NCBI GenBank assembly: GCA_001247695.2
Contig: LGRX02035338.1
Location: 24,560 to 88,559 of the forward strand
Source: Cymbomonas tetramitiformis
Lineage: Eukaryota > Chlorophyta > Pyramimonadophyceae > Pyramimonadales > Pyramimonadaceae
Reading direction: 5' to 3'
Length of the DNA: 64,000 bases
Numbering within the stretch: the stretch's first letter is position 1; every line of letters begins with the position of its first letter. Of the stretch, positions 1-64,000 are shown piece by piece. Under the pieces are notes generated by a model. The model made no database searches. It saw nothing but the letters and a program-made list of their open reading frames with translations, and was not told the DNA's origin. A program made the position numbers and the translations under genes.

Positions 1-45
1 TCGTACATGGACTGTCGGATTCGGAAAATTGCCACTGTTAAAAAT
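1..45. repeat. Left arm of a 45-bp inverted repeat bounding the nested cluster
   Basis: Positions 1-45 are the exact reverse complement of 31268-31312. Positions of about 46-83 continue as the reverse complement of about 30370-30401, so the right-hand copy is split by the 30402-31249 insertion. The repeat may extend left of the window. It could be the terminal inverted repeat of an old element that later received the retroelements, or an unrelated inverted duplication. Confidence 0.7.
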
Positions 46-83
46 AACCGGACCAGTTTAAGTTGTGCAGCTCTACCGTACAG

Positions 84-1607
84 CGGTGATGAAGGTATCC
101 GACGGCTGTTGTCGATTTAAGACGTTCTGCTGGCGTCCAGCCGTCCACCTCCTCCACCATACTTAGCAGAGTGATTGATCTGACGGCTACTGGCGATTTA
201 AGATCGACCACTGGTTACGACCAGTAGTTATGTGACACACCTACACTGCGGTACCCCCCTAACTACCCTAGCTAAACCAATAATCACAATTGAAATCAGC
301 AAGATAGAGCTAATCGGAGAAGGGTATTCTAGCACACTACACACTACATTATGAATGTGTACATATCATTTCAGCCAATTACGAGCTTGATACCTGCCAC
401 TGCAGAACGGCAAAAGTTGAAAGCACCAAACTATCAATTCAACTCAAAAACGAAAGCCCACATGAGGGCGGAGGGGGGGAATAAACCCCTTTCTCAAACA
501 GAGCAAAACTTGTGAGGCCGAACTCACTAGTGAGTTCGAAACCTTATTCCTCCGCTACGGTCTGTCACATAACCTGGGTTATGTGACACAACACCTCTCG
601 TTCCACTCGTTGTCCTGTGACACACGCAACATCCAGTTATGTGCCACACCTACATTGCGGTACCCCCCTAACTACCCTAACTAAACCAATGATCACAATT
701 GAAATCAACAAGAGCTAATCTGAGACAGAACAAAGATCGGAAGGTTTCAGATCACCACAAAAGCAAAAGCAATTTCGAAGCACTCGACGAGTATGCACTC
801 ACAACAACTCGATGTTGATCCTCACACGATCCGGGCTTACTCGCCTTCTCTCGATCAGCCTCGATGCTTTTATAGCATAGCAATTTTGGCTTATACATTT
901 TTATAGCATAGCAATTAAGGCTCCCCCTCTACGATGCTTTTATAGCATAGCAATTTTGTCATTGTCCACCTTTTCTAGAAGAAACTAGCGTTAAGCCATT
1001 TCTTCTATGGGCGTTAAGCCTCTCTTCTTTCGGCAGTAAGCCTACTTCCTTTACGTGGCACGAGTACGCCAATCCTTGAGAGAACATCTTTTTCGTTCGC
1101 GATCTCTAAACTCGAAGAAACAACTCATCAAAATTCAAAAGCTTTTACCATTTACCTCCCTTTCCTTTTCCTTGTGGTTGGTGTGCGTTCAGCGTTGGCA
1201 TCTCTTCGACTACATCGACGACACGTTCTACCCTCGGCTTTGGTCTGGTGGTGTCTGGCGGTGCTTACGCACCAGACACCAACCGGCACGACTCCGACAA
1301 TTTCGACAACAGCGAGAACGAGTGCCTTGACTCCGACGGTCTCGCCTATCCGCATTTTCCGCTTTCCAACGTGGATATATATATTACATGCATATTTCAG
1401 GTTCTCCATTAGCCCCCCACACTGGGGTGCCTCACCTCTGCCCTCTGTGTCACCCCTCGATCTGAGGTTCCAGATCAGTCTCTCGGGTTTGCTCACCGAT
1501 AATAAAGCACCTCCTGCATTTTATTATCGCATCTTCGAGACAGCAATGATAGCCCGCTTGTGGGCTTGTCCCCACTGTCCAGCTTCTTATCACTTTAGGA
1601 GTTCGGC
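84..1607. other. Unassigned repeat-rich sequence left of E1
   Basis: No convincing gene is seen. A segment of about 90 bp (226-316, starting GTTATGTGACACACCTAC) recurs imperfectly at 635-722. A short unit TTTTATAGCATAGCAATT occurs three times between 866 and 955. A CA/TG-rich stretch with an AATAAA-like signal (about 1500) precedes E1. The layout looks like the end of another old element, but no boundary could be fixed. Confidence 0.4.
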
Positions 1608-1611
1608 TCAA

Positions 1612-2549
1612 TGTCACAAACCGCGGCTTATCGTGTACCTTAGTCGGGTTGTGACACCTAGGACAGTAGTCCCTGTGACGAACATATGACACGCGCAGCA
1701 CAATACGCGCGAGCGGTTACAGCAGTGACAGGGTACGGAAGTACGGATGGGTGTTACATCTTATTTGGAGGTAGCAACTGTAATATGTAGGGCGGCGTAG
1801 CAGAGTGAGGCAGACGCTCATTTTTGTTTTGCCTTCGTAACAATGAGTTCCAAAAAAGGAAGTGCTTGCTCAGTCCGCGAAAACAGCAGTGTTATGATAT
1901 AGCAATTTATGATATATGGTATTCTTTTGCTTGTGAAGTTGTGGATTCTGTGGACTTGTGCTTAAATCTGGGTTGTGATAAACCCCTACCCCCCCTAGGT
2001 TTAAACCTGGGTTTAAACCTAAAATGACCCCCTCTGGTTTAAACCGGTTTGTGGTTTCACACTGTTAAGCCTAGTTTCACAATGTTAAGTCTAGTTTCAC
2101 ATTGTTAAGCATATCAAAGGGTACATGTTGTCTTTTCATTGTTAAGCATACAACAGGGGTAGACGCCATATTGAAATTCAGTCTGCTCTCTGGCAGCCGT
2201 GCGAGTAGCCGTTTGGTAATCGTACGGCGTGCTCTCTATCTCGTGTCTCGTCTCCTATTCCATACAAGGATACAAGTGACAACAGATTCTGTGCACGCGA
2301 TCAAACGATTGTACCAACGGAGTGTAAGCCGTAGGATTTATTTATCGGCCAGGTAGCATCGTCGCGTCGCTAGGTCACGTATGGCGCGTACACGCCGTAT
2401 ATCGCAACGGCTGCAATGGGGGGGAATTCTGGGGGTTTAAACCTGGGTTTAAACCTGAAATGACCCCCTCGGGTTTAAACCGGTTAACGGTTTATGCACA
2501 ACCTAGGCTTAAATATTGGCGTCAGAACTGCATACTGCAGTCTTTTACA
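1612..2549 (+). repeat. Left terminal repeat A1 of E1 (391 bp, interrupted by a 547-bp insertion)
   Basis: 1612-1967 matches 29438-29793 over exactly 356 bp with a few substitutions, and 2515-2549 matches 29794-29828. The first bases are TGTCA and the last are TTTTACA. The segment corresponds to the downstream 391 bp of the full right-hand repeat; the upstream part (B, about 220 bp) is missing at this end. The interruption is the MITE at 1968-2506 plus its target duplication. Confidence 0.9.
1968..2506. mobile_element. hAT-type non-autonomous element (MITE) in the left repeat of E1
   Basis: A 539-bp insertion interrupts the E1 repeat relative to its partner at 29438-29828. It is flanked by the 8-bp direct duplication GCTTAAAT (1960-1967 and 2507-2514). 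Its ends are inverted: it starts CTGGGTTGTGATAAACC, and the reverse complement of its end reads CTAGGTTGTGCATAAACC. The interior has repeated TTTAAACC palindromes and no ORF of note. An 8-bp duplication fits hAT elements; the family name is inference. Confidence 0.85.
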
Positions 2550-3200
2550 AAACAAAAATGTGTTTAATTACAGACATGTCGTCTGTAATTCCGAGCGTGA
2601 AGCAGCAGTCTTGAAGAACGAGGCCTTCGAAGGGTGAGGCCAGGAACGGATTTATCCGTACTGGTAAGCTTGGAGAGGTTGAGTAAAGCAGACTGTTGTG
2701 ACACTGGAGGTTCAGCAGCCATCCGAGACACAGCGACAACATTTATTTATGATATTCTGGGCTATTCTGGGAGACAGTGTCCTGATGGAGCGAAACACCG
2801 GATGGTAAAGCCAGGAACGGATTTATCCGTACTGGTACGCCTGAAGGCGTAGAGCGAAACAGGAGGTCTCAGTGTTTATCGTGGCGACAACATTTATTAT
2901 GATATTCTGGGCTATTCTGGGAGACAGTGTCCTGATGGAGCGAAGCACGGGACGGTGAAACCAGGAACGGAGTTATCCGTACTGGCAAGCCTGAGGGGGT
3001 GGAGTGAAACAGGAGTCTCATCACCTACAAGACTCATTACCTCAGGAATGAGCGAGAATGGCCTTACAGTGACTGCTGCTTAGAACGAAGCACTGGGAGG
3101 TGAAGCCAGGGACGGAATTTCCGTACCGGTAAGCTGAAAGGTGTGGAGTGAAAAGGGCTTTCACCTTGGCAACTTCCCACCACTGAGGGATTAGCGACGG
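2550..3200 (+). repeat. E1 leader with four copies of a conserved hairpin repeat
   Basis: A 24-25-nt hairpin of the form CCAG-ACGGA-loop-TCCGT-CTGG lies at 2640-2664, 2811-2835, 2961-2985 and 3106-3129. It is embedded in longer repeats of about 145-170 bp that share ATTTATGATATTCTGGGC and GGAGACAGTGTCCTGATGG. In the fourth copy the loop and part of the stem differ but the stem is retained. The position between the left repeat and gag matches a retroelement leader, so a packaging or translation signal is possible; that role is inference. Confidence 0.7.
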
Positions 3201-3262
3201 AGTCGACTACAGACCTCCAGAAGCAGCAGCGAGCCGAGAGACGTACTCAGAGAGCGGCACGT

Positions 3263-3412
3263 GTGAGCCAGCATTTTCCCGAGCTGGAAGAACAAACAAC
3301 AGCCGGCGGAGGACAGCCCGAGGCCGAAGCCCGGGAGCCTACGGTGATATTCGAAGAAGAGATGGACTACGGCGATTCCACTCGCCTTTCCCTCGGTACT
3401 CTATCTGCCCAC
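3263..3412 (+). pseudogene. E1 gag-like N-terminal fragment, cut by the MULE insertion
   Basis: The reading frame is open from about 3263 (in-frame GTG; no ATG early in the frame) and is rich in Glu, with the segment MDYGDSTRL just before the break. It is interrupted at 3413 by the Mutator-like element. The frame that continues beyond the insertion (8311 onward) is shifted relative to this one, so gag was already damaged or the true frame changes just upstream. Assignment to gag rests on position in E1 only. Confidence 0.45.
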
Positions 3413-4161
3413 GGTAGCACTTCATTTTTGTCGCGAGGTCTTTTTATTTGTCGCACCGTGCGACAAAACTGCAATTATACCGTGCGACATAAATGAGCGT
3501 TGCGCTCATTTCTGTCGCACCTGCGACGCAAACATGAGCGCAACGCTCATTTCTGTCGTGAAAATTTACAGAAAATTTTCAGATGACCAAATTTGGATGG
3601 ACAGGAAATTGCAAGGATAACAAATTATGAAAAATAAATCGGGCATAAATCTGATGACAAAAATATCTGCTTGTGAAATTTCAATCAGATACCAAGTTGA
3701 AATATTAAAGACAAACATCTTTCACGATGCAGAATTCACAAATCATTCACAATACTGAATTCACAAATCATGCACAATAAGAAAGCAAAGCAACAATAGC
3801 ATATTCAGTGGCAAGTAATACAAAATTGATAACATATTTTACAAGAGTAAAGACTGTTATTGCTACTAGCAGTATCAGATTCCAGTTACGTCACACTACT
3901 AGCAGTATCAGATTCCAGTTACGTCACACTACTAGCAGTATCAGATTCCAGTTACGTCACACTACTTGCAAGCTTCTGCGTCCCGCTTTTGCTTCATGGT
4001 CTTCGGCTTGTTTGAGGGAAAGGCACGTTCCATCATCCCAAAGATGCCAAGGCCATCACGGAGGTGGTAACCCGCCAAGATGTGCGGGCAACACTTGCAA
4101 TTCCAAAACCACTTGCAAGACGCATGCGTCTCCATCAACAAGATCGGTGGGATCGTCCACG

Positions 4162-6797
4162 TTAAATGTCAACTCCACGATGTCCTCCGAGTACTTTCTC
4201 ACCAGGTCCAAACTGTGAAAAAAAGTTGCGGGGATTCTCTCCGCGGATCAAGAGTCGGAACTTGCTCACACGAAGCTCGGTCACCTTTTTACCAGTTGCA
4301 TTCAGGTTCGTGTAAATGAAGTCGAACCCGTGAATGCGAGAGGGATACAAGTAGAAGTTGGAAGGATCTTCCTCGGACTCAGTCACAGACAGAAGGTCAC
4401 ACGCAAGCTTCAAGAAAGCAATCGGGTAGCTCGGAAGGGAGTGGGCGAATGTGTCTTTGTTCTTGAAGGCGCGGTTCCTCAACAACGCGGGGACAGATTT
4501 CTCCAACACGACTTGGTGGGTGGCGTGTCGATCGGCCAAACGTCGGTCCTCGCGATGTCCACGCTCTTCCGATTGCATCGTGGCCATGATACCAGAAATG
4601 GTGCTCGCACCGCGAAAGAACATGATATGTTCCCCGTGAGTAAAGTTGCGGACCGCATTGACAAAGGCTTGGAGTCCGAGACCTTCCCACTCACGCTTGG
4701 CGATGTCCGCAATGAGCTTCCGCATCTCGAGGGTGAAGGCGTCCTCAAGAGGACGTCGGTCGTTGAGAATTTGGTCCGTCAACTCCTTTGGAACATGCCT
4801 GTTTAAAAAACATGTATACATAAAAACAATAATAATAAGAAGAAGTCGTCGACATACATAAGAACATTGATAAACAGGAAAAATGTTCACGGCAAAGCTA
4901 TCAAGTATCACGGTTCAAATACACAACCATGTACTTTCGACGCACGTGTTCGGAATCTCGGATGGACAATACCATGTCGAGACCACCCGGTTTGTCAATC
5001 TGATTTGCAGCCGCGGTCAGGGACCGCATGTTATCGCCACAAACGATAGATATTGGGAGGTCGATGTCAAATGCGACCTTGGCGTACTTGGTGAGGGCGT
5101 TCAAGCCGACCAAGTATGAGAAGTATGACTCGCTCTTAGCAATCACGTAGAGGAATAAGTAGAAAGATTGACGGGGACAATTTCTCTTGTCAGTGATGTT
5201 CTTCCAGAGGTGAGGTTTGTCAAAGGTGACGCCATCGGTGCCCAAGTCGATGAGGATGTACTCGCCTTGCTGCTTGCCAAAGGAGGCGTCGGCCTTGACA
5301 GTGAAGACGTTGTGACGACCATGGGAAGAATGTTCACGTCGAATGTTATCCCCCAAGATTAAATTGGTCATGGCAATCGCAGGCCCATACTGGTCGCACC
5401 TGTTAAATAGGAAAAGGGCAAGAGACAAAGATTAGTATATGATTAAACAAAGGTGGAAAATACAACACAAGCAAGCACACAGATATTTGAAGGCAAGATA
5501 CGGCAAAGCCTTCACTCCAGGCACCCAACAGCACCGGCTTACCGTTCATAGTTGACGACAAAGTAACGCATCGCAACCGGCACGTTTCGACGCCCAGGCA
5601 TCAAACTCAGATCGCTCGGAGGGCATAGAGTCTTTTTCAACCCAAGCTTGCAACCCGGAAACGGTGTCGACTTCTGCAAACAAGCAGGAAACAAAAGTGT
5701 AAGTACCAAAAGTATACAGGAGTGCAAGCTAAAAAGTGCACAACGTGCGATCCACAAAAAGGTAACCGGAATTCAATTTAAAATAATAGAGAACTGCCAT
5801 AGTGAAGGGGACGCACCGGAGCTCAAATCTTTGAGGCGACCCACGAAGTTTTGAACTTGCTTCAAGGTAGGCAGCTCTTGCTTAGATTTATCGGTACCAT
5901 CCCAGTGTTTTTGAAGCAGGTCATTCAGGGCTACAGCTGGTTGCCCAGGGCGAGCTGCCGCAAGCTCGGTCAACGCTGCGCGGGAATCTAATTGGGACGC
6001 CAGTCTCGGGAGCCGTGGAAACATTGTCAGCGTGAGGGTACCCGTTATGGAACACCTCCCAGAGGCGTGTCTGAGCGTTGAAAACGTATTTTTCGGCATA
6101 AGGGCAGGCTAACCCCTCGGAGGTGGCGTGGGTGTTACACCCGTAGGTCCGGGAGTATTCAGATTGGGTGATGCGCCGCATGCGGATTCCAGTCCCTTCG
6201 ACGAAAGAACGATGTTCTTTGAAGGAAGCGAAAGACACGCGCTCCGCGATGCGGGACCATACAGCCTTCGTCTTTGCCTGAAACACCCCCACGTAACGAC
6301 AGTGAACATTGATGTAAAGAACTGGAAAGAGCCAAAATAAAGCAGGAGGTGCATACATGGCAAAGTACGGAGAGGGAAAATGGGGGTGGAAAAAAGGAAC
6401 CAACCTTCTTGGAAGCAGGGCTTGAAGAAGGGGACTTCGAGGTGGCAACATTGTTACTGGAGACTTCTTGCAAAGGGCGGCGAACTTCCGAGGCGACTGG
6501 AGATGTGCAGCGATCCCCACAGGTCGGGGCGAAAGCAGGACGACACCTGTAAGATCCATCAGCCTACGCCACAGAAAAGAAATAACGGTCAGGAAGTAAA
6601 ATGAAGAAGTCAACGGGAAGGGGGGGGTTAGGAGACCTCTAGATTCACATCGAACCATTCCTCGGCGATGTCAAAAGCTTTCATTGCCGGGTCGACAGTA
6701 GGTTGCGAGAATGCCAAATCAACAGGAGGTTGAGAGCAATACAATTGCACAGCGCGCAAAGCGCGCTGGTGCAAAGGGGTGGCGTTTTCGCTGCTCA
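4162..6797 (-). pseudogene. Mutator-like transposase gene, multi-exon, frameshifted
   Basis: Coding segments on the minus strand run from an ATG at 6797 down to about 4162, separated by probable introns (acceptors TTTGTTTCCTGCTTGTTTGCAG-like near 5680 and TATTTAACAG near 5401; donor GTAAGC near 5540). About 6290-6060 encodes a Cys/His-containing segment (YGCNTHATSEGLACPYAEKY) like a FLYWCH/FAR1 finger. About 5900-5820 has PTLKQVQNFVGRLKD, typical of the region before a MULE catalytic core. 5428-4901 has VFTVKADASFGKQQGEYILI (first catalytic Asp) and ISIVCGDNMRSLTAAANQI (second Asp). 4811-4162 is a Lys/Arg- and Phe-rich C-terminal exon. The frame changes within the 6010-6040 and 5560-5680 stretches, so this copy is probably inactive. 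MULE assignment is also supported by the 10-bp target duplication. Confidence 0.7.
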
Positions 6798-7316
6798 TAG
6801 TATGTGGGACCGGCGCTGGAACTTCAAAAAACAATGAGATGAAAGAAGAGAACAAACCTTAAGTACACACGCTGAAACCGGTAGAGGTGATTTTTTTGCC
6901 AGAGAAAACGTGGCCAGCTAAGGAACGTCCCATGGAAGCCGCGACAGACGCCCAGAGTGCCAGCAAAGCGCATGCGGACAGGATATTACGAACAACGTGA
7001 GGCAACAGTTGAGCTGGCGGAGTGTGTGGGGGGGCGGGCTCATCGTGTTGAATTATAAGTGGTCCGTGAACAAATCCGCTAGATATTCACGCAAGCAATT
7101 TTTTCTGTGAAACGTTTGGGACGAATTTAGCTGGCAGAGAGCGGGTGGCGGCTTTTCAGAGATTCGGGACTGAACTGTTTTTGGGGGAATTAGGAGGGAA
7201 CTAGAAACTTTGACTGTACGAAATTCGAAGGGAGCTGGCCGCAGGGCCGCAGGGAGCAGCGCAGGGTGCTCGAGTATCACGTCGCTGATTGGCGATACGA
7301 CGGAGGTACGTCATTT

Positions 7317-8070
7317 TCGGTTACGAACGATCGCGATCGGTCGAGACAATCCGGGGTAGGACTGCGGATGCTGAGATCGGTAAACCTGTCAGAGTAGTGT
7401 TGCGACAAAATCATAATTGGAAATTCTGCATATCTTCGTGGTAAAATATGGAATTGTTACCCGTGTCTCTCGTTGTCGGTTACGCGCGATCGGTCGAGAC
7501 AATCCGGGGTAGGACTGCTGATGCTGAGATCGGTAAACCTGTCAGAGTAGTGTTGCGACAAAATCATCATTGGGAATTCCGCATATCTTTGTGGTATAAT
7601 TTTGAATTGTTACCCGTGTCTCTCGTTGTCGGTTACGCGCGATCGGTCGAGACAATCCGGGGTAGGACTGCTGATGCTGAAAACGGTAAACTTGACAGAG
7701 TAGATTGCGACAAAATCATAATTGGAAATTCCGCATATCTTTGTGGTATAATTGTGAATTGTTAAACGTGTCTCTCGTTGTCGGTTACGCGCGGTCGGTC
7801 GAGACAATCCGGGGTAGGACTGCTGATGCTGAAAACGGTAAACTTGACAGAGTAGTTTGCGACAAAATCATAATTGGAAATTCCGCATATCTTTGTGGTA
7901 TAATTGTGAATTGTTAAACGTGTCTCTCGTTGTCGGTTACGCGCGATCGGTCGAGACAATCCGGGGTAGGACTGCTGATGCTGAGATCGGTATCCCTCAG
8001 ATGCTATCGTATCATGATTGGCCGGTAAAGCGCGAGCGCTCAACACAATCCTGGGTAGGACTGCTGACAT
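7317..8070. repeat. 152-bp tandem array in the MULE subterminal region
   Basis: The unit containing GGTTACGCGCGATCGGTCGA and GGGGTAGGACTGCTGATGCT begins at 7479, 7631, 7783 and about 7934, with a degenerate first copy from 7317 and a partial last copy to 8070. Spacing is 152 bp. Subterminal arrays are often transposase-binding sites in DNA transposons; that is inference here. Confidence 0.85.
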
Positions 8071-8310
8071 CGGCAGGAAATTTTTGGAAAATTTCCAACG
8101 GCATAATTTTTCAGGGACATCTCCTGCGGTGCGGTGTGTACGATGTCACTTTTTTCCAGGAAACCTGTTTCGCTCCTTTAAGGGAAACGAAATGAAAAAA
8201 CAGCATATTTCTGAAAAAGCTGCGAAGCGTCGTTAATATAAACGAATCTTTTTGCGACACGACAAATAAAAAGACCTCGCGACACAAATGATATGCTTCC
8301 ATCTGCCCAC

Positions 8311-8899
8311 ATACATGGGCACCAAGGAAGAAGACCGGCCGAAGTTCTTGAGGGACTTCTCCCTCTTGTGCAAAAACTTCAGGCGCCAGCATGACGCCAG
8401 CATCAGGAAGAGGCTCAGGTCCGTGGCGACCACCAGTCTCTCTGACGAGCAAAAGCAAACTCTGAGGAGTACACCTCTTGACTGGCAAACACTGTGGGAC
8501 CTCATCCCCACGTTGTTAGATGGCAAGGATTCACCAGCGCACAGTTGGTGGTAGTGTGAGAATTATGAAAGCGGGGGCCTGGTGGCTTCCAACATGGATA
8601 GGGTGCTCAAGGACACCAGCGTACACGGCTCACTTGAGGGTTCCATCCCATGTGCTAGGTCCCCTTTCAATGAAATGAACACTGGCGCAACGTGGATAAT
8701 CGCGAGGCCAGCAACAGCCCAGGATGCTCACGGGGAAGTTTCCAACGAGTATAGACCCGATGGAACCTCGCTGAGAGGATTGACTACTGGACACGATGGC
8801 ACTCACGACACGCAGTACTTCTACGCCCTCAGGGGATTCATTGCTGCGCTTGACAGAAAGTTCATGATGAAGGGACTCAGGAGAAAGTTGATCTCTTGA
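8311..8899 (+). pseudogene. E1 gag-like region downstream of the MULE (broken)
   Basis: The frame 8311-8554 reads YMGTKEEDRPKFLRDFSLLC and ends in TAG. A further open stretch, 8582-8899, reads ALRGFIAALDRKFMMKGLRR near its end. Basic and aromatic residues with helical character are consistent with a capsid-like region, but no zinc knuckle was found. Stops and frame changes break it. The assignment is positional. Confidence 0.4.
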
Positions 8900-9414
8900 C
8901 CCAGAAGCCCCAAGAACCGGGGCAAGATGGGCTGACGTATATGAAAATGTGCCAACGCAGGGAGATGCAGCTCAACACTGGGAAAGTGGTGAGCGACGAG
9001 ACTTTGCGCACCTTCATCGAGGATTGCGTCGAGAACCTCCGCATCAAGATCTTCCAGACACGGGTAAAAGAGCAGTTGACAGCTCAGTACCCGCCACCCA
9101 ACCGGGTGACCTGGAAGAACCTTGAGGCCATCGTCGAGGTTCAGGATAAGCTCAAAAACGACGCCGAGTCCTGGATCCTCACATTCCTGCAGGAGATCAC
9201 GAGGCGATGCGGCTGCCAGTATTCCACCTGGGAAGCCCGACAGCATGGCCTCGACCTCAAGGCCATAAAGAACTCGATCGGGAAGATAGAGCCAGCCGTG
9301 GACGGACAGTCCGGCGATCCTGAGAGCAGCAAGAAGGCGGACGCTTCGCCTTCTAAGAAGATGAAGAAGGAGGTGAATGTCGCGGAAAGAGCCACAGTGG
9401 GTTTTGCTGATTGA
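8896..9414 (+). CDS. E1 gag-like ORF, 172 aa
   Basis: The segment is rich in charged residues, with YMKMCQRREMQLNTGKVVSD near the start and a Lys/Ser/Asp-rich tail (SKKADASPSKKMKKEV). The central part (IEDCVENLRIKIFQTRVKEQ) looks like a helical capsid or gag segment of the kind that precedes pol in Ty3-like elements. It overlaps the previous open stretch by a few bases. No enzymatic motif is seen. It lies between the leader and the pol remnants of E1, which is the main reason for the call. Confidence 0.45.
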   Translation: MTQKPQEPGQDGLTYMKMCQRREMQLNTGKVVSDETLRTFIEDCVENLRIKIFQTRVKEQLTAQYPPPNRVTWKNLEAIVEVQDKLKNDAESWILTFLQEITRRCGCQYSTWEARQHGLDLKAIKNSIGKIEPAVDGQSGDPESSKKADASPSKKMKKEVNVAERATVGFAD

Positions 9415-10100
9415 AACCCGTGACAAATAGACCAAACCCTAATGTGATATATATATACATCCCGGCACACCCGCCCCCTCCACCGCTGTATTGGGATGCC
9501 CCACCGTCGCCGGACTATTCACCGGGCCCTACTACAGACGAGGAGGACGGGGAAGATCCCTCGCACGACGATCGAGACTTTTCAGATTTCTTCTGTGGCT
9601 CTACGAATGATTCAACCACGGCATCGACAGCTTCAATTCACGGCACTATGACTGTGCTGCGGGCTGGCACAGCAGTGCCACCGCCAACTAGTGGGGTAGT
9701 GGCTAGTAAGTTAATCATGCCGCTCCTGTACAGTGAGATTGACCGTAGCTGTATGTGCAGAGGGGTCCGATCACGGACCGATTTCAGATTTTCAACTCTT
9801 GACTGGGAACAGCCCTGCCAGAAAGGACAGGCCTTCCCTTAAAACTCACTTTCCACCGCTATAGATGGTGTTTGTTCACAGGTTTCAACTTCGGCTGGTC
9901 GGTCACCACACTAGGTGGTGTGTTGGAATAGTCACACCGCTCACTTATGTGACTCTTCCCGTAGTAGTGTTTATGACTGTCACCCGAACCTGAACCCTAA
10001 CTGTTTATGCCCGTTATATCGGGTGAACTTATCAACTTTATTACATTCTGAGAAAACCTATCACTGAGTGAATATATCCCGGGTCCTAGGGGTATATCCA
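9415..10100. other. Segment replacing the expected E1 protease/RT region
   Basis: No protease or reverse transcriptase motif is found between the gag-like ORF and RNase H, so RT has been deleted or replaced. 9411-9842 is open, Pro- and acid-rich (DEEDGEDPSHDDRDFSDFF) and unrecognised. 9400-9450 shares most bases with 43525-43570 inside E3 (GACCAAACCCTAATGTGA is common to both), so this is dispersed repeat sequence. From 9843 to 10080 only A/T-rich sequence with short inverted motifs (CACACTAGGTGGTGTG) is seen. Confidence 0.5.
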
Positions 10101-10944
10101 ACACTCTGCTCGGGGAGGTGTTTGAAGCCCATCGACTACAGCAAGCCCATCTTCCTCTACACGGACTGGAGCAACCATGGCATTGGCGCAGTGTTGGGCC
10201 AAAAGGATGAGCAAGGCGTGGAGCACGTCTACGTGGTGATCAGCCGCTCGCTGTCGAAAACTGAGAGACAGTATGCGAGCTTTCAGGGTGCAGATGCTGG
10301 CAGTGGTGTGGGCAATCCGCACTCTGCGCCAATATCTGCATGGGGTGCACTTCACGCTGGTCACCGACCACTCACCGCTCACGACCCTCATGGAGAAAGG
10401 GGACCTGCAGGGTCAACACCTGCGCTGGGCCATCAGTCTGCAAGAGTTTGAGTTCACGGTCCAGTATCGACCAGGGCCAAAGAATGAGAACGCGGACGTG
10501 CCTTCCAGGTACCCGCTGCCCAGCACAGCAGACGAGACTGGTGCCCGCCTGGACCGGGAAGGTGACTGTGCGCGGGAAGCGGGGTGCGCCGAGAGGCAGA
10601 CGCGTTGTTTCGCAGACACCATCTGCTTAGAGGTGACCAGGGAGCCACCGCTTGGCCCAGAAGCGAGCCCAGAGGCTCAAGTGGCCAACTACTGTGAGAA
10701 GATGGTCAGGGAGCAGCTGGGGACCAGTGCGGTCCACCGACTGTTTGATGTGCACTACCAAGAGGAGTTGGAGTGCAGAAGGGGTGTCATGTTTGATACT
10801 GACCACCCAGAGGTGGCCAGATGTTCCGGCAGATTGATGCGAGTCGCATGGGATGCCCTCAGCCAGGTACAGCCGGTCAGAGGCATGCATTTTGGAGGCT
10901 CTCCAGCGGTCTACAGCGACGAGACCATGGAGGTGGCAAGCTGA
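10101..10944 (+). pseudogene. E1 RNase H domain (frameshifted)
   Basis: The N-terminal half (frame of 10068-10451) reads KPIFLYTDWSNHGIGAVLGQ and SRSLSKTERQYASFQG. The C-terminal half (frame of 10273-10944) reads VVWAIRTLRQYLHGVHFTLV followed by TDHSPLTTLM and YRPGPKNENADVPSRYP. These are the hallmarks of Ty3/gypsy RNase H: a first catalytic Asp in TDWS, the ErqY-A-F helix and the TDH Asp. The frame shifts near 10270-10300. Normally RT precedes this domain; here it is absent. It would degrade the RNA strand of the RNA/DNA hybrid during reverse transcription. Confidence 0.85.
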
Positions 10945-12335
10945 GGGTGCCTAAGAAGATCGACACGAGGGTGGTCGACAGGAGCTTCTTCCAGGAAGCC
11001 AGGGAAGAAGGCGTGGTTTGCTACGAGCCCTGCGGGGGTCTGTGTGCTGGGTTGGAGATGCTCTTGCGCTGCGGCGTCAAGGTCAACAAGTACCTCTACC
11101 AGGACATCTCAGCGTCCAGCCCTACGGTGGCAAGGGCGAGGTGCATGGCGCTCAGTCGCCGACATCCTGACCTGTTTCACGCAGGGGCGGTTCACCTAGA
11201 GCAGCTGCCCAGCAACATCGAGGACACTAGCCTTGTTGACCTCGTCCAAGCAGGAGCATTGAGTGGAGGGCAGTGGGTCATGGTGTGTGGATATCCATGT
11301 CAGGACCTATCACCAGCAGGCAAGCTAGCAGGTTTGGAGGGCAAGCACAGCAGGCTGTTCTACCAGGCAGTGCGAGTCCTTTCGACGCTGCAACAGCTGC
11401 AGCCTCAGCGACCGCCAGCGTACGTGCTGGAGAACGTCTCTCCACTGTCACACCGAGAGAACTCGAAGATCAGAAAGGAGGTGTTCCCTATCATCAACAG
11501 CGTGGTGGGCCAGCCGGTATCCTTTGACGCAGCGCGCGCAGGATCATATGCGCACCGCCTACGAGCATACTGGAGTAATCTGTTCCAGAACCACCAGTTC
11601 AATCTGGTGATGGAGGGGGTGGACAGGCCACCCGACAGATACGTGAGTGACATCCTGCAACGAGGCTGGAAGCCGCGCAAGGTAGTCACTCGGGACAGGA
11701 AGCCCCACTACGCCGCTAACGTCGTGGGAGAACCCATGCGGGTGCTGCCAACCATCTTGGCGACGCAGAACTCCGGAGCCTTTCGTGCACCTCGTGCAGG
11801 TACGGTGGTAAGAAGGAAAGATGACGTTGAGGAGAAAGGGGAGACCAGAGAGGTCAACCTGGACGAGAAGGCCATTGCCATGGGGTACAGCGCAAGTGAA
11901 TTGCGCATGGCTCGGGGCATGAAAGATGAGGAGTTGGCAGGGATACTCGGTCTCGCCATGGATCGCAGGGCCATGGAGCTGCTGTATGCAGTGGCGGAGG
12001 TCAGTACGACCAAGCTGCCAAAGAGTCAGGAGAGTGAGGAGGAGGAGCATGGCGCGCTAGCTGCCATCCCCATCGTGGGGTCCGCCAAGGTGACAACCGC
12101 TTCGGAGTTGGCACCGGAGCCGGCGCAAGCGCAGCTGGCAGAGTGGGTCACCAGATCCAGTGACTACACTCAGCAAGTTGCCCGACGCCTTAGTCACCAG
12201 GACTGGGAGGAGCGACTGCAACACATGTGCAGCCAAGGGCAGAAAGGCATGCAAGGTGCAAGGACTCGGCACAGCGGATGCAGTCCCACGTCGCCGACAA
12301 TGGAAGCTTGCCTCCATGGAGCTCGCGGGCTGTAA
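10821..12335 (+). CDS. DNMT3-like cytosine-C5 DNA methyltransferase domain of E1
   Basis: The ORF is 504 aa; the true domain probably starts after about residue 44 (KKIDTR), since the first residues are a shifted reading of the preceding frame. The catalytic C5-methyltransferase series is intact: a motif I-like loop YEPCGGLCAG (residues 68-77), QDIS (94-97), motif IV GYPCQDLS (157-164) with the catalytic Cys, motif VI LENV (203-206), motif VIII HRLRAYWSN (245-253), a motif IX-like VLPTILATQ and a motif X-like C-terminal block GLAMDRRAMELLYAV. HRLRAYWSN after the motif VI block resembles the AHRARYFWGN of DNMT3 rather than the QRR of DNMT1 or bacterial enzymes. It lies between RNase H and integrase, with a frame change on each side (about 10940 and 12200-12330). 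The family is clear; methylation activity or target is not shown. Confidence 0.88.
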   Translation: MFRQIDASRMGCPQPGTAGQRHAFWRLSSGLQRRDHGGGKLRVPKKIDTRVVDRSFFQEAREEGVVCYEPCGGLCAGLEMLLRCGVKVNKYLYQDISASSPTVARARCMALSRRHPDLFHAGAVHLEQLPSNIEDTSLVDLVQAGALSGGQWVMVCGYPCQDLSPAGKLAGLEGKHSRLFYQAVRVLSTLQQLQPQRPPAYVLENVSPLSHRENSKIRKEVFPIINSVVGQPVSFDAARAGSYAHRLRAYWSNLFQNHQFNLVMEGVDRPPDRYVSDILQRGWKPRKVVTRDRKPHYAANVVGEPMRVLPTILATQNSGAFRAPRAGTVVRRKDDVEEKGETREVNLDEKAIAMGYSASELRMARGMKDEELAGILGLAMDRRAMELLYAVAEVSTTKLPKSQESEEEEHGALAAIPIVGSAKVTTASELAPEPAQAQLAEWVTRSSDYTQQVARRLSHQDWEERLQHMCSQGQKGMQGARTRHSGCSPTSPTMEACLHGARGL

Positions 12336-14038
12336 GGCGCGTCACCACCAAGCCTTCTCAAGGCCTGGAGACAAACCTGTGGAAGTGAACTCAGCGCCAG
12401 AATGGGCACCAGTGGCGAAGAAGGAAAAAGAAATGAGGTTGCCCAGGCTGCCAGACACGACAAGACTGGTCGCCATGGTGGCTAGTGTGACACATCAAGA
12501 GTCACTTCGGGAGAAGTACCCGGACATACACGAGGACAAACTATGCCTCGCGTGGATGAAGACTGGAGAGAACTCGAAGGTCCCCAAGGAGGAGTATCAC
12601 AGAGTCAGGAAGAGGGCGGCTCGTCACCGGTGGGACGAGCTCATGGGTGAGCTGTACATGGTCACCATCAGCGGCAAGGAGCTTCTGGTACCCAAGCCCT
12701 GTGACAGGATTCAGCTGGTGCGTGAGTACCACGAGAGGACTGGCCATTGGGGCATCAGGCGGACGTTGAACCTGTTGTGGCAACGCCATTACTGGGTGGG
12801 CATGAAACAAGATGCCAGAGCAGTGATCACACAATGTGAAACCTGCCAGAGGGTGAAGACGCACTACGCGCGGGAGGAGGCGATGCTCACTCCGCTGGAG
12901 ATCAAATCCTTCATGTATCGCTGGTCCCTGGACTTGGCTTGGCCCACGAAACGCGTCACTAAGGCTGGGGACCAACGCGTCTTGGTCATGACCGAACATT
13001 ACACGCGTTTCATTATGTGCGTTCCGATTCCCAACAAGGAAGCCTCCACCGTCGCCAGCGCGTTTCGCAGCCACGTCCTGTCTGTGTTTGGGGCGCCAGC
13101 GGAATGCCTCGTGGATGGGGGTACTGAATTTGAGGGTGAGTTCGCTGCACTAAGCAGACAGTGTCTCGTCGACCGGAGAGTGACCTCGCCGAGTTCCCCA
13201 GAGAGCAACGGCCTGACCGAGCGTGTGGTGCGCACCATCAAGTTTTGCTTCAAGAAGATGGCCCTCGACAAGGGCCTGGACTTCGAGTGGGACGAGATGC
13301 TCTGGTCACTTGTACTCAGTTACAACGCAGCCAAGCAGCAGTCGACTGGGGTTGCGCCGTTCACGCTGCTGTTCGCCCAGGAAGCTACTGTACCACCAGA
13401 TCTTCGTGCGCGACCCGAGCTGGACTTTGAAAGGCAGGACGAACAAACTCTGGCTGAGGATTTGTTGCAGCGAGCGGCTATCGTGAAGAAGCTCATGGTG
13501 CACGCAGGATGCAACTTGGAAATCGCTCAACACCGTGACACCTTGCTGTACGAACACAGGAGGAGTGGCAGCTACGAGCCAAAGCCGCACCAGTTCAAGG
13601 CGGGTGACTTCGTGTACATAAGACAACAACCACGCTCTGGCATGGAGGTAGCCACCAAGCCAGCCATTCTGAAGTTGGTCAAGGTGCAGAAGGATGGGGT
13701 GGTGGTCTTGGAAGACAGCACCAAGTTGCGGGAGAAGAGTACGGTACAAAACATTGCGCCGTGCCACCTGCAGGTGAAAGACCAATATGACTGCAGCGCA
13801 GCCATCCCCAGCAAACATCTCGCGTGTGAGAGGTGCATGAGGACAGATGGAGAGGCATCGATGCTGTTGTGTGATACATGTAATCGTGGCTATCACATTT
13901 GGTGTCTGGAGCCGGCACTGGACAAAGTGCCTGAAGGAGATTGGCAATGCCCCAAATGCTTGGGTGTGGCTATGGTGGCAGCCTCCGCCGAGGTGAGCGC
14001 GTATATCGTGGAAAGAATGGCTGCCATGGAACTGCAGC
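12160..14038 (+). CDS. E1 integrase with C-terminal PHD finger (interrupted by E2)
   Basis: The ORF is about 626 aa up to the E2 insertion. Residues of about 187-232 form the H2C2 zinc-binding integrase domain (EYHERTGHWGI ... CETCQRVK). The DDE core has Asp in WSLDLAWP (about 256), Asp in CLVDGGTEFEGEF (about 319) and Glu in SPESNGLTERVV (about 348). A basic C-terminal stretch includes FKAGDFVYIRQQ. Residues of about 555-602 form a PHD finger: CERCMRTDGEASMLLC, DTCNRGYHIWC and GDWQCPKC give the C4HC3 pattern, with an aromatic cage-type Trp. PHD fingers usually read histone H3 tails, so this may steer integration. The frame runs into E2 at 14039 and resumes after it at 27880. Confidence 0.9.
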
Positions 14039-14730
14039 TGTGCCTGGGGCACTACGACAGATGCTCGGAAATATGTTTTTGATTGAACGTGCAAAGGTAC
14101 ACAATTCGGATTTTATAATATACTGGATCAGGGCCAGATTGAGGTACAAACGATAATTCGGTTCCGAGTTCTGAAGCCTAAACACTTCTCAAGTGCTCTA
14201 CTTATTCACTCGTCACTCAGGTTGCAGGGTCAACCACTCGAGAGCCGATGTCACACTTCGGCTCAACGTTCAGTTCCCGATCCGATCTCATTTCTAATTC
14301 CGATTCATCATTCTCGATTCAGATGTTATGCCGACAGGCTGACACGATGACTGCCCCACAGTACTGTCATACTACTGTACTGTCATACTGTCATACTGTC
14401 ATAGCGTCATACTGTCATACTGTCATAACCTTAATATCTGATATTCGATTTCATTGCCTTTTCAACCCCGATGCGAATCTGACCATTCTTCGAGGGTCTG
14501 ACTGAGTTCCACGATGACACCCCCCACAGTACTGTCATACTACTATAGTGTCATAGTGTCATACTGTCATAGTGTCATAGTGTCATACTGTCATACCCCG
14601 GACATCTGGTATTCATTCTCATCGTGATTTCAAGCCCAATTTCACTGTCATCGTGCCAATCCCAGATTACCCCCGATGACACACATACGGACGCATAGGC
14701 ATATCGGCTCACGCTGTGCCTCCGGGCACA
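14039..14730 (-). repeat. E2 3' LTR (692 bp)
   Basis: Nearly identical to 27183-27874, with TGTGCC...GGCACA ends. Two tracts of imperfect GTCATACT/GTCATAGT repeats (about 14370-14420 and 14530-14595) sit inside the LTR. Downstream, 14731-14918 is non-coding and includes short repeats of TTCCAGTTCTTAGGTT. Confidence 0.95.
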
Positions 14731-14918
14731 ACTCTCCCCCCCTTAGGAGTGGTCTACCTCCTGGGATCACTCCGCTAAGGTACCCATCTAAGTTCCAGTT
14801 CTTAGGTTTTCTGGTTCCTTGTTGTTTCCAGTTCTTAGGTTCTCTGGTCCCTCTTCGAGCATAGTTTGCCTGCCGCTACCAGGGCACCACTTTCAAGAAG
14901 AAGGGTGCCACTTGGAAT

Positions 14919-16421
14919 CTAAAGCGGGTCTTCAGTGTCGCGGAGGCGTAAATGTCGGAAAAGTTGTCGTAGCAGGAGTGCTGGCACGGGATATACACTC
15001 GCAGATCGACCTGCTCCAGTCTGCTGCGGGTGAGGTCCAAGCTGAGCAGTCTCTGGATGAGCACCGGTTGCCCATCTGCACGCACACGGTGTTGAAGTAG
15101 TACAGCGTAGCAGGGGCGAGGGTGGTGCTGAGTTCGTCCATATGCAGGTGGGTTTCATGTACTGAGTACCGTACATGCAGTAGGTACACACCAGCGGTGG
15201 GGGAAGCTGGCGCATCATAGGGCGAAGCCGTAGCGCGTTAGGGAAGCGACCTCTGGGGTTTTCCATGAACCAATGTTTTGGCTCCAGGTAGTCAATGATC
15301 TGCAATGCTCGTCGTACGATTTTGTCAGCCTGGGGAAGGTCAGGGGGTCCACCAGTGGTGCGCGCTTGACTGTACTGCCTGCAGGGGGGACTTGCCCAAA
15401 CAACATCGAAGAATCCAGGCGGGTATTGTCTGTAGTCCCATTGCAGGATGTCACACACATGAGTGGGTTGCCAGATATGCCCGGAGTCGAGGGTCACTAC
15501 TGAAGCGGAGGGGAAGCAATTTAGGAATTCCCTCTCTACTGAGCCAGTACCGCTGAAAAGTACGAGAATCCTGGGCGTGCGGGTTGTTTTTGCCTGTATT
15601 GCCAGCAGCTCTGTCACCAGTGCCAACGACCCATCTTCCACACGCTCTTGGCGTTCCCACGGCAGGGGGATATCATCTTCCATCTGTTCGAGCTGGTCCA
15701 GTTCATCGCAGGGATTAGTGATGAGGTGGGCCAGTGTCATTCCGGCTTGAGCGGAGTGACGGCCACGCTGCTCGCGTCGCCGAGTGGCTTCGTCGCGTAC
15801 TTGCGCTTCCATGTGAAGTCTCGCTTGCTCGAATTCACGAAGTTGTTGAAGTGGACTTCCGCGTTCAAGTTTGTCACGCGTCCTCCATTGGTCGTGAGCT
15901 TTGGAGTAGCCAGTCCAGCGAACCTTCCACTCTTCCACCTCCTTTCCTCGAACAGACCGCACTCGACGTGCAAGAATGCGCTCAACGTGTGCTTCCTTCT
16001 GACCGTCCACTACCACCTCTTCAGGTACTGCTAGGTGATCGCGTGCGGCAAAAGCATCTTGTCCGCTGGTGTACGGTTTGAGGCGATGTTGAGCGAACAC
16101 GTCGTGAATCCGCCAGTGAGGAGGGAGGCGTAGGCGGTAGGCTACTGGAGCTCCTCTGTCGGCCTCTGGCATGGTCATCTGTACATCGCTGAAGAAGCGT
16201 TCGGTCACAGGAACTGGTCCATGCCAGCGCTTGGTCAGTTTCCTACAGATGGAGCGATCCATCACCTTCTCCGTAAGGTGTTTCGCCTCTATCCAGACCA
16301 GATCTCCAACAGCATACTCCCGCTGCCCGTGCCTGCGATCAAACTGTTCGCGCTGTCGCTGTTGAGCCAGCTCTAACCGCTGTCTGGCGTCCCGCAGCTG
16401 CGACGAAAATTTCACAGCCAC
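14919..16421 (-). CDS. E2 pol C-terminus: chromodomain plus phage-type cytosine-C5 methyltransferase
   Basis: A 500-aa ORF follows the integrase with a one-base frame change at a run of five G (16439-16443), so it is probably the end of the pol polyprotein. Residues 1-130 match the integrase C-terminal region (AVGDLVWIEAKHL, RIHDVFAQHRLKPY). Residues 145-198 are a chromodomain (VERILARRVRS ... EEWKVRWTGYSKAHDQW ... LREFE), a methyl-histone reader used by chromoviruses for targeting. Residues 284 to the end form a C5 methyltransferase: motif I LFSGTGS (288-294), motif IV ASPPCRQYS (343-351) with the catalytic Cys, motif VI MENPRG (386-391), and a final YPVPALLLRQL resembling motif X. ENP in place of ENV and the ASPPC context resemble phage/viral Dcm-like enzymes and differ from the DNMT3-like enzyme in E1. 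Confidence 0.9.
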   Translation of the reverse strand: MAVKFSSQLRDARQRLELAQQRQREQFDRRHGQREYAVGDLVWIEAKHLTEKVMDRSICRKLTKRWHGPVPVTERFFSDVQMTMPEADRGAPVAYRLRLPPHWRIHDVFAQHRLKPYTSGQDAFAARDHLAVPEEVVVDGQKEAHVERILARRVRSVRGKEVEEWKVRWTGYSKAHDQWRTRDKLERGSPLQQLREFEQARLHMEAQVRDEATRRREQRGRHSAQAGMTLAHLITNPCDELDQLEQMEDDIPLPWERQERVEDGSLALVTELLAIQAKTTRTPRILVLFSGTGSVEREFLNCFPSASVVTLDSGHIWQPTHVCDILQWDYRQYPPGFFDVVWASPPCRQYSQARTTGGPPDLPQADKIVRRALQIIDYLEPKHWFMENPRGRFPNALRLRPMMRQLPPPLVCTYCMYGTQYMKPTCIWTNSAPPSPLLRCTTSTPCACRWATGAHPETAQLGPHPQQTGAGRSASVYPVPALLLRQLFRHLRLRDTEDPL

Positions 16422-16435
16422 TTCGTGTGCGGTGC

Positions 16436-19400
16436 CTACTCCCCCAGTTCGTCGTCCGCGGTGGACTGTGCGGCCTCCAGGAAAAGGTCCAACTGCGACA
16501 GCGGCGAGAACCCGAACACCAGTTCAAATGGCGTGAAGCCAGTAGATTCACTCCTGGAGTCATTGATCGCGAATTCCACGTTAGTGGTGAACAAATCCCA
16601 GTCCTCCACATTGGCGTCTACAAAGGACCTGAGCATGTCCTCAATAACCCTGTTGCTGTGTTCCGCCTGGCCGTCAGACCGAGGGTTGTACGGCGTGGTA
16701 CGAGCCACTTTCACACCCATCAGTCTCATGAGTTCCTGCCAGAAAGCATCTTGAAACCGTGGGTCACGATCAGAGACAATCTTCATAGGCGCGCCATGTA
16801 AGCGCCACACCGAGTCAAAGTAGATTCTGGCCACCACAGCTGCGGAGCTGTCGCCGAAGTTCATCGGCACAACGTGGACCATCTTCGTCAGCTTGCAGGT
16901 GAAGGCCACGAAAGCATCATTGCCTCTCTCTGATACCGGCAGGCCGGTGACGAAGTCCACCGCGACATCCTGCCATGGCCTGTTCGGGATGCTGTGAGGG
17001 TTTAGCAACCCATCCGGGTAAGTTCCCCGCGGCCTCACTGATTGGCACACTGCGCAGGATGCAACCCAGGTGCCCACATCTTCCGCGGCACCACGCCAAT
17101 AGAAGCGTCGCAGCACCCTCTCCAGAGTCTTGTCTCGCCCAGTGTGGCCTGAGGACAATGACTCATGAGCATGGCGAATCACTACTTCCCGAAGTGGAGA
17201 GTCCTCCCCCAGCACCAACTGATATCTCCCTGCTGCGGTTCTCCAAACCACTTCTCCCACTAGCCTGAAGTCCTGTAGGCATTGGTGTGGTGCTGCCTTC
17301 ACTTTCTCTCTTAGTGAACGAAGTGTCCCCTCTCGGGTGTACTCCGCCTTCAACGCGCGCAGGAACTTTGAGTCTGACTGCTGGGAGGCTGCGTCTCTGA
17401 AGTCTGCCGCCTCACCTGTCCTTATCACAGCGGGGGCTGTTCGCGGATGCCTCACGCGTGCTGGTTGTGGTTTGGCGGGAGGGGCGTGTACTATCAGAAC
17501 AGGCCAGCGAAGGTCGAAGGCTCTCCCATCTGGGTTCTCGAAGAACTGGTTGGGCTCGCCCTTGTCATCGTGAGTAGGGATGACCTCCACAATCTGCATA
17601 TTGGCCTTTCTGAAAAGTTTGCGCCACGCGGGGAGCTTGGACTGGTGATCTGGTAGAACGAATACTGCTGAGGTGTTCTCTGGGTCTGCCTTCCATTCTG
17701 CGATATACTTGTTCAAGATCGCCTCCACAGTAATGCACTTGGAGTTGTATGGAGGGTTACACCAAACCCGAAGGCCCCTCCATTTCTCTGAAAGGCAGTC
17801 TGTCCAGAATCTATCCGCCTGTCTGTTGCGGCCGCCAAAGTCACAACAGGCGTCCACATCGAAGGGTCCAAATTTCTCGGCGTACTTCGAGGAGTACTCT
17901 GCTCGGACACGCCAATTCTGTGAGTCCTCTGGGGGAGCCCGCCGTTTCTGTGGGTGAAGGACCGGGGATGGAGTTGACTGTTGGGGCGCCTGCTGCGGGG
18001 TTGGTGAGCTCGTTGGCACCTTCTCAGTGAGCGCCTCCGATGCGTCAGCTCGTGACGTAGGCGTTCGCGTCTTCGGTGACGCCAACTGTGGAGGCGCTGG
18101 GGTCGTAGAGGCCTTCCCAGCGCGTGACATACTCCTCGTTATCCTTATCCGGGGTGGGGCTCTATCAGGGGGTTTGTGTGGAGCTTCTACCGGCTTTGCG
18201 CTATCGGCTGCAGGCCATTCAGGCATGTCGAAGTCGAGGTGATCCTCCTTCATTCCCTTATAGAGCTTCGGGTTAACAAGAGCGATGGTCTCCCCCATGT
18301 CCATGGCCTGTTCCGCCACGGAGAGGGTCTCCACTGCTGAGAGCCAACAGTCAACAGTCTGGGCCCAGTGGGGATGAGCTGCGGGTGGTGAGCTGGAGAA
18401 GTATTCAGACTCCAGCGTTGCCAGGGGGTCTTTCGGTAGATCTGAGGTGGGGTCGATCACCCCTGCCTCCTTCAACCCCTCACGCACGTCCTTGTCTTTG
18501 AAGTCGGGTCTTCTGGACAGGGCGTCCGGTACCAGCAGCAGCGCTCCTTTGATGTACTCCATTCTCGGGACTCCCACCTCCACCAGATCCATGTACCAGC
18601 GTGCCTGTCTGCGGCTAAGCTCCCTGCCAGGTTCCATCAGCCATTCAAGGGGGCGGTGATCACCCTGGATGCGGAAGTTGGTGAAGATGAGGTAATGCCG
18701 CCAGGTAACGGTGGTACAATGGTGTAGAGCACCTAGCTCACGCTCGCCGGTGTGGTAATTCTGCTCGGCGGCTGAGAACTGGCGGCTCTCGTATGCTATC
18801 ACGCGCAGTCCAAGACCATCTCCATTGTCTTGCATCGGTACTCCCCCAAGAGCGATGCCGCTAGCATCCGTCTGTACCACGAAAGGTGCCGTGCCGTCTG
18901 CGGCACCCTTAATGTTGGGCAAGGCGAGCACCGGCGCTGAGGTGAGGGCCTTCTTCAGCTCCTCGAAGGCCCACTGCTGCATGGGACCCCACTCCCAGGG
19001 TACGTCCGACTTGGTCAACCGGGTGAGGGGCTGAGCGATCTCGGAGAAGCAGTGGATGAACCTGCGGTAATACCCCGCCAGGCCCAAGAACTGCCTGACG
19101 TGGGTAACCGTTTCCAGCTCGGGCCAGTCCCTCACTGCAGCCACCTTGTCGTGTTGGGGTCTGCAGCCATCCGCGGAGATACAGTGGCCAAGGAACCGCA
19201 AGGATTTCTTCAACAGTTGGCACTTGGACCTCTTGAGGAAGACGCCCTTCTCCCTGCATGTCAGGAGCAGTTGCTTGACGTGCTCGTAGTGCTCTGCAGC
19301 GGTGTTGCTGAAGACGACCACATCATCGATGAAGATCCGGACAAATGGGAGATGGCCCAAGGCCCGCTGCATCCGTCGCTGGTACTGAGACGGTGAATTC

Positions 19401-22400
19401 TGCAGCCCCTGCGGCATGACCAACCACTCATATGACCCCATCTGGGTGGTGAAGGCGGTCTTCTCGACATCTCCTGGTGCCATCGGTACTTGCCAGAAGC
19501 CATCCACCGCGTCGAACGAAGAGAAGAACTTCGCACCCTGCATCTCGTCGAACATCATCTGGATGTCTGGGAGAGGATACTTGTCCTTAACTGTCTGGCG
19601 GTTGAGGAGCCGGTAATCGATCACCAGTCGCAGCTCCTTGGGGTTCCCAGGTTTAGGGACCATCAAACAGGGAGCTGCATAAGGGCTGGAAGAGGGTCGG
19701 ATGTAGCCCTTGGACATCAGAGTCTCCACGCGTTCTCGAAGTTGGCGGAGTTCCTCTGCAGACTTCTTGTAGATGCGCTGGCAGGGAGGCCCCTTCTTGC
19801 TCAGCTCAGGGTCCAGGTTAATGTTGGCTTCATCTTGGGGGTCATGTCTGAGTCCATCGATGTTCGGTAGGGCGGTCGTCATCTCCTTTTTGTACTCCTC
19901 ACCCCAGAAGTCCTGAAACTTGAGGGTCCACTCAGGGCTCACTTCTGCATCTTCAGTATCCGCAGCGGGTTCGGCGTTCTCAGAGTCGATGGCCGTGGCT
20001 GCAAAGGCAGAAGCGGTATCGTCGGGGGACTTCTCGGCCACCATGAGCCAGGCGGGCTGTATCTCCGGGTCGTCATTGCCGCGTAGCTTCTGCGTCTCCG
20101 CGTACACCAGGTACTTCTTCAGCTGGGCAGGGGTTAGGAACACCTCATCCACCAATCCCGCGCAGGCCGTGCCCTTCGGAGACCTGTCCCCAGATGCTTT
20201 CCCAGGAGAACAGCCTGTGATGGTGACGCGGTCCCCAATCTTACCACTGCGGGACTTCCTGAGGAAGGAGACGGAGCCATTCCCTTCATAGCCCAGAGTG
20301 ACAGGAGAGTGACTGCGCAGCCACCTTCCGCCGAGGATAACATCCACCTGTATGCCCAGTGGTAGGATCCGGAGGGCAAGGGCGTTCTCCGTATAGGTGC
20401 CCGTGGTGGTGTGCGTGTTAAACTTGGCGTACGCGGTGGCGCCAGTGATCTTCACAGATCCATCCGCCAAGGTGACTCGCATCTCGGAGCCGGCTCGTGT
20501 CGTGAGGCCACATCGCTTGGCGCTCTGCTCCGAGATGAAGTTGTCAGAGGCCCCCGAGTCGATCAGCACCTTGACCGTGTGCCCTCTGAGGGTTGCGTAG
20601 AATACCAGCAGTAGCGGTCCTTCTTCGTCATGTGCCGCTGCAAGGGTACCCTCGATGTCGGTCTTCCACTGAACTCCCCCATCTGTGCGTATGCTTTTGC
20701 ATTTGAGGTTGGGGAGGAGGTTGTCCGAGGCCTCGCGGCATTCTTCCAACGTTTGCCTACACGCGGCGTAGAACTCCTCATCCAGCAAATCAACATCTTC
20801 AGTCGGATGACTGACGAGGTTGTCTGCACTCGCCGTCAGCAGGGTGCCCGCTGAGGTGCATTCGCTCGAGGTGGGGCTGACATGAGTGGTGTCGCTGGTG
20901 GTAGGGCTCACATGGGTGGTGTCACTGGTAGTAGAGCTCACATGAGTAGTGCCACTGGTGGTGGGGCTCACATGGGTAGTGCCACTTACTGTGGGGCTCA
21001 CGTGGGTAGTGCCGCTTGTTGTGGGACTCGCATGGGTAGCGACACTATTGATGAGACTGCCATGGGTGAGGGGATCCTCGTCATGCTGAGGGCTGCCAGT
21101 AGGGGAGTTGTGGGCGAGTTGGTGGGAGCTCTGGTGGTCAGTTCTCGCCTCAGGGGTCCCAGCTGCTGCCATCTGCTGGGTGAAGCAGAGCGAATTGACC
21201 GAGGACTCCTCTTCCATCACCTCAGGGTCTTCAGCGATGGGGTGGCTGTCGAGACAGGGCGGCGCTTCATCCGCTTCGTGCGTTCTGACGGTGGTCATCT
21301 GCTGGGTGAAGCAAAGCGAACTGGGTGCGGAGGTCTCCTCCGCCTCTGAGCAGTAGGATGAACCTTCGGGGTTTCCTCCCGGAGTGGCCGGCGCGTCATC
21401 ATGGTGCGAAGATGTAGTCTCTGTTGTGGGCTCGGCCAGCGAGGATGATGGAGGGGATGCTCCCAAGGGGCTGGGACCCAGCTTCCTCATCTTGTACTGG
21501 TGTACTGCGTGCAGACTGCACCAGGCGCCAGGTAGACCCACATCTCCCGCTGTCCCAGGTATCGTGCCCACTTCAGTGTCCAGGGTGCAGAGGGATGTCG
21601 AAGATCTCGCTGCTGCTCTTCGTGCGCCCTCCTTTTCCCACAGCCTGCTACCTGGGGAAGAGTCTGGACTCGAAGTGGCGATTGCCTTTTGCTGCTCGGC
21701 GGGCGACAGCTCTCTCCAAGCCGCGTAGAGGTCGTGGGAGCTGGCGTTAGAGGGTTCGGGGACTTGCTGGTGACCGTCGTGTGAGAGGAGATGCCACAAT
21801 GCTATGCGCTGGTGGCCCTCCTTGCGATCTTGAGGTTCGCGGGCAATGCGTATCCTCTCTGCCAGCTGGTTGGCGCGGTTCACGCGCTCCTTTGGCGATC
21901 GACTCCCAGAGTGTACGCGGCTGCGGACGCGCTCCGACATTTTATCCACCAGGTCCTTGGCAGCCTCTGGGGATTTGCGCAGAGCTCTGCGGACCTTCTG
22001 CATGGCGACTTCGAGGGGGAGGGAGTACAGATCTCTCTTCCAGTGCCACGCAGTTAGCCTTTTCCGTGGGTCTGCGAGGTTGGACTGATAGATGGGCAGC
22101 GGTAGGACAACACGCGGTCGGGGGCGAAGATCGCGAGGCTCTCCGCGGTTGTTGCCCATAGTGGGGGGTCTGTGTCGGGGGGCTCGCCGTCCCCTCCGAC
22201 CCTCGATCCTTGCTTGTGTATAAGCAGGGCCGTCATCAAGAGGTAGTGACGGCTCATCGAAGGGGGTGCTTCCTGCAAGAGGGTGGCTGGACAAGTCATC
22301 CCTCGGCGGCGATGGGGCACTAGCTGAGCGGTAGGTGCGTCGCAAGCGGGTCCCAGAGGTGAAGGCCACGCTCTTGGGATGGGGGCGTTGGCCCCAAGGG

Positions 22401-22489
22401 TCTCTGCGTCCTCGGGCGCGTCGGGGTTCCACTGGTTCTGACCGCTTCTCCAGGGCGGAGAGGGTCTGATCATCAGGGCAAGACCTCAC
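16436..22489 (-). CDS. E2 pol polyprotein: protease, RT, RNase H, Dam-like adenine methyltransferase, integrase
   Basis: The ORF is 2017 aa (open upstream to the gag stop at 22529). The N-terminus is low-complexity, including Thr-His-Val-Ser-Pro repeats. Around residue 648 is the aspartic protease motif LIDSGASDNFIS. RT spans about 940-1150, with SFDAVDGFWQVPM and the catalytic IFIDDVVVF (about 1055). RNase H starts near 1208 (VQTDASGIALGG). About 1525-1665 is a Dam-like domain: FDVDACCDFGGRNRQADRF, then VWCNPPYN (about 1577) and VFVLPDHQSKLPAWRKLF, the layout of phage-type N6-adenine methyltransferases. An H2C2 zinc domain (about 1775-1815, GHTGRDKTL ... CAVCQSVR) and DDE integrase (VDFVTGLP, SDRDPRFQ, RSDGQAEHSNRV) complete it. 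Protease to integrase order is that of Ty3/gypsy; the methyltransferase between RNase H and integrase is the addition. Confidence 0.93.
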   Translation of the reverse strand: MRSCPDDQTLSALEKRSEPVEPRRARGRRDPWGQRPHPKSVAFTSGTRLRRTYRSASAPSPPRDDLSSHPLAGSTPFDEPSLPLDDGPAYTQARIEGRRGRRAPRHRPPTMGNNRGEPRDLRPRPRVVLPLPIYQSNLADPRKRLTAWHWKRDLYSLPLEVAMQKVRRALRKSPEAAKDLVDKMSERVRSRVHSGSRSPKERVNRANQLAERIRIAREPQDRKEGHQRIALWHLLSHDGHQQVPEPSNASSHDLYAAWRELSPAEQQKAIATSSPDSSPGSRLWEKEGARRAAARSSTSLCTLDTEVGTIPGTAGDVGLPGAWCSLHAVHQYKMRKLGPSPLGASPPSSSLAEPTTETTSSHHDDAPATPGGNPEGSSYCSEAEETSAPSSLCFTQQMTTVRTHEADEAPPCLDSHPIAEDPEVMEEESSVNSLCFTQQMAAAGTPEARTDHQSSHQLAHNSPTGSPQHDEDPLTHGSLINSVATHASPTTSGTTHVSPTVSGTTHVSPTTSGTTHVSSTTSDTTHVSPTTSDTTHVSPTSSECTSAGTLLTASADNLVSHPTEDVDLLDEEFYAACRQTLEECREASDNLLPNLKCKSIRTDGGVQWKTDIEGTLAAAHDEEGPLLLVFYATLRGHTVKVLIDSGASDNFISEQSAKRCGLTTRAGSEMRVTLADGSVKITGATAYAKFNTHTTTGTYTENALALRILPLGIQVDVILGGRWLRSHSPVTLGYEGNGSVSFLRKSRSGKIGDRVTITGCSPGKASGDRSPKGTACAGLVDEVFLTPAQLKKYLVYAETQKLRGNDDPEIQPAWLMVAEKSPDDTASAFAATAIDSENAEPAADTEDAEVSPEWTLKFQDFWGEEYKKEMTTALPNIDGLRHDPQDEANINLDPELSKKGPPCQRIYKKSAEELRQLRERVETLMSKGYIRPSSSPYAAPCLMVPKPGNPKELRLVIDYRLLNRQTVKDKYPLPDIQMMFDEMQGAKFFSSFDAVDGFWQVPMAPGDVEKTAFTTQMGSYEWLVMPQGLQNSPSQYQRRMQRALGHLPFVRIFIDDVVVFSNTAAEHYEHVKQLLLTCREKGVFLKRSKCQLLKKSLRFLGHCISADGCRPQHDKVAAVRDWPELETVTHVRQFLGLAGYYRRFIHCFSEIAQPLTRLTKSDVPWEWGPMQQWAFEELKKALTSAPVLALPNIKGAADGTAPFVVQTDASGIALGGVPMQDNGDGLGLRVIAYESRQFSAAEQNYHTGERELGALHHCTTVTWRHYLIFTNFRIQGDHRPLEWLMEPGRELSRRQARWYMDLVEVGVPRMEYIKGALLLVPDALSRRPDFKDKDVREGLKEAGVIDPTSDLPKDPLATLESEYFSSSPPAAHPHWAQTVDCWLSAVETLSVAEQAMDMGETIALVNPKLYKGMKEDHLDFDMPEWPAADSAKPVEAPHKPPDRAPPRIRITRSMSRAGKASTTPAPPQLASPKTRTPTSRADASEALTEKVPTSSPTPQQAPQQSTPSPVLHPQKRRAPPEDSQNWRVRAEYSSKYAEKFGPFDVDACCDFGGRNRQADRFWTDCLSEKWRGLRVWCNPPYNSKCITVEAILNKYIAEWKADPENTSAVFVLPDHQSKLPAWRKLFRKANMQIVEVIPTHDDKGEPNQFFENPDGRAFDLRWPVLIVHAPPAKPQPARVRHPRTAPAVIRTGEAADFRDAASQQSDSKFLRALKAEYTREGTLRSLREKVKAAPHQCLQDFRLVGEVVWRTAAGRYQLVLGEDSPLREVVIRHAHESLSSGHTGRDKTLERVLRRFYWRGAAEDVGTWVASCAVCQSVRPRGTYPDGLLNPHSIPNRPWQDVAVDFVTGLPVSERGNDAFVAFTCKLTKMVHVVPMNFGDSSAAVVARIYFDSVWRLHGAPMKIVSDRDPRFQDAFWQELMRLMGVKVARTTPYNPRSDGQAEHSNRVIEDMLRSFVDANVEDWDLFTTNVEFAINDSRSESTGFTPFELVFGFSPLSQLDLFLEAAQSTADDELGE

Positions 22490-22528
22490 TTCCTCGAAGG
22501 GCAGGGTCTGGGGCTGGCCGCCGGCCAG

Positions 22529-22531
22529 TCA
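22529..22531 (-). promoter_or_regulatory. Gag-pol UGA stop, probable readthrough site
   Basis: Gag and pol are in the same frame, separated by one TGA followed by CTG, then a GC-rich palindromic stretch GGCCGGCGGCC within 15 nt. A single leaky stop with pol downstream is how murine leukaemia virus-type elements regulate the gag:pol ratio; UGA-C is a known leaky context. No in-frame ATG lies near the start of pol, which favours readthrough over reinitiation. Confidence 0.6.
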
Positions 22532-25500
22532 TTCATCGCTCTCCACCGGGGGAAGGCCGGCGTCACCCTCCACAAGCTCGATGCCCGCAAGGGCCGCCAG
22601 GGTCTGGTAGCTCTGCTCGTCCTCACAGGTAGCAAGAGCCAAGACCTCCTCGGAGAACTCCTCTGGGACGCCATCCACCGAGGAGATGATGTCCTCCTGC
22701 TGCTCGATGGCCCAAACGACGGCGGCTACAAACCCAGGGGAGTTCGCCAGTCGAGCGGGTGCATTGGCCCTCCACTCCTTGAGTTTAGCCTCGTCCGTAC
22801 AGTTACGGACGATGTGCTCCGCAGAGCCGCAGGCGAAGCACCGGCGGACTTTCGGAGCGTCGGGGCGGGAGAGGCCAGGTGGTGGTGGCAAAGGAGTCAC
22901 TGCCGCGGCGACGGTGGTGGCAGGCCCGTTCTCCAGCATGGCAAGAGCTGGGCGGCTCGAAGAGGGGGTACGCCTGTAGAAGGGGGTGCGAGGTGGTGGG
23001 TTAGCGAAGGAAACAGCACGGGGAGGACGGTCTTGAGAGCGCCTCTGAGCCGCCTCCGTGTCAATGTCACTCTCCACCTCCTCAGCAACTTCCCGAATCT
23101 TCAACAAGGCGTTGTGGGTGCCTGGGATGTCGTCAGCAACGGCCTTCCTCTCCCACTCTTCTGGTTTGGAGACATCCAAGTGGATGGCTCTCAGGCGCCG
23201 CATCACCTTGGGTGCATATTTCAGCCCCCGGCGGTACGTAGAGAGCATCGACAGGTTGGTCATCTCCACGCAATTGGGGACTCTGCCGGCCAGGAAGTTG
23301 ACGGAGGCCATGCGGGTCTCCAGTCGCGAGAAATACTCCGCCGCGGTCTCGTTCACCGCCTGCTTCAGGGCAATGGCCTCGCCGTGTGCGTTCTCCAGGT
23401 AGGCCTGCGTCAGAGAGCACACCGCCAGATCGCTGAAGAACACGTCCAGCTCCCCGTAGCGTTGGTGCCAAGCTTGCTCGGACCCAAAGGTCCCCGCCGC
23501 GCGCTCCAAGAACTTTCTCTGCTGGTCTTGAAGAGTGTACTCCTTGAAGCTCCAAAGAAGGCTTGACACACTCGCCTGGTACTCTGATACTGATGGCGTA
23601 CAACTGGGAGTGGTCAGTGCTTCGATCACGATGGCCTCCTGGAATACCTTCCGCACCATGTGGGAGTAGTGCTCCAACTGCGTCAGGAGGCCCTCCTTGT
23701 CGGCCGATTTTGTGTCGGACGCGGAGCGGGGGAACCTGGTGACGCTCTTGACCAGCTTTAGCACCATCTCTTTGGTCTTGTGCTCCAGGCGGACCTCGTC
23801 TGGAGATGCTCGCAGGTTAGTGCCCTGCGGCAGACGGACGATGCCTGGAACAAAGGGGGTGGCGCTGGGAGAGAGCACGGGGTTCGCAGCGGCGGCAGAG
23901 TGAACGGGGTTCGCGGCAGCGGCAAGTGAACGGGGAATGGGGAAACGGGCAGGAGGTGGTGGTCCCGGGGCATGCGCGGGCGGAGGCGCAGGCGCGGGAT
24001 TTGTGGGGACTGCGGTCGGAGTGGGCGGTAATGTAGGGGCTGATGGTGGTGCGGGGAGTGGGAGAGGTGTATGGAAGGGCAGGGGTGTGGATGGTTGTGC
24101 GGCCACCACGCTCATGCTCCGGTACCAATCGGAGTTGCTGACCTCCGACCACGCGGCGAGCCCGTCCTGATCGAAGTTCTGCATCTCCGACTCCCGCGCA
24201 GTAGCAGGGATCCACTCCCACACTGGCTGCCCCATGCTGGTAGACCGCACATTGGCCGCGGCTGGGTCCCCCATTGCCATATCCATGACCTCGCGGTCGA
24301 CCATGAGGACCCAGGTCTCCACACGAGGGTTGGTAAGGGGTAGGGGTGCATGGTGTAGCCGGCCCCCCATGCGCGCATATGCAGTCAGCGGCGCTCCCAG
24401 CAGGTGCATGATCCTGAACAAGATGGCGTCGCCCTGCACCCCAGCCCGGCGGCGTTCGTCCCATGGTAGGGAGACGGTTGCCGCGCCTCGCACCCCAGCT
24501 GACTGGTGCACCCACAATGACCCACCATCGTGGGTGACGAAGAGGGCTCTGACCTCTGGGTACTGAGGGTAGGAGGGCTCTGGTGCGGGATCGTCAGGGG
24601 GATCCTGAGGTGGATCACTAGGGGGGCCTGGTGGCGAGTCGCTTGGACTGGAGTCTCTGGGCTCTGAGTCGGGATTGCCACCGCCGTGCACCACCGTCTC
24701 CATCGACTGCCGCCGGCGGGCCACCATCATGTTATGGGGATTTGGCCGGCCCTGGGTGGGAGGTTCGGCGGGAGCGGTCTCAGCGGCGGTCTGAGGCACT
24801 GGAGGGGTTACGCTGGCGACGGCGTCTGCCTCGTGTAGATGGTCCGCCGTCAGGCCCTGTGCGCTGCCCTGAGGGTCGCCTGGTGGGGAGGCTCCTGCCG
24901 ATGCCGTCGCACCAGGCAGCGCGAGTCCTCTCGAGAGCACCGCGGAGATGTCCAGGGCCTGTACTGCCGCCAGGACTTCTCTGCGAATGTGTTCACTTCG
25001 GCTGCTCGCGTCCGAGTCGGAGCCGGACCTGTGGGCGGCCCTCCGCCTGCGCTCAGCCCGTGCCTGCGTGCTTCGGCTGCCTCTGGTCCCCGTGCTGGTG
25101 CGGCTGATGTCCGTACCGGAGTCGGGGTCAGAGTGATCAGGTGCGTGGCTTGGGCCTGGAAGATGCTTGCCATGTGTCGCAGGGCCCGAAGATGCCCTTC
25201 GGGAACGCCGACGCCGGCGAGTCTCTGAGGTTGTCGCCACCGCGGGAAGGTGACGCACCAAGAGCTGGGTACCGCCCAAGACGTTCTGCTGAACCCCGCT
25301 GTCAAGGGGTACCTGCAGAGGGTCCGGCAGGGCCGCGGCGCCGATGCTGATGAAGTGCTGCAGCGATGAGGGATCCGCGCCTGAGTCATGAAGCGCGGAG
25401 GTGGCTGGTGCCAGCTGATGGGGCTGCTGTGGTCGATGTTGCGGCTGTTGTGGCGGCTGCGGTTGCTGTTGCTGCTGCTGCTGCTGCTGCTGCTGTTGCT

Positions 25501-25951
25501 GCTGTAGCTGCTGCTGCTGTAACTGCTGCTGCTGTAACTGCTGCTGCATCGGTTCCAGTGGCTGCTGTTGAAGCCACTGCTGTTGCTGCTGCTGGTACGC
25601 GAGCCACTGCTGCTGCTGCTGTAGCTGTTGTTGGAACGGTGTGGGATATGCGCCCACGGGGTGATGGGTTCCCAGTGTGAACGGCACTGGTGATACTCCC
25701 CCAGCGAGGGGCGCTGATTGGGGCAATACCCAATTGACGCCGTTCCATACAGCCTGTGCGGGGGTGCCATCCGGCATAGTATAAGGGCGGGGCACCGCTG
25801 TGTAGGGCATGGTGGTGCCTGGATGTGGAATGGGGTGAGCGGAAGCGTAAGCGGCGGGCGATGGGAAGGTGAGGGGCGAGAACAATGGGGGGCGTGACGG
25901 CTCTGCACTGACCCCCATGCTGGGAAAGGACTCTGATATATGTTGCGACAT
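22529..25951 (-). CDS. gag: E2 gag polyprotein
   Basis: About 1140 aa from the first ATG in frame (25951, MSQHISESFPSMG). A Gln-rich tract encoded by CAG repeats covers roughly 25450-25640. A Ser/Arg- and Pro-rich middle follows, then a capsid-like region (SVTRFPRSASDTK, TAAEYFSRLETRM) and a CCHC zinc knuckle CFACGSAEHIVRNC (CX2CX4HX4C), normal for a nucleocapsid. The ORF ends in TGA at 22529-22531 and the pol frame continues in the same phase immediately after, so pol is probably made by readthrough. Gag would package element RNA in cytoplasmic particles. Confidence 0.9.
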   Translation of the reverse strand: MSQHISESFPSMGVSAEPSRPPLFSPLTFPSPAAYASAHPIPHPGTTMPYTAVPRPYTMPDGTPAQAVWNGVNWVLPQSAPLAGGVSPVPFTLGTHHPVGAYPTPFQQQLQQQQQWLAYQQQQQQWLQQQPLEPMQQQLQQQQLQQQQLQQQQQQQQQQQQQQPQPPQQPQHRPQQPHQLAPATSALHDSGADPSSLQHFISIGAAALPDPLQVPLDSGVQQNVLGGTQLLVRHLPAVATTSETRRRRRSRRASSGPATHGKHLPGPSHAPDHSDPDSGTDISRTSTGTRGSRSTQARAERRRRAAHRSGSDSDASSRSEHIRREVLAAVQALDISAVLSRGLALPGATASAGASPPGDPQGSAQGLTADHLHEADAVASVTPPVPQTAAETAPAEPPTQGRPNPHNMMVARRRQSMETVVHGGGNPDSEPRDSSPSDSPPGPPSDPPQDPPDDPAPEPSYPQYPEVRALFVTHDGGSLWVHQSAGVRGAATVSLPWDERRRAGVQGDAILFRIMHLLGAPLTAYARMGGRLHHAPLPLTNPRVETWVLMVDREVMDMAMGDPAAANVRSTSMGQPVWEWIPATARESEMQNFDQDGLAAWSEVSNSDWYRSMSVVAAQPSTPLPFHTPLPLPAPPSAPTLPPTPTAVPTNPAPAPPPAHAPGPPPPARFPIPRSLAAAANPVHSAAAANPVLSPSATPFVPGIVRLPQGTNLRASPDEVRLEHKTKEMVLKLVKSVTRFPRSASDTKSADKEGLLTQLEHYSHMVRKVFQEAIVIEALTTPSCTPSVSEYQASVSSLLWSFKEYTLQDQQRKFLERAAGTFGSEQAWHQRYGELDVFFSDLAVCSLTQAYLENAHGEAIALKQAVNETAAEYFSRLETRMASVNFLAGRVPNCVEMTNLSMLSTYRRGLKYAPKVMRRLRAIHLDVSKPEEWERKAVADDIPGTHNALLKIREVAEEVESDIDTEAAQRRSQDRPPRAVSFANPPPRTPFYRRTPSSSRPALAMLENGPATTVAAAVTPLPPPPGLSRPDAPKVRRCFACGSAEHIVRNCTDEAKLKEWRANAPARLANSPGFVAAVVWAIEQQEDIISSVDGVPEEFSEEVLALATCEDEQSYQTLAALAGIELVEGDAGLPPVESDE

Positions 25952-25993
25952 ACTGGCTGCTGAGCTGATCAGATCGCACACTGGGTGTGGCAA

Positions 25994-27182
25994 AAGCCAC
26001 AGGTGAGCAGAAGGTAGGAAGTGCTCGCCTTTATTTATTCAGTGTCGCTTTCGTGAGGGGGGGAAGGAGGAGGTGAAGGTGTAGGGCTGACTTCTGGAGA
26101 CGGTGGAGCGTCGGCCAAGGTTTCACCAGGAAGCACCGGTATTGCTGGGTGGTAAGGGTCCGGGTAGTTGAAGACAAAACCCGTGAACCCCTGGTAGTAC
26201 CACTCACGGTAGTGGCGCGCTGGTGGGATAGCCAGGGTGTATGCTGTCCAGGCGCTCAGTTGTCTTCCACCTCGTCGTCTGAAGAGGAGGGTGAAGGTGG
26301 GAGGGGGCCCTCTGGGGAGTTATCGAAGGCTCCTGCTGGTGGGAAGGTGGGGTCTGGTTGAAATAACCACTTGAGGGGTCCCTGTTTCCACCACTCTCTT
26401 CTGTGCTTTTGTGGGGAAACTGCCATACACTGGCGTACTCAAAATTTCGCCAGGGCTCCGCGACACAGATTTCAAGTGCCTAAGTATGCAGGCAGAGGTC
26501 AAGAAACTGCAACCAGAAAGCTCAGCAAGGTCCCAGAAGGTAACCGGACTTCGTACACTCCAGAAATATTCCAGCCAGAGAGTAAACCAGAGGTGTCCAG
26601 AAACTGTCCAGGAACTGTCCAGAAACCACTAAAAGCGCTGTTTTGAGTGGCTTTCCCAACTGCTGGTGGCCGTGAGGGCGGTATTGAGGGGTTCTAGGCT
26701 GTCCTATGGGGTCTGGGGATAGAGTTTTTGGTGGTGGGGGCTACTGTGGAAGGTTTTGGGGTAGGCTGAAAACGGGCTAAAACGGCTATTTTGGGCTGTT
26801 TTTGGCTGTTTTTCGCCTTTTTAAGGCTCTAGAAAGTGAGTTATGAGGTTTTCCTGGCTACTATAAACCGGGGAAAGCCTTTAGGGTGCTCCCTGACGGT
26901 TGTTTGTAGCCTGGGGCAGACTTGGAGTTTAAGATCGGAAAACGAATCTTGACTTTTCTGAGCCTGGTTGGGCCCCCACTGTTAAGGGAACGTTATACTG
27001 ATGTTTTGTGACTTTTGGGAGCAGTATATGGATTCCTTCTTTGAAAAAAAATGGCTTTTCTGACGTAAAAGTTGCGCAAAGTTTCCCAAAAGTATGAGTC
27101 TCCCCCCGCAGTATAACGGAAGTTACGGTAACGCCGTGGTTGAACGCGCGGAGGTGTTCAAGTAACGCTCATTGATACCAAT
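25994..27182 (-). other. E2 5' leader between LTR and gag
   Basis: No gene is supported. The stretch 26100-26360 is open in places on both strands but has no recognisable motif. 26640-26830 is G/T-rich with repeated GGCTGTTTTTGG-like units. On the minus strand it lies between the 5' LTR (27183-27874) and gag, so it is the untranslated leader. A primer-binding site next to the LTR (near 27182) was not identified with confidence. Confidence 0.55.
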
Positions 27183-27874
27183 TGTGCCTGGGGCACTACG
27201 ACAGATGCTCGGAAATATGTTTTTGATTGAACGTGCAAAGGTACACAATTCGGATTTTATAATATACTGGATCAGGGCCAGATTGAGGTACAAACGATAA
27301 TTCGGTTCCGAGTTCTGAAGGCTAAACACTTCTCAAGTGCTCTACTTATTCACTCGTCACTCAGGTTGCAGGGTCAACCACTCGAGAGCCGATGTCACAC
27401 TTCGGCTCAACGTTCAGTTCCCGATCCGATCTCATTTCTAATTCCGATTCATCATTCTCGATTCAGATGTTATGCCGACAGGCTGACACGATGACTGCCC
27501 CACAGTACTGTCATACTACTGTACTGTCATACTGTCATACTGTCATAGCGTCATACTGTCATACTGTCATAACCTTAATATCTGATATTCGATTTCATTG
27601 TCTTTTCAACCCCGATGCGAATCTGACCATTCTTCGAGGGTCTGACTGAGTTCCACGATGACACCCCCCACAGTACTGTCATACTACTATAGTGTCATAG
27701 TGTCATACTGTCATAGTGTCATAGTGTCATACTGTCATACCCCGGACATCTGGTATTCATTCTCATCGTGATTTCAAGCCCAATTTCACTGTCATCGTGC
27801 CAATCCCAGATTACCCCCGATGACACACATACAGACGCATAGGCATATCGGCTCACGCTGTGCCTCCGGGCACA
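27183..27874 (-). repeat. E2 5' LTR (692 bp)
   Basis: Partner of 14039-14730, same length, TGTGCC...GGCACA ends. On the minus strand it would carry the promoter and transcription start of E2. The GTCATACT tracts are the same as in the other copy. Confidence 0.95.
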
Positions 27875-27879
27875 GCAGC

Positions 27880-28245
27880 TGAGAGAGAAATTGGGAGCAG
27901 ACACGATGTTATTGCCTGCGGACGTGGGCCCACACCGGGCAGTGAGACCGGGACGTGAACATCCATGGCAGGCGCTTATTACGTCGCGACAGATTGCCAG
28001 AAAGGAGGGGACCATGGGGGATCTCCCAGACAGAGTGGCGTGGGGAAGTCAGGCAGAACTGAGCAGGGTGATCACACACTTGATGCCAGGACATTGGCAT
28101 GATGGCCACCGCATCATCCTGAGCCGAAAGTGTTCAGAGCAGCACACTCGTGCGAGGAGCTTACGGAAGGCAGCTACAGTGCAGGCCATGAGCCCGGAGG
28201 AGGTGCAGAGGAGGGGGGACGTTACTCAGTTGAACAGAGCCCAAG
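27880..28245 (+). CDS. E1 polyprotein segment between the E2 insertion and the MITE
   Basis: With E2 and one GCAGC copy set aside, the integrase-PHD frame that stops at 14038 continues here without a shift and stays open to 28245. Residues include GADTMLLPADVGPHRAVRP and LMPGHWHDGHRIILSRKC, not recognised as a known domain. It links the PHD finger to the methyltransferase-like domain at 28543-29180. The continuity across a 13.8-kb insertion is the evidence that PHD, linker and methyltransferase belong to one protein. Confidence 0.75.
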
Positions 28246-28534
28246 CAGGGTAGAAGTCTTCCCAAATTCTTTACGGCCCGTAAACTATATTTCCGCTGGC
28301 CCGCTTTCGGCCAAAAAGGTCAAGGAAGAACAATGCCCGCCGCAGGCGCGAAATTTTGAAATTAAGTATGGGGGTTTGATAAAAAGTAGCAAAGAATGCC
28401 TATATTTTTGGCCGAAGTTTGGCCGGCTCATATTTTTGTGCGGTCCGGGGGCGAAAGCCCCTTCGGCCCGGTTTCGGCCCGGAGCGAGCTTCTGCGGCCC
28501 CGGGCCGGCCCGCCACGGTAAGACTTCTACCCTG
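28246..28534. mobile_element. CAGGG hAT-type MITE copy 1 (289 bp)
   Basis: The ends are CAGGGTAGAAGTCTT and its inverted counterpart AAGACTTCTACCCTG, flanked by the 8-bp duplication AGCCCAAG (28238-28245, 28535-28542). The interior shares GCCCGCCGCAGGCGC and AAATT-rich, TTTCGGCCCG-type segments with the elements at 47827-48107 and 50124-50395. CAGGG ends with 8-bp duplications are typical of hAT non-autonomous elements. The E1 frame is preserved when it is set aside. Confidence 0.9.
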
Positions 28535-28542
28535 AGCCCAAG

Positions 28543-29180
28543 TAAAGATTGCCAGTCAGCTGGACTGGGGCTTGGAACTGGTGATGACGGTTCCTCAAGA
28601 AGTTAGACGCCTGGCGCACGAGGTGAGTTGGAAGAAGATCGTACAGGTCTGGGACCCGTGGGCTGGTACAGGTGTGATTGGCAAGGTGATGGCACTGGAG
28701 TGGCCTCACTTGAAGTTCATGAACAACGATTGGAATCCGCAGTTGAAATGGCCTGAAGCCCTCAATGCACTACAGCCGGGCAACTATCGTGCTTGGAAGG
28801 AGAAGTATGGAGTATGTGATGCGGTGATAACCTCACCTTGGTTCGCCGTACTGGATATTGCATTGCCATTGGCAGTGCTGGCCCGCAGAGTGGTGGCTTG
28901 CATTCACGTGCCATCGCACTATATGACAGACATGACAGAGAGCAGGGCGCAATACTTTCGCAAACTGTGTCATGCTGGACGCTTGCATGTGATTGGACAC
29001 TTGGAGCATGGGCCCATAGGTAGAAGATGTATGTGGGTGATGGTGTTTCAAAACCCTTTGACGCGAGCAAGGATGCTACGAGGAGGAGAAGCCACTGGAG
29101 TGGGTATGTTTACTTTCAGCATGGGCAAGTTCGCGCTGGATGGTGCTACAACAGAAGATGTTGAACAAGCTCTTATCTAA
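28543..29180 (+). CDS. SAM-dependent methyltransferase-like domain at the E1 C-terminus
   Basis: In frame with the preceding E1 segment once the MITE is set aside; an internal ATG lies at 28572 and the stop at 29178-29180. From that ATG (202 aa), residues 24-30 are motif I DPWAGTG, 48-51 NDWN, and 80-86 AVITSPWF, matching the motif I then (D/N/S)PP(Y/F/W) order of amino-group DNA/RNA methyltransferases, with the second Pro replaced by Trp. Then follow DIALPLAVLARRVVACIHVP and a conserved-looking GPIGRRCMWVMVFQ strand. It has no target-recognition domain. Substrate is unknown; DNA N6/N4 is the simplest inference. Confidence 0.7.
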
Positions 29181-29205
29181 TGTCTGTGCTACCAGTGGCA
29201 GCTAC

Positions 29206-29215
29206 AGATGGGGGA
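29206..29215 (+). promoter_or_regulatory. Polypurine tract of E1
   Basis: The purine-rich run AGATGGGGGA abuts the start of the full right-hand repeat (TGTTGATGAG at 29216). This is where plus-strand priming is expected, and it supports 29216 as the LTR start. Confidence 0.6.
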
Positions 29216-29828
29216 TGTTGATGAGAAAAAGAGCTTGTATAGGAAGCTAAAGGCAGTTATCAAAAATTTTGAACTTTTGTGTGGTTACAGTAAGAGGTTT
29301 ACTGCACAGTGACATAAGACAATGTATATAGTACCGAGCTGGTGTTATGGGGATACTGACAATAAGTAAGACTGTTTGGTAGTAGGACTAGATAGTCGTG
29401 CTTCATAAGGACACGTCGTGCATAAGTTCGCGACAGCTGTCATAAACCGCGGCTTGTCGTGTACCTTAGTCGGGTCGTGACACCTGGGACAGTAGTCCCT
29501 GTGACGAACATATGACACGCGCAGCACAATACGCGCGAGCGGTTACAGCAGTGACAGGGTACGGAAGTACGGATGGGTGTTACATCTTATTTGGAGGTAG
29601 CAACTGTAATATGTAGGGCGGCGTAGCAGAGTGAGGCGGACGCTCATTTTTGTTTTGCCTTCGTAACCGTGAGTTCCAAAAAAGGAAGTGCTTGCTCAGA
29701 CCGCGAAAACAACAGTGTTATGATATAGCAATTTATGATATATGGTATTCTTTTGCTTGTGAAGTTGTGGATTCTGTGGACTTGTGCTTAAATATTGGCG
29801 TCAGAACTGCATACTGCAGTATTTTACA
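29216..29828 (+). repeat. Full right-hand terminal repeat of E1 (B1 + A2, 613 bp)
   Basis: B1 (29216-29435, starts TGTTGATGAG and ends GCGACA), two bases GC, then A2 (29438-29828, starts TGTCATAAACC and ends TTTTACA). A2 matches the left repeat A1 and B1 matches 29829-30053. The B1/A2 join is the palindrome GACAGCTGTC. Confidence 0.85.
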
Positions 29829-30053
29829 TGTTGAGAAAAAGAGCTTGTATAGGAAGCTAAAGGCAGTTATCAAATTTTTTGAACTTTTGTGTGGTTACAA
29901 TAAGAGGTTTACTGCACAGTGACATAAGACAATGACACAATGTATATAGTACCGAGTTGGTGTTATAGGGACACTGACAATAAGTAAGACTGTTTGGTAG
30001 TAGGACTAGATAGTCGTGCTTCATAAGGACACGTCGTGCATAAGTTCGCGACA
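29829..30053 (+). repeat. Partial terminal repeat B2 of E1 (225 bp)
   Basis: Direct repeat of 29216-29435 (one 3-bp deletion, one 8-bp insertion and a few substitutions), ending at the same GCGACA. It follows A2 with no gap. 30054-30401 beyond it shows no gene, only short repeats of GATCAGAAAACCTC/GATCGGAAAACCTC. Confidence 0.85.
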
Positions 30054-30401
30054 TCAATCACTTATTCCGTTATCACATTTATATGTTTATTTCGCCGTCT
30101 CCGTGATCGATATTGAAAAATCAAAGCGATACTGTATATAGTATGAAGAGGTGCTAATTAGGTTATTAGCCTCAATATGGCCTGACGTGAGGGAGCGTCT
30201 GTCCTGCTCTTGAAACGTCTAGGCCTCCGACTGATCAGAAAACCTCAGTTTTCAAATCTACACATCTACCCCGGGGAGCGGGCATCCTGACTGATCCCCT
30301 CCGCTGATCGGAAAACCTCCTGTTAAAGTGAGGCACATCGGCGCTGCTACCGTAACACCTAGCGTATAATAGAGCTGCACAACTTAAACTGGTCCGTTTA
30401 T

Positions 30402-31249
30402 ACCCTCCCGTCTCCGACGGAGGGCCCATGCGGCGTTTAATGTGTCGTCGTCGTTGTCACACTTTCGTTTCAGTACGTGGTCGCCAGGTTTTTGTGTGAC
30501 ATGAAACGCAGTCCGCAAAGCTCCCAGAATGAAAGTTGGTGACACTGTCGATGTCGCCTATCGTATGGGTTNNNNNNNNNNNNNNNNNNNNNNNNNNNNN
30601 NNNNGTCCTCAACACGATAGGTGTTCCCCGTGGCAAGATTAAACCTCTCCTTAAAAACTTTCAAGAATCTGTAGGCAACACACCAGAAATAGGCGAGACG
30701 TGTTTCTGTTAAACACCTCCACCACCTTGAACACTGACCCGCATACAGTTGACATCCTGGGCAATGAGACCATGACAGAAACAGAAGCTGTGCAAAAAAC
30801 AAACGACTTTCTTCAAACCCTCCTGCAATAATTTTCAAAAGTCTTGCAATAAAAGATGGCTCTCTGTCCTTTAGGGGAGGGGCCCTCCCCCCCTCTCCCC
30901 TCCCCCACCACCCCCCCCTCTCCTCCGCCCACCCTGACCTCCTTCCTCATCGTCTCCAAATACCCCCTTAATTCTTCGACTTCCCTCCCCACCGCCTAGT
31001 TTCAGCCACCCCTCCACTCACCCGGCCATGGCTGCTTCTCCATCTTCTAGAGTTTTTTGCTTAGCACCTAGCTTTTTCTCTAGATGTCACCCTGCTGAAA
31101 AGTGGGTTGAGCCCCTTTGTGGGCGCGCTATAGTAGAGGGAGTAGCCCCTAGTGTTTTCACTAGCCTGCTTTGCAGGGTTACCGCACTCTCAGGACTTTG
31201 TCCCCTTTGCTAGCGTAAATGTTTTATTATTATTATTAGACGGGAGGGT
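30402..31249. mobile_element. Short element with ACCCTCCCGTCT inverted ends
   Basis: ACCCTCCCGTCT at 30402-30413 is the inverse of AGACGGGAGGGT at 31238-31249. The sequence interrupts a segment that is continuous, in reverse complement, at window positions 1-83. No clear target duplication was found. A minus-strand open stretch (30470-30838) crosses the assembly gap and is not recognised. 30880-31020 is strongly C-rich. Confidence 0.55.
30572..30604. other. Assembly gap (33 N)
   Basis: Thirty-three ambiguous bases lie in the middle of the element at 30402-31249. The true length is unknown, so any frame through it is unreliable. Confidence 1.
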
Positions 31250-31267
31250 CCAAAGCACCGCGCCTTC

Positions 31268-31312
31268 ATTTTTAACAGTGGCAATTTTCCGAATCCGACA
31301 GTCCATGTACGA
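31268..31312. repeat. Right arm of the 45-bp inverted repeat
   Basis: Exact reverse complement of window positions 1-45. 31313-32020 to its right, before the ISCA1-like gene, contains no repeat seen elsewhere in the window and no supported ORF; it includes the likely promoter and 5' UTR of that gene. Confidence 0.7.
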
Positions 31313-32020
31313 TTCCAGATACTCTCACAAGTCAGAGCCTCCGGACGCGGCGATTTTCTCCCGGTTTATCGATTTTTTTATTTTCTGTGGTAGTCCGGAG
31401 GGTTACGAGCTGCTTTCCATTGCTTTCTGTCGAGAATCGCGCGATCGGCCGCGCAGCGGCCGAAGCTCGTAACCTCTGGCTTGCGAGAGTTCAGAGTTGG
31501 GAGTAGATTCCAGAGATCAAAATACGATGCATTCCTTTGTCGCTCCCCAGGAATCTCTTCGGACCTTCCGATGTTCTCGATCTAAAAGTATTGGACGGTT
31601 CAACTTTAGTTGGGCACCCCTAGCGTATAAGCGTACTGTAAGTTCCTCGCGTAAGAATGTGATGAAACTTGAACGATCAAGATGACGTGACGAGAGCGGG
31701 GACGTGGAGAGCCTAGACAGTCTCAGAGTGAGACGAAAGCGAAAGGTTGCTGTCCGTTTGTGGTTTGTGTGTGAGAATTACTATTAGAAAGACGCGCTCA
31801 TCATTTCGCAGCTATAACAAAAAGTGGCATCATCATTGAGATCGTGCGCATGTGCCGAATTGGATAGTTCTACTTTTACCACCGACTCCGAGTCTTTGTC
31901 ACAGCATTATCTTCCAATAAGCCTTGTGAAATTTATTCCCAAGTTGAACCATCGCATGGTGTGGAGTTGTACATAAAAGTGCAAGCGCGTGCTTCACAGA
32001 TAAACTGTTGTACCTGAATA

Positions 32021-32794
32021 ATGAGCTCAGCTGTGAAAGAAGCGGTTAGATCTGTGGGCAGGATATCTCGATTAAATAAGCAAGCACTCACTTTAACCGA
32101 AGCTGCAGCAGATCGTGTCAAGGCCCTTCTGGCAAATAAAAAGGAAGAGTATATCCGCCTCGGCGTACGTAAACGTGGTTGCAACGGCCTATCGTACACG
32201 ATGAATTACGCTGGTAATCTCAATTAAATTCTACGCCGCATGTGTTATTTTGGCGTGTAAACCTTTTCGGGTATGTTCAGTTGAATCGTGTGGTTAAACG
32301 AACTTGGGTGCTAACGTCTCAGAGCTGCCTGCGAAGTTCGATGAAGTTGTAGAGCAACACGGTGCTCGAGTGCTAATTGACCCTGGAGTGCTGATGCACG
32401 TCGTTGGAACCACTATGGATTTTCACACTGACAGGTTAAGGTGCGTATTTGCTTCTGTAACTTCTGGGTTAAGTACCTTAAACCCTAAACACATATGGCC
32501 TCCCTCCTTCCCCCTTGCGTGACCCCAGTGTGTATTGTGCAGCCCGATACTTCTATACAGTCTTTCATCTTTTTTCTAGTTATCCCCCTGGATTATGACT
32601 TGTTTCCAGTGCTGTTTTATGTACTCTTTACAAGTACAGTCCTCGAAATGTTTTTTCTCTGGGTGCTTGTTGTTGGCCCGCCGAGCGAATAAATGTTTGA
32701 GGCATCGGGTTTTCTCTGTTGCAGATCCGAATTCGTTTTCATCAACCCCAACGCTAAGGGGTCATGTGGCTGTGGGGAGTCCTTCAACGTTTAA
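32021..32794 (+). CDS. ISCA1: ISCA1-like A-type iron-sulfur carrier protein (3 exons)
   Basis: Exons 32021-32213, 32323-32440 and 32725-32794 join to 126 aa, the size of ISCA1. Introns (109 and 284 bp) have GT..AG ends (donors GTAATC, GTGCGT; acceptors GTCTCAG, TGTTGCAG), and phases agree. The start ATG gives [18 protein letters not shown], a basic, Ser-containing N-terminus compatible with mitochondrial import. The HesB/IscA fold is clear: [33 protein letters not shown] with the first Cys ligand, [20 protein letters not shown], and the C-terminal [20 protein letters not shown] with the CxC ligands. A-type carriers act late in Fe-S assembly, handing [4Fe-4S] clusters to mitochondrial enzymes. 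It is the only clear single-copy host gene in the window. Confidence 0.95.
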
Positions 32795-35223
32795 GCGCAC
32801 GTTCCACGCCTCGTTTTCGCAGTTCACCATGTTTACATTCGCTTGCGACTCTGTGGTCCACTATTTTCGTCTCTAGCAAGTTGTCAGTTTTGGGTAATGG
32901 AAACGACGCTGCACGCACATCTTGGTATAGGCTTGACTTAGGTCCGTTAAGTATTTTGCACCCTCACACTTGGATCTGCCAATTTCAACGAAGTTTGGCG
33001 CGTCCCTAGTTAATACCTTTAATTCAAGTTTCGCGATTTATCCCGAAGATATGTGGTGTCTTATTGCGGCCTTGAGGAAAGAATTCCGCCCGACTATCTG
33101 AAATATCCGATGCCTGCTCAGAGTACAGTACGCTTGTAGTTTCATACTGCAGCTTGAAACCCCGAAAGCGCACTTGCTCTCTCTGACTTTCACCGCCGCG
33201 CTTAACCCGGAAAACGCACTTGAATTCCCTGACTTTCACCGTCGCGCCAAGCATTACAAACGTAAGGTTCACATAAGGTTTCCTAGTCAAGTGTACGTTT
33301 TCCTGTTTTCAATTTTGTTCAGGCGCGTGGTTAGCTCGGGGCTCGCGCGGACTCCCCTTCGCGCGCGCACTTCAAGCGCCCTCTCGGTTTGAGCCAGGTC
33401 CCGACCAAAGAGTGCACGTGTTTCCGTATCCAGGTCCTGGGTCTCACGAACTTGATAAGGGGTTGGTAATTTTGCGCTTTCCCCCAACAACAGGCTGGGG
33501 ATATGTTTTCTTCCAGAATTTCGTCTCGCCGATTTTCACCATTTTAGTGTTCAATAAACTTGGCTTCCACTCTCGTAGCCTTTGGAGTCGCCTACAATGT
33601 CAGGAAGATCTTCTGTTACCTGCTGGTTTCAACGACGTACCGAGTACCTGCTGCAGTGTCTTTGTGCTCGGTTTACAATTCTCAACGGAAAGGCGAAAAC
33701 ATCAGAACAATGCCGAGTAAAGGAGTTTCGCTAGTATCTGCAGCAAGCAGAAATGACTTTTTGTGTTTTGAACCTGAAGGAAAATAAAAAATAGGTGATG
33801 TGCAACCCATTGAAAATGAATTCACTGGCAGTGCGGCAAGTGAGGCTTGTACTCTCATGGAACCCTCGTGCACAAAGTGTGTCCAGTCCACTTTCTGACT
33901 GTGCCGGCGACCATTCCAGGGCCCAAAACGATATCTGACCGAAAGGGCATCGAGATAAGATATGCATAGGAGATGGAGGTAGCACTGAGACACAAATGCA
34001 GGTGTAAGTGTAGTACATTCAGGTAGCACTCCTGAAATGGTTGGTTATGGACTGACAAGATGCGATATGAGTGAACTTTAGATAGTCACCAGAACCGAAG
34101 ATAAATTTGCCAGAGAAATGAGGTGATAGATCCATAGCAGGTAACGTGTGTGTGCCGGGTGTGTGGGGAGCATTTCGATGCCCACATATATGTCATCTTT
34201 TCCCATCAGATGTCTGTGCCCGCGGTAGTTGACCTTAAACCTGGGACTAGGGGAACCCTTTGTGGAGCGTGCGCGGCAGCTGGTTTACCCTCTGACTTAC
34301 TTGACTTTTGCCTTGCCTGGGCTAGAGGGCCAACATTGAATAAAATTTTCATAATAGTGGACCTACAGTGGAAATTTGGACTGCCAAAACACAAAGCACT
34401 CTACTGCATGTACTTGATCATTTCACTCGACTCTTCGCTCTTCGGAAGACAACCTCATCACTTGTCCAGTTAGAGGGGTGGTGTGCGGTGACCATCAGTG
34501 TAGCCTAAACATTGTTTATCTGCCTTACATTCGGAAAGGCGGGTTGCGGAGTCCACATCGGACTCCTTCAGTAGTTTTCTCACAGACATCAATCTTGTGG
34601 TCACTGGTGTACTCATAGCATAGAGATGCCAACGTGTAGGCGTGCGCGGCAGTGCCCAGGAGACCAGTGAATGTGTAAGAGGTAAAAGCAGGAGATAATG
34701 CGAGATACGGCATACCACAGGTAAGGTATAATTATCGGGGTGGTAGAATAACATGATAACATACCACTGTGAAGCTGTAAACGGGGTTATCGCGGCTTTA
34801 TGCTTCCGAGCCTTCATCGCCCAGTACTGTACGGTGTACTGATTCGTACAGACTAACGGGGTGTGACATCAGTTACGTTGTCACATTCCGCACCTTACTG
34901 TTCTGCACTAGTTACGGAGTAGGAACCGTCAGGGGGGGGGGTTGCCAGGGGACGGTGGCTATTTTAAGCCGTTCGATTGGCATATTGTATTTCTATCCAA
35001 TGGGGCAGCTCAATGGAAATGGGCACCGAAAGGGACCCCAGAACCATTGACTGCGTACTTTGGAGAGCGAGAGCACAGGACCGCTTATAGCCGGCAGCAT
35101 ATCATCCGTCGTCATGCCTTTTGGAGCGCTACGCCGCTGGGAGCGCTCGAGGGGCGGTAGCTGGTTTCTGGAAGACGCCACTCGAGCGAAGGAGCCAGTA
35201 GCGCCATTTTAATTACCCATCAG
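32795..35223. other. Intergenic/intronic sequence, no supported gene
   Basis: About 2.4 kb with only short, unrecognised open stretches on both strands. Introns and upstream exons of the acidic gene that ends at 35811 may lie here. An exon-like open stretch (34942-35160, plus) has no motif. A G-run at 34933 and C-rich tracts are present. Confidence 0.5.
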
Positions 35224-35811
35224 TAATGCGCGCTGGAAGTATGAGATTGAGTCTGACGAGTATCGCGGAATTCCATACACTGGTCGCAAGAAGAAATCGA
35301 CGCCTACGAACAGTGACGATTCGGGTGCAGGGGCTGTGGCTTGGAGTAAAGAGAAGCTGCCAGATTCTGATGACGATGATGACGCGGGTGCTACTGACAG
35401 TAAGCCTGACATTGATACTGCCAGTCCGAAGTGGGAGTATGATACGCCTGGTGAATATGACACCGAGGATGACGTCAGCGAGTTCGATGACTTGGTAGCT
35501 GACGATGCTGAAGAACAGGCTGAAGCTCGAAGGTTGAAGAGACAGGGACTGCAGTTGATCATGGATGATAAGGGTGAACTTCCCCGGGTGCCAAAGGGCA
35601 CATCTCCGACATCACCCGTTCAGCCAGAGGATCCACCTATCCCCGAGCCGAAGCCTGATGACATATCTGGTTGTGCTCCACCCCCAGTGGTGAAGACCAA
35701 ATCTAAGCTAAAGAGTCAACTTGTCATGGAATATGCCAAGACTGTTAATGCTATTACAATGGTTGACAGTGATGACGAATCTGAGTTGCCCCCTCGGGGG
35801 AAGAGGGCCAG
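35224..35811 (+). CDS. Last exon of an acidic, unrecognised protein (interrupted by E3)
   Basis: A frame open from 35213 follows a possible acceptor AATTACCCATCAG at 35223. It encodes KYEIESDEYRGIPYTGRKKK, then a strongly acidic stretch (DSDDDDDAGATDSK, DDVSEFDDLVADDAEEQAEA), a Pro-rich part and a basic end GKRA. E3 inserts at 35812. Set aside E3 and one GCCAG copy, and the frame reaches TAG within four codons (48763-48770), so only the tail is affected. Upstream exons are not identified. The composition suggests a nuclear, disordered, chromatin-type protein, which is inference; it could equally be a gag-like ORF of an older element. Confidence 0.55.
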
Positions 35812-36337
35812 TGTCAAGGTTGATATACAACCTTTCAGACTATGCGGCTGCTATTGAACTGTAGCAACGCGCAACAATATTTGGTGGGGTATGAGTGCAG
35901 TCTCTGGTGTCCAGAAGTATCTGCTTGAGCGCAATGCTCCTCATCATATACCAATGCCCTCACGCTTCATAAGCGTCGTACCACCATCGGGTTGTGAACC
36001 CGAGGGCATTGGGTGAACTAACAGTATCGGCTGGTCGAATTAGCCTGTTGATACCCGCATGTTGTTCAGTTCATGCTTGAAGCGAAGACGCGTCCTCTCA
36101 GAACAGTTTGTTCTTCAAGAACTTGTCTTGCCTCGCCATCGAGATGCCGTACCCGGCCTCTCGATGACAGATGTCACTCATGGTGAGTGGATGACAGATA
36201 TTATGATTGTACATGTCATAGTCGACCGTACTGACAATACTCGACGACTGTATGTCATTATAACATATGACATGACATGACATGGTATGACATGTATGAC
36301 ATGTATGACACATATGTCATCGGTCATATCCCTGACA
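35812..36337 (-). repeat. E3 3' LTR (526 bp)
   Basis: Matches 48187-48757 apart from a few substitutions and a shorter GACAT microsatellite (36258-36310). Contains a three-way-junction-like inverted-repeat structure at 35951-36012. Confidence 0.93.
35951..36012. other. Three-way-junction structure in the E3 LTR
   Basis: CCAATGCCCTC at the left pairs with GAGGGCATTGG at the right. Inside are two hairpins: ACGCTT-cata-AAGCGT-type and GGGTT-gtg-AACCC. The other LTR (48323-48383) keeps the fold with one mismatch (GAAGGC for GAGGGC). Confidence 0.65.
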
Positions 36338-39300
36338 GATCTCCCCTCTTAGAAGAGTTGTGACCTCACAATATAGGGTGCATACCTTTGTATATGTCTT
36401 TGATGTCTTTGTTGTTGAGCTGGTACCAGTCTTCTTACACCGATGAGGCGTCCCTCAAGGTGTTTTTAGGATATTGGGGGGAACTGAGTCCACTTTAAAC
36501 CCTCACCTTAGGCATTTAGCCTTACAGTTCTTAGGATGTAGCCCCCATGAATTGCGTATCGTATTTCAGAGTGACGTTTCAAGGTATCTTCCGAGGTTTA
36601 CGTTACGGATAGATATAGCGCTGCCGTTCGTATCGTATTTCAGAGTGCCGTTTTTACGGCTTTATATAATGCATCCACCTCTTCCTCCCTTCAGAGAGCT
36701 TACTCCCCCGAAGTTCACAGGAATACTATGGAGGGTCCCTTTTTGGGGCTTGGTTTAATGCAAACGGAGTGGGCCCTGCTTAACGAGATATCGGAGGGTC
36801 TCTATGAGTCCACTTTAAATCCTCACCCGATCGCCCCATTGCTCCTTTTATTTTTCGGTCCGGTACGCGCGCACCGACGAACATTTCATAGATTGGATTC
36901 GACAACGTACTAATGTGAAATTCGTTTTAGTTATGTATGCCAATCATAACTCAGGATCACAACTCCGTCCACCTCAGTATCCGGTAGCTGCGGATTACTG
37001 GCCATAAGATCCGAATGACAAACCACGGTCTGGCAAAGGTAGCATAGCAGTTTTTATTTATCCACAGATATGGTACCCGCATGCATGCGTATCTGTGCAA
37101 GGGTATGATTTGTACAAGGCTCACTACACCTCAGCAAGGAAGGATCAATTCCCGCTCCTGTCATATCAATTTGATGCAGGGTAAAAATGTTAGGGATGTA
37201 AACCTGCAGTTCTCGGGATGCAGCCCTGCAGTTTTGGGGATGCAGCCCTGCAGTTCTTGGGATGCAGCCCTGATTATTATTCGGTCGGCAATCATTGGCC
37301 AAAGTCATCGGCTATCAGCTTATTGACTCAGAAGCCACAATGTTATAGAAGCTACGACCTATCGTGACCATATGCGGCAGTTATGCCTTCAGCATACGTA
37401 GACAATATGATTATGTGGAACTTATAATCCCACTTAAGTTGCATCATGTTAAATTTATCCAGGTGTTAACAACTGTTCAGGGTTTGATAAGGGGTTGACG
37501 CCCCACAGGCCAAAGGTCATTCATTGTCTCGTAAGGCTCGCTTCAAGTGTGCGGCTTTGAGGATCAGCGTCCCGGCGAGGCACAGGCATGATGCTTCCTT
37601 GATTATAATGGAGCTGGAAATGAGAATGCTCAAGATATCCGAAGACAGGAAGGCTTTTTGTTGGCCAGAGTTGCTGTCTAGATGTTTAACCTCTATGGGA
37701 TTGCATTCGGATACAAACTGTGCAACAATGCATGTGATTTATGCATTGGTGTATGACTTTGATGAATTGTCTCTTGTCATGAACCTGGAAGGAATGACGG
37801 GCAAATAGCTAGAGCGGCGGATCTCACTCACTCGGCTTTGCTGTTATGGAATTCGATGCCTGAATGGCACAAATGGCAATCCTTGGCTCAGATGCTTTCC
37901 TTCAGACACTGGCAACAACTTGTGCGCCAGCTTCTCTAGATTTGGGGGAAAACCATGGATCAACAATTCATCAATCAAAACACATGTTACCAAGGCTGAT
38001 TCAACGAATCCTTCAACTCTTGAAATTCAACAATCAGCATCTCAGGCTGTTGACGTCAAAGTAATGGTCGTAAGCTTACAATATAGCTTATTCACATTTA
38101 AAAAACCATCGTTCTCCTATGTCAGTGCCCTTCATATAATATGATAGAGCCGGAGAAATATGCATCTATGATTTCTTCATAATGAACTTCATGTGTCAGT
38201 AAGACAAATAAAGACTTCATTTGATGCTTCAATCGGCATGATGTACCGTGTCATCAAACTTTATGACTGCTATACACAGATGCTGGAACTTTTCATAAGA
38301 TTTTTAATCTTCCAAGCAAAATCACAATGATGTAAAATCAAAAATGATGTAAATCAATTTGTGGCAGCTGTATGAAGAATGAATGAATCTATACTCTTTC
38401 CTCCCCCTTTAAAAAGAGGTGCATCAAACCAATCAGATGGTGATGGAGAATGCCATTCAATTATTATGTTATGTGAAAAATGGTTTGATAGAAAATCAGA
38501 CTGAGATTACTCATCGAATCACGTGCTTTCGAGGTAACAATGTCAACATGAACACCGATTCTCTCTACGTCATACCGGCAACATGCCTGACGCTTTTGAA
38601 TGTGGCAAATGCCAGATGATGTCAAATGTCAATTCACTATGATTCAATATGCAGTTTTTGGGTTGCAGCCCACATACATTGTTGGTTCAGGATCACAATA
38701 GAGTGCCGCCTAGCTTTAGACAATGTTTCTGGATAATGATTGTCATAATGAACAACGAAACTAGTGATGGTACCGAAGCTCACTTTGGTATGGAAGCTAA
38801 TAGAGAGTCAATCAAGAATATGAATATCATTTCTCTACTGTCGTAAAAGGCTCACAGATTTAGTGTCTGTAATGACAACAACTTACTACGAGCTGTATTT
38901 CCGTACTTGATGAATGGCTGGTATGTCATTTCATTGTGACTAGAACATGGCATCGCCTAGTGATATGTGTATATATGAATCTTATTCAGTACATGATCAC
39001 TTATCTCAATGGTACCCATTTTATTTTTGGGCATACACTATTCAGAATGAACTGTGCTTGGAAACCATCTGTAGATTGCGGGTTCGATTTCCCGCCATGG
39101 CTTTTCCCAAGTTTCGTGGCCTAATGGACAAGGCGACAAATTTCTAAACATTCCAGAATGAGCTTTCAAAGAGTTATAATTCCTCAATGAGGCATGTGTG
39201 TCTTATGTGCCAAAATGATATGAAATCACAAGTATGATGTCAATCTATATGTGGATGGTTTATACCATTTTATGCTATTCCACAAATAAGTAGTGATGTC

Positions 39301-39474
39301 AGAATAAAACTTTGGACAATTACAACTCAGTACAAACCCGAGTGCATTCAAGTCCACTTGTATGCTCAGAATCTGAATCTAATGTACTTTCTATATGCAC
39401 AGGATAGAATATATTTTCTGTGTGATTCTGGATTCAGGAATTAGAGTCAATGAAAAATAGGATGAAACCTTTAT
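36338..39474. other. E3 interior, non-coding, with dispersed 20-nt motif
   Basis: No ORF with a recognisable motif. A motif like GCAGTTCTCGGGATGCAGCC occurs at about 36522 (degenerate), 37203, 37224, 37246 and 38650. The rest is A/T-rich. Confidence 0.6.
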
Positions 39475-40070
39475 GGTAAACGCTATTGGGCACGAAGTGG
39501 GAACTGATTCCGCGCGATCGAGATGCCATCAGACCTGAGACAGGTCGTCATCGTCATTTCGCCGGATCCGAGGTGCCACCGCTGCGAGGTGCACATGGCA
39601 AAGCTGCGAACGGAAGGTCAAAGGGAAGTGCAAGATAATTCATATGAAATATTCCATGGAATACATGTGAATATCCCGCACAAACGGGAAGCGCTCGGCT
39701 GTTTTGTAATTTTAGAGTGCACCCAAAATACAAAACGCATCTTTGAACTCGGAAGTTTCAAAGATGCTTGCCGGTCGCGTGCAGCAGTAAAAGGCAAGGC
39801 AAATGGTTTAGGATATAGAAGAAGTAGGAATAGTTTTCAGAAGCACTAGAATACTTTCCATATGCTTCTGAAAACTATTCCTACTGCCGCTAAATCTTAA
39901 ACCCTTTGCCTTTCCATTTGCCTTTGACCTTCCGTTCGCAGCTTTACCATGTGCACCTCGGAGCGGTGGCACCTCGGATCCGGCGAAATGACGATGACGA
40001 CCTGTCTCAGGTCTGATGACATCTCGATCGCGCGGAATCAGTTCCCACTTCGTGCCCAATAACGTTTACC
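39475..40070. mobile_element. Fold-back element, 596 bp
   Basis: The element starts GGTAAACGCTATTGGGC and ends with its inverse (GCCCAATAACGTTTACC). The 8-bp duplication ACCTTTAT is at 39467-39474 and 40071-40078. The two halves pair over most of their length: about 150 bp at the ends, then an inner palindrome around 39830-39890 (GGAATAGTTTTCAGAAGC and its inverse). It would fold into one long hairpin. No transposase is present. Confidence 0.88.
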
Positions 40071-40183
40071 ACCTTTATTCCCTTAGGTGCAATACCTTAT
40101 CTTAAGGAATAGTCATTTTCAATACAAGTTTCAATCGATTTTCTCAAACTTTTTCACCTTTATGATGATCAGACTGGTCAATT

Positions 40184-40387
40184 TTACAGCATAACCCACT
40201 TCCCTTTGCTGAAGGAGATGACTCCCTTTTTAGGGTCATAGGGCGATATGTATATATTGGCTGTTTTCATATGACACATGGAATGCATGAGTGGGTCGGC
40301 AACTTTGGAGAATTTCGGGATAAATCTCTTGAATTGGCCGACTATGCCCAAGAATGACCGAAGGTTAGACTTGCCATTTTTAGCCAT
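40184..40387 (-). pseudogene. Ty3/gypsy pol remnant (RT-RNase H junction) in E3
   Basis: The fragment reads NLRSFLGIVGQFKRFIPKFS followed by KVADPL, the conserved segment between RT and RNase H in Ty3/gypsy pol (usually LR-FLGL-YYRRFI-FS-A-PL). It is 68 aa with no continuation in frame. It fixes E3 as a gypsy-type element in minus orientation. Confidence 0.85.
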
Positions 40388-42698
40388 GTGGCATAGAGGC
40401 TGCTTGCCAACAGTTGGGCCATAGGTTGGATAGCTATGTTAGCTATGTTGGAGGCTGAATAGCCATGATTGCACGGACTCTGTCTTCCATGATGGATAGA
40501 CCTCTGAGATATGGTGTCTGATAAATCAATACATCTGACAACAACTCAACCTTAGAAGGTCGGGTGAAGAGCTGATGATCTTTGCTGCACTGCATTTTTT
40601 TGATGTGCACTACTGAAATGCCTCGTGATATAATAATCTCACAGAATAGGCATTGTTCAATGGCGGTATGATCAGATATGTAATGATCAATGAAGACAAG
40701 ATGACCGGTATGGCTTATTCAGCAGGCATGACTACCTCAAAGAGATGCCAATACATTTCAAGACATAAGGGCAATAGACTTATTATGTAGCCTTCAAAGG
40801 CAGCTAGCATTTATGCTGCATTGGTCAGCTCGGTGGCTTTGACCTATCTAGGTGTTGTACTCAGGCCGTAGCCTGCATATTGCATTGAGTACTCTTGACA
40901 CCTTTAATGATCCAATCAGATGATATGTATGAAATATCAAGAATGGTTGCCCTTTTTCCGTGATCATCGGTGGCAGAGGCTATAGTGCTTGCACCGAATC
41001 AATATACAATTCTAGTCTGGATACATGCTAGACCAGATGTATACAAATGTCTAGGTCTTCAAAATCAAGCTCATATGTACGTCATGGCTGATGACCTTAG
41101 AAATGTTCGATACATATGTGTGTCAACTTCATGGAGTTTTGCATGGTTTGACTGCATATAGTCACGATTACCAAAACAACAAGGATGATGCAACTTACTT
41201 GTTTATTATTTGTCTTTATTATTTATTTGGGTTTTAGTTGTATTTTTTTAGCTTATCATCTTCCCCCCTCAAGGAAGTGTAAATTGCTAGGCGGTTGTCA
41301 GGCGCCGTTTAAATACAACAGAGGTCCGACCTCATATGTGATGACGTGGTAGCTTACGATGAAGCTGGACAGCAGTTCTCGGGATGCAGCCCATTGCACC
41401 GAAGGTGCATCGCAGTTTTTGGGATGCAGCCCGAATTCACGTCATCATCGTGGGTCATATAGTGCCCATGTATGTGCTGTACAAAATACAACACTACCCT
41501 CCAGCGGCGAAGTGGTTTGTTATTACCATCATCGTATGCTGTGGGATATCAAATATATAATCAGAGAGTATGGTAATATGTGTACCATGTTATCAATATC
41601 GGAGGGACGGTGTCTTCTTCAAACTCCTCATGACTATATATATAATGGTGTTGTACTGATGTCAACACCTTCTCTCTGAGTGATTTATTGATTTCAGATG
41701 TGATGTTGTGGCAGTCAACCTTGTCCGCTCGTACCGGGGGTTGTATGAAATGTGTCCAAGTCATCGGCACGAGACAGTCATATTGTGTCCATGCATACGC
41801 GATCTTAGCGCAGGTCACAATACAGTGCCCGAGCATACGCGATTTTAGCGTAGGTCACATTGTGCCTCAATTTATTACATCTGAGGAAATCTATCACTCA
41901 TGTTTATGAGTTTAGACAACATTGTACTGATTGCAACGCTTTTTCTGATGATTTATATATCACAGATTATACCAAATGTGGTGATCAGTCCAGTGCAAAA
42001 TTTTGTCACCGGAATGTACAGGGATTGTGAATGATTGCAATCCAGCCGGAGGAATAATCTCAGCAGCTGTTCTGTACTAATGAATTCATCGGAGTTATAC
42101 TCATTTCGACGATTCGAAACCCATGTCATTTGTAGTGATGACAACTCATATGAATATATAGGGGTTTCCTCAGAATGCTTTTATGTGATGTCAACATATT
42201 ATGAACAATTCACTTGCATCCTAGGACGAAGGAGTTACGCCTGGAAGGTTTTGCATGGTGGTCACCCAACAGTTATCAGCTGTTATTCGGGTGCCACATT
42301 CTGCCTTCAGTACTGGGACTATATCAACCAGTCCTACAGCGATGCACCTGTCCTTCCCACTCTTATGTACGGCTATAGTGCCAAAGTGTATCAGGTGGGA
42401 TATATATATATATATTATAACTATCATCTTCTGATCCAATGATGTGATATTAAGCATGGTATCAGGTTATGTGTTATATATATAGTTCAGCATTCCGAAC
42501 TTTCTCGAGGATGTAGTTGCTGAGCAATAGTCAACTTATAGTGATTGGGATATAGTTTCCCATCCGAGTTTACACTTATTAGTGACGGTGGGTTTAACGT
42601 TGTACAGATTTCAACGTTACTTGTGGATGCAGTGGTTTTATCAAAAGCAATCCATCAGAAATCACCATATCGGAATATAAAATGGATGTGTGTGTGTG

Positions 42699-42732
<34 letters not shown>

Positions 42733-44960
42733 ATTGTACATGTATTATATTTGTACATTGATATAATGAGGTGACGTATATATATGGTTCCACCTTCTTC
42801 CCCCCTCAAGGAAGTGTGAATTCCATAGGCAGTTGTCAATAAGTGCCTATTACCTCATTAAGCAGCATGCAATCCTCATAGGAAGCAGCTGTACAGTTAT
42901 TGGGTTACTGCCCTACAGTTATTGGGTTGTTGCCCGATATATTGGTCATGAATGTGCTGATTTCAGCATGACCAAAATGCCAAATATAGTGTGGTTCACC
43001 AGTATTTAATGGCATTTTAGGGTGTTTCGGGTTACTGTGACCCTCATCACCTACAGTGACCTTAGGGTGTTACATTGTATCAGTAACACCTAATTATATC
43101 AAATTTAAGCAGTATGAACATTTCCTGAAGGAATTAAGCAAAACTGCATTCAGCATGTCACTGTTTACTAGGTGGTATTTGAGAGGTACGTTACACCCCC
43201 TAGTTTTTGCACGTGATTTGTAGGGTGTTTTAGGGTGTTACAAGTGCTCACAAATTTTGGCATATATTGTTGATAGGTAAAAAATTGGATCAGCAATTGG
43301 ACCCGAATTTTCATTTTGTAATCTTACGTGTGAGATTTTTACCCATTTTCGCCAGTTTTTTACTTATAAGTCAGTGTGTGTGTGAGCACTAGGTGTATAC
43401 TACAATGTATACAGCTGTTACACCTCTGTAATATATCTCACCTGAATACATGAAATGGAATTTGACATTTTTCATGTTGGTATGTGAAGATATATGTATG
43501 GTCAATATTTGGTACATTGGGTTTTACTGATTGAAACCCATGATAAATAGACCAAACCCTAATGTGAATATATAGGTGTATCAACTTTAAGTGCAGTCAC
43601 TTAAGTGATAACTTGTCAGTAACCTATCATCTACTTGGGCATATGGCGGTGCACTGAAAGAGTATCAAAGTGATATCTTCAGATTCCAAGGAAATTAGAA
43701 CAAAGCTTGATTAATGAATCAGAGCGGTGTTTGTAATAACCTCTATCAGCTGTCAATATGATTACTGATCTGAGAGAGTTACATGCATTTAAACTGATCA
43801 GAACTGTATCAATTGTCAGAATGCAATGTAGAAGTTGGTGTTGCTCCAGCGATAGTAAAGGTATGGACAGTGTTCAGCAGTTACCAGCTGCATTATGAAC
43901 ACTGTATACTGCCTTCGGGTCTGGAGATATTCTCCATCCAGCCCTACAGCATGTGGTTTTATCCTGTTTACCATAACTATCGCCATCACTGACATCCAAC
44001 ACGCACATGTGTTTGTTGGATGGTATCTACATTATCATACACGTGGTTGATATTATAGTTGATCATTTCACTTACTGAATCAGTGAATGTCAATATAGTG
44101 TCAGTGATTGTGCATTGTGCAGGTACTTGCTGATTTAGTACACTTAAGCAAATTGATGGTGATTTATCATACAAGATAATCTGTATACCACTGGACAGCA
44201 TGTGGCTAGTATGATGCATATCAATTTGGTTAGTAAGTTGTAATCCTGCATATCTCATCATGATGAATGATGAGTTGATTGATATATTTCACAAGTGGCT
44301 CCGGTGAGTATTCCATCTTTGATCAACAGTAGAACAGTTATCCATCCCAAATCCTACGTCAGGAATAACTGAGCTAATTACTGTCTTTATGATCAAGATT
44401 GGCACCTTATACCAAGTGGATTCATTTATAGTCTATACTTGCACAGCAGGTATGCTATATGGTATATTGATGCAACATCTAGTAGGTGTGTAAGATGTGC
44501 ATATTTACAGTGTAGCATAGTTGTATTGCTTGATCAACCCCCGGTTCCATAGGGTACAAACCTATGGTCGGTTAGGCGCGGACAGACAGTCACCAAATCG
44601 ATCAACGGAACTACATGGTGATTTCAAGATAAGTCCTTACTTTTTAATCTTGCAATACTGCCATGATACACTGTCAATATATGCATATGTATGCCAACTG
44701 TTATCGTGATCAAGTTGGATATGCATATGTGTGCATGTATGCCAAGCATTTGTGACCAGACTGATTATTATAACAGTATGGATGGTGCACAAGTTACAGT
44801 ATAATGGCAAGTTGTAGTGTGTGATAATAATGATGACTTGTGGTTAGTGGTATAAGTGTATTAACTTATCACTCACTGTCAGCATGTATTGTAACAGTGG
44901 AATTGTGTTGCATGGTGTATATTATATTAAGTGTGTGAAATGATGATGACAGTGCACACT
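40388..44960. other. E3 interior, A/T-rich, no supported gene
   Basis: Two related segments begin CTTCCCCCCTCAAGGAAGTG at about 41261 and 42800 and are each followed by the 20-nt CAGTT..GCAGCCC motif (about 41370 and 41415) or its variant (about 42893 and 42921), suggesting an internal duplication. A (TA)n tract is at 42700-42720. 43525-43570 shares sequence with E1 9400-9450. A minus-strand open stretch at 43986-44261 has no motif. Confidence 0.5.
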
Positions 44961-45180
44961 ATGCTGGAAACAGCCGAACAGGCAGTGGGGACCCGCTGCC
45001 GACGGTGAAACAACGGATCACTAAACTCGGATATGCAAACGATATATACCCGAGATGAGTGACACAGGCTGACCACCGAAGATGACATACAGGAATGACA
45101 CTAGACTGTACGAACTAGTCGTAGTGTCAATTCCAGCACACCACCTCATTTGAGGTGGACCAGCTAGTGACACTCACCAC
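44961..45180. repeat. Truncated copy of the AAACAGC fold-back element
   Basis: 44961-45065 matches the left arm of the element at 46729-47036 in the same orientation, but the adjoining unique part (caggctgaccaccgaag onward) is in the opposite orientation to that in the intact copy. The right arm is missing. Confidence 0.75.
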
Positions 45181-45588
45181 CCTAGCTACTAGAGTTTACA
45201 GAGAATGTAAAGAGATGTCAACTCTAGTCAGCTAGCAAAGTCACAGGTGGCATGATGAAAGTCAGGCTAGCATAACAAATACTTGCTAAGCCTAGGAAAT
45301 TGCTAGGACCAATTCCGGTCGGCTAAAATTAATGCTCTGCCAGCTAGTGGTGGGCGCTCTGACAAATCTCGCCTGTCTGCATGTGATGGAGAATGCTAAA
45401 AGAAATTCCGCCTGTCGGTTTAGCTTTAATTCTTCTGCGAACTGTAAAGGTCTCCTGCCATAAAAAATGTTCGTCTTAATTGATAAAGTTGCCCGCTAGT
45501 GGTGAGAATTACAGCAACATTCTTCTGCCCAAAACTACAGCAAGTGGTGGAGATTGATAACGTGAGCACCGCCTGTCTGTTTAGAAAA

Positions 45589-46497
45589 CTAATAGTAGCC
45601 ATCACGAGAATCAAAGTCAGCATCTTCCCCATAGTAAGATTCTTCATCATAAAAACCAGCACCACCAGTTTCGTCGGAATCGTGGGCTCCTGCCTCCCAG
45701 GCAGCCCACTCTTCTGCGGTGTACTCGATCGCATCGTCCGCAGTAGGTTCATCTTCAAAAGAAACTGCGTCAACATTGAACTCGTGTTGTGGTAAAAATT
45801 CCTCCCCAAGTGGGGGCTCTAAAACACCACCGTAAGATTCTCCCTGAAAACCTGTGTCCAGAGAATAATCCCGTTCCAATCGATCGGACGAAAAATGCGG
45901 AGCGGCCAAGTGGCCATCTTGCTCCTCTTCCTCCTCACAACTGCCGCTGGAATCATCGAAATACCCAAGTGGGTACTCCGATTCATCCTCATCCTCACTA
46001 GGTAAATACTCCTCATAACTTCGAACAACCCCAGAGCCCATATAGGGAGGTACAATGGGAGGTGCATGGACATAGTGAACTTCCGCGCGGACAGGAGGGG
46101 CCTGCCGCACGGCGTCGCTCGCCCTAGTGGCACTAGGGGAGGGTCTAGTGGTGGAAATCTGAGTTGAAACTGATTGGGACGCCAAAATCGCCGGCGCATC
46201 GCCCACTCCTACTTCGCAAAATCTTCCGTTCGAAATTCCAGAACCAGCGGTCTCGGCCGAGATACCACCAACTTGTGGCTCACTAGCCACCAAGATGTTC
46301 AATACTATCGGAATATTCTCGTACGATACTGCCGAAATCTGAGCCGCCTCACGGAAATGCGAAATAGCTAAATGCATGGAAGTGCACAAAGAGATGAGCT
46401 GTGATCTTTTGAGAGTTGGCACTCTCGGACGCAAATCCAGAGTCAACCGATGCCAAAAGAGCTAGGAGCTCTTCACTCGAAGAAATCTGCTGCGAAT
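45589..46497 (-). pseudogene. Acidic gag-like ORF of E3 (frameshifted)
   Basis: The N-terminal piece starts at an ATG at 46497 (MDSQQISSSEELLALLASVD). The frame changes near 46400, after which the frame of 45589-46446 continues with FREAAQISAVSYENIPIVLN, a Pro/Ser-rich part, and a very acidic, Tyr-rich C-terminus (YEEYLPSEDEDESEYPLGYF, DYEES-type repeats) ending GYY. No zinc knuckle is seen. On the minus strand it lies 1.7 kb downstream of the 5' LTR, where gag is expected. Function is unproven. Confidence 0.45.
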
Positions 46498-46728
46498 CCA
46501 TCAAAGAAACCGAGATCCAATAATGAAATAACGGAACAAAAATCGTAGGAGGCCACCCCGTCGTAATCACCCAAAGCCGTAAGCAGCCGCCTCCAGAAAA
46601 TACGTAGAATACGCTCTAAAGCGTCCCACAAGGCGCGGAGACGCTCAACCGAAAGATAGGGCGGAAATGAAATAAAATTCTACGCCAAAATTCAGTTCAC
46701 GCGAACGTGAGAGGGACCATAAGCTGCT

Positions 46729-47036
46729 AGAAACAGCTGAACAGGCAGTGGGGACCCGCTGCCGACGGTGAAACAACGGATCACTAAACTCGGATATACA
46801 AACGATATATACCCGAGATGAGTGTCACTAGCTGGTCCACCTCAGATGAGGTGGTGTGCTGGAATTGACACTACGACTAGTTCGTACAGTCTAGTGTCAT
46901 TCCTGTATGTCATCTTCGGTGGTAAGCCTGTGTCACTCATCTCGGGTATATATCGTTTGTATATCCGAGTTTAGTGATCCGTTGTTTCACCGTCGGCAGC
47001 GGGTCCCCACTGCCTGTTCAGCTGTTTCTAGCACAC
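46729..47036. mobile_element. AAACAGC fold-back element, intact copy
   Basis: A left arm starting GCTAGAAACAGCTGAACAGG pairs with the right arm ending CCTGTTCAGCTGTTTCTAGC over about 105 bp, around an 85-bp centre. The arms include GGGGACCCGCTGCCGACGG and GATATATACCCGAGATGAG. No ORF. A truncated relative is at 44961-45180. Confidence 0.85.
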
Positions 47037-47826
47037 TATTATTATACAGCATATGTGTGTATACTGCTGATTGGTATAATACACATATGACTGCGCAGCA
47101 TCAATGTTCATCTGATGAAATTGTACGTCCGACTGCAAATATTGTATGTTCATCTGCGAGTATTTGAACGAACATTATGATTGCATGCTATCTATGTGCG
47201 CGCGCAACACATATTGTATGACGCGCTGCATGCAGATGCATCACAGATCATGCGCCCTCCATCGCGCGTCCCCTGTACAAGACGAAATCATAGCAGGTGC
47301 GCATCGCCTGACGAGATAAATCATCGTACGTGCGCGTCGATGAGCGATTCGTGTAAATCATCTGCAAATAACGAATCATATGCATGCGCTGCACTGAACG
47401 ATTAGTGCGGATAGCGAACATCGCTGTCGCCGGTGTATGTCGCATGGTATGAATGCCATCGCGCGTATAACGAAACTCCGTGCGTTCTGCCGCAGTTGAT
47501 ACGAATCATACATACTGATGATGATTTTTCGTTCGCGCGTCCGTATGTCGCATATCGTACCAACCCTGCGAAATGCTGACAGCATGTATGTGCGATCCGT
47601 ACGCAATGCGCACACCTTGTCGCTGATTATTTGCTGACGATGTTACTGCGAATGCTATCAGCTGCGAATGCGTTCGCGATGATGATTTCTCGCGCACTCC
47701 GTTTGCTGACGATGTTGCAGCGAATGCTGTTATTCGCTTGTAGATATTCGATATATTCGTATATGTGCGAGCCCTGTCGCTGGTATGTATGCGCGATACC
47801 TGTCACACACACAGTGTACAATCTAT
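47037..47826. other. E3 leader region, no gene
   Basis: Rich in ATCGCGCG/TGCATGCG-type words and repeats such as GCTGACGATGTTACTGCGAA (47634, 47705). On the minus strand this is the sequence just inside the 5' LTR. No ORF with a motif. Confidence 0.5.
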
Positions 47827-48107
47827 CAGGGTAGATATCTTCCGCGGAGGCGACTCGGCCCGCATTGGGAATTTACTTCGGCCACATTTCGGCCCGTCTC
47901 GGCCCGAACCCAAAATTGCCCGCCGCAGGCGCAAAATTTTAATTTTAAGTATGACAATTTGTCAAAAATCGATAAAATTTTGGAAATTTATCGATTTTCC
48001 CCTCAATGCGACTCGGCCCATCCGCAACTTTTCCTTCGGCCCGCCTTCGGCCCGGGCCTCCGTGACACGGCCCCGGGCCGGCCAATCCCAGGAAGATATC
48101 TTCCCTG
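47827..48107. mobile_element. CAGGG hAT-type MITE copy 2 (281 bp)
   Basis: Ends CAGGGTAGATATCTTCC and GGAAGATATCTTCCCTG, with the 8-bp duplication CAATCTAT at 47819-47826 and 48108-48115. The interior (CTCGGCCCG repeats, AAAATCGATAAAATTTTGG) is nearly identical to 50124-50395. Inserted in E3 just inside its 5' LTR. Confidence 0.93.
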
Positions 48108-48186
48108 CAATCTATATACAATATATCTACTGCTGCACACACTCTTATGTAGTCCTCGGTTCGTCGCGTGGACGGAGAATAACCAC

Positions 48187-48757
48187 TGTCAAGGTTGATA
48201 TACAACCTTTCAGACTATGCGGCTGCTATTGAACTGTAGCAACGCGCAACAATATTTGGTGGGGTATGAGTGCAGTCTCTGGTGTCCAGAAGTATCTGCT
48301 TGAGCGCAATGCTCCTCATATACCAATGCCCTCACGCTTCATAAGCGTCGTACCACCATCGGGTTGTGAACCCGAAGGCATTGGGTGAACTAACAGTATC
48401 GGCTGGTCGAATTAGCCTGTTAATACCCGCATGTTGTTCAGTTCATGCTTGAAGCGAAGACGCGTCCTCTCAGAACAGTTTGTTCTTCAAGAACTTGTCT
48501 TGCCACGCCATCGAGATGCCGTACCCGGCCTCTCGATGACAGATGTCACTCATGGTGAGTGGATGACAGATATTATGACTGTACATGTCATAGTCGACCG
48601 TACTGACAATACTCGACGACTGTATGTCATTATAACATATGACATGACATGACATGACATGACATGACATGACATGACATGACATGACATGACATGTATG
48701 ACAGGTATGACACGTATGACATGTATGACACATATGTCATCGGTCATATCCCTGACA
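48187..48757 (-). repeat. E3 5' LTR (571 bp)
   Basis: Partner of 35812-36337. The length difference comes mostly from an expanded GACAT microsatellite (48640-48695). On the minus strand it would drive E3 transcription. Confidence 0.93.
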
Positions 48758-49906
48758 GCCAGAGGCAACTAGATAAGCTAGAGAGATATTAATGTGTAGA
48801 TTCTCTGATTAGGATTTGTGTAGGTGGCAGATGATGATATGCCAGCCGATATAGGACAGATCGATCAGAGATCTGAAAGGCGCGCCTTGAAAGTATAAGA
48901 CATGAATTGTAGCCCAGTGGAGGCTGTTCTAGCTTGAAGTAATTATTTGGAAGAGCTTTGGCTTACCCTGTCAAATACTGGTCAATCTTTCCTGCCATAA
49001 AGATATTGCAATGTGTTCAATTGTAGCCTTGTTCAACTGTTTATCTAGAACATAGCAATTTGTATACACTGCAAAATTGCCGAAAAACGGACCTGTGCCC
49101 CAAGATTGGCAGCAGATTTACCTCTGACTGACCCTTGAGCTTGCTCGGATACAGTCAAGTGCTCACGACGGCTTCACTTGGAAGTGGTATTGCTCTACAA
49201 CCTTCCTTGCTGCGCCTTTTGCTCTTCCCCTTTCTCCCTGTATGAACATTGATGCTTTATCAACACTGTTATGCAACAAAGTGGTCAGAAAGTGGGAGCT
49301 GAAGCCGTCGTAAAGTCATATTTTACCGGGATTAATAAACAGAGTCCCCGACCCGGGAGTGAAAAGTGGGCAATTAGCCAGATTGAAAAAAGAGGACTTT
49401 GGAGGCAGTTTTAACGGGTATCAAAAAATTTCAGCCATTGCTAAATGAGTTTTTTACGTTTGGAAACTGGCCCCGACACCTGGGTCCTCACAGATTACCA
49501 CATTTTAAATTGGGATGGCCGACAGGCACGACCGACTCATAATTAGACAAAATTGAGCTCAGCAGACCACATGGGAGGAGACAGACGTCAGGAGGAATAC
49601 TTTCCCAAAATCTTTTGTATCCTTTAACGGTTAAAAATAGTCTCCACCCTTGAGGACTGACAGATCTGCCCAGATTGCTTCCGGATTGGCTGCAGAAATT
49701 GACGCATTTTTTCAGATTTTCACTCCATGTCAGAAATTTACCCACCAGAAACAACATAGCACTATGGAAAGCATTTTTTCTTGTTTCACAACGACTTCCA
49801 CTGCAACAAACAAAAGAAATTATAGGCTTTCTGGGGAATTTGACCAAATTTGACAGATTTGACTTCACCAACGGTCATATCTCCACTTTTCGCCTTCAAA
49901 TGCAGC
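48758..49906. other. Tail of the acidic gene, then intergenic sequence
   Basis: 48758-48762 is the GCCAG duplication; the interrupted acidic gene ends at TAG (48768-48770) shortly after. The rest has no gene with a motif. Confidence 0.5.
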
Positions 49907-50528
49907 ATGATGCAAAACGCCAACACGGGGCGCTCACCTCCAACGTCGCCTACGTCCACACCCAGGCGTACTGGAGGACGCCAGCCCAGTCAGCGCAGCA
50001 CGAGAGGAGCCGCTGCTACTGGAGAGCTCACTAACAAGGGCGCTAAGGGCACCTACAACAAGGCGCCCTCTCCTGGGCAGCCGCTGAAGGCTGCGACAGC
50101 AGCAGGTGAGCCGGACTTCCACACAGGGTAGATATCTTACGCGGAGGTGACTCGGCCCGCATCGGGAATCCACTTCGGCCACATTTCGGCCCGTCTCGGC
50201 CCGAACCCAAAATTGCCCGCAAAATTTTAATTTTAAGTATGATAATTTGTCAAAAATCGATAAAATTTTGGAAATTTATCGATTTTCCCCTCAATGCGAC
50301 TCGGCCCGTCCGCAACTTTTCCTTCGGCCCGCCTTCGGCCCGGGCCTCCGTGACACGGCCCCGGGCCGGCCAATCCCAGGAAGATATCTTTCCTGCTTCC
50401 ACATACCAAAAAGGAAGCCAGCATTGTCAGCTGCGGCCCCTGAGTTTCACAGCCTCATGACACCTCTATCTGGAAACTGGACCAACCTGTGTGACACCTC
50501 CAATGGAAGAAACGGTAACGGTACCTAA
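49907..50528 (+). pseudogene. Basic, Thr/Pro-rich coding segment split by a MITE
   Basis: From ATG 49907 the frame reads MMQNANTGRSPPTSPTSTPR and stays open to the MITE at 50124. Set aside the MITE and one CTTCCACA copy, and the same frame continues (50404-50528, AAAPEFHSLMTPLSGNWTNL) to a TAA at 50526-50528. The frame conservation on both sides supports an originally continuous coding region of about 116 aa, possibly one exon of something larger (a donor-like AACGGTAACGG is near its end). Thr/Pro/Arg composition resembles disordered or gag-like N-termini. Function unknown. Confidence 0.45.
50124..50395. mobile_element. CAGGG hAT-type MITE copy 3 (272 bp)
   Basis: Starts CAGGGTAGATATCTTACG and ends GGAAGATATCTTTCCTG; 8-bp duplication CTTCCACA at 50116-50123 and 50396-50403. 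Lacks about 10 bp (the CGCAGGCG stretch) present in copy 2. Confidence 0.93.
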
Positions 50529-50646
50529 GCTATTACCTAATCCGCCTCAGCGTCATGCAAGGGCAGCGTCACCACGGGTGCTGACAGTTGCCACCCCCGG
50601 TGCAGGGCTGAATATGAGAGCAACCCCTCATGGCTACTGCCCGACA

Positions 50647-50692
50647 GTCCTTGTGATAGGACTGGAATCTCGTTCAGTCCTATCACAAGGAC
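50647..50692. other. Perfect 17-bp hairpin
   Basis: GTCCTTGTGATAGGACT (50647-50663) is the inverse of AGTCCTATCACAAGGAC (50676-50692) around a 12-nt loop. A hairpin of similar layout (TTGTGGGAGGACC/GGTCCTCCCACAA) is at 58480-58516. Confidence 0.85.
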
Positions 50693-51099
50693 CGGACGCG
50701 CGGGATTCTTTTTAACCACCCTCTTGATGCTCCTAGTGCCTATCCTCCGGATTGTAGTCTCATTGGGACCTAAACTGGGTACCCCTTTGCCCGCTTGCCT
50801 AAATAATGTCGCAATTTCATGCTACGTTATCAACATTAAGCATGGGTAGCGTTAAAAATTACTAAATTCCAACCGCACCAGAGTGATATTTTCGGGTTTT
50901 GTATACCCAGGCAACTTCAACCGATATTTTGAGGGCGAAGATGACCTCCGATCATTTTTTGGTAAGACACTGAAGAAAGAGCAGCTCGCGAACTTGACAA
51001 CATAGGTCTCCGAATTTTCACAGGACCTTCGTGGAGGTAGCTAGCGTGAGAAACCTCTACAAATTTAGGACGCCTGTACCCGACATGTACCCGCAGTGC

Positions 51100-51400
51100 C
51101 GACAACGGATCCGGAGCAGCTCCGTCTCCGTTGTACGGAGCACCGATTTTACCAGGCTCCGGCTCCGTAGGAGCCCGCGAGATCGAGGATTCGCATTGCT
51201 CCGTCTCCGACGGGGCGTTGAAAAGTCAGGCTCTGGCTCCGTAGGAGCCAACCGAGTCCAAGCTCCGTGCTGATCTGGCTCCGACGGTGCAAAATATAAT
51301 CAGCCTCCGAGCCCGCGGAGCCGTGAAAATTTAGGCTCCGATGCGATCCGCGCTCCGCGGATTCATATTTTGTCACGCTCCGGCTCCGAATCCGGGCGGA
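51100..51400. repeat. GGCTCC/GGAGCC hairpin-rich repeat, block 1
   Basis: Imperfect repeats of GGCTCCGTAGGAGCC-type palindromes with spacers of about 35-40 bp. Apparent open stretches on both strands (Arg-Ser/Pro-Glu repeats) are by-products of the repeat, not genes. Block 2 lies at 52220-52445. Confidence 0.8.
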
Positions 51401-51579
51401 TCTAACAACATTTTACGGGGTAGACAAAAATCCTGAGTTAGCTTTGAATGGCGCAGTCGGTCCGCCCACCATCTCACCATGGCCCCTCCAAGGCCTGCAG
51501 CTGTTCAGACCTCACTCCCTTGCGAGATCATAAAAAAATACCCAGGTCCTGAACAAGTCGATATGGCTGTCGTGGTGAA

Positions 51580-51933
51580 CATGCGGTCAGTATTCGGTGC
51601 AATCGGAATTTTCAGGGAAACGTGCGACATGTGTCGTTATAATGATAGGGTTTACTGATCGGACCATAACATACGCCTCGCTTATCCATTCGTCCCGTAA
51701 TTTCGTGCCACGTGTAGAGGAGTTCAATGCCGTCATTTCAGGCTATCGAACGTAGGCATGCGGTCAGTATTCGGTGGAATCGGAATTTTCAGGGAAACGT
51801 GCGACATGTGTCGTTATAATGATAGGGTTTACTGATCGGACCATAACATACGCCTCGCTTATCCATTCGTCCCGTAATTTCGTGCCACGTGTAGAGGAGT
51901 TCAATGTCGTCATTTCAAGCTATCAAACGTATC
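51580..51933. repeat. 177-bp unit duplicated in tandem
   Basis: CATGCGGTCAGTATTCGGTG recurs at 51580 and 51757; the two 177-bp units differ at only a few positions. Non-coding. Adjacent sequence to 52220 shows nothing else. Confidence 0.9.
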
Positions 51934-52219
51934 AGGCATAACCCCTTTAAAACTCCAGGAAATTTATGCGTAATTTGGGCTGTTATTTTAGAGGATTAGA
52001 TATTTATCAATCCGCCCGGCGGTGCTGTGCTCCGAAGCGGTGCTAAGGCGCGGTGCACGGACCGGCTCCCCGCACTCAGGTGACATCGTTGTAAACCATT
52101 TTCGACTATGCCGAATCCACTGGCGAGGAGTCTAAACCCGGTCCGAGCGACGCGCTTCTTGGCACGCTTGGTGCCATTCTAAAACATGCACAAAAACACG
52201 GTAGGGTCCGTTCGTTCCG

Positions 52220-52445
52220 CGCAATCCGGCGGAGCTTGAAAGCTTTAGGCTCCGGCTCCGTAGGAGCGCGAAAAAGCGAGGGTTCGCCAAGCTCCGGCTC
52301 CGCAGGAGCCGAAAAAAATGAGGCTCCGGCTCCGGAGGAGCTGCCAAGCACCACGCTCCGTCCCATCCCGGCTCCGTAGGAGCCGTCGAACATGAGGGTC
52401 CGGCTCCGCAGGAGCCGGTGGACACCAGGCTCCGAGGTGGCTCCG
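52220..52445. repeat. GGCTCC/GGAGCC hairpin-rich repeat, block 2
   Basis: Same repeat class as 51100-51400: GCTCCGGCTCCGTAGGAGC and GCTCCGGCTCCGCAGGAGCC occur four to five times, each able to form a hairpin. Confidence 0.8.
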
Positions 52446-52479
52446 TTGGCTCCGTTGTCGACACTGTGTACCCGGCATG

Positions 52480-52960
52480 TACTTGGACAAGGTACATATG
52501 TACCTACCCACTCCCAACTTGGGGCCCAAAACTCAGTGAAAATCCGAGTTGTAAAAAAGTGCAATATTTTCACATATATGTCAAGGCCATGAGTGACTAA
52601 GACATCCTTGACAAGTTTCGATATAAACAAATGAGTTATTCCTTCAGAAATGGACATCCGGAAAACAGGACTGGCGTGTACCTACGTGTACCTACATGTA
52701 CCCCGTCGACGGGTACACACTTCCAGAACGGTGCATGCGGGGTGCATGTGTACGCACTCGGGCGGGTACATGTAGGTACATGCCGGGTACATGGTCCCTC
52801 GTACACATGCACCCAACGTGTACCATGCAGTACATGCTGAGTACATGCTGGGTACATGGTGTCTCGTACACATGTACCAGCCATGTACCAAATGGCAGAC
52901 TAGTGCATGTTGGGTACATGCGAACGCACCCCCTTAGTACGACGTGGGTACATAGTTACC
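52480..52960. repeat. GGGTACATG/CATGTACC short-motif cluster
   Basis: More than a dozen occurrences of GTACATG or its inverse, partly as inverted pairs such as CCTACATGTACCCCG and CGGGTACATG. A second, looser cluster is at 54090-54240, within a probable intron of a transposase fragment. Confidence 0.75.
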
Positions 52961-52976
52961 CCACGCGTGTTACATA

Positions 52977-53527
52977 CAGTAATCGCTCACCTTTAAGAAA
53001 ACCGGAGATTTTGGGCCAGCCAGCCATTCCCGTCGACTTGGGTACCCCCCTTCCCCCGTCAGCGTCCGTCCTAAGAGAATCGCTAAGAATAAGGAATTTC
53101 GGATTTCGAGCCAGCCAGCTAATTTCTTAAACTCATCCACGTCCACGTAACTCAGCCCAGCAGCTTTCCTAAAATTTAGAGAGTCCACCACTGTTACCAA
53201 CTGTTGAACTGTACAGTATGGACCCAGAGAGCCGTGCGCAGCTCAAAGAATTGAAGCAAGGCTATGACGACGCGATTATTTCTGAAGCTGACTACTTAGA
53301 ACTTAAAGATATCGTGCTGAACGCTGTCAAGTCCAAAAATTCCCATTTTCATAGAATTTAAGAGAATCCACTCTCGGTGATCTGCCAGCAACCAAATTCC
53401 TTATTTTGGAGAATTTCCTTAGCAAAAAAGACCAGCCAGCTATTCTCGTCAACTTGGGTACCCCCCCTCCCCCAAAACGCTGGCTGCTTCCTTAACGTCG
53501 AGTTTCCTTAAAGGTGAGCGATTACTG
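52977..53527. mobile_element. Tc1/mariner-like MITE (551 bp) carrying a small ORF
   Basis: The left end CAGTAATCGCTCACCTT and the inverse at the right end (AAGGTGAGCGATTACTG) form inverted repeats flanked by TA (52975-52976, 53528-53529). TA duplication and CAGT ends fit Tc1/mariner. Inside, CAGCCAGC...GGTACCCCCC occurs near both ends in the same orientation (53017, 53430). A related, more divergent copy lies near 57430-57775. Confidence 0.8.
53218..53361 (+). CDS. 47-aa SHOCT-like small ORF inside the MITE
   Basis: ATG at 53218, TAA at 53359-53361. The peptide contains QLKELKQGYDDAIISEADYL followed by ELKDIVLNAV. This matches the SHOCT (short C-terminal) domain pattern: Leu-x-x-Leu, Tyr-Asp-x-Gly/Ala-Ile-Ile/Thr-x-Glu-Glu/Ala-Tyr/Phe, then Lys and hydrophobics. 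SHOCT is normally a C-terminal helical-hairpin domain of bacterial and some eukaryotic proteins; a free-standing copy in a transposon is odd. It may be the remnant of a captured C-terminal exon. Expression is not shown. Confidence 0.5.
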   Translation: MDPESRAQLKELKQGYDDAIISEADYLELKDIVLNAVKSKNSHFHRI

Positions 53528-53737
53528 TATATATGGCGTGCACGTGTACCGACAATGTACCATGTGTGAATTTAACAATTCACCATAACAAAAACGATCA
53601 TTGTATACAATTACATTTACCTATGTTTATCTATCATGCCTCATCGTCACTGGGATTCTCATCTCGGACAATCTGCTCAAAGAAGTCGGCTAGCGGATCC
53701 AAGACCACCGAGGTTTCCATGAAAGGATGCTTTCGAA

Positions 53738-54440
53738 TCACCACTTGAGAAGCAATCTCCTCGGCAAGCATGCAAACGGTTCTTTTCGATCGAATTCAGT
53801 GGCCGGATTCTCTGGGTCCAAGACGTAGAAACACTTTGAAACACTATCCGCTCCTATGATGGAATGCCTCGCACGCAAAGCGGCCGTTAAAGCTTTAGTT
53901 GGCTTCTTGAGCCACGAAACCTTGACAAACACGTACGGTCTTCCTCCAAGCTCCACTCGATAGATGTCATCCACCCGGCCAAACCTGGAATACAAGCATC
54001 ACCCCCTCCCGACATCAAGCACGTATGCACCATCACATCGATATCAAATCAGTCTCGCACCGCTTGGCTCGTGCATGTTCGGCCCGCACACTACTGCACA
54101 CTGGTACATGTGCACCCAAGACGTACCCGGTATGAAGACATGCATGACGGGTAAACATGCACCCACACGTTCCCATGTTAGGTGTGTATGTACCGAGGGT
54201 GTGCGGGTACTGGCGGTACATGATTGTGTACTCACCGGTCCGTTTTTTTCCTTTGTTCGCTCGCGACCTTTCGTCCTCACCCTCTCGACGTAAAAAGATC
54301 GGAAGTAACATTGCACTATCTTGAACTTTTTGTCCATGGATGCGGTCCGGAACTTCATCATACCCACTTGCACTCGATTGAACTTGCGGCATCGAGGAGG
54401 GCAACCTTCGAGTAGAGCGCGCTCATACTCTGTATGTGTA
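53738..54440 (-). pseudogene. C-terminal fragment of a transposase-like gene
   Basis: Two minus-strand exons seem present. About 54440-54290 encodes FNRVQVGMMKFRTASMDKKF and VQCYFRSFYVERV. About 53995-53738 encodes FGRVDDIYRVELGGRPYVFV followed by KVSWLKKP and CFYVLDPENPATEFDRKEPF. The pattern (short strand, GR-V-D-I, VF-K-SWL, then FYV-DP) is like the C-terminal ends of CACTA/TNP2-type transposases. The intron between them contains the GTACATG motif cluster. The N-terminal catalytic part is absent. Family assignment is tentative. Confidence 0.4.
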
Positions 54441-54445
54441 TTGTC

Positions 54446-55809
54446 TTCCCAACCATAGGTGGACACGTATCTGCGCATGATTATTGAGAAGCGGATCTCA
54501 CTAAAGGAGGGAGCAATATGATCAGCCAGTTCAAGAAGGAACGCATGGTACAGAAGCATTTGGTGTCCGCGGCAGGGTTGGAAACCTGGGACCAATTCAA
54601 GATGGAGTTCACCACATACCGGAGCTCTCAAGAGAAAATCGAGTCCTTGATCGGCTGCTGGCAATCCGCGAAGGGGGGAGCGCGCCAGTGGGGGGAAGGG
54701 GAAGTTCCGCTAGCGATTTTCAATTACGTCGAGAACGCGCGGGCAAACCTCAAAGAAGCGAAGCAGCCAAGCGTGACTTACATTGAAGGCTTGCAACAGG
54801 TCGAGGTGCTCGTCGACGTCAAACTGCATCGGGAGGCGCGGACTGATGGGCCGCAGCCTACGGTTCAAGGAGATGGGGTTTGCATAACGACGAGCCCACA
54901 CATCTGGAGGACGTGACGATGTACCCTCGTTGGAAGATCCTCAAGGGCGCCATGGACGATTTGAAGGACATCCCGAGACTGCCCTACACGGGGGCGATCA
55001 TCGACGGCAATTACGCGCTCGACAAGGAGAAGACTCCCGACGCGATGACCAAGTAGGAGACCGTGCAAAACTTCCTGGAGAATTTCAACTCCAAGATCAC
55101 CTCCCCGGCATGGACAGTCGCTTTCTTTTGCGGTTTCGTCCAACAAACCGATTTTCTGGAGGTGATTGACAGTTACTGCTCCGGCCGCGCGGAGCGGTTC
55201 TTCTCACTGGCACAAGGCGAGCGTGCACATGAACCCCACCAAGACCGTACGCTTCAATGACCTTGAATGTGGGGTCTTGGGGTACCATGTAAAGATCGGT
55301 GCTGCGGAGGAGACTTTCAAAAAACCGCAGTGGATGTACAACTTTGAGCTGGACGCAGCATCACATGCTGAACGTTACAGCCGCGCGTCACTTATGCGCG
55401 GCTTCCCGGTCGTTCACCGGATGTTCAAACGCGACGGCAAAGTCGTCAATAACCATCAGAAACCCCAAGCGCTGTTAAAGGAGCTAATTCAGGTTCACAT
55501 GCTCGGTGATAATCCGGGCAAGGTGGATGACGACGGCCATCCACTCAACTGGATTCTGGACGGTTGCTGCGGCGTCGGCTCAACCTCCATGACCGCCTTG
55601 AGGTGTGGTTTAAACGCGATCGGTTTCGACCAGGACCAGTACATGGTCAGCTCTGCGCGCAGCAACGGCTGCAAAATTTTAACGACGAGCCGGATGCCGA
55701 TGCCGAGACGAAGCCAATAGAGAAGAAGAAATCGAGGAAGGGGAAGGAAGCGAAGGAAGAAGACGAGTCTGAGGAAGAAGACGTAGAAGCAGGGACCGCA
55801 GCCGCTTAA
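54446..55809 (+). pseudogene. Decayed copy of the beta-class DNA methyltransferase gene
   Basis: Homologous along its length to 60250-58787 (minus strand). It starts abruptly at 54446 (VDTYLRMIIEKRISLKEG), where the better copy continues upstream. It has a frameshift before MISQFKKERMVQKHLVSAAG, another near 54880, a TAG in place of a sense codon after DAMTK (55054-55056), and a further frame change near 55200. The C-terminal part (55166-55720) still encodes NNHQKPQALLKELIQVHML (motif X) and WILDGCCGVGSTSMTALRCG (motif I). It is not functional. Confidence 0.85.
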
Positions 55810-56107
55810 ACGAAGTGTGTTGAATAAATTAGCAGGATTTGTCGACCGCCCTGATTGATAGTATCAGTCATGCCTCGACGGTATAGGGTGAAAAGTACTC
55901 TGCTCGTAAAAATTTGAATAAAGAATGATACATGTATGCATATTTCGGTGTTTTCATTGTACGCATACTGCACTTTTCTAGCTTGTTGCCTTTATGTATC
56001 CCTATTTCGCGCATAAATATCACCAAACCCTGATTTTTTATGATATATATATATATATATCCAAAAATGATATATGATAATGTCATTTTCATCGAATAGT
56101 GTGTTTT
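55810..56107. repeat. 3' flank of the methyltransferase gene, plus-strand copy
   Basis: Matches the reverse complement of 58519-58786, starting with the AATAAATTAG poly(A)-like signal and ending GAATAGTGTGTTTT. The homology thus covers gene 3' ends plus about 300 bp in a tail-to-tail inverted pair. Confidence 0.9.
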
Positions 56108-58518
56108 TATACGGTTTCGGGTTTGTAGGGGTTTCGTAAGGGAATTTCAATTAAATCTTATTAAAGCATCAGAGGAGGGCTCTGATATTCATTGTCGCCC
56201 TCCCGATCATCCCATAACTTGATCCTGGGGGCGATACGCATGCCACGTCAAAACATTACACGATCGATTCTTGAATCAAAATTTTGTAAAATCGCCCGCA
56301 CGATCGACGCATCAGTTTATCGTGGGTGCGATACACATGCAACGTCAAATATGACATGTCCGGGTAGTGAATCAAGAAATGGCGAAACGCCCCCACGATC
56401 GCACCAGTGGCAACTGTCATTTCATCGTGGGGGCGATACATACGCTACGTGTACTTTTCCACGATCGTCAATCGACAATTCGTATTCCTAATGTATGTCG
56501 GTGTCCGTTCATGAAATTTTCAGACATGAAAATATGTTTAACTGTATTAAAGGCGAGCATTCGCCCGTAGACTCCTCACATGTTTGCCGCTTCCGAGTGG
56601 CGTTTTTCGAAAAGGGATGCCTCCTCCTCCTTACCTTGTGGATGTATTGGAGTATTGCCATGGCTCGTGAGCCTTGGCGACATGGCAAGTAACTTTTGCA
56701 CCAACGAATATGGAGCATGCAACATAAGTACATAACGCTAGCGGGGCAGAGCTCCGAGTTCGTCGATAAATGGAATATATTAACTGAAAAAACGAACAGA
56801 GATCCTAGCGTGCTGCAGGCAAGTGCCGGTGGGGTTGGAAGGAATGCGAGGAATGCGCCAACACATACCAGCACTGTCGTTAAGAAAAGGCGCCTTGAAC
56901 AGATTGCGCGAAGGAGGCAAGCTCGCTTTAGGAAGCGTTTCAACATGGGCAAGGACGCGGTGGAGGTCTCTGCGCCTCAACCACGGAGATGATCGACGAT
57001 GGATCCCTCTTGCGCCACAACAGCCTCTGCAGGAGCCTCGGCGGTGGGACAGTCTGTGCAATATATATAGGGACGACTAGGGGGTTGACGTTTTGTTGGC
57101 TTGGGGTGGGCCTGAGGTGCGCCTTAGCCGGATCCGGTTAATGGTGTGTCAGATGTGGAACTAACCATGATTTGTGAGGACACAGGGTGGGTTGAGCCAC
57201 GAAGAGACCAGGACTGCCGATCTCTGGGGCTAACGGTGTGAGCAGGTTGAGCTATGCCGGATCGGTATGCGATTGGCTGACGGTGTGCAAGAGCTAAAGC
57301 CCACGATGTGCTTGCGCGGGCGGGCGGGCAGAGCTACGCAAGAGCCGGGGACGGATATCATTTTGCAGGATGTAAGCTGGCGGTATCGTGGCTCAGGTGA
57401 CATGGGCTGAGCTACATTAATCACTCAGTAATAAGAAAACCCGATAAGAAAGTAGCCAGCTTTGATGGGGGGGGTACCCGATTTGGCGAATATTGCTGGC
57501 TGGCTTTTTTGAGTTATGAAATATTGGGTTGATAAGAAATACGGGCGCTGGTGCCGTATTCCTTATTGGTGCGCCGCAGGCGGAATGTTTTTAAGAATGT
57601 CGCATTTTCATGATTTTAACACTGAAATTAAAAAAGAAATTGCTGGCTGATTGAATCAAAATGGCCCACTATTCTTGGCGGTTTTCATAGACGCTGGCAC
57701 GGGGGGTACCCAAGTTGGCGTATATTGCTAGCTGGCCCCAAATCTCCGGTTTTCTTAACACTGGGTGATTACTGTATGCAGGAGCCAGGGTTAACTGTGT
57801 TTTGCAAATGATGGGATGGGTTGAGCATTGCTGCATGGAGCTAGGTATGGCTGCCAGTGTGCCACTTTCGTAGCACTATTGTTGAATCTGTGCATTTTGT
57901 GCGCATTCTCTAGTGGTGCGTGTGCTGACTTGCACGTGGTGTGGTTCGCAGGTAGATGCGTTCTTGTCATTTTGGCTGAGTGTGGCACACGGTGTTGCTC
58001 CGAATCAATGCGCATTTTGCCTTCCTTGTACATATAATCCTTGCTCACCCTTAGCAAACTTGTTACTTTGCCAAAACCCTAGGTTACCTGGTGCATTTGA
58101 CTATCTCCGTGACGAATATAATTATTTCATTTTATTTATATCCATATTTATATTAGGTTGTTACATACGAGTTGTTGCTAGATGCGAGTTGTTGCTACAA
58201 CATATATAGGTTATATATATATATATATATATATAGGGTTATATATGTTATATATATGTGTGTGTGTGTGTGTGTGTTATATGTTATGTATATAGGTTAT
58301 ATATGTTATGAATATAACCTATATATCATATATGGGGGTCACTTCTCCGTGACTGCTCCCAAAGCCATCAACATGGTCTTCAATCTGGTTTTTGCTTTCT
58401 ACTTGACAACTACAATCTCCAAATCTGGTTTGCTTGCACAGAGCTTTTCAGTAGTTTATGGCTACTATCTCACAGTCCTTGTGGGAGGACCAGATTTGAA
58501 CGTGGTCCTCCCACAAAA
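56108..58518. other. Spacer between the inverted methyltransferase gene copies
   Basis: Holds a roughly 100-bp repeat with CGTGGGGGCGATACATACGC-type cores (56227, 56330, 56426). A 98-codon plus-strand open stretch (56696-56992) has a basic end (KKRRLEQIARRRQARFRKRF) and an internal QSSEFVDKWNILTEKTNRDP, perhaps a transposase tail. A probable second Tc1-like MITE lies at about 57430-57775 (GGTACCC and CAGTAATC ends). A (TA)n/(TG)n tract is at 58209-58280. 57070-57430 is G/C-rich without a gene. Confidence 0.5.
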
Positions 58519-58786
58519 CACACTATTCGATGATAATGACATTATCATATGTCATTTTTGGATTTATATATATTTCATAAAAATCAGGGTTTAGTGATAT
58601 TTATGCGCGAAATAGGGATACATAAAGGCAAGCTAGAAAAGTGCAGTATGCGTACAATGAAAACATCGAAATATGCATACATGTGTCATTCTTTATTCAA
58701 ATGTTTACGAGCAGAGTACTTTTCACCCTATACCGTCGAGGCATGACTGATACTATCAGTCAGGGCGGTCGACAAATCCTACTAAT
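58519..58786. repeat. 3' flank of the methyltransferase gene, minus-strand copy
   Basis: Inverted counterpart of 55810-56107. Confidence 0.9.
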
Positions 58787-60298
58787 TTATTCATCATTCT
58801 CATCTGGCTCATCTTCTTCTAACTCTTCTTCCTCAGATTCGACAGTGGCTGCTTCCTTCCCCTTCGTCGTCGGTTCACTCTTCTGTTTTGGCCTTGTCTC
58901 GGCATCCTGATCGGGCTCGGCGTGGAAATTGATAAGCCGTTGCTGCGCAGAGCTGACCATGAACTGGTCGTGGTCGAAGCCGATCGCGTTCATACCACAC
59001 CTCATGGCGGCCATGGACGTCGAGCCGACGCCGCAGCAAGCGTCGAGAATCCAGTTGAGTGGATGGCCGTCATCATCCACCTTGCCCGGATTGTCACCGA
59101 GCATGTGGCACTGGATCAGCTCCATCAACAGTGCTAGGGGTTTCTGATGGTTATTCACGACTTTGCCGTTGCGTTTGTACATCTGGTGCACAACCGGGAA
59201 GCCGCGCAAGAGTGACGCGCGGCTCAGACGTTCACCGTCCCCAAAATCAAAGTTGAACATCCACTCCGGCTTTTTAGAAGACTCCCCCTGGGCATCGCTC
59301 TTTACATGGTACCCCAGGACGCCACATTCAACGTCATTGTAGCGTACGGACTTGTTGGGGTTCATGTGCACGTTCTGCTTGTGCCAGAAGAACCGCTCCG
59401 CGCGGCCGGAGCAGTAATTGTCAATCACCTCCAGGAAATCGTTTTGTTGGAGGAAACCGCAAAAGATAGCGACTGTCCATGCCGGGGCGGTGGTCTTGGC
59501 GTTGAAAGACTCCAGGAACGGTTGCACCTCGCCCTTGGTCATCGCGTCGGGAGTCTTCTCCTTGTCAAGGGCGTAATTGCAGTCGATGATCGTCCCCGTG
59601 AAGGGCAGCCTCGGGATGTCCTTCAAATCGTTCATGCTGCCCTTGACGATCTTCCAACGAGGGAGCATTGGCACGCGTCCGTCTGATGTGTGGGCTCGTC
59701 GTCCTCCAGGCCTGCCTCTCCTGCAACCTTAGGCTGCGGCCCGTCAGTCCGCGCCTCCCGATAGAGTTTGATGTCGACTTTCACCTCGATCTGTTGCAAG
59801 CCTAGGATGTGAGCCGCGCTTGGCGCCTGCGCTTCTTTGAGATTTGCCCGCGCGTTCTCGACGTAATTGAAGATCGCGTGCGGAACTTCCCCAGACCCCC
59901 CCCCGGCGCGCTCCCCCCTGAGTTGAAGGTAAGCAGCCGATCAACGACTCGATTTTCTCTTGGGAGCTCCAGTAGGGGGTGAACTCGTCCTTGAATTCGT
60001 CCCATGTTTGCAATCCCGCCGCGGACACCAAGTGCTTCTGCACCATGCGTTCCTTCTTGAACTGGCTTATCATCTGGCCCCCCTCTTTTACTGAGATCTC
60101 CTTGTCAATAATCAGGCGCAGATACGTGTCCACCTTGTCGAACTCCGCATCCCCCGCCAAGCCGCCCAAGTTAATCCAGAACGTCATACCCATGGATTTG
60201 GCATTGTGGAGAAACTGAGCTTCTTCCACCAAAATGCCTGCCCCTCTAGACGAGCCCGCTCCGTGGTCCCCGCCTCCTCGTTGCACCTCGTCTTCCAT
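58787..60298 (-). CDS. Beta-class (N6/N4-type) DNA methyltransferase exon, probably two frameshifts
   Basis: This is the exon after the 100-bp intron. From 60298 it reads MEDEVQRGGGDHGAG, MTFWINLGGLAGDAEFDKVD and MISQFKKERMVQKHLVSAAG, then the frame changes at a run of nine C (about 59906-59914) and again near 59680. From 59674 the last 295 aa form the methyltransferase: TIIDCNYAL (residues 28-36) at the place of motif IV, where DPPY is usual; HQKPLALLMELI (176-187, motif X); WILDACCGVGSTS (208-220, motif I); and NAIGFDHDQF (229-238). Motif order IV-X-I is that of beta-class enzymes. The C-terminus is Lys/Glu-rich (EEEELEEDEPDENDE). The C-run frameshift could be a sequencing error. Loss of the NPPY/DPPY prolines makes catalysis doubtful. 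AATAAA overlaps the stop. Confidence 0.75.
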
Positions 60299-60398
60299 CT
60301 GTAAGTAAAAAAAAACATTTTTAGCATGTCTTAAAATATAGAAAAGGATGCTTTGGGAGGGAGAACACTGTTTGAAGCAGAAGTAAAAAGTAATTTAC
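60299..60398 (-). other. 100-bp spliceosomal intron
   Basis: Donor CAG|GTAAAT at 60398 and acceptor TTTACTTACAG ending at 60299. Both flanking exons are in phase 0. The TTTTTTTT run supplies a pyrimidine tract. Confidence 0.8.
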
Positions 60399-61739
60399 CT
60401 GTCGGTTGGAGGTGGCCTTTTTGCCAGCTTTCTTGGAGGGTCCGCTAGCGGGCGAAGATGAGGCCTTGCGCTTTTTGGTCTTCGAAGCCAAAGGGGTTTT
60501 CATGCCCTTCAGGTCAAACTTTCTGTAAGCCTCCATGATGCTAACGCAGAGGTCCCACGTCTGCGGCCGGAAATTGGCAATTGTCCAGTGCATGAAGTAG
60601 TGGTTGATTTGCGTGCTGCCGAACACAGAATGCTTGGACATCGCTACTTGCTTCACATGCGTCTTCATCGACTGGTTCAAGTGAGACATTACGGGGTACC
60701 AATCTGTGACCCGATCGAGGTGAGCGTTGATGTCATCGTCCAGCACCGTCACCGTCACCTCTACCTCAGGGAGTGCCTCAGGGTCTCCCTCGTGCTCAAA
60801 CGTCTCCCGCTTCTCGATGTACTGGAATCCCTTGGGATATTTCTCGGGATCCGGGAGTGAAAATCCATGCTCTGATTCGAACCTCGCCATTTTTTCCACC
60901 AGCCCTCCGGCCTGGTAATGCCCAGGTTGATAAGGGATACCCCCTTCGGTGTCCTCGGGGACGCTGGCGACGAACTCGGAGATCAACGCTTCTCGGTAAA
61001 CGGTGTACACGACCCCATGCTTTTCGAAAAGGGTCGAACGGAGCCCTTGCATGAACTGAGTGTTGTCTTTGCCTTTCTGCTTCTGATCGATCTGGTTCTG
61101 CATCTCGCCTAAGAACCGAATCATGTCAGGCGTGAGACCGATGTAGATCTTGCTCTCGAAGAACTGGAAAGCTACCTCCAACGGAATTTCCTCGTGACAC
61201 TCGTCGGTGGCTTGATAACAGTGCTGGTGCCCACAAACCTTGCCTCTGTATTCTCCCCTCAGAGCTTTTTTCAGGGAGAATTCGGCACGGGTTTTGACAT
61301 CGTCGATCGCAACGAGACCCGCATTGAAAGGGGCCCACGGGTTCTCCTTCCTGCCGGACTTGATCTCGTTCACCCAGCCCCTCTCTTGATCCCGGCAGGC
61401 CTCGTACCCCTTCGCGTGGTACAGGCATTCAATGGGGAGACGAAACACACTCCCTTGCTCCGCCGCCTCGTCGAAATCCATCGGATTCGGCCACCGGTGC
61501 TCCATCTCGATTTTCTTGCACAGCTCAGCTTTCTCCTCATATTCTAACTTTGCTGCATGCTCCACTTTCAGCTTAGCGTGCCACCCATGTGCAGCCTCCT
61601 CGGCTGCCTTCCTTGCCTCAGATGGGGTGGCCACTTGAGACATATCCACATTAGCGCCCGCTCCAGTAAACACTCTGGAGCCACCAGGTCCTTCAAGGGC
61701 GCGTTTGGCAGCAAGCTCCACTGCCGTTCTCCTGGCAGC
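60399..61739 (-). CDS. Large N-terminal exon of the methyltransferase gene, 447 aa, unrecognised
   Basis: Starts after a good acceptor (TTTCGTCTTGTCCCAG|GCT at 61740); an ATG at 61763 inside the upstream repeat array would alternatively add eight residues. It contains AEEAAHGWHAKLKVEHAAKL, a helical charged segment, VCGHQHCYQATDECHEE with Cys/His residues that could bind metal, YIGLTPDMIRFLGEMQNQID, and a basic end KKRKASSSPASGPSKKAGKK. It is joined in phase 0 to the methyltransferase exon. The layout (large novel N-terminus, Lys-rich linker, methyltransferase) and the duplicated copy suggest a mobile or multicopy gene; no known family was recognised. Confidence 0.65.
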
Positions 61740-61756
61740 CTGGGACAAGACGAAAC

Positions 61757-62215
61757 TGTTCATTGGCTAATGAACGCCTTCCGCCCCGGTACAGGGTGGC
61801 TCAAGGCGCGCGTTTCGAGGCGGAAAGCGTGCATTAGCTAATGAACGCCTTCCGCCCCGGTACAGGCTCAAGGCGCGCGTTTCGAGGCGGAAAGCGTTCA
61901 TTAGCTAATGAACGCCTTCCGCCCCGGTCCAGGCTCAAGGCGCGCGTTTCGAGGCGGAAAGCGTTCATTAGCTAATGAACGCCTTCCGCCCCGGTACAGG
62001 CTCAAGGCGCGCGTTTCGAGGCGGAAAGCGTTCATTAGCTAATGAACACCTTCCGCCCAGGGACAGGCTCAAGGCGCGCGTTTCGAGGCGGAAAGCGTTC
62101 ATTAGCTAATGAACGCCTTCCGCCCCGGTACAGGCTCAAGGCGCGCGTTTCGAGGCGGAAAGCGTTCATTAGCTAATGAACGCCTTCCGCCCCGGTACAG
62201 GCTCAAGGCGCGAAC
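61757..62215. repeat. 67-bp tandem repeat array with a palindromic core (left array)
   Basis: About seven units of 67 bp, each with the palindrome TTCATTAGCTAATGAA (first at 61759, then about 61830, 61897, 61964, 62031, 62098 and 62165) plus GCCTTCCGCCCCGGTACAGG and GCGCGCGTTTCGAGGCGGAA, which is itself partly inverted (CGCCTTCCGCC/GGCGGAAAGCG). It lies between a splice-donor-like GTACGT (62230) and the acceptor at 61740, so it probably fills an intron. Confidence 0.9.
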
Positions 62216-62230
62216 GTAGTAGGTACGTAC

Positions 62231-62750
62231 CGTCATCGGTCCTTGGCGCTGGCCTCTTGCTTTGCCATAAAGGAGCTGTAATCGACGCTTTCCACGCCGT
62301 GTTTACATAGCTCGCTATAAAGAATTCCTTGCTTTTTCCTTCTTGTTCTGCCCTACTTCTCAAACTTTGATAAGCCGAAAGCCGATTCGTGTGCCTTGGA
62401 AGGCTCAGGGCTTCCTCAAAGTTTGCGCTGTCCAGTTCGATTACAGTAAGCTTGTTGTTCCTAAGAGCGACGAAATACAGAATTGGAGTCTGGCCTTCAA
62501 TTATACTATACGCTACGCGTTTTTCCGGAAGAAGGCTACCGTCTGCATTTACAGTCGGAGAGGTGTTTTGGGGAAAATTGTAAAACATTTCTTCAGTCTT
62601 CTCGTTTGGGTCATCTGAGTGGATTACTATTTGCAAGGTGTCTGCAGGATTGTCGGTTTGAAGCGTTCTAACAATGCTCCACTTGTTGCCAAGATATTGC
62701 TGAAAAATATGATGTTCCCTCAGTGCTTGAAATGTTTCTGCTGTCGCCAT
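62231..62750 (-). CDS. Unrecognised gene, first exon (about 173 aa)
   Basis: ATG at 62748-62750 (MATAETFQALREHHIFQQYL). Mixed alpha/beta composition with KWSIVRTLQTDN, VAYSIIEGQTPILYFVALRN and NKLTVIELDSANFEEALSLP. The frame would run through the repeat array to a stop inside the palindrome, but a donor GACG|GTACGT at 62230 suggests splicing instead. A join to the exon at 61739 would need a phase adjustment, so it is not established that both belong to one gene. No family recognised. Confidence 0.5.
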
Positions 62751-63074
62751 ACTGAAATGAGAGAAATTGGCTGTCAACTGTGAAAGGGGTGTGTGTGAAG
62801 GAACTTTGAAAAAGTGATGTAACTTTAGCAAAATATTGTAGGTCATTTCTGTCGGCTAAAAATGACATGTCAAATATCGATGACAATTTTTGTCAGAAAT
62901 GACATTTGCTGTCGCTTCCTGATTCGGTCTGTTCAGATCAAGGATATGATTTAAAGATATCCTGGTGTCATTTGCGCTGAAATCGAGAATCGATCGATCC
63001 AAAAAGATAGAAATTCTCCGTTGACTCGCAAGTCCATATCATTTTCAGAACGTAATAAACGGCTTCATAAGCTA
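62751..63074. promoter_or_regulatory. Divergent intergenic region
   Basis: 324 bp separate the divergently oriented ATGs at 62750 and 63075. It contains inverted ATGACATGTCA-like words (TGACATGTCAAATATCGATGACA) and CGAATCGATCGATC. A bidirectional promoter is plausible; no TATA box was assigned. Confidence 0.4.
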
Positions 63075-63719
63075 ATGACGGCTAATTTTGACGAAAATAT
63101 GTTTTCTATTCCTTTTGATGAGGGTTGCGAGATTATCTGCAAACCGTGCCCGGGAATAGTTATTGAAGATTCTATGGAAATAGGGGCTAACTTCTTTGAT
63201 CATGAGCCAATTCCAAGCATGGCCCCGAGCGCAAATACGCAATTGGTCCTTTGGAACGCGCCTTTGACGTCTAGATCGGAAGTTAGCTCTAATTCTTCAC
63301 GCGTTTCCGGGACACGCGCTTTGCGCGAAATTGACTTACAAGAGATAAAAAGCAGACTTGATACAGAATTTTCAGAGACAAGTTTAGACTTGCTTAATGA
63401 AGACCCTCTTCGGTGTTTAAACGGTGAAGTAAACAAGCAGATTGTTGTGCGCAAACGGCGTACGAATTCGACATACGTAATTAGTGTCAAGCAGCGACGT
63501 TTGCAGGCTGGCAGTATATCAATGGCAGAAACCATTAAGTGCAATTGCAAGTCGCACTGCTGCCTATCTTTCTCATCGGCAGATATTAAGTCTTTTCGCG
63601 AAAATATTTTCAGCATGTCTCAAAAAGATAGGAAGGAATACTTCGTGAAAGACTTGCTAAAAAACAGCTTACGATCTGAAGACAAATTCGACTTCAAATA
63701 CTTTTTGGCCAAGAAGCAG
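63075..63719 (+). CDS. Unrecognised gene, exon with a Cys-cluster (215 aa)
   Basis: First in-frame ATG at 63075 (the frame is open upstream to 62955). The exon ends CAG|GTATGT at 63720 in phase 0, a strong donor. Residues include MTANFDENMFSIPFDEGCEI and SRVSGTRALREIDLQEIKSR, then near the end KCNCKSHCCLSFSSADIKSF followed by MSQKDRKEYFVKDLL. The CxC-x3-CC pattern followed by an R/K-rich helix and a LL helix resembles a Cys module seen near the N-terminus of some large transposase-like eukaryotic proteins, but this is only an impression. The next exon lies beyond the window. Confidence 0.5.
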
Positions 63720-63738
63720 GTATGTTTATTTTTGAACT

Positions 63739-64000
63739 CGTTCATTAGCTAATGAACGGCCTCTGGCCAAAGCGCGACTCGCGCACATAGACACTTTGGC
63801 TGCGGGAACCGTTCATTAGCTAATGAACGGCCTCTGGCCAAAGCGCGACTCGCACATAGACACTTTGGCTGCGGGAACCGTTCATTAGCTAATGAACGGC
63901 CTCTGGCCAAAGCGCGACTCACAATTAGACACTTTGGCTACGGGAACCGTTCATTAGCTAATGAACGGCCTCTGGCCAAAGCGCGACTCACAAATAGACA
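63739..64000. repeat. About 70-bp tandem repeat array with the same palindromic core (right array)
   Basis: Units start at 63740, 63811, 63880 and 63949 (71, 69 and 69 bp). Each has GTTCATTAGCTAATGAAC followed by GGCCTCTGGCCAAAGCGCGA and CACTTTGGCT, which pair (CCAAAG/CTTTGG). It starts 20 bp after the splice donor at 63720 and runs off the window, so it is intronic. Confidence 0.9.

What the first reader, a model, noticed from the sequence alone, without database searches (positions are those of the whole stretch)
1612..30053. Two nested, opposite retroelements each carry a C5 methyltransferase, an amino-group-type methyltransferase and a histone reader
E1 has a DNMT3-like enzyme, a DPWAGTG/SPWF methyltransferase-like domain and a PHD finger. 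E2 has a phage-type C5 enzyme, a Dam-like NPPY enzyme and a chromodomain. The domains are of different families and sit at different places in pol, so the same three-part kit seems to have been assembled twice. C5 methyltransferases in retrotransposons have been reported for dinoflagellates and Klebsormidium; I do not know of a description of both methylation types plus a reader in one element. It may be a self-methylation system that hides or marks new copies.
Basis: partly seen in the sequence, partly recalled or inferred. Interest (0 to 1): 0.95.

Follow-up and report, generated by a model that had tools for sequence, protein, structure and literature searches.

The report
Algal retrotransposons carrying two DNA methyltransferases
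Two nested retrotransposons in a green alga each encode two different predicted DNA-methylating enzymes and a predicted histone-reading domain, a kit that recurs in other copies and, at least in part, in relatives from elsewhere, and that would likely let a new copy write its own chromatin marks.

Summary
Confirmed. The window is from Cymbomonas tetramitiformis. E1 (1612-30053, +) is a decayed Ty3/gypsy-type element interrupted by a young LTR element, E2 (14039-27874, -; TSD GCAGC; LTRs 99.6% identical). E1: RNase H - DNMT3-like C5 - integrase - PHD - [E2] - TaqI-like methyltransferase fold. E2: PR-RT-RNase H - Dam - integrase - chromodomain - phage-type C5. The C5 and amino-type slots are swapped.

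These are not chance captures. Of 14 E2-like loci fetched through their Dam, 13 also carry chromodomain and C5. E1's kit fills an uninterrupted 2,398-aa frame in both sister copies read; 31 of 150 scored places have such a frame. All domains show dN/dS below 0.25. Among 59 non-Cymbomonas proteins with the E1-type C5 (four from Haematococcus, 55 unnamed), 56 match a PHD pattern and 33 the second methyltransferase domain. C5 catalytic residues are near-invariant. E1's and E2's C5 share no BLASTP similarity, so two assemblies are likely.

DNMTs in Gypsy, DIRS and LINE elements and Dam in DIRS are published; ten searches showed no element with both plus a reader. Self-methylation of new copies is the likeliest role, untested. 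E1's second methyltransferase has an atypical motif IV (SPWF) and may be inactive.

The parts
1612..1967 (+). E1 terminal repeat A1 (5' end, begins TGTC; TCAA target duplication at 1608-1611)
   Evidence: 97.5% identical to 29438-29793; ends read
10068..10490 (+). E1 RNase H, split over two frames (RT upstream of it is missing in this copy)
   Evidence: RT_RNaseH_2 1.5e-14 in 10068-10448; RT_RNaseH 2.7e-15 in ORF 10240-10944
10803..12335 (+). E1 ORF with DNMT3-like C5 cytosine methyltransferase (motifs PCQ, ENV, RLRAYW; domain about 10983-12032)
   Evidence: PF00145 1.2e-10; best PDB matches DNMT3A, 8.8e-5; motif conservation
12703..13200 (+). E1 integrase: H2C2 zinc finger and rve core
   Evidence: H2C2 2.4e-16, rve 4.1e-7
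13825..13959 (+). E1 PHD finger
   Evidence: PF00628 4.2e-10
14034..14038 (.). E2 target-site duplication GCAGC, left copy (inside E1's ORF, between PHD and the second methyltransferase domain)
14039..14730 (-). E2 LTR (3' LTR in element orientation)
   Evidence: 99.57% identical to 27183-27874
15000..15602 (-). E2 phage-type C5 cytosine methyltransferase (SPPC, ENP)
   Evidence: phrog_757 6.7e-17 over residues 308-508 of ORF 14919-16523; invariant motifs in 12 relatives
15828..15989 (-). E2 chromodomain
   Evidence: PF00385 2.2e-7
16682..17200 (-). E2 integrase: H2C2 and rve core
   Evidence: H2C2 4.6e-17, rve 5.2e-5
17519..18043 (-). E2 Dam-type adenine methyltransferase region (NPPY), between RNase H and integrase
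   Evidence: PF05869 5.8e-7 at 17720-17932; phrog_111 8.7e-11
18581..18892 (-). E2 RNase H
   Evidence: RT_RNaseH 1.9e-25
19184..19660 (-). E2 reverse transcriptase
   Evidence: RVT_1 1.4e-31
20327..20596 (-). E2 aspartic protease
   Evidence: Asp_protease_2 1.9e-10
22529..26038 (-). E2 gag-like ORF, 1169 aa, with a weak CCHC knuckle
   Evidence: zf-CCHC 0.0058, 17.1 bits against a 20.8 cut-off
27183..27874 (-). E2 LTR (5' LTR); tRNA-primer-like site just inside it, polypurine tract inside the other LTR
   Evidence: primer-site match to initiator tRNA judged by eye from memory
27875..27879 (.). E2 target-site duplication GCAGC, right copy
28536..29180 (+). E1 second methyltransferase-like domain (DPWAGTG, SPWF)
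   Evidence: fold matches; 31 homologues; dN/dS 0.035
29219..29435 (+). E1 repeat B1 (ends GACA; followed by GC and A2)
   Evidence: 93.3% identical to 29829-30053
29438..29793 (+). E1 repeat A2
29829..30053 (+). E1 repeat B2 (3' end, GACA; TCAA at 30054-30057)

Best explanation
These are two unrelated Ty3/gypsy-type retrotransposon families that each encode, within pol, a predicted C5 cytosine DNA methyltransferase, a second predicted methyltransferase of amino type and a predicted histone reader, and they most likely use them to write DNA marks on their own new copies. Shown: the domains, their order, their recurrence in other copies and their conservation. Published nanopore work on other prasinophytes finds 5mC in gene bodies replaced by 6mA in the first nucleosomes of active genes (PMC12695648, passages), so an element carrying both writers would be able to place both host marks. 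For E1 the second enzyme may be catalytically altered or inactive and act as a nucleic-acid-binding partner.
For: Domains. Recurrence in E2-like loci: 13 of 14 with chromodomain and C5 in order, in one frame with Dam in 12 of those 13. Recurrence of E1 kit: complete in both sister copies read; 31 of 150 scored places lie in an uninterrupted 2,395-2,402-aa frame. Purifying selection: E1 against L030 dN/dS C5 0.057, PHD 0.048, second domain 0.035, integrase 0.079; E2 sister family (13 copies, 78 pairs) Dam 0.236, C5 0.151, SH3-chromodomain 0.109, RT 0.131, integrase 0.121. Other sources: 59 of 76 E1-type C5 proteins are not labelled Cymbomonas, four of them from Haematococcus lacustris; 56 of 59 match a PHD pattern and 33 of 59 the second-domain profile. 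Catalytic residues: Cys 71 of 72 rows, EN 74 of 74, motif VIII Arg 75 of 75; E2-type C5 Cys and ENP invariant in 12 of 12. Precedent: dinoflagellate retrotransposon DNMT3 domains methylate CG in yeast (PMC5890265, passages).
Against: No methylation, expression or biochemical data for these elements. E1's second domain has SPWF instead of an NPPY-type motif; relatives show further decay, including the one Haematococcus protein that has the domain. 26 of 59 non-Cymbomonas and 10 of 17 Cymbomonas-group proteins gave no match to the second-domain profile (many may be truncated models). The structure model of the E2 Dam region found no PDB match at E <= 0.001. Dam shows the weakest constraint of the E2 domains (0.236). 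CpG transitions are only 1.79 times other C/G transitions in the E2 sister family (pair range 0.95-2.71) and CpG o/e is 0.74 in E2 against 0.92 in the rest of the window, a weak footprint. One E2-like locus (L027) is rearranged and lacks integrase and chromodomain hits.
Confidence: 0.5

Rival explanations
1. The methyltransferases act on host chromatin or on competing DNA (other mobile elements, DNA viruses) rather than on the element's own copies, giving the host a benefit that keeps the element.
For: An antiviral role for transposon-encoded Dam/Dcm is argued in PMC6338049 (section part read). The Cymbomonas assembly holds many endogenous viral elements (PMC10675990, passages).
Against: The enzymes sit inside pol in both families and are conserved element by element, which fits use during the element's own cycle; no host-fitness evidence.
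Confidence: 0.15
2. The domains are kept for nucleic-acid or chromatin binding, packaging or integration-site choice, and methylation is incidental or lost.
For: E1's second domain has a changed motif IV, degenerate in many relatives.
Against: The catalytic Cys and other motif residues of both C5 domains are near-invariant down to about 31-32% identity, and NPPY is kept in E2's Dam.
Confidence: 0.2
3. Chance captures or assembly artefacts at this one locus.
For: E1 here is decayed and E2's pol changes frame in this copy.
Against: Target duplications, 99.6% LTR identity, many copies, other taxa.
Confidence: 0.02
4. The two families did not assemble their kits independently: one exchanged modules with the other, or both drew on a shared pool of retroelement-borne methyltransferases.
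For: E2's Dam groups with the Dam of DIRS-like elements of the same genome (26 of 26 rows, support 0.97, against phage Dam), so it probably came from another retroelement.
Against: E1 and E2 C5 share no BLASTP similarity; RT-RNase H are 30% and integrase 26% identical; readers differ (PHD, chromodomain).
Confidence: 0.2

Closest known systems
KnitGypsy-Dnmt3 of Klebsormidium nitens (PMC5890265; passages read)
   Same: Gypsy element with a DNMT3-type domain in pol and DIRS-like repeat ends; C5 under purifying selection
   Different: The passages and term counts I saw mention no second methyltransferase, PHD or chromodomain for it (0 occurrences of PHD or chromodomain in the text). Sequence relationship to E1 was not tested.
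SymbioDIRS-Dnmt3 and SymbioLINE-Dnmt of Symbiodinium (PMC5890265; passages)
   Same: Retrotransposon-encoded DNMT; DIRS-type DNMT3 shown to methylate CG in yeast
   Different: DIRS or LINE architecture, one methyltransferase type, no reader mentioned in the passages seen
DIRS1-like retrotransposons with RT-RNase H-methyltransferase pol (PMC3266345; passages)
   Same: Dam-type domain directly after RNase H, as in E2; Cymbomonas has DIRS-like elements with related Dam
   Different: Tyrosine recombinase instead of integrase; no C5, no chromodomain
Chromodomain Ty3/gypsy elements (chromoviruses), including Chlamyvir-related ones noted in Cymbomonas (PMC10675990; passages)
   Same: E2 has RT-RNase H-integrase-SH3-chromodomain
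   Different: E2 adds Dam before integrase and C5 after the chromodomain
High-coverage Cymbomonas scaffolds with chromodomain, RNase H and cytosine methyltransferase homology (PMC5741210; passage)
   Same: Very probably the same repeats, noticed in 2015
   Different: Not described as elements, no amino-type methyltransferase mentioned in the passages seen

Membership tests
Ty3/gypsy retrotransposons (E2) | LTRs, target duplication, PR-RT-RNase H-integrase order | tested here: met
Ty3/gypsy retrotransposons (E1) | RT-RNase H-integrase order with DDE-type integrase | tested here: met
   sister copy L030: RVT_1, RNase H, H2C2, rve in order (rve 29.8 bits, under the 32.6 cut-off); the window copy lacks RT
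Ty3/gypsy retrotransposons (E1) | plain LTRs at both ends | tested here: not met
   B1-GC-A2-B2 at the 3' end in the window and in L029 and L030 (L029's B2 is cut by its contig end); 5' end with A1 only seen in the window alone
Chromoviruses (E2) | chromodomain downstream of integrase | tested here: met
   PF00385 2.2e-7 after integrase and SH3_Tf2-1
DIRS elements | tyrosine recombinase | tested here: not met
   E1 and E2 carry H2C2/rve integrase; no recombinase family in the ORFs scanned
KnitGypsy-Dnmt3 kind (E1) | DNMT3-type C5 inside Gypsy pol with DIRS-like repeat ends | tested here: met
KnitGypsy-Dnmt3 kind (E1) | common descent with the Klebsormidium element | not tested
   no Klebsormidium-named protein in the 76 rows
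C5 cytosine methyltransferases | motif IV PC, motif VI EN, motif VIII R | tested here: met
   E1: all three. E2: PC and ENP; its motif VIII is the phage-type K-x-T form, not an R-x-R
PF05869 Dam (E2) | profile score over curated cut-off with NPP[YF] | tested here: met
   29.8 against 28.1 bits, NPPY
Amino-group DNA methyltransferases (E1 second domain) | [DNS]PP[YFW] catalytic motif | tested here: not met
   SPWF in E1; SPPF only in P0126, P0143, P0144
Amino-group DNA methyltransferases (E1 second domain) | AdoMet methyltransferase fold nearest to adenine-N6 enzymes | tested here: inconclusive
Any DNA methyltransferase | catalytic activity on DNA | not testable with these tools
   needs biochemistry

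The most novel reading that the evidence does not exclude
Algal Ty3/gypsy elements twice evolved a self-contained writer-writer-reader module, with the two writer slots swapped, that writes both host DNA marks (5mC and 6mA) on the nascent copy and so lets a retrotransposon choose the chromatin state it is born into.
Probability: 0.3. Interest if true: 0.93.

Novelty: new variant of a known kind. Interest (0 to 1): 0.8.

Why it matters
DNA methylation is normally the host's weapon against retrotransposons. Elements that carry their own C5 enzyme were already a puzzle; here two families carry two enzyme types and a reader, in large copy number and under selection, in an alga that can be cultured and read by nanopore. 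That makes a direct test possible of why a retrotransposon would methylate DNA, and of whether mobile elements are a source of host methylation enzymes.

Tried and rejected
Chance capture or artefact: rejected. Family searches for E1's second domain: no Pfam, PHROG or NCBIfam family. DNA-pattern scans with its alignment found no relative in bacterial and archaeal genomes (27 pattern matches, none confirmed) or viral contigs (9, none confirmed), so its donor is unknown. Phage-type origin of E2's C5: nine viral loci confirmed at 27-36% identity, consistent but no tree was built. Dam tree: 108 loci with a hit; L007 was left out by hand as a duplicate of L009 and rows filling under 60% of columns were dropped (L027 among them), no DIRS from other hosts included, midpoint rooting. 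Structure of the E2 Dam region: pLDDT 69, no useful PDB match. VIA-align lists no non-methyltransferase class I looked for; absence there proves nothing. CpG footprint: weak, and prasinophytes with high 5mC are reported to be CpG-rich (PMC12695648), so it is not diagnostic. Genome-wide counts of E1 C5, of E2's LTR and of E2's C5 were not obtained. First-look candidate numbers (7257 for PF05869; 3200 for E1's second domain; 6837 for PF00145) are unscored and are not copy numbers; 150, 150 and 123 were scored. In one search two unnamed EukProt proteins (P0088, P0128) were counted with the 15 CYMTET ones as Cymbomonas by assumption. Literature: ten searches in an open-access library only; eight papers were seen as passages, one of these (PMC6338049) also as one section part.
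Full report
Source. Homologues of E1's second domain are named CYMTET (Cymbomonas tetramitiformis). The assembly holding the window has 851.7 Mb in 25,745 contigs; the published nanopore assembly of this green alga is 914.3 Mb with 15.3% LTR elements (PMC10675990, passages).

The nest. E2 is a complete-looking LTR element on the minus strand: LTRs of 692 bp, 99.57% identical, TGTGCC...GGGCACA ends, GCAGC duplicated at both sides, a polypurine run inside one LTR and a primer-like site inside the other. It sits inside E1's open frame between the PHD finger and the second methyltransferase domain; sister copy L030 is colinear across that point. E1's ends are A1 (1612-1967) and B1-GC-A2-B2 (29219-30053), with TCAA on both sides. 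The same GACA-GC-TGTC junction is in L029 and L030. The published Klebsormidium KnitGypsy-Dnmt3 is also said to have DIRS-like repeats around Gypsy domains (PMC5890265, figure legend), so E1 is probably of that kind. E1 in the window is dead: the stretch that encodes RT in L030 has no match in the window's first 31 kb.

The domains. E1-family pol in L030 is one frame of 2,398 aa: RT, RNase H, C5, H2C2, rve, PHD by Pfam, then the second methyltransferase domain. E1's C5 finds DNMT3A as best solved relative (8.8e-5). E2 has protease, RT, RNase H, Dam, H2C2, rve, SH3_Tf2-1, chromodomain and C5. Thus E1 places C5 between RNase H and integrase and the amino-type domain at the C-terminus, and E2 the reverse. 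The two C5 domains give no BLASTP similarity, while the shared RT-RNase H (30%) and integrase (26%) regions do. Independent assembly is therefore the better reading; module exchange is not excluded.

Recurrence. One search scored 150 of 7,257 first-look places for Dam, all 150 over cut-off. From these I fetched 19 places (20 stretches), mostly those with long frames. Fourteen are E2-like by RT; 13 of 14 carry Dam, integrase, SH3-chromodomain and C5 in E2's order, and L027 is rearranged. In 12 of the 13, one frame holds Dam and the C5 cysteine motif; L013 is the exception. The other five fetched places (L023-L026, L028) gave only the Dam among the E1 and E2 query domains; L024 has RT plus Dam. 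L003 shows RT, Dam and weak tyrosine-recombinase matches, so it is DIRS-like. For E1's second domain, 150 of 3,200 first-look places were scored, 4 of the 150 with a stop inside the match, 31 of the 150 in a frame of 2,395-2,402 aa; two of those were read and both have all four E1 domains.

Selection. Nei-Gojobori dN/dS (my script), E1 against L030: C5 0.057, integrase 0.079, PHD 0.048, second domain 0.035. Between L029 and L030 the second domain has no amino-acid change at dS 0.123. In 13 E2-like copies (78 pairs): PR 0.043, RT 0.131, RNase H 0.034, Dam 0.236, integrase 0.121, SH3-chromodomain 0.109, C5 0.151, no stops in these pieces. The choice of long frames biases the last point. E2 against its sister family is saturated at silent sites for most domains.

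Other organisms. A search with the E1-type C5 found 76 proteins: 15 CYMTET, two unnamed EukProt, four Haematococcus lacustris and 55 without organism name. Of these 59 non-Cymbomonas proteins, 56 match a PHD pattern and 33 the second-domain profile at E <= 1e-3 (some weak). Only one of four Haematococcus proteins has that domain, with degenerate motifs. Across rows with a letter, the catalytic cysteine is kept in 71 of 72, EN in 74 of 74 and the motif VIII arginines in 75 of 75. For E2's C5, 49 proteins were found; 26 carry a precomputed chromodomain. Many come without organism name from JGI or ENA, at 31-76% identity or higher. P0047 (EukProt) has Dam, integrase, chromodomain and C5 in one protein. 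The unnamed P0042 begins with a stretch matching the tail of E2's Dam (48% over 42 aa), so Dam probably precedes integrase there too.

Origin of E2's Dam. In a tree with viral-contig Dam sequences, all 26 Cymbomonas retroelement rows kept (E2, its sister family and the other Dam loci including L003) form one group with support 0.97. Since DIRS pol also has the methyltransferase after RNase H (PMC3266345, passages), E2's Dam was probably taken from a DIRS-like element.

Function. A DNMT3 domain of a dinoflagellate DIRS element methylates CG in yeast, and those authors propose that cDNA is methylated so as not to be recognised as foreign (PMC5890265, passages). In the prasinophytes Micromonas and Ostreococcus 5mC marks gene bodies and 6mA replaces it in the first nucleosomes of active genes (PMC12695648, passages). 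An element with both writers and a reader could place both marks. This is inference. The only footprint I could compute is weak: CpG transitions 1.79 times other C/G transitions (range over pairs 0.95-2.71).

Prior art. DNMT in Gypsy, DIRS and LINE, and Dam in DIRS, are published. A perspective speaks of Dam- and Dcm-encoding Ty3/Gypsy and DIRS elements together, also in green algae, without describing both in one element in the part I read (PMC6338049). In 2015 three Cymbomonas scaffolds of over 10,000-fold coverage were noted with homology to a chromodomain, RNase H and a cytosine methyltransferase (PMC5741210, passage). Ten searches showed me no element with a C5 enzyme, an amino-type methyltransferase and a histone reader together. 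The library is open-access only.

Verdict. The elements are a new variant of a known kind; the role in self-marking is the best reading but unproven.

Noticed in passing
window 58787-59728 (-), inside inverted arms 54457-56107 / 58515-60135: A third methyltransferase-like ORF (N6_N4_Mtase 2.1e-5, just under cut-off) lies in one arm of a 1.65-kb inverted repeat (84.8%); the other arm holds a broken counterpart. Weak similarity to a phage adenine methyltransferase (28.5%). Unrelated to E1/E2.
   Followed up: partly
window 35808-36310 and 48183-48684: Direct repeats of about 500 bp, 97% identical, 12.4 kb apart: probably another LTR element; of its ORFs only 45589-46461 and the edge-overlapping 35213-35857 were scanned, without a Pfam match.
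   Followed up: partly
window 29406-29465; L030 7931-7995; L029 7976-8040: The internal B1-A2 junction of E1-family ends is a perfect palindrome, GACAGCTGTC, identical in three copies, resembling an LTR-LTR circle junction.
   Followed up: no
L027 5112-5348 (-): In one E2-like locus a C5 fragment (39% over 82 aa) lies on the opposite strand right after the Dam, with no integrase hit: a rearranged copy or another element.
   Followed up: no
P0078: An unnamed EukProt gene model joins E2-type C5 sequence to an N6_N4_Mtase (PF01555) stretch, perhaps a chimeric model, perhaps a further methyltransferase combination.
   Followed up: no
window 61731-62266 and 63717-64000; 7332-8008: Tandem arrays of 67 bp, about 70 bp and about 152 bp.
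   Followed up: no
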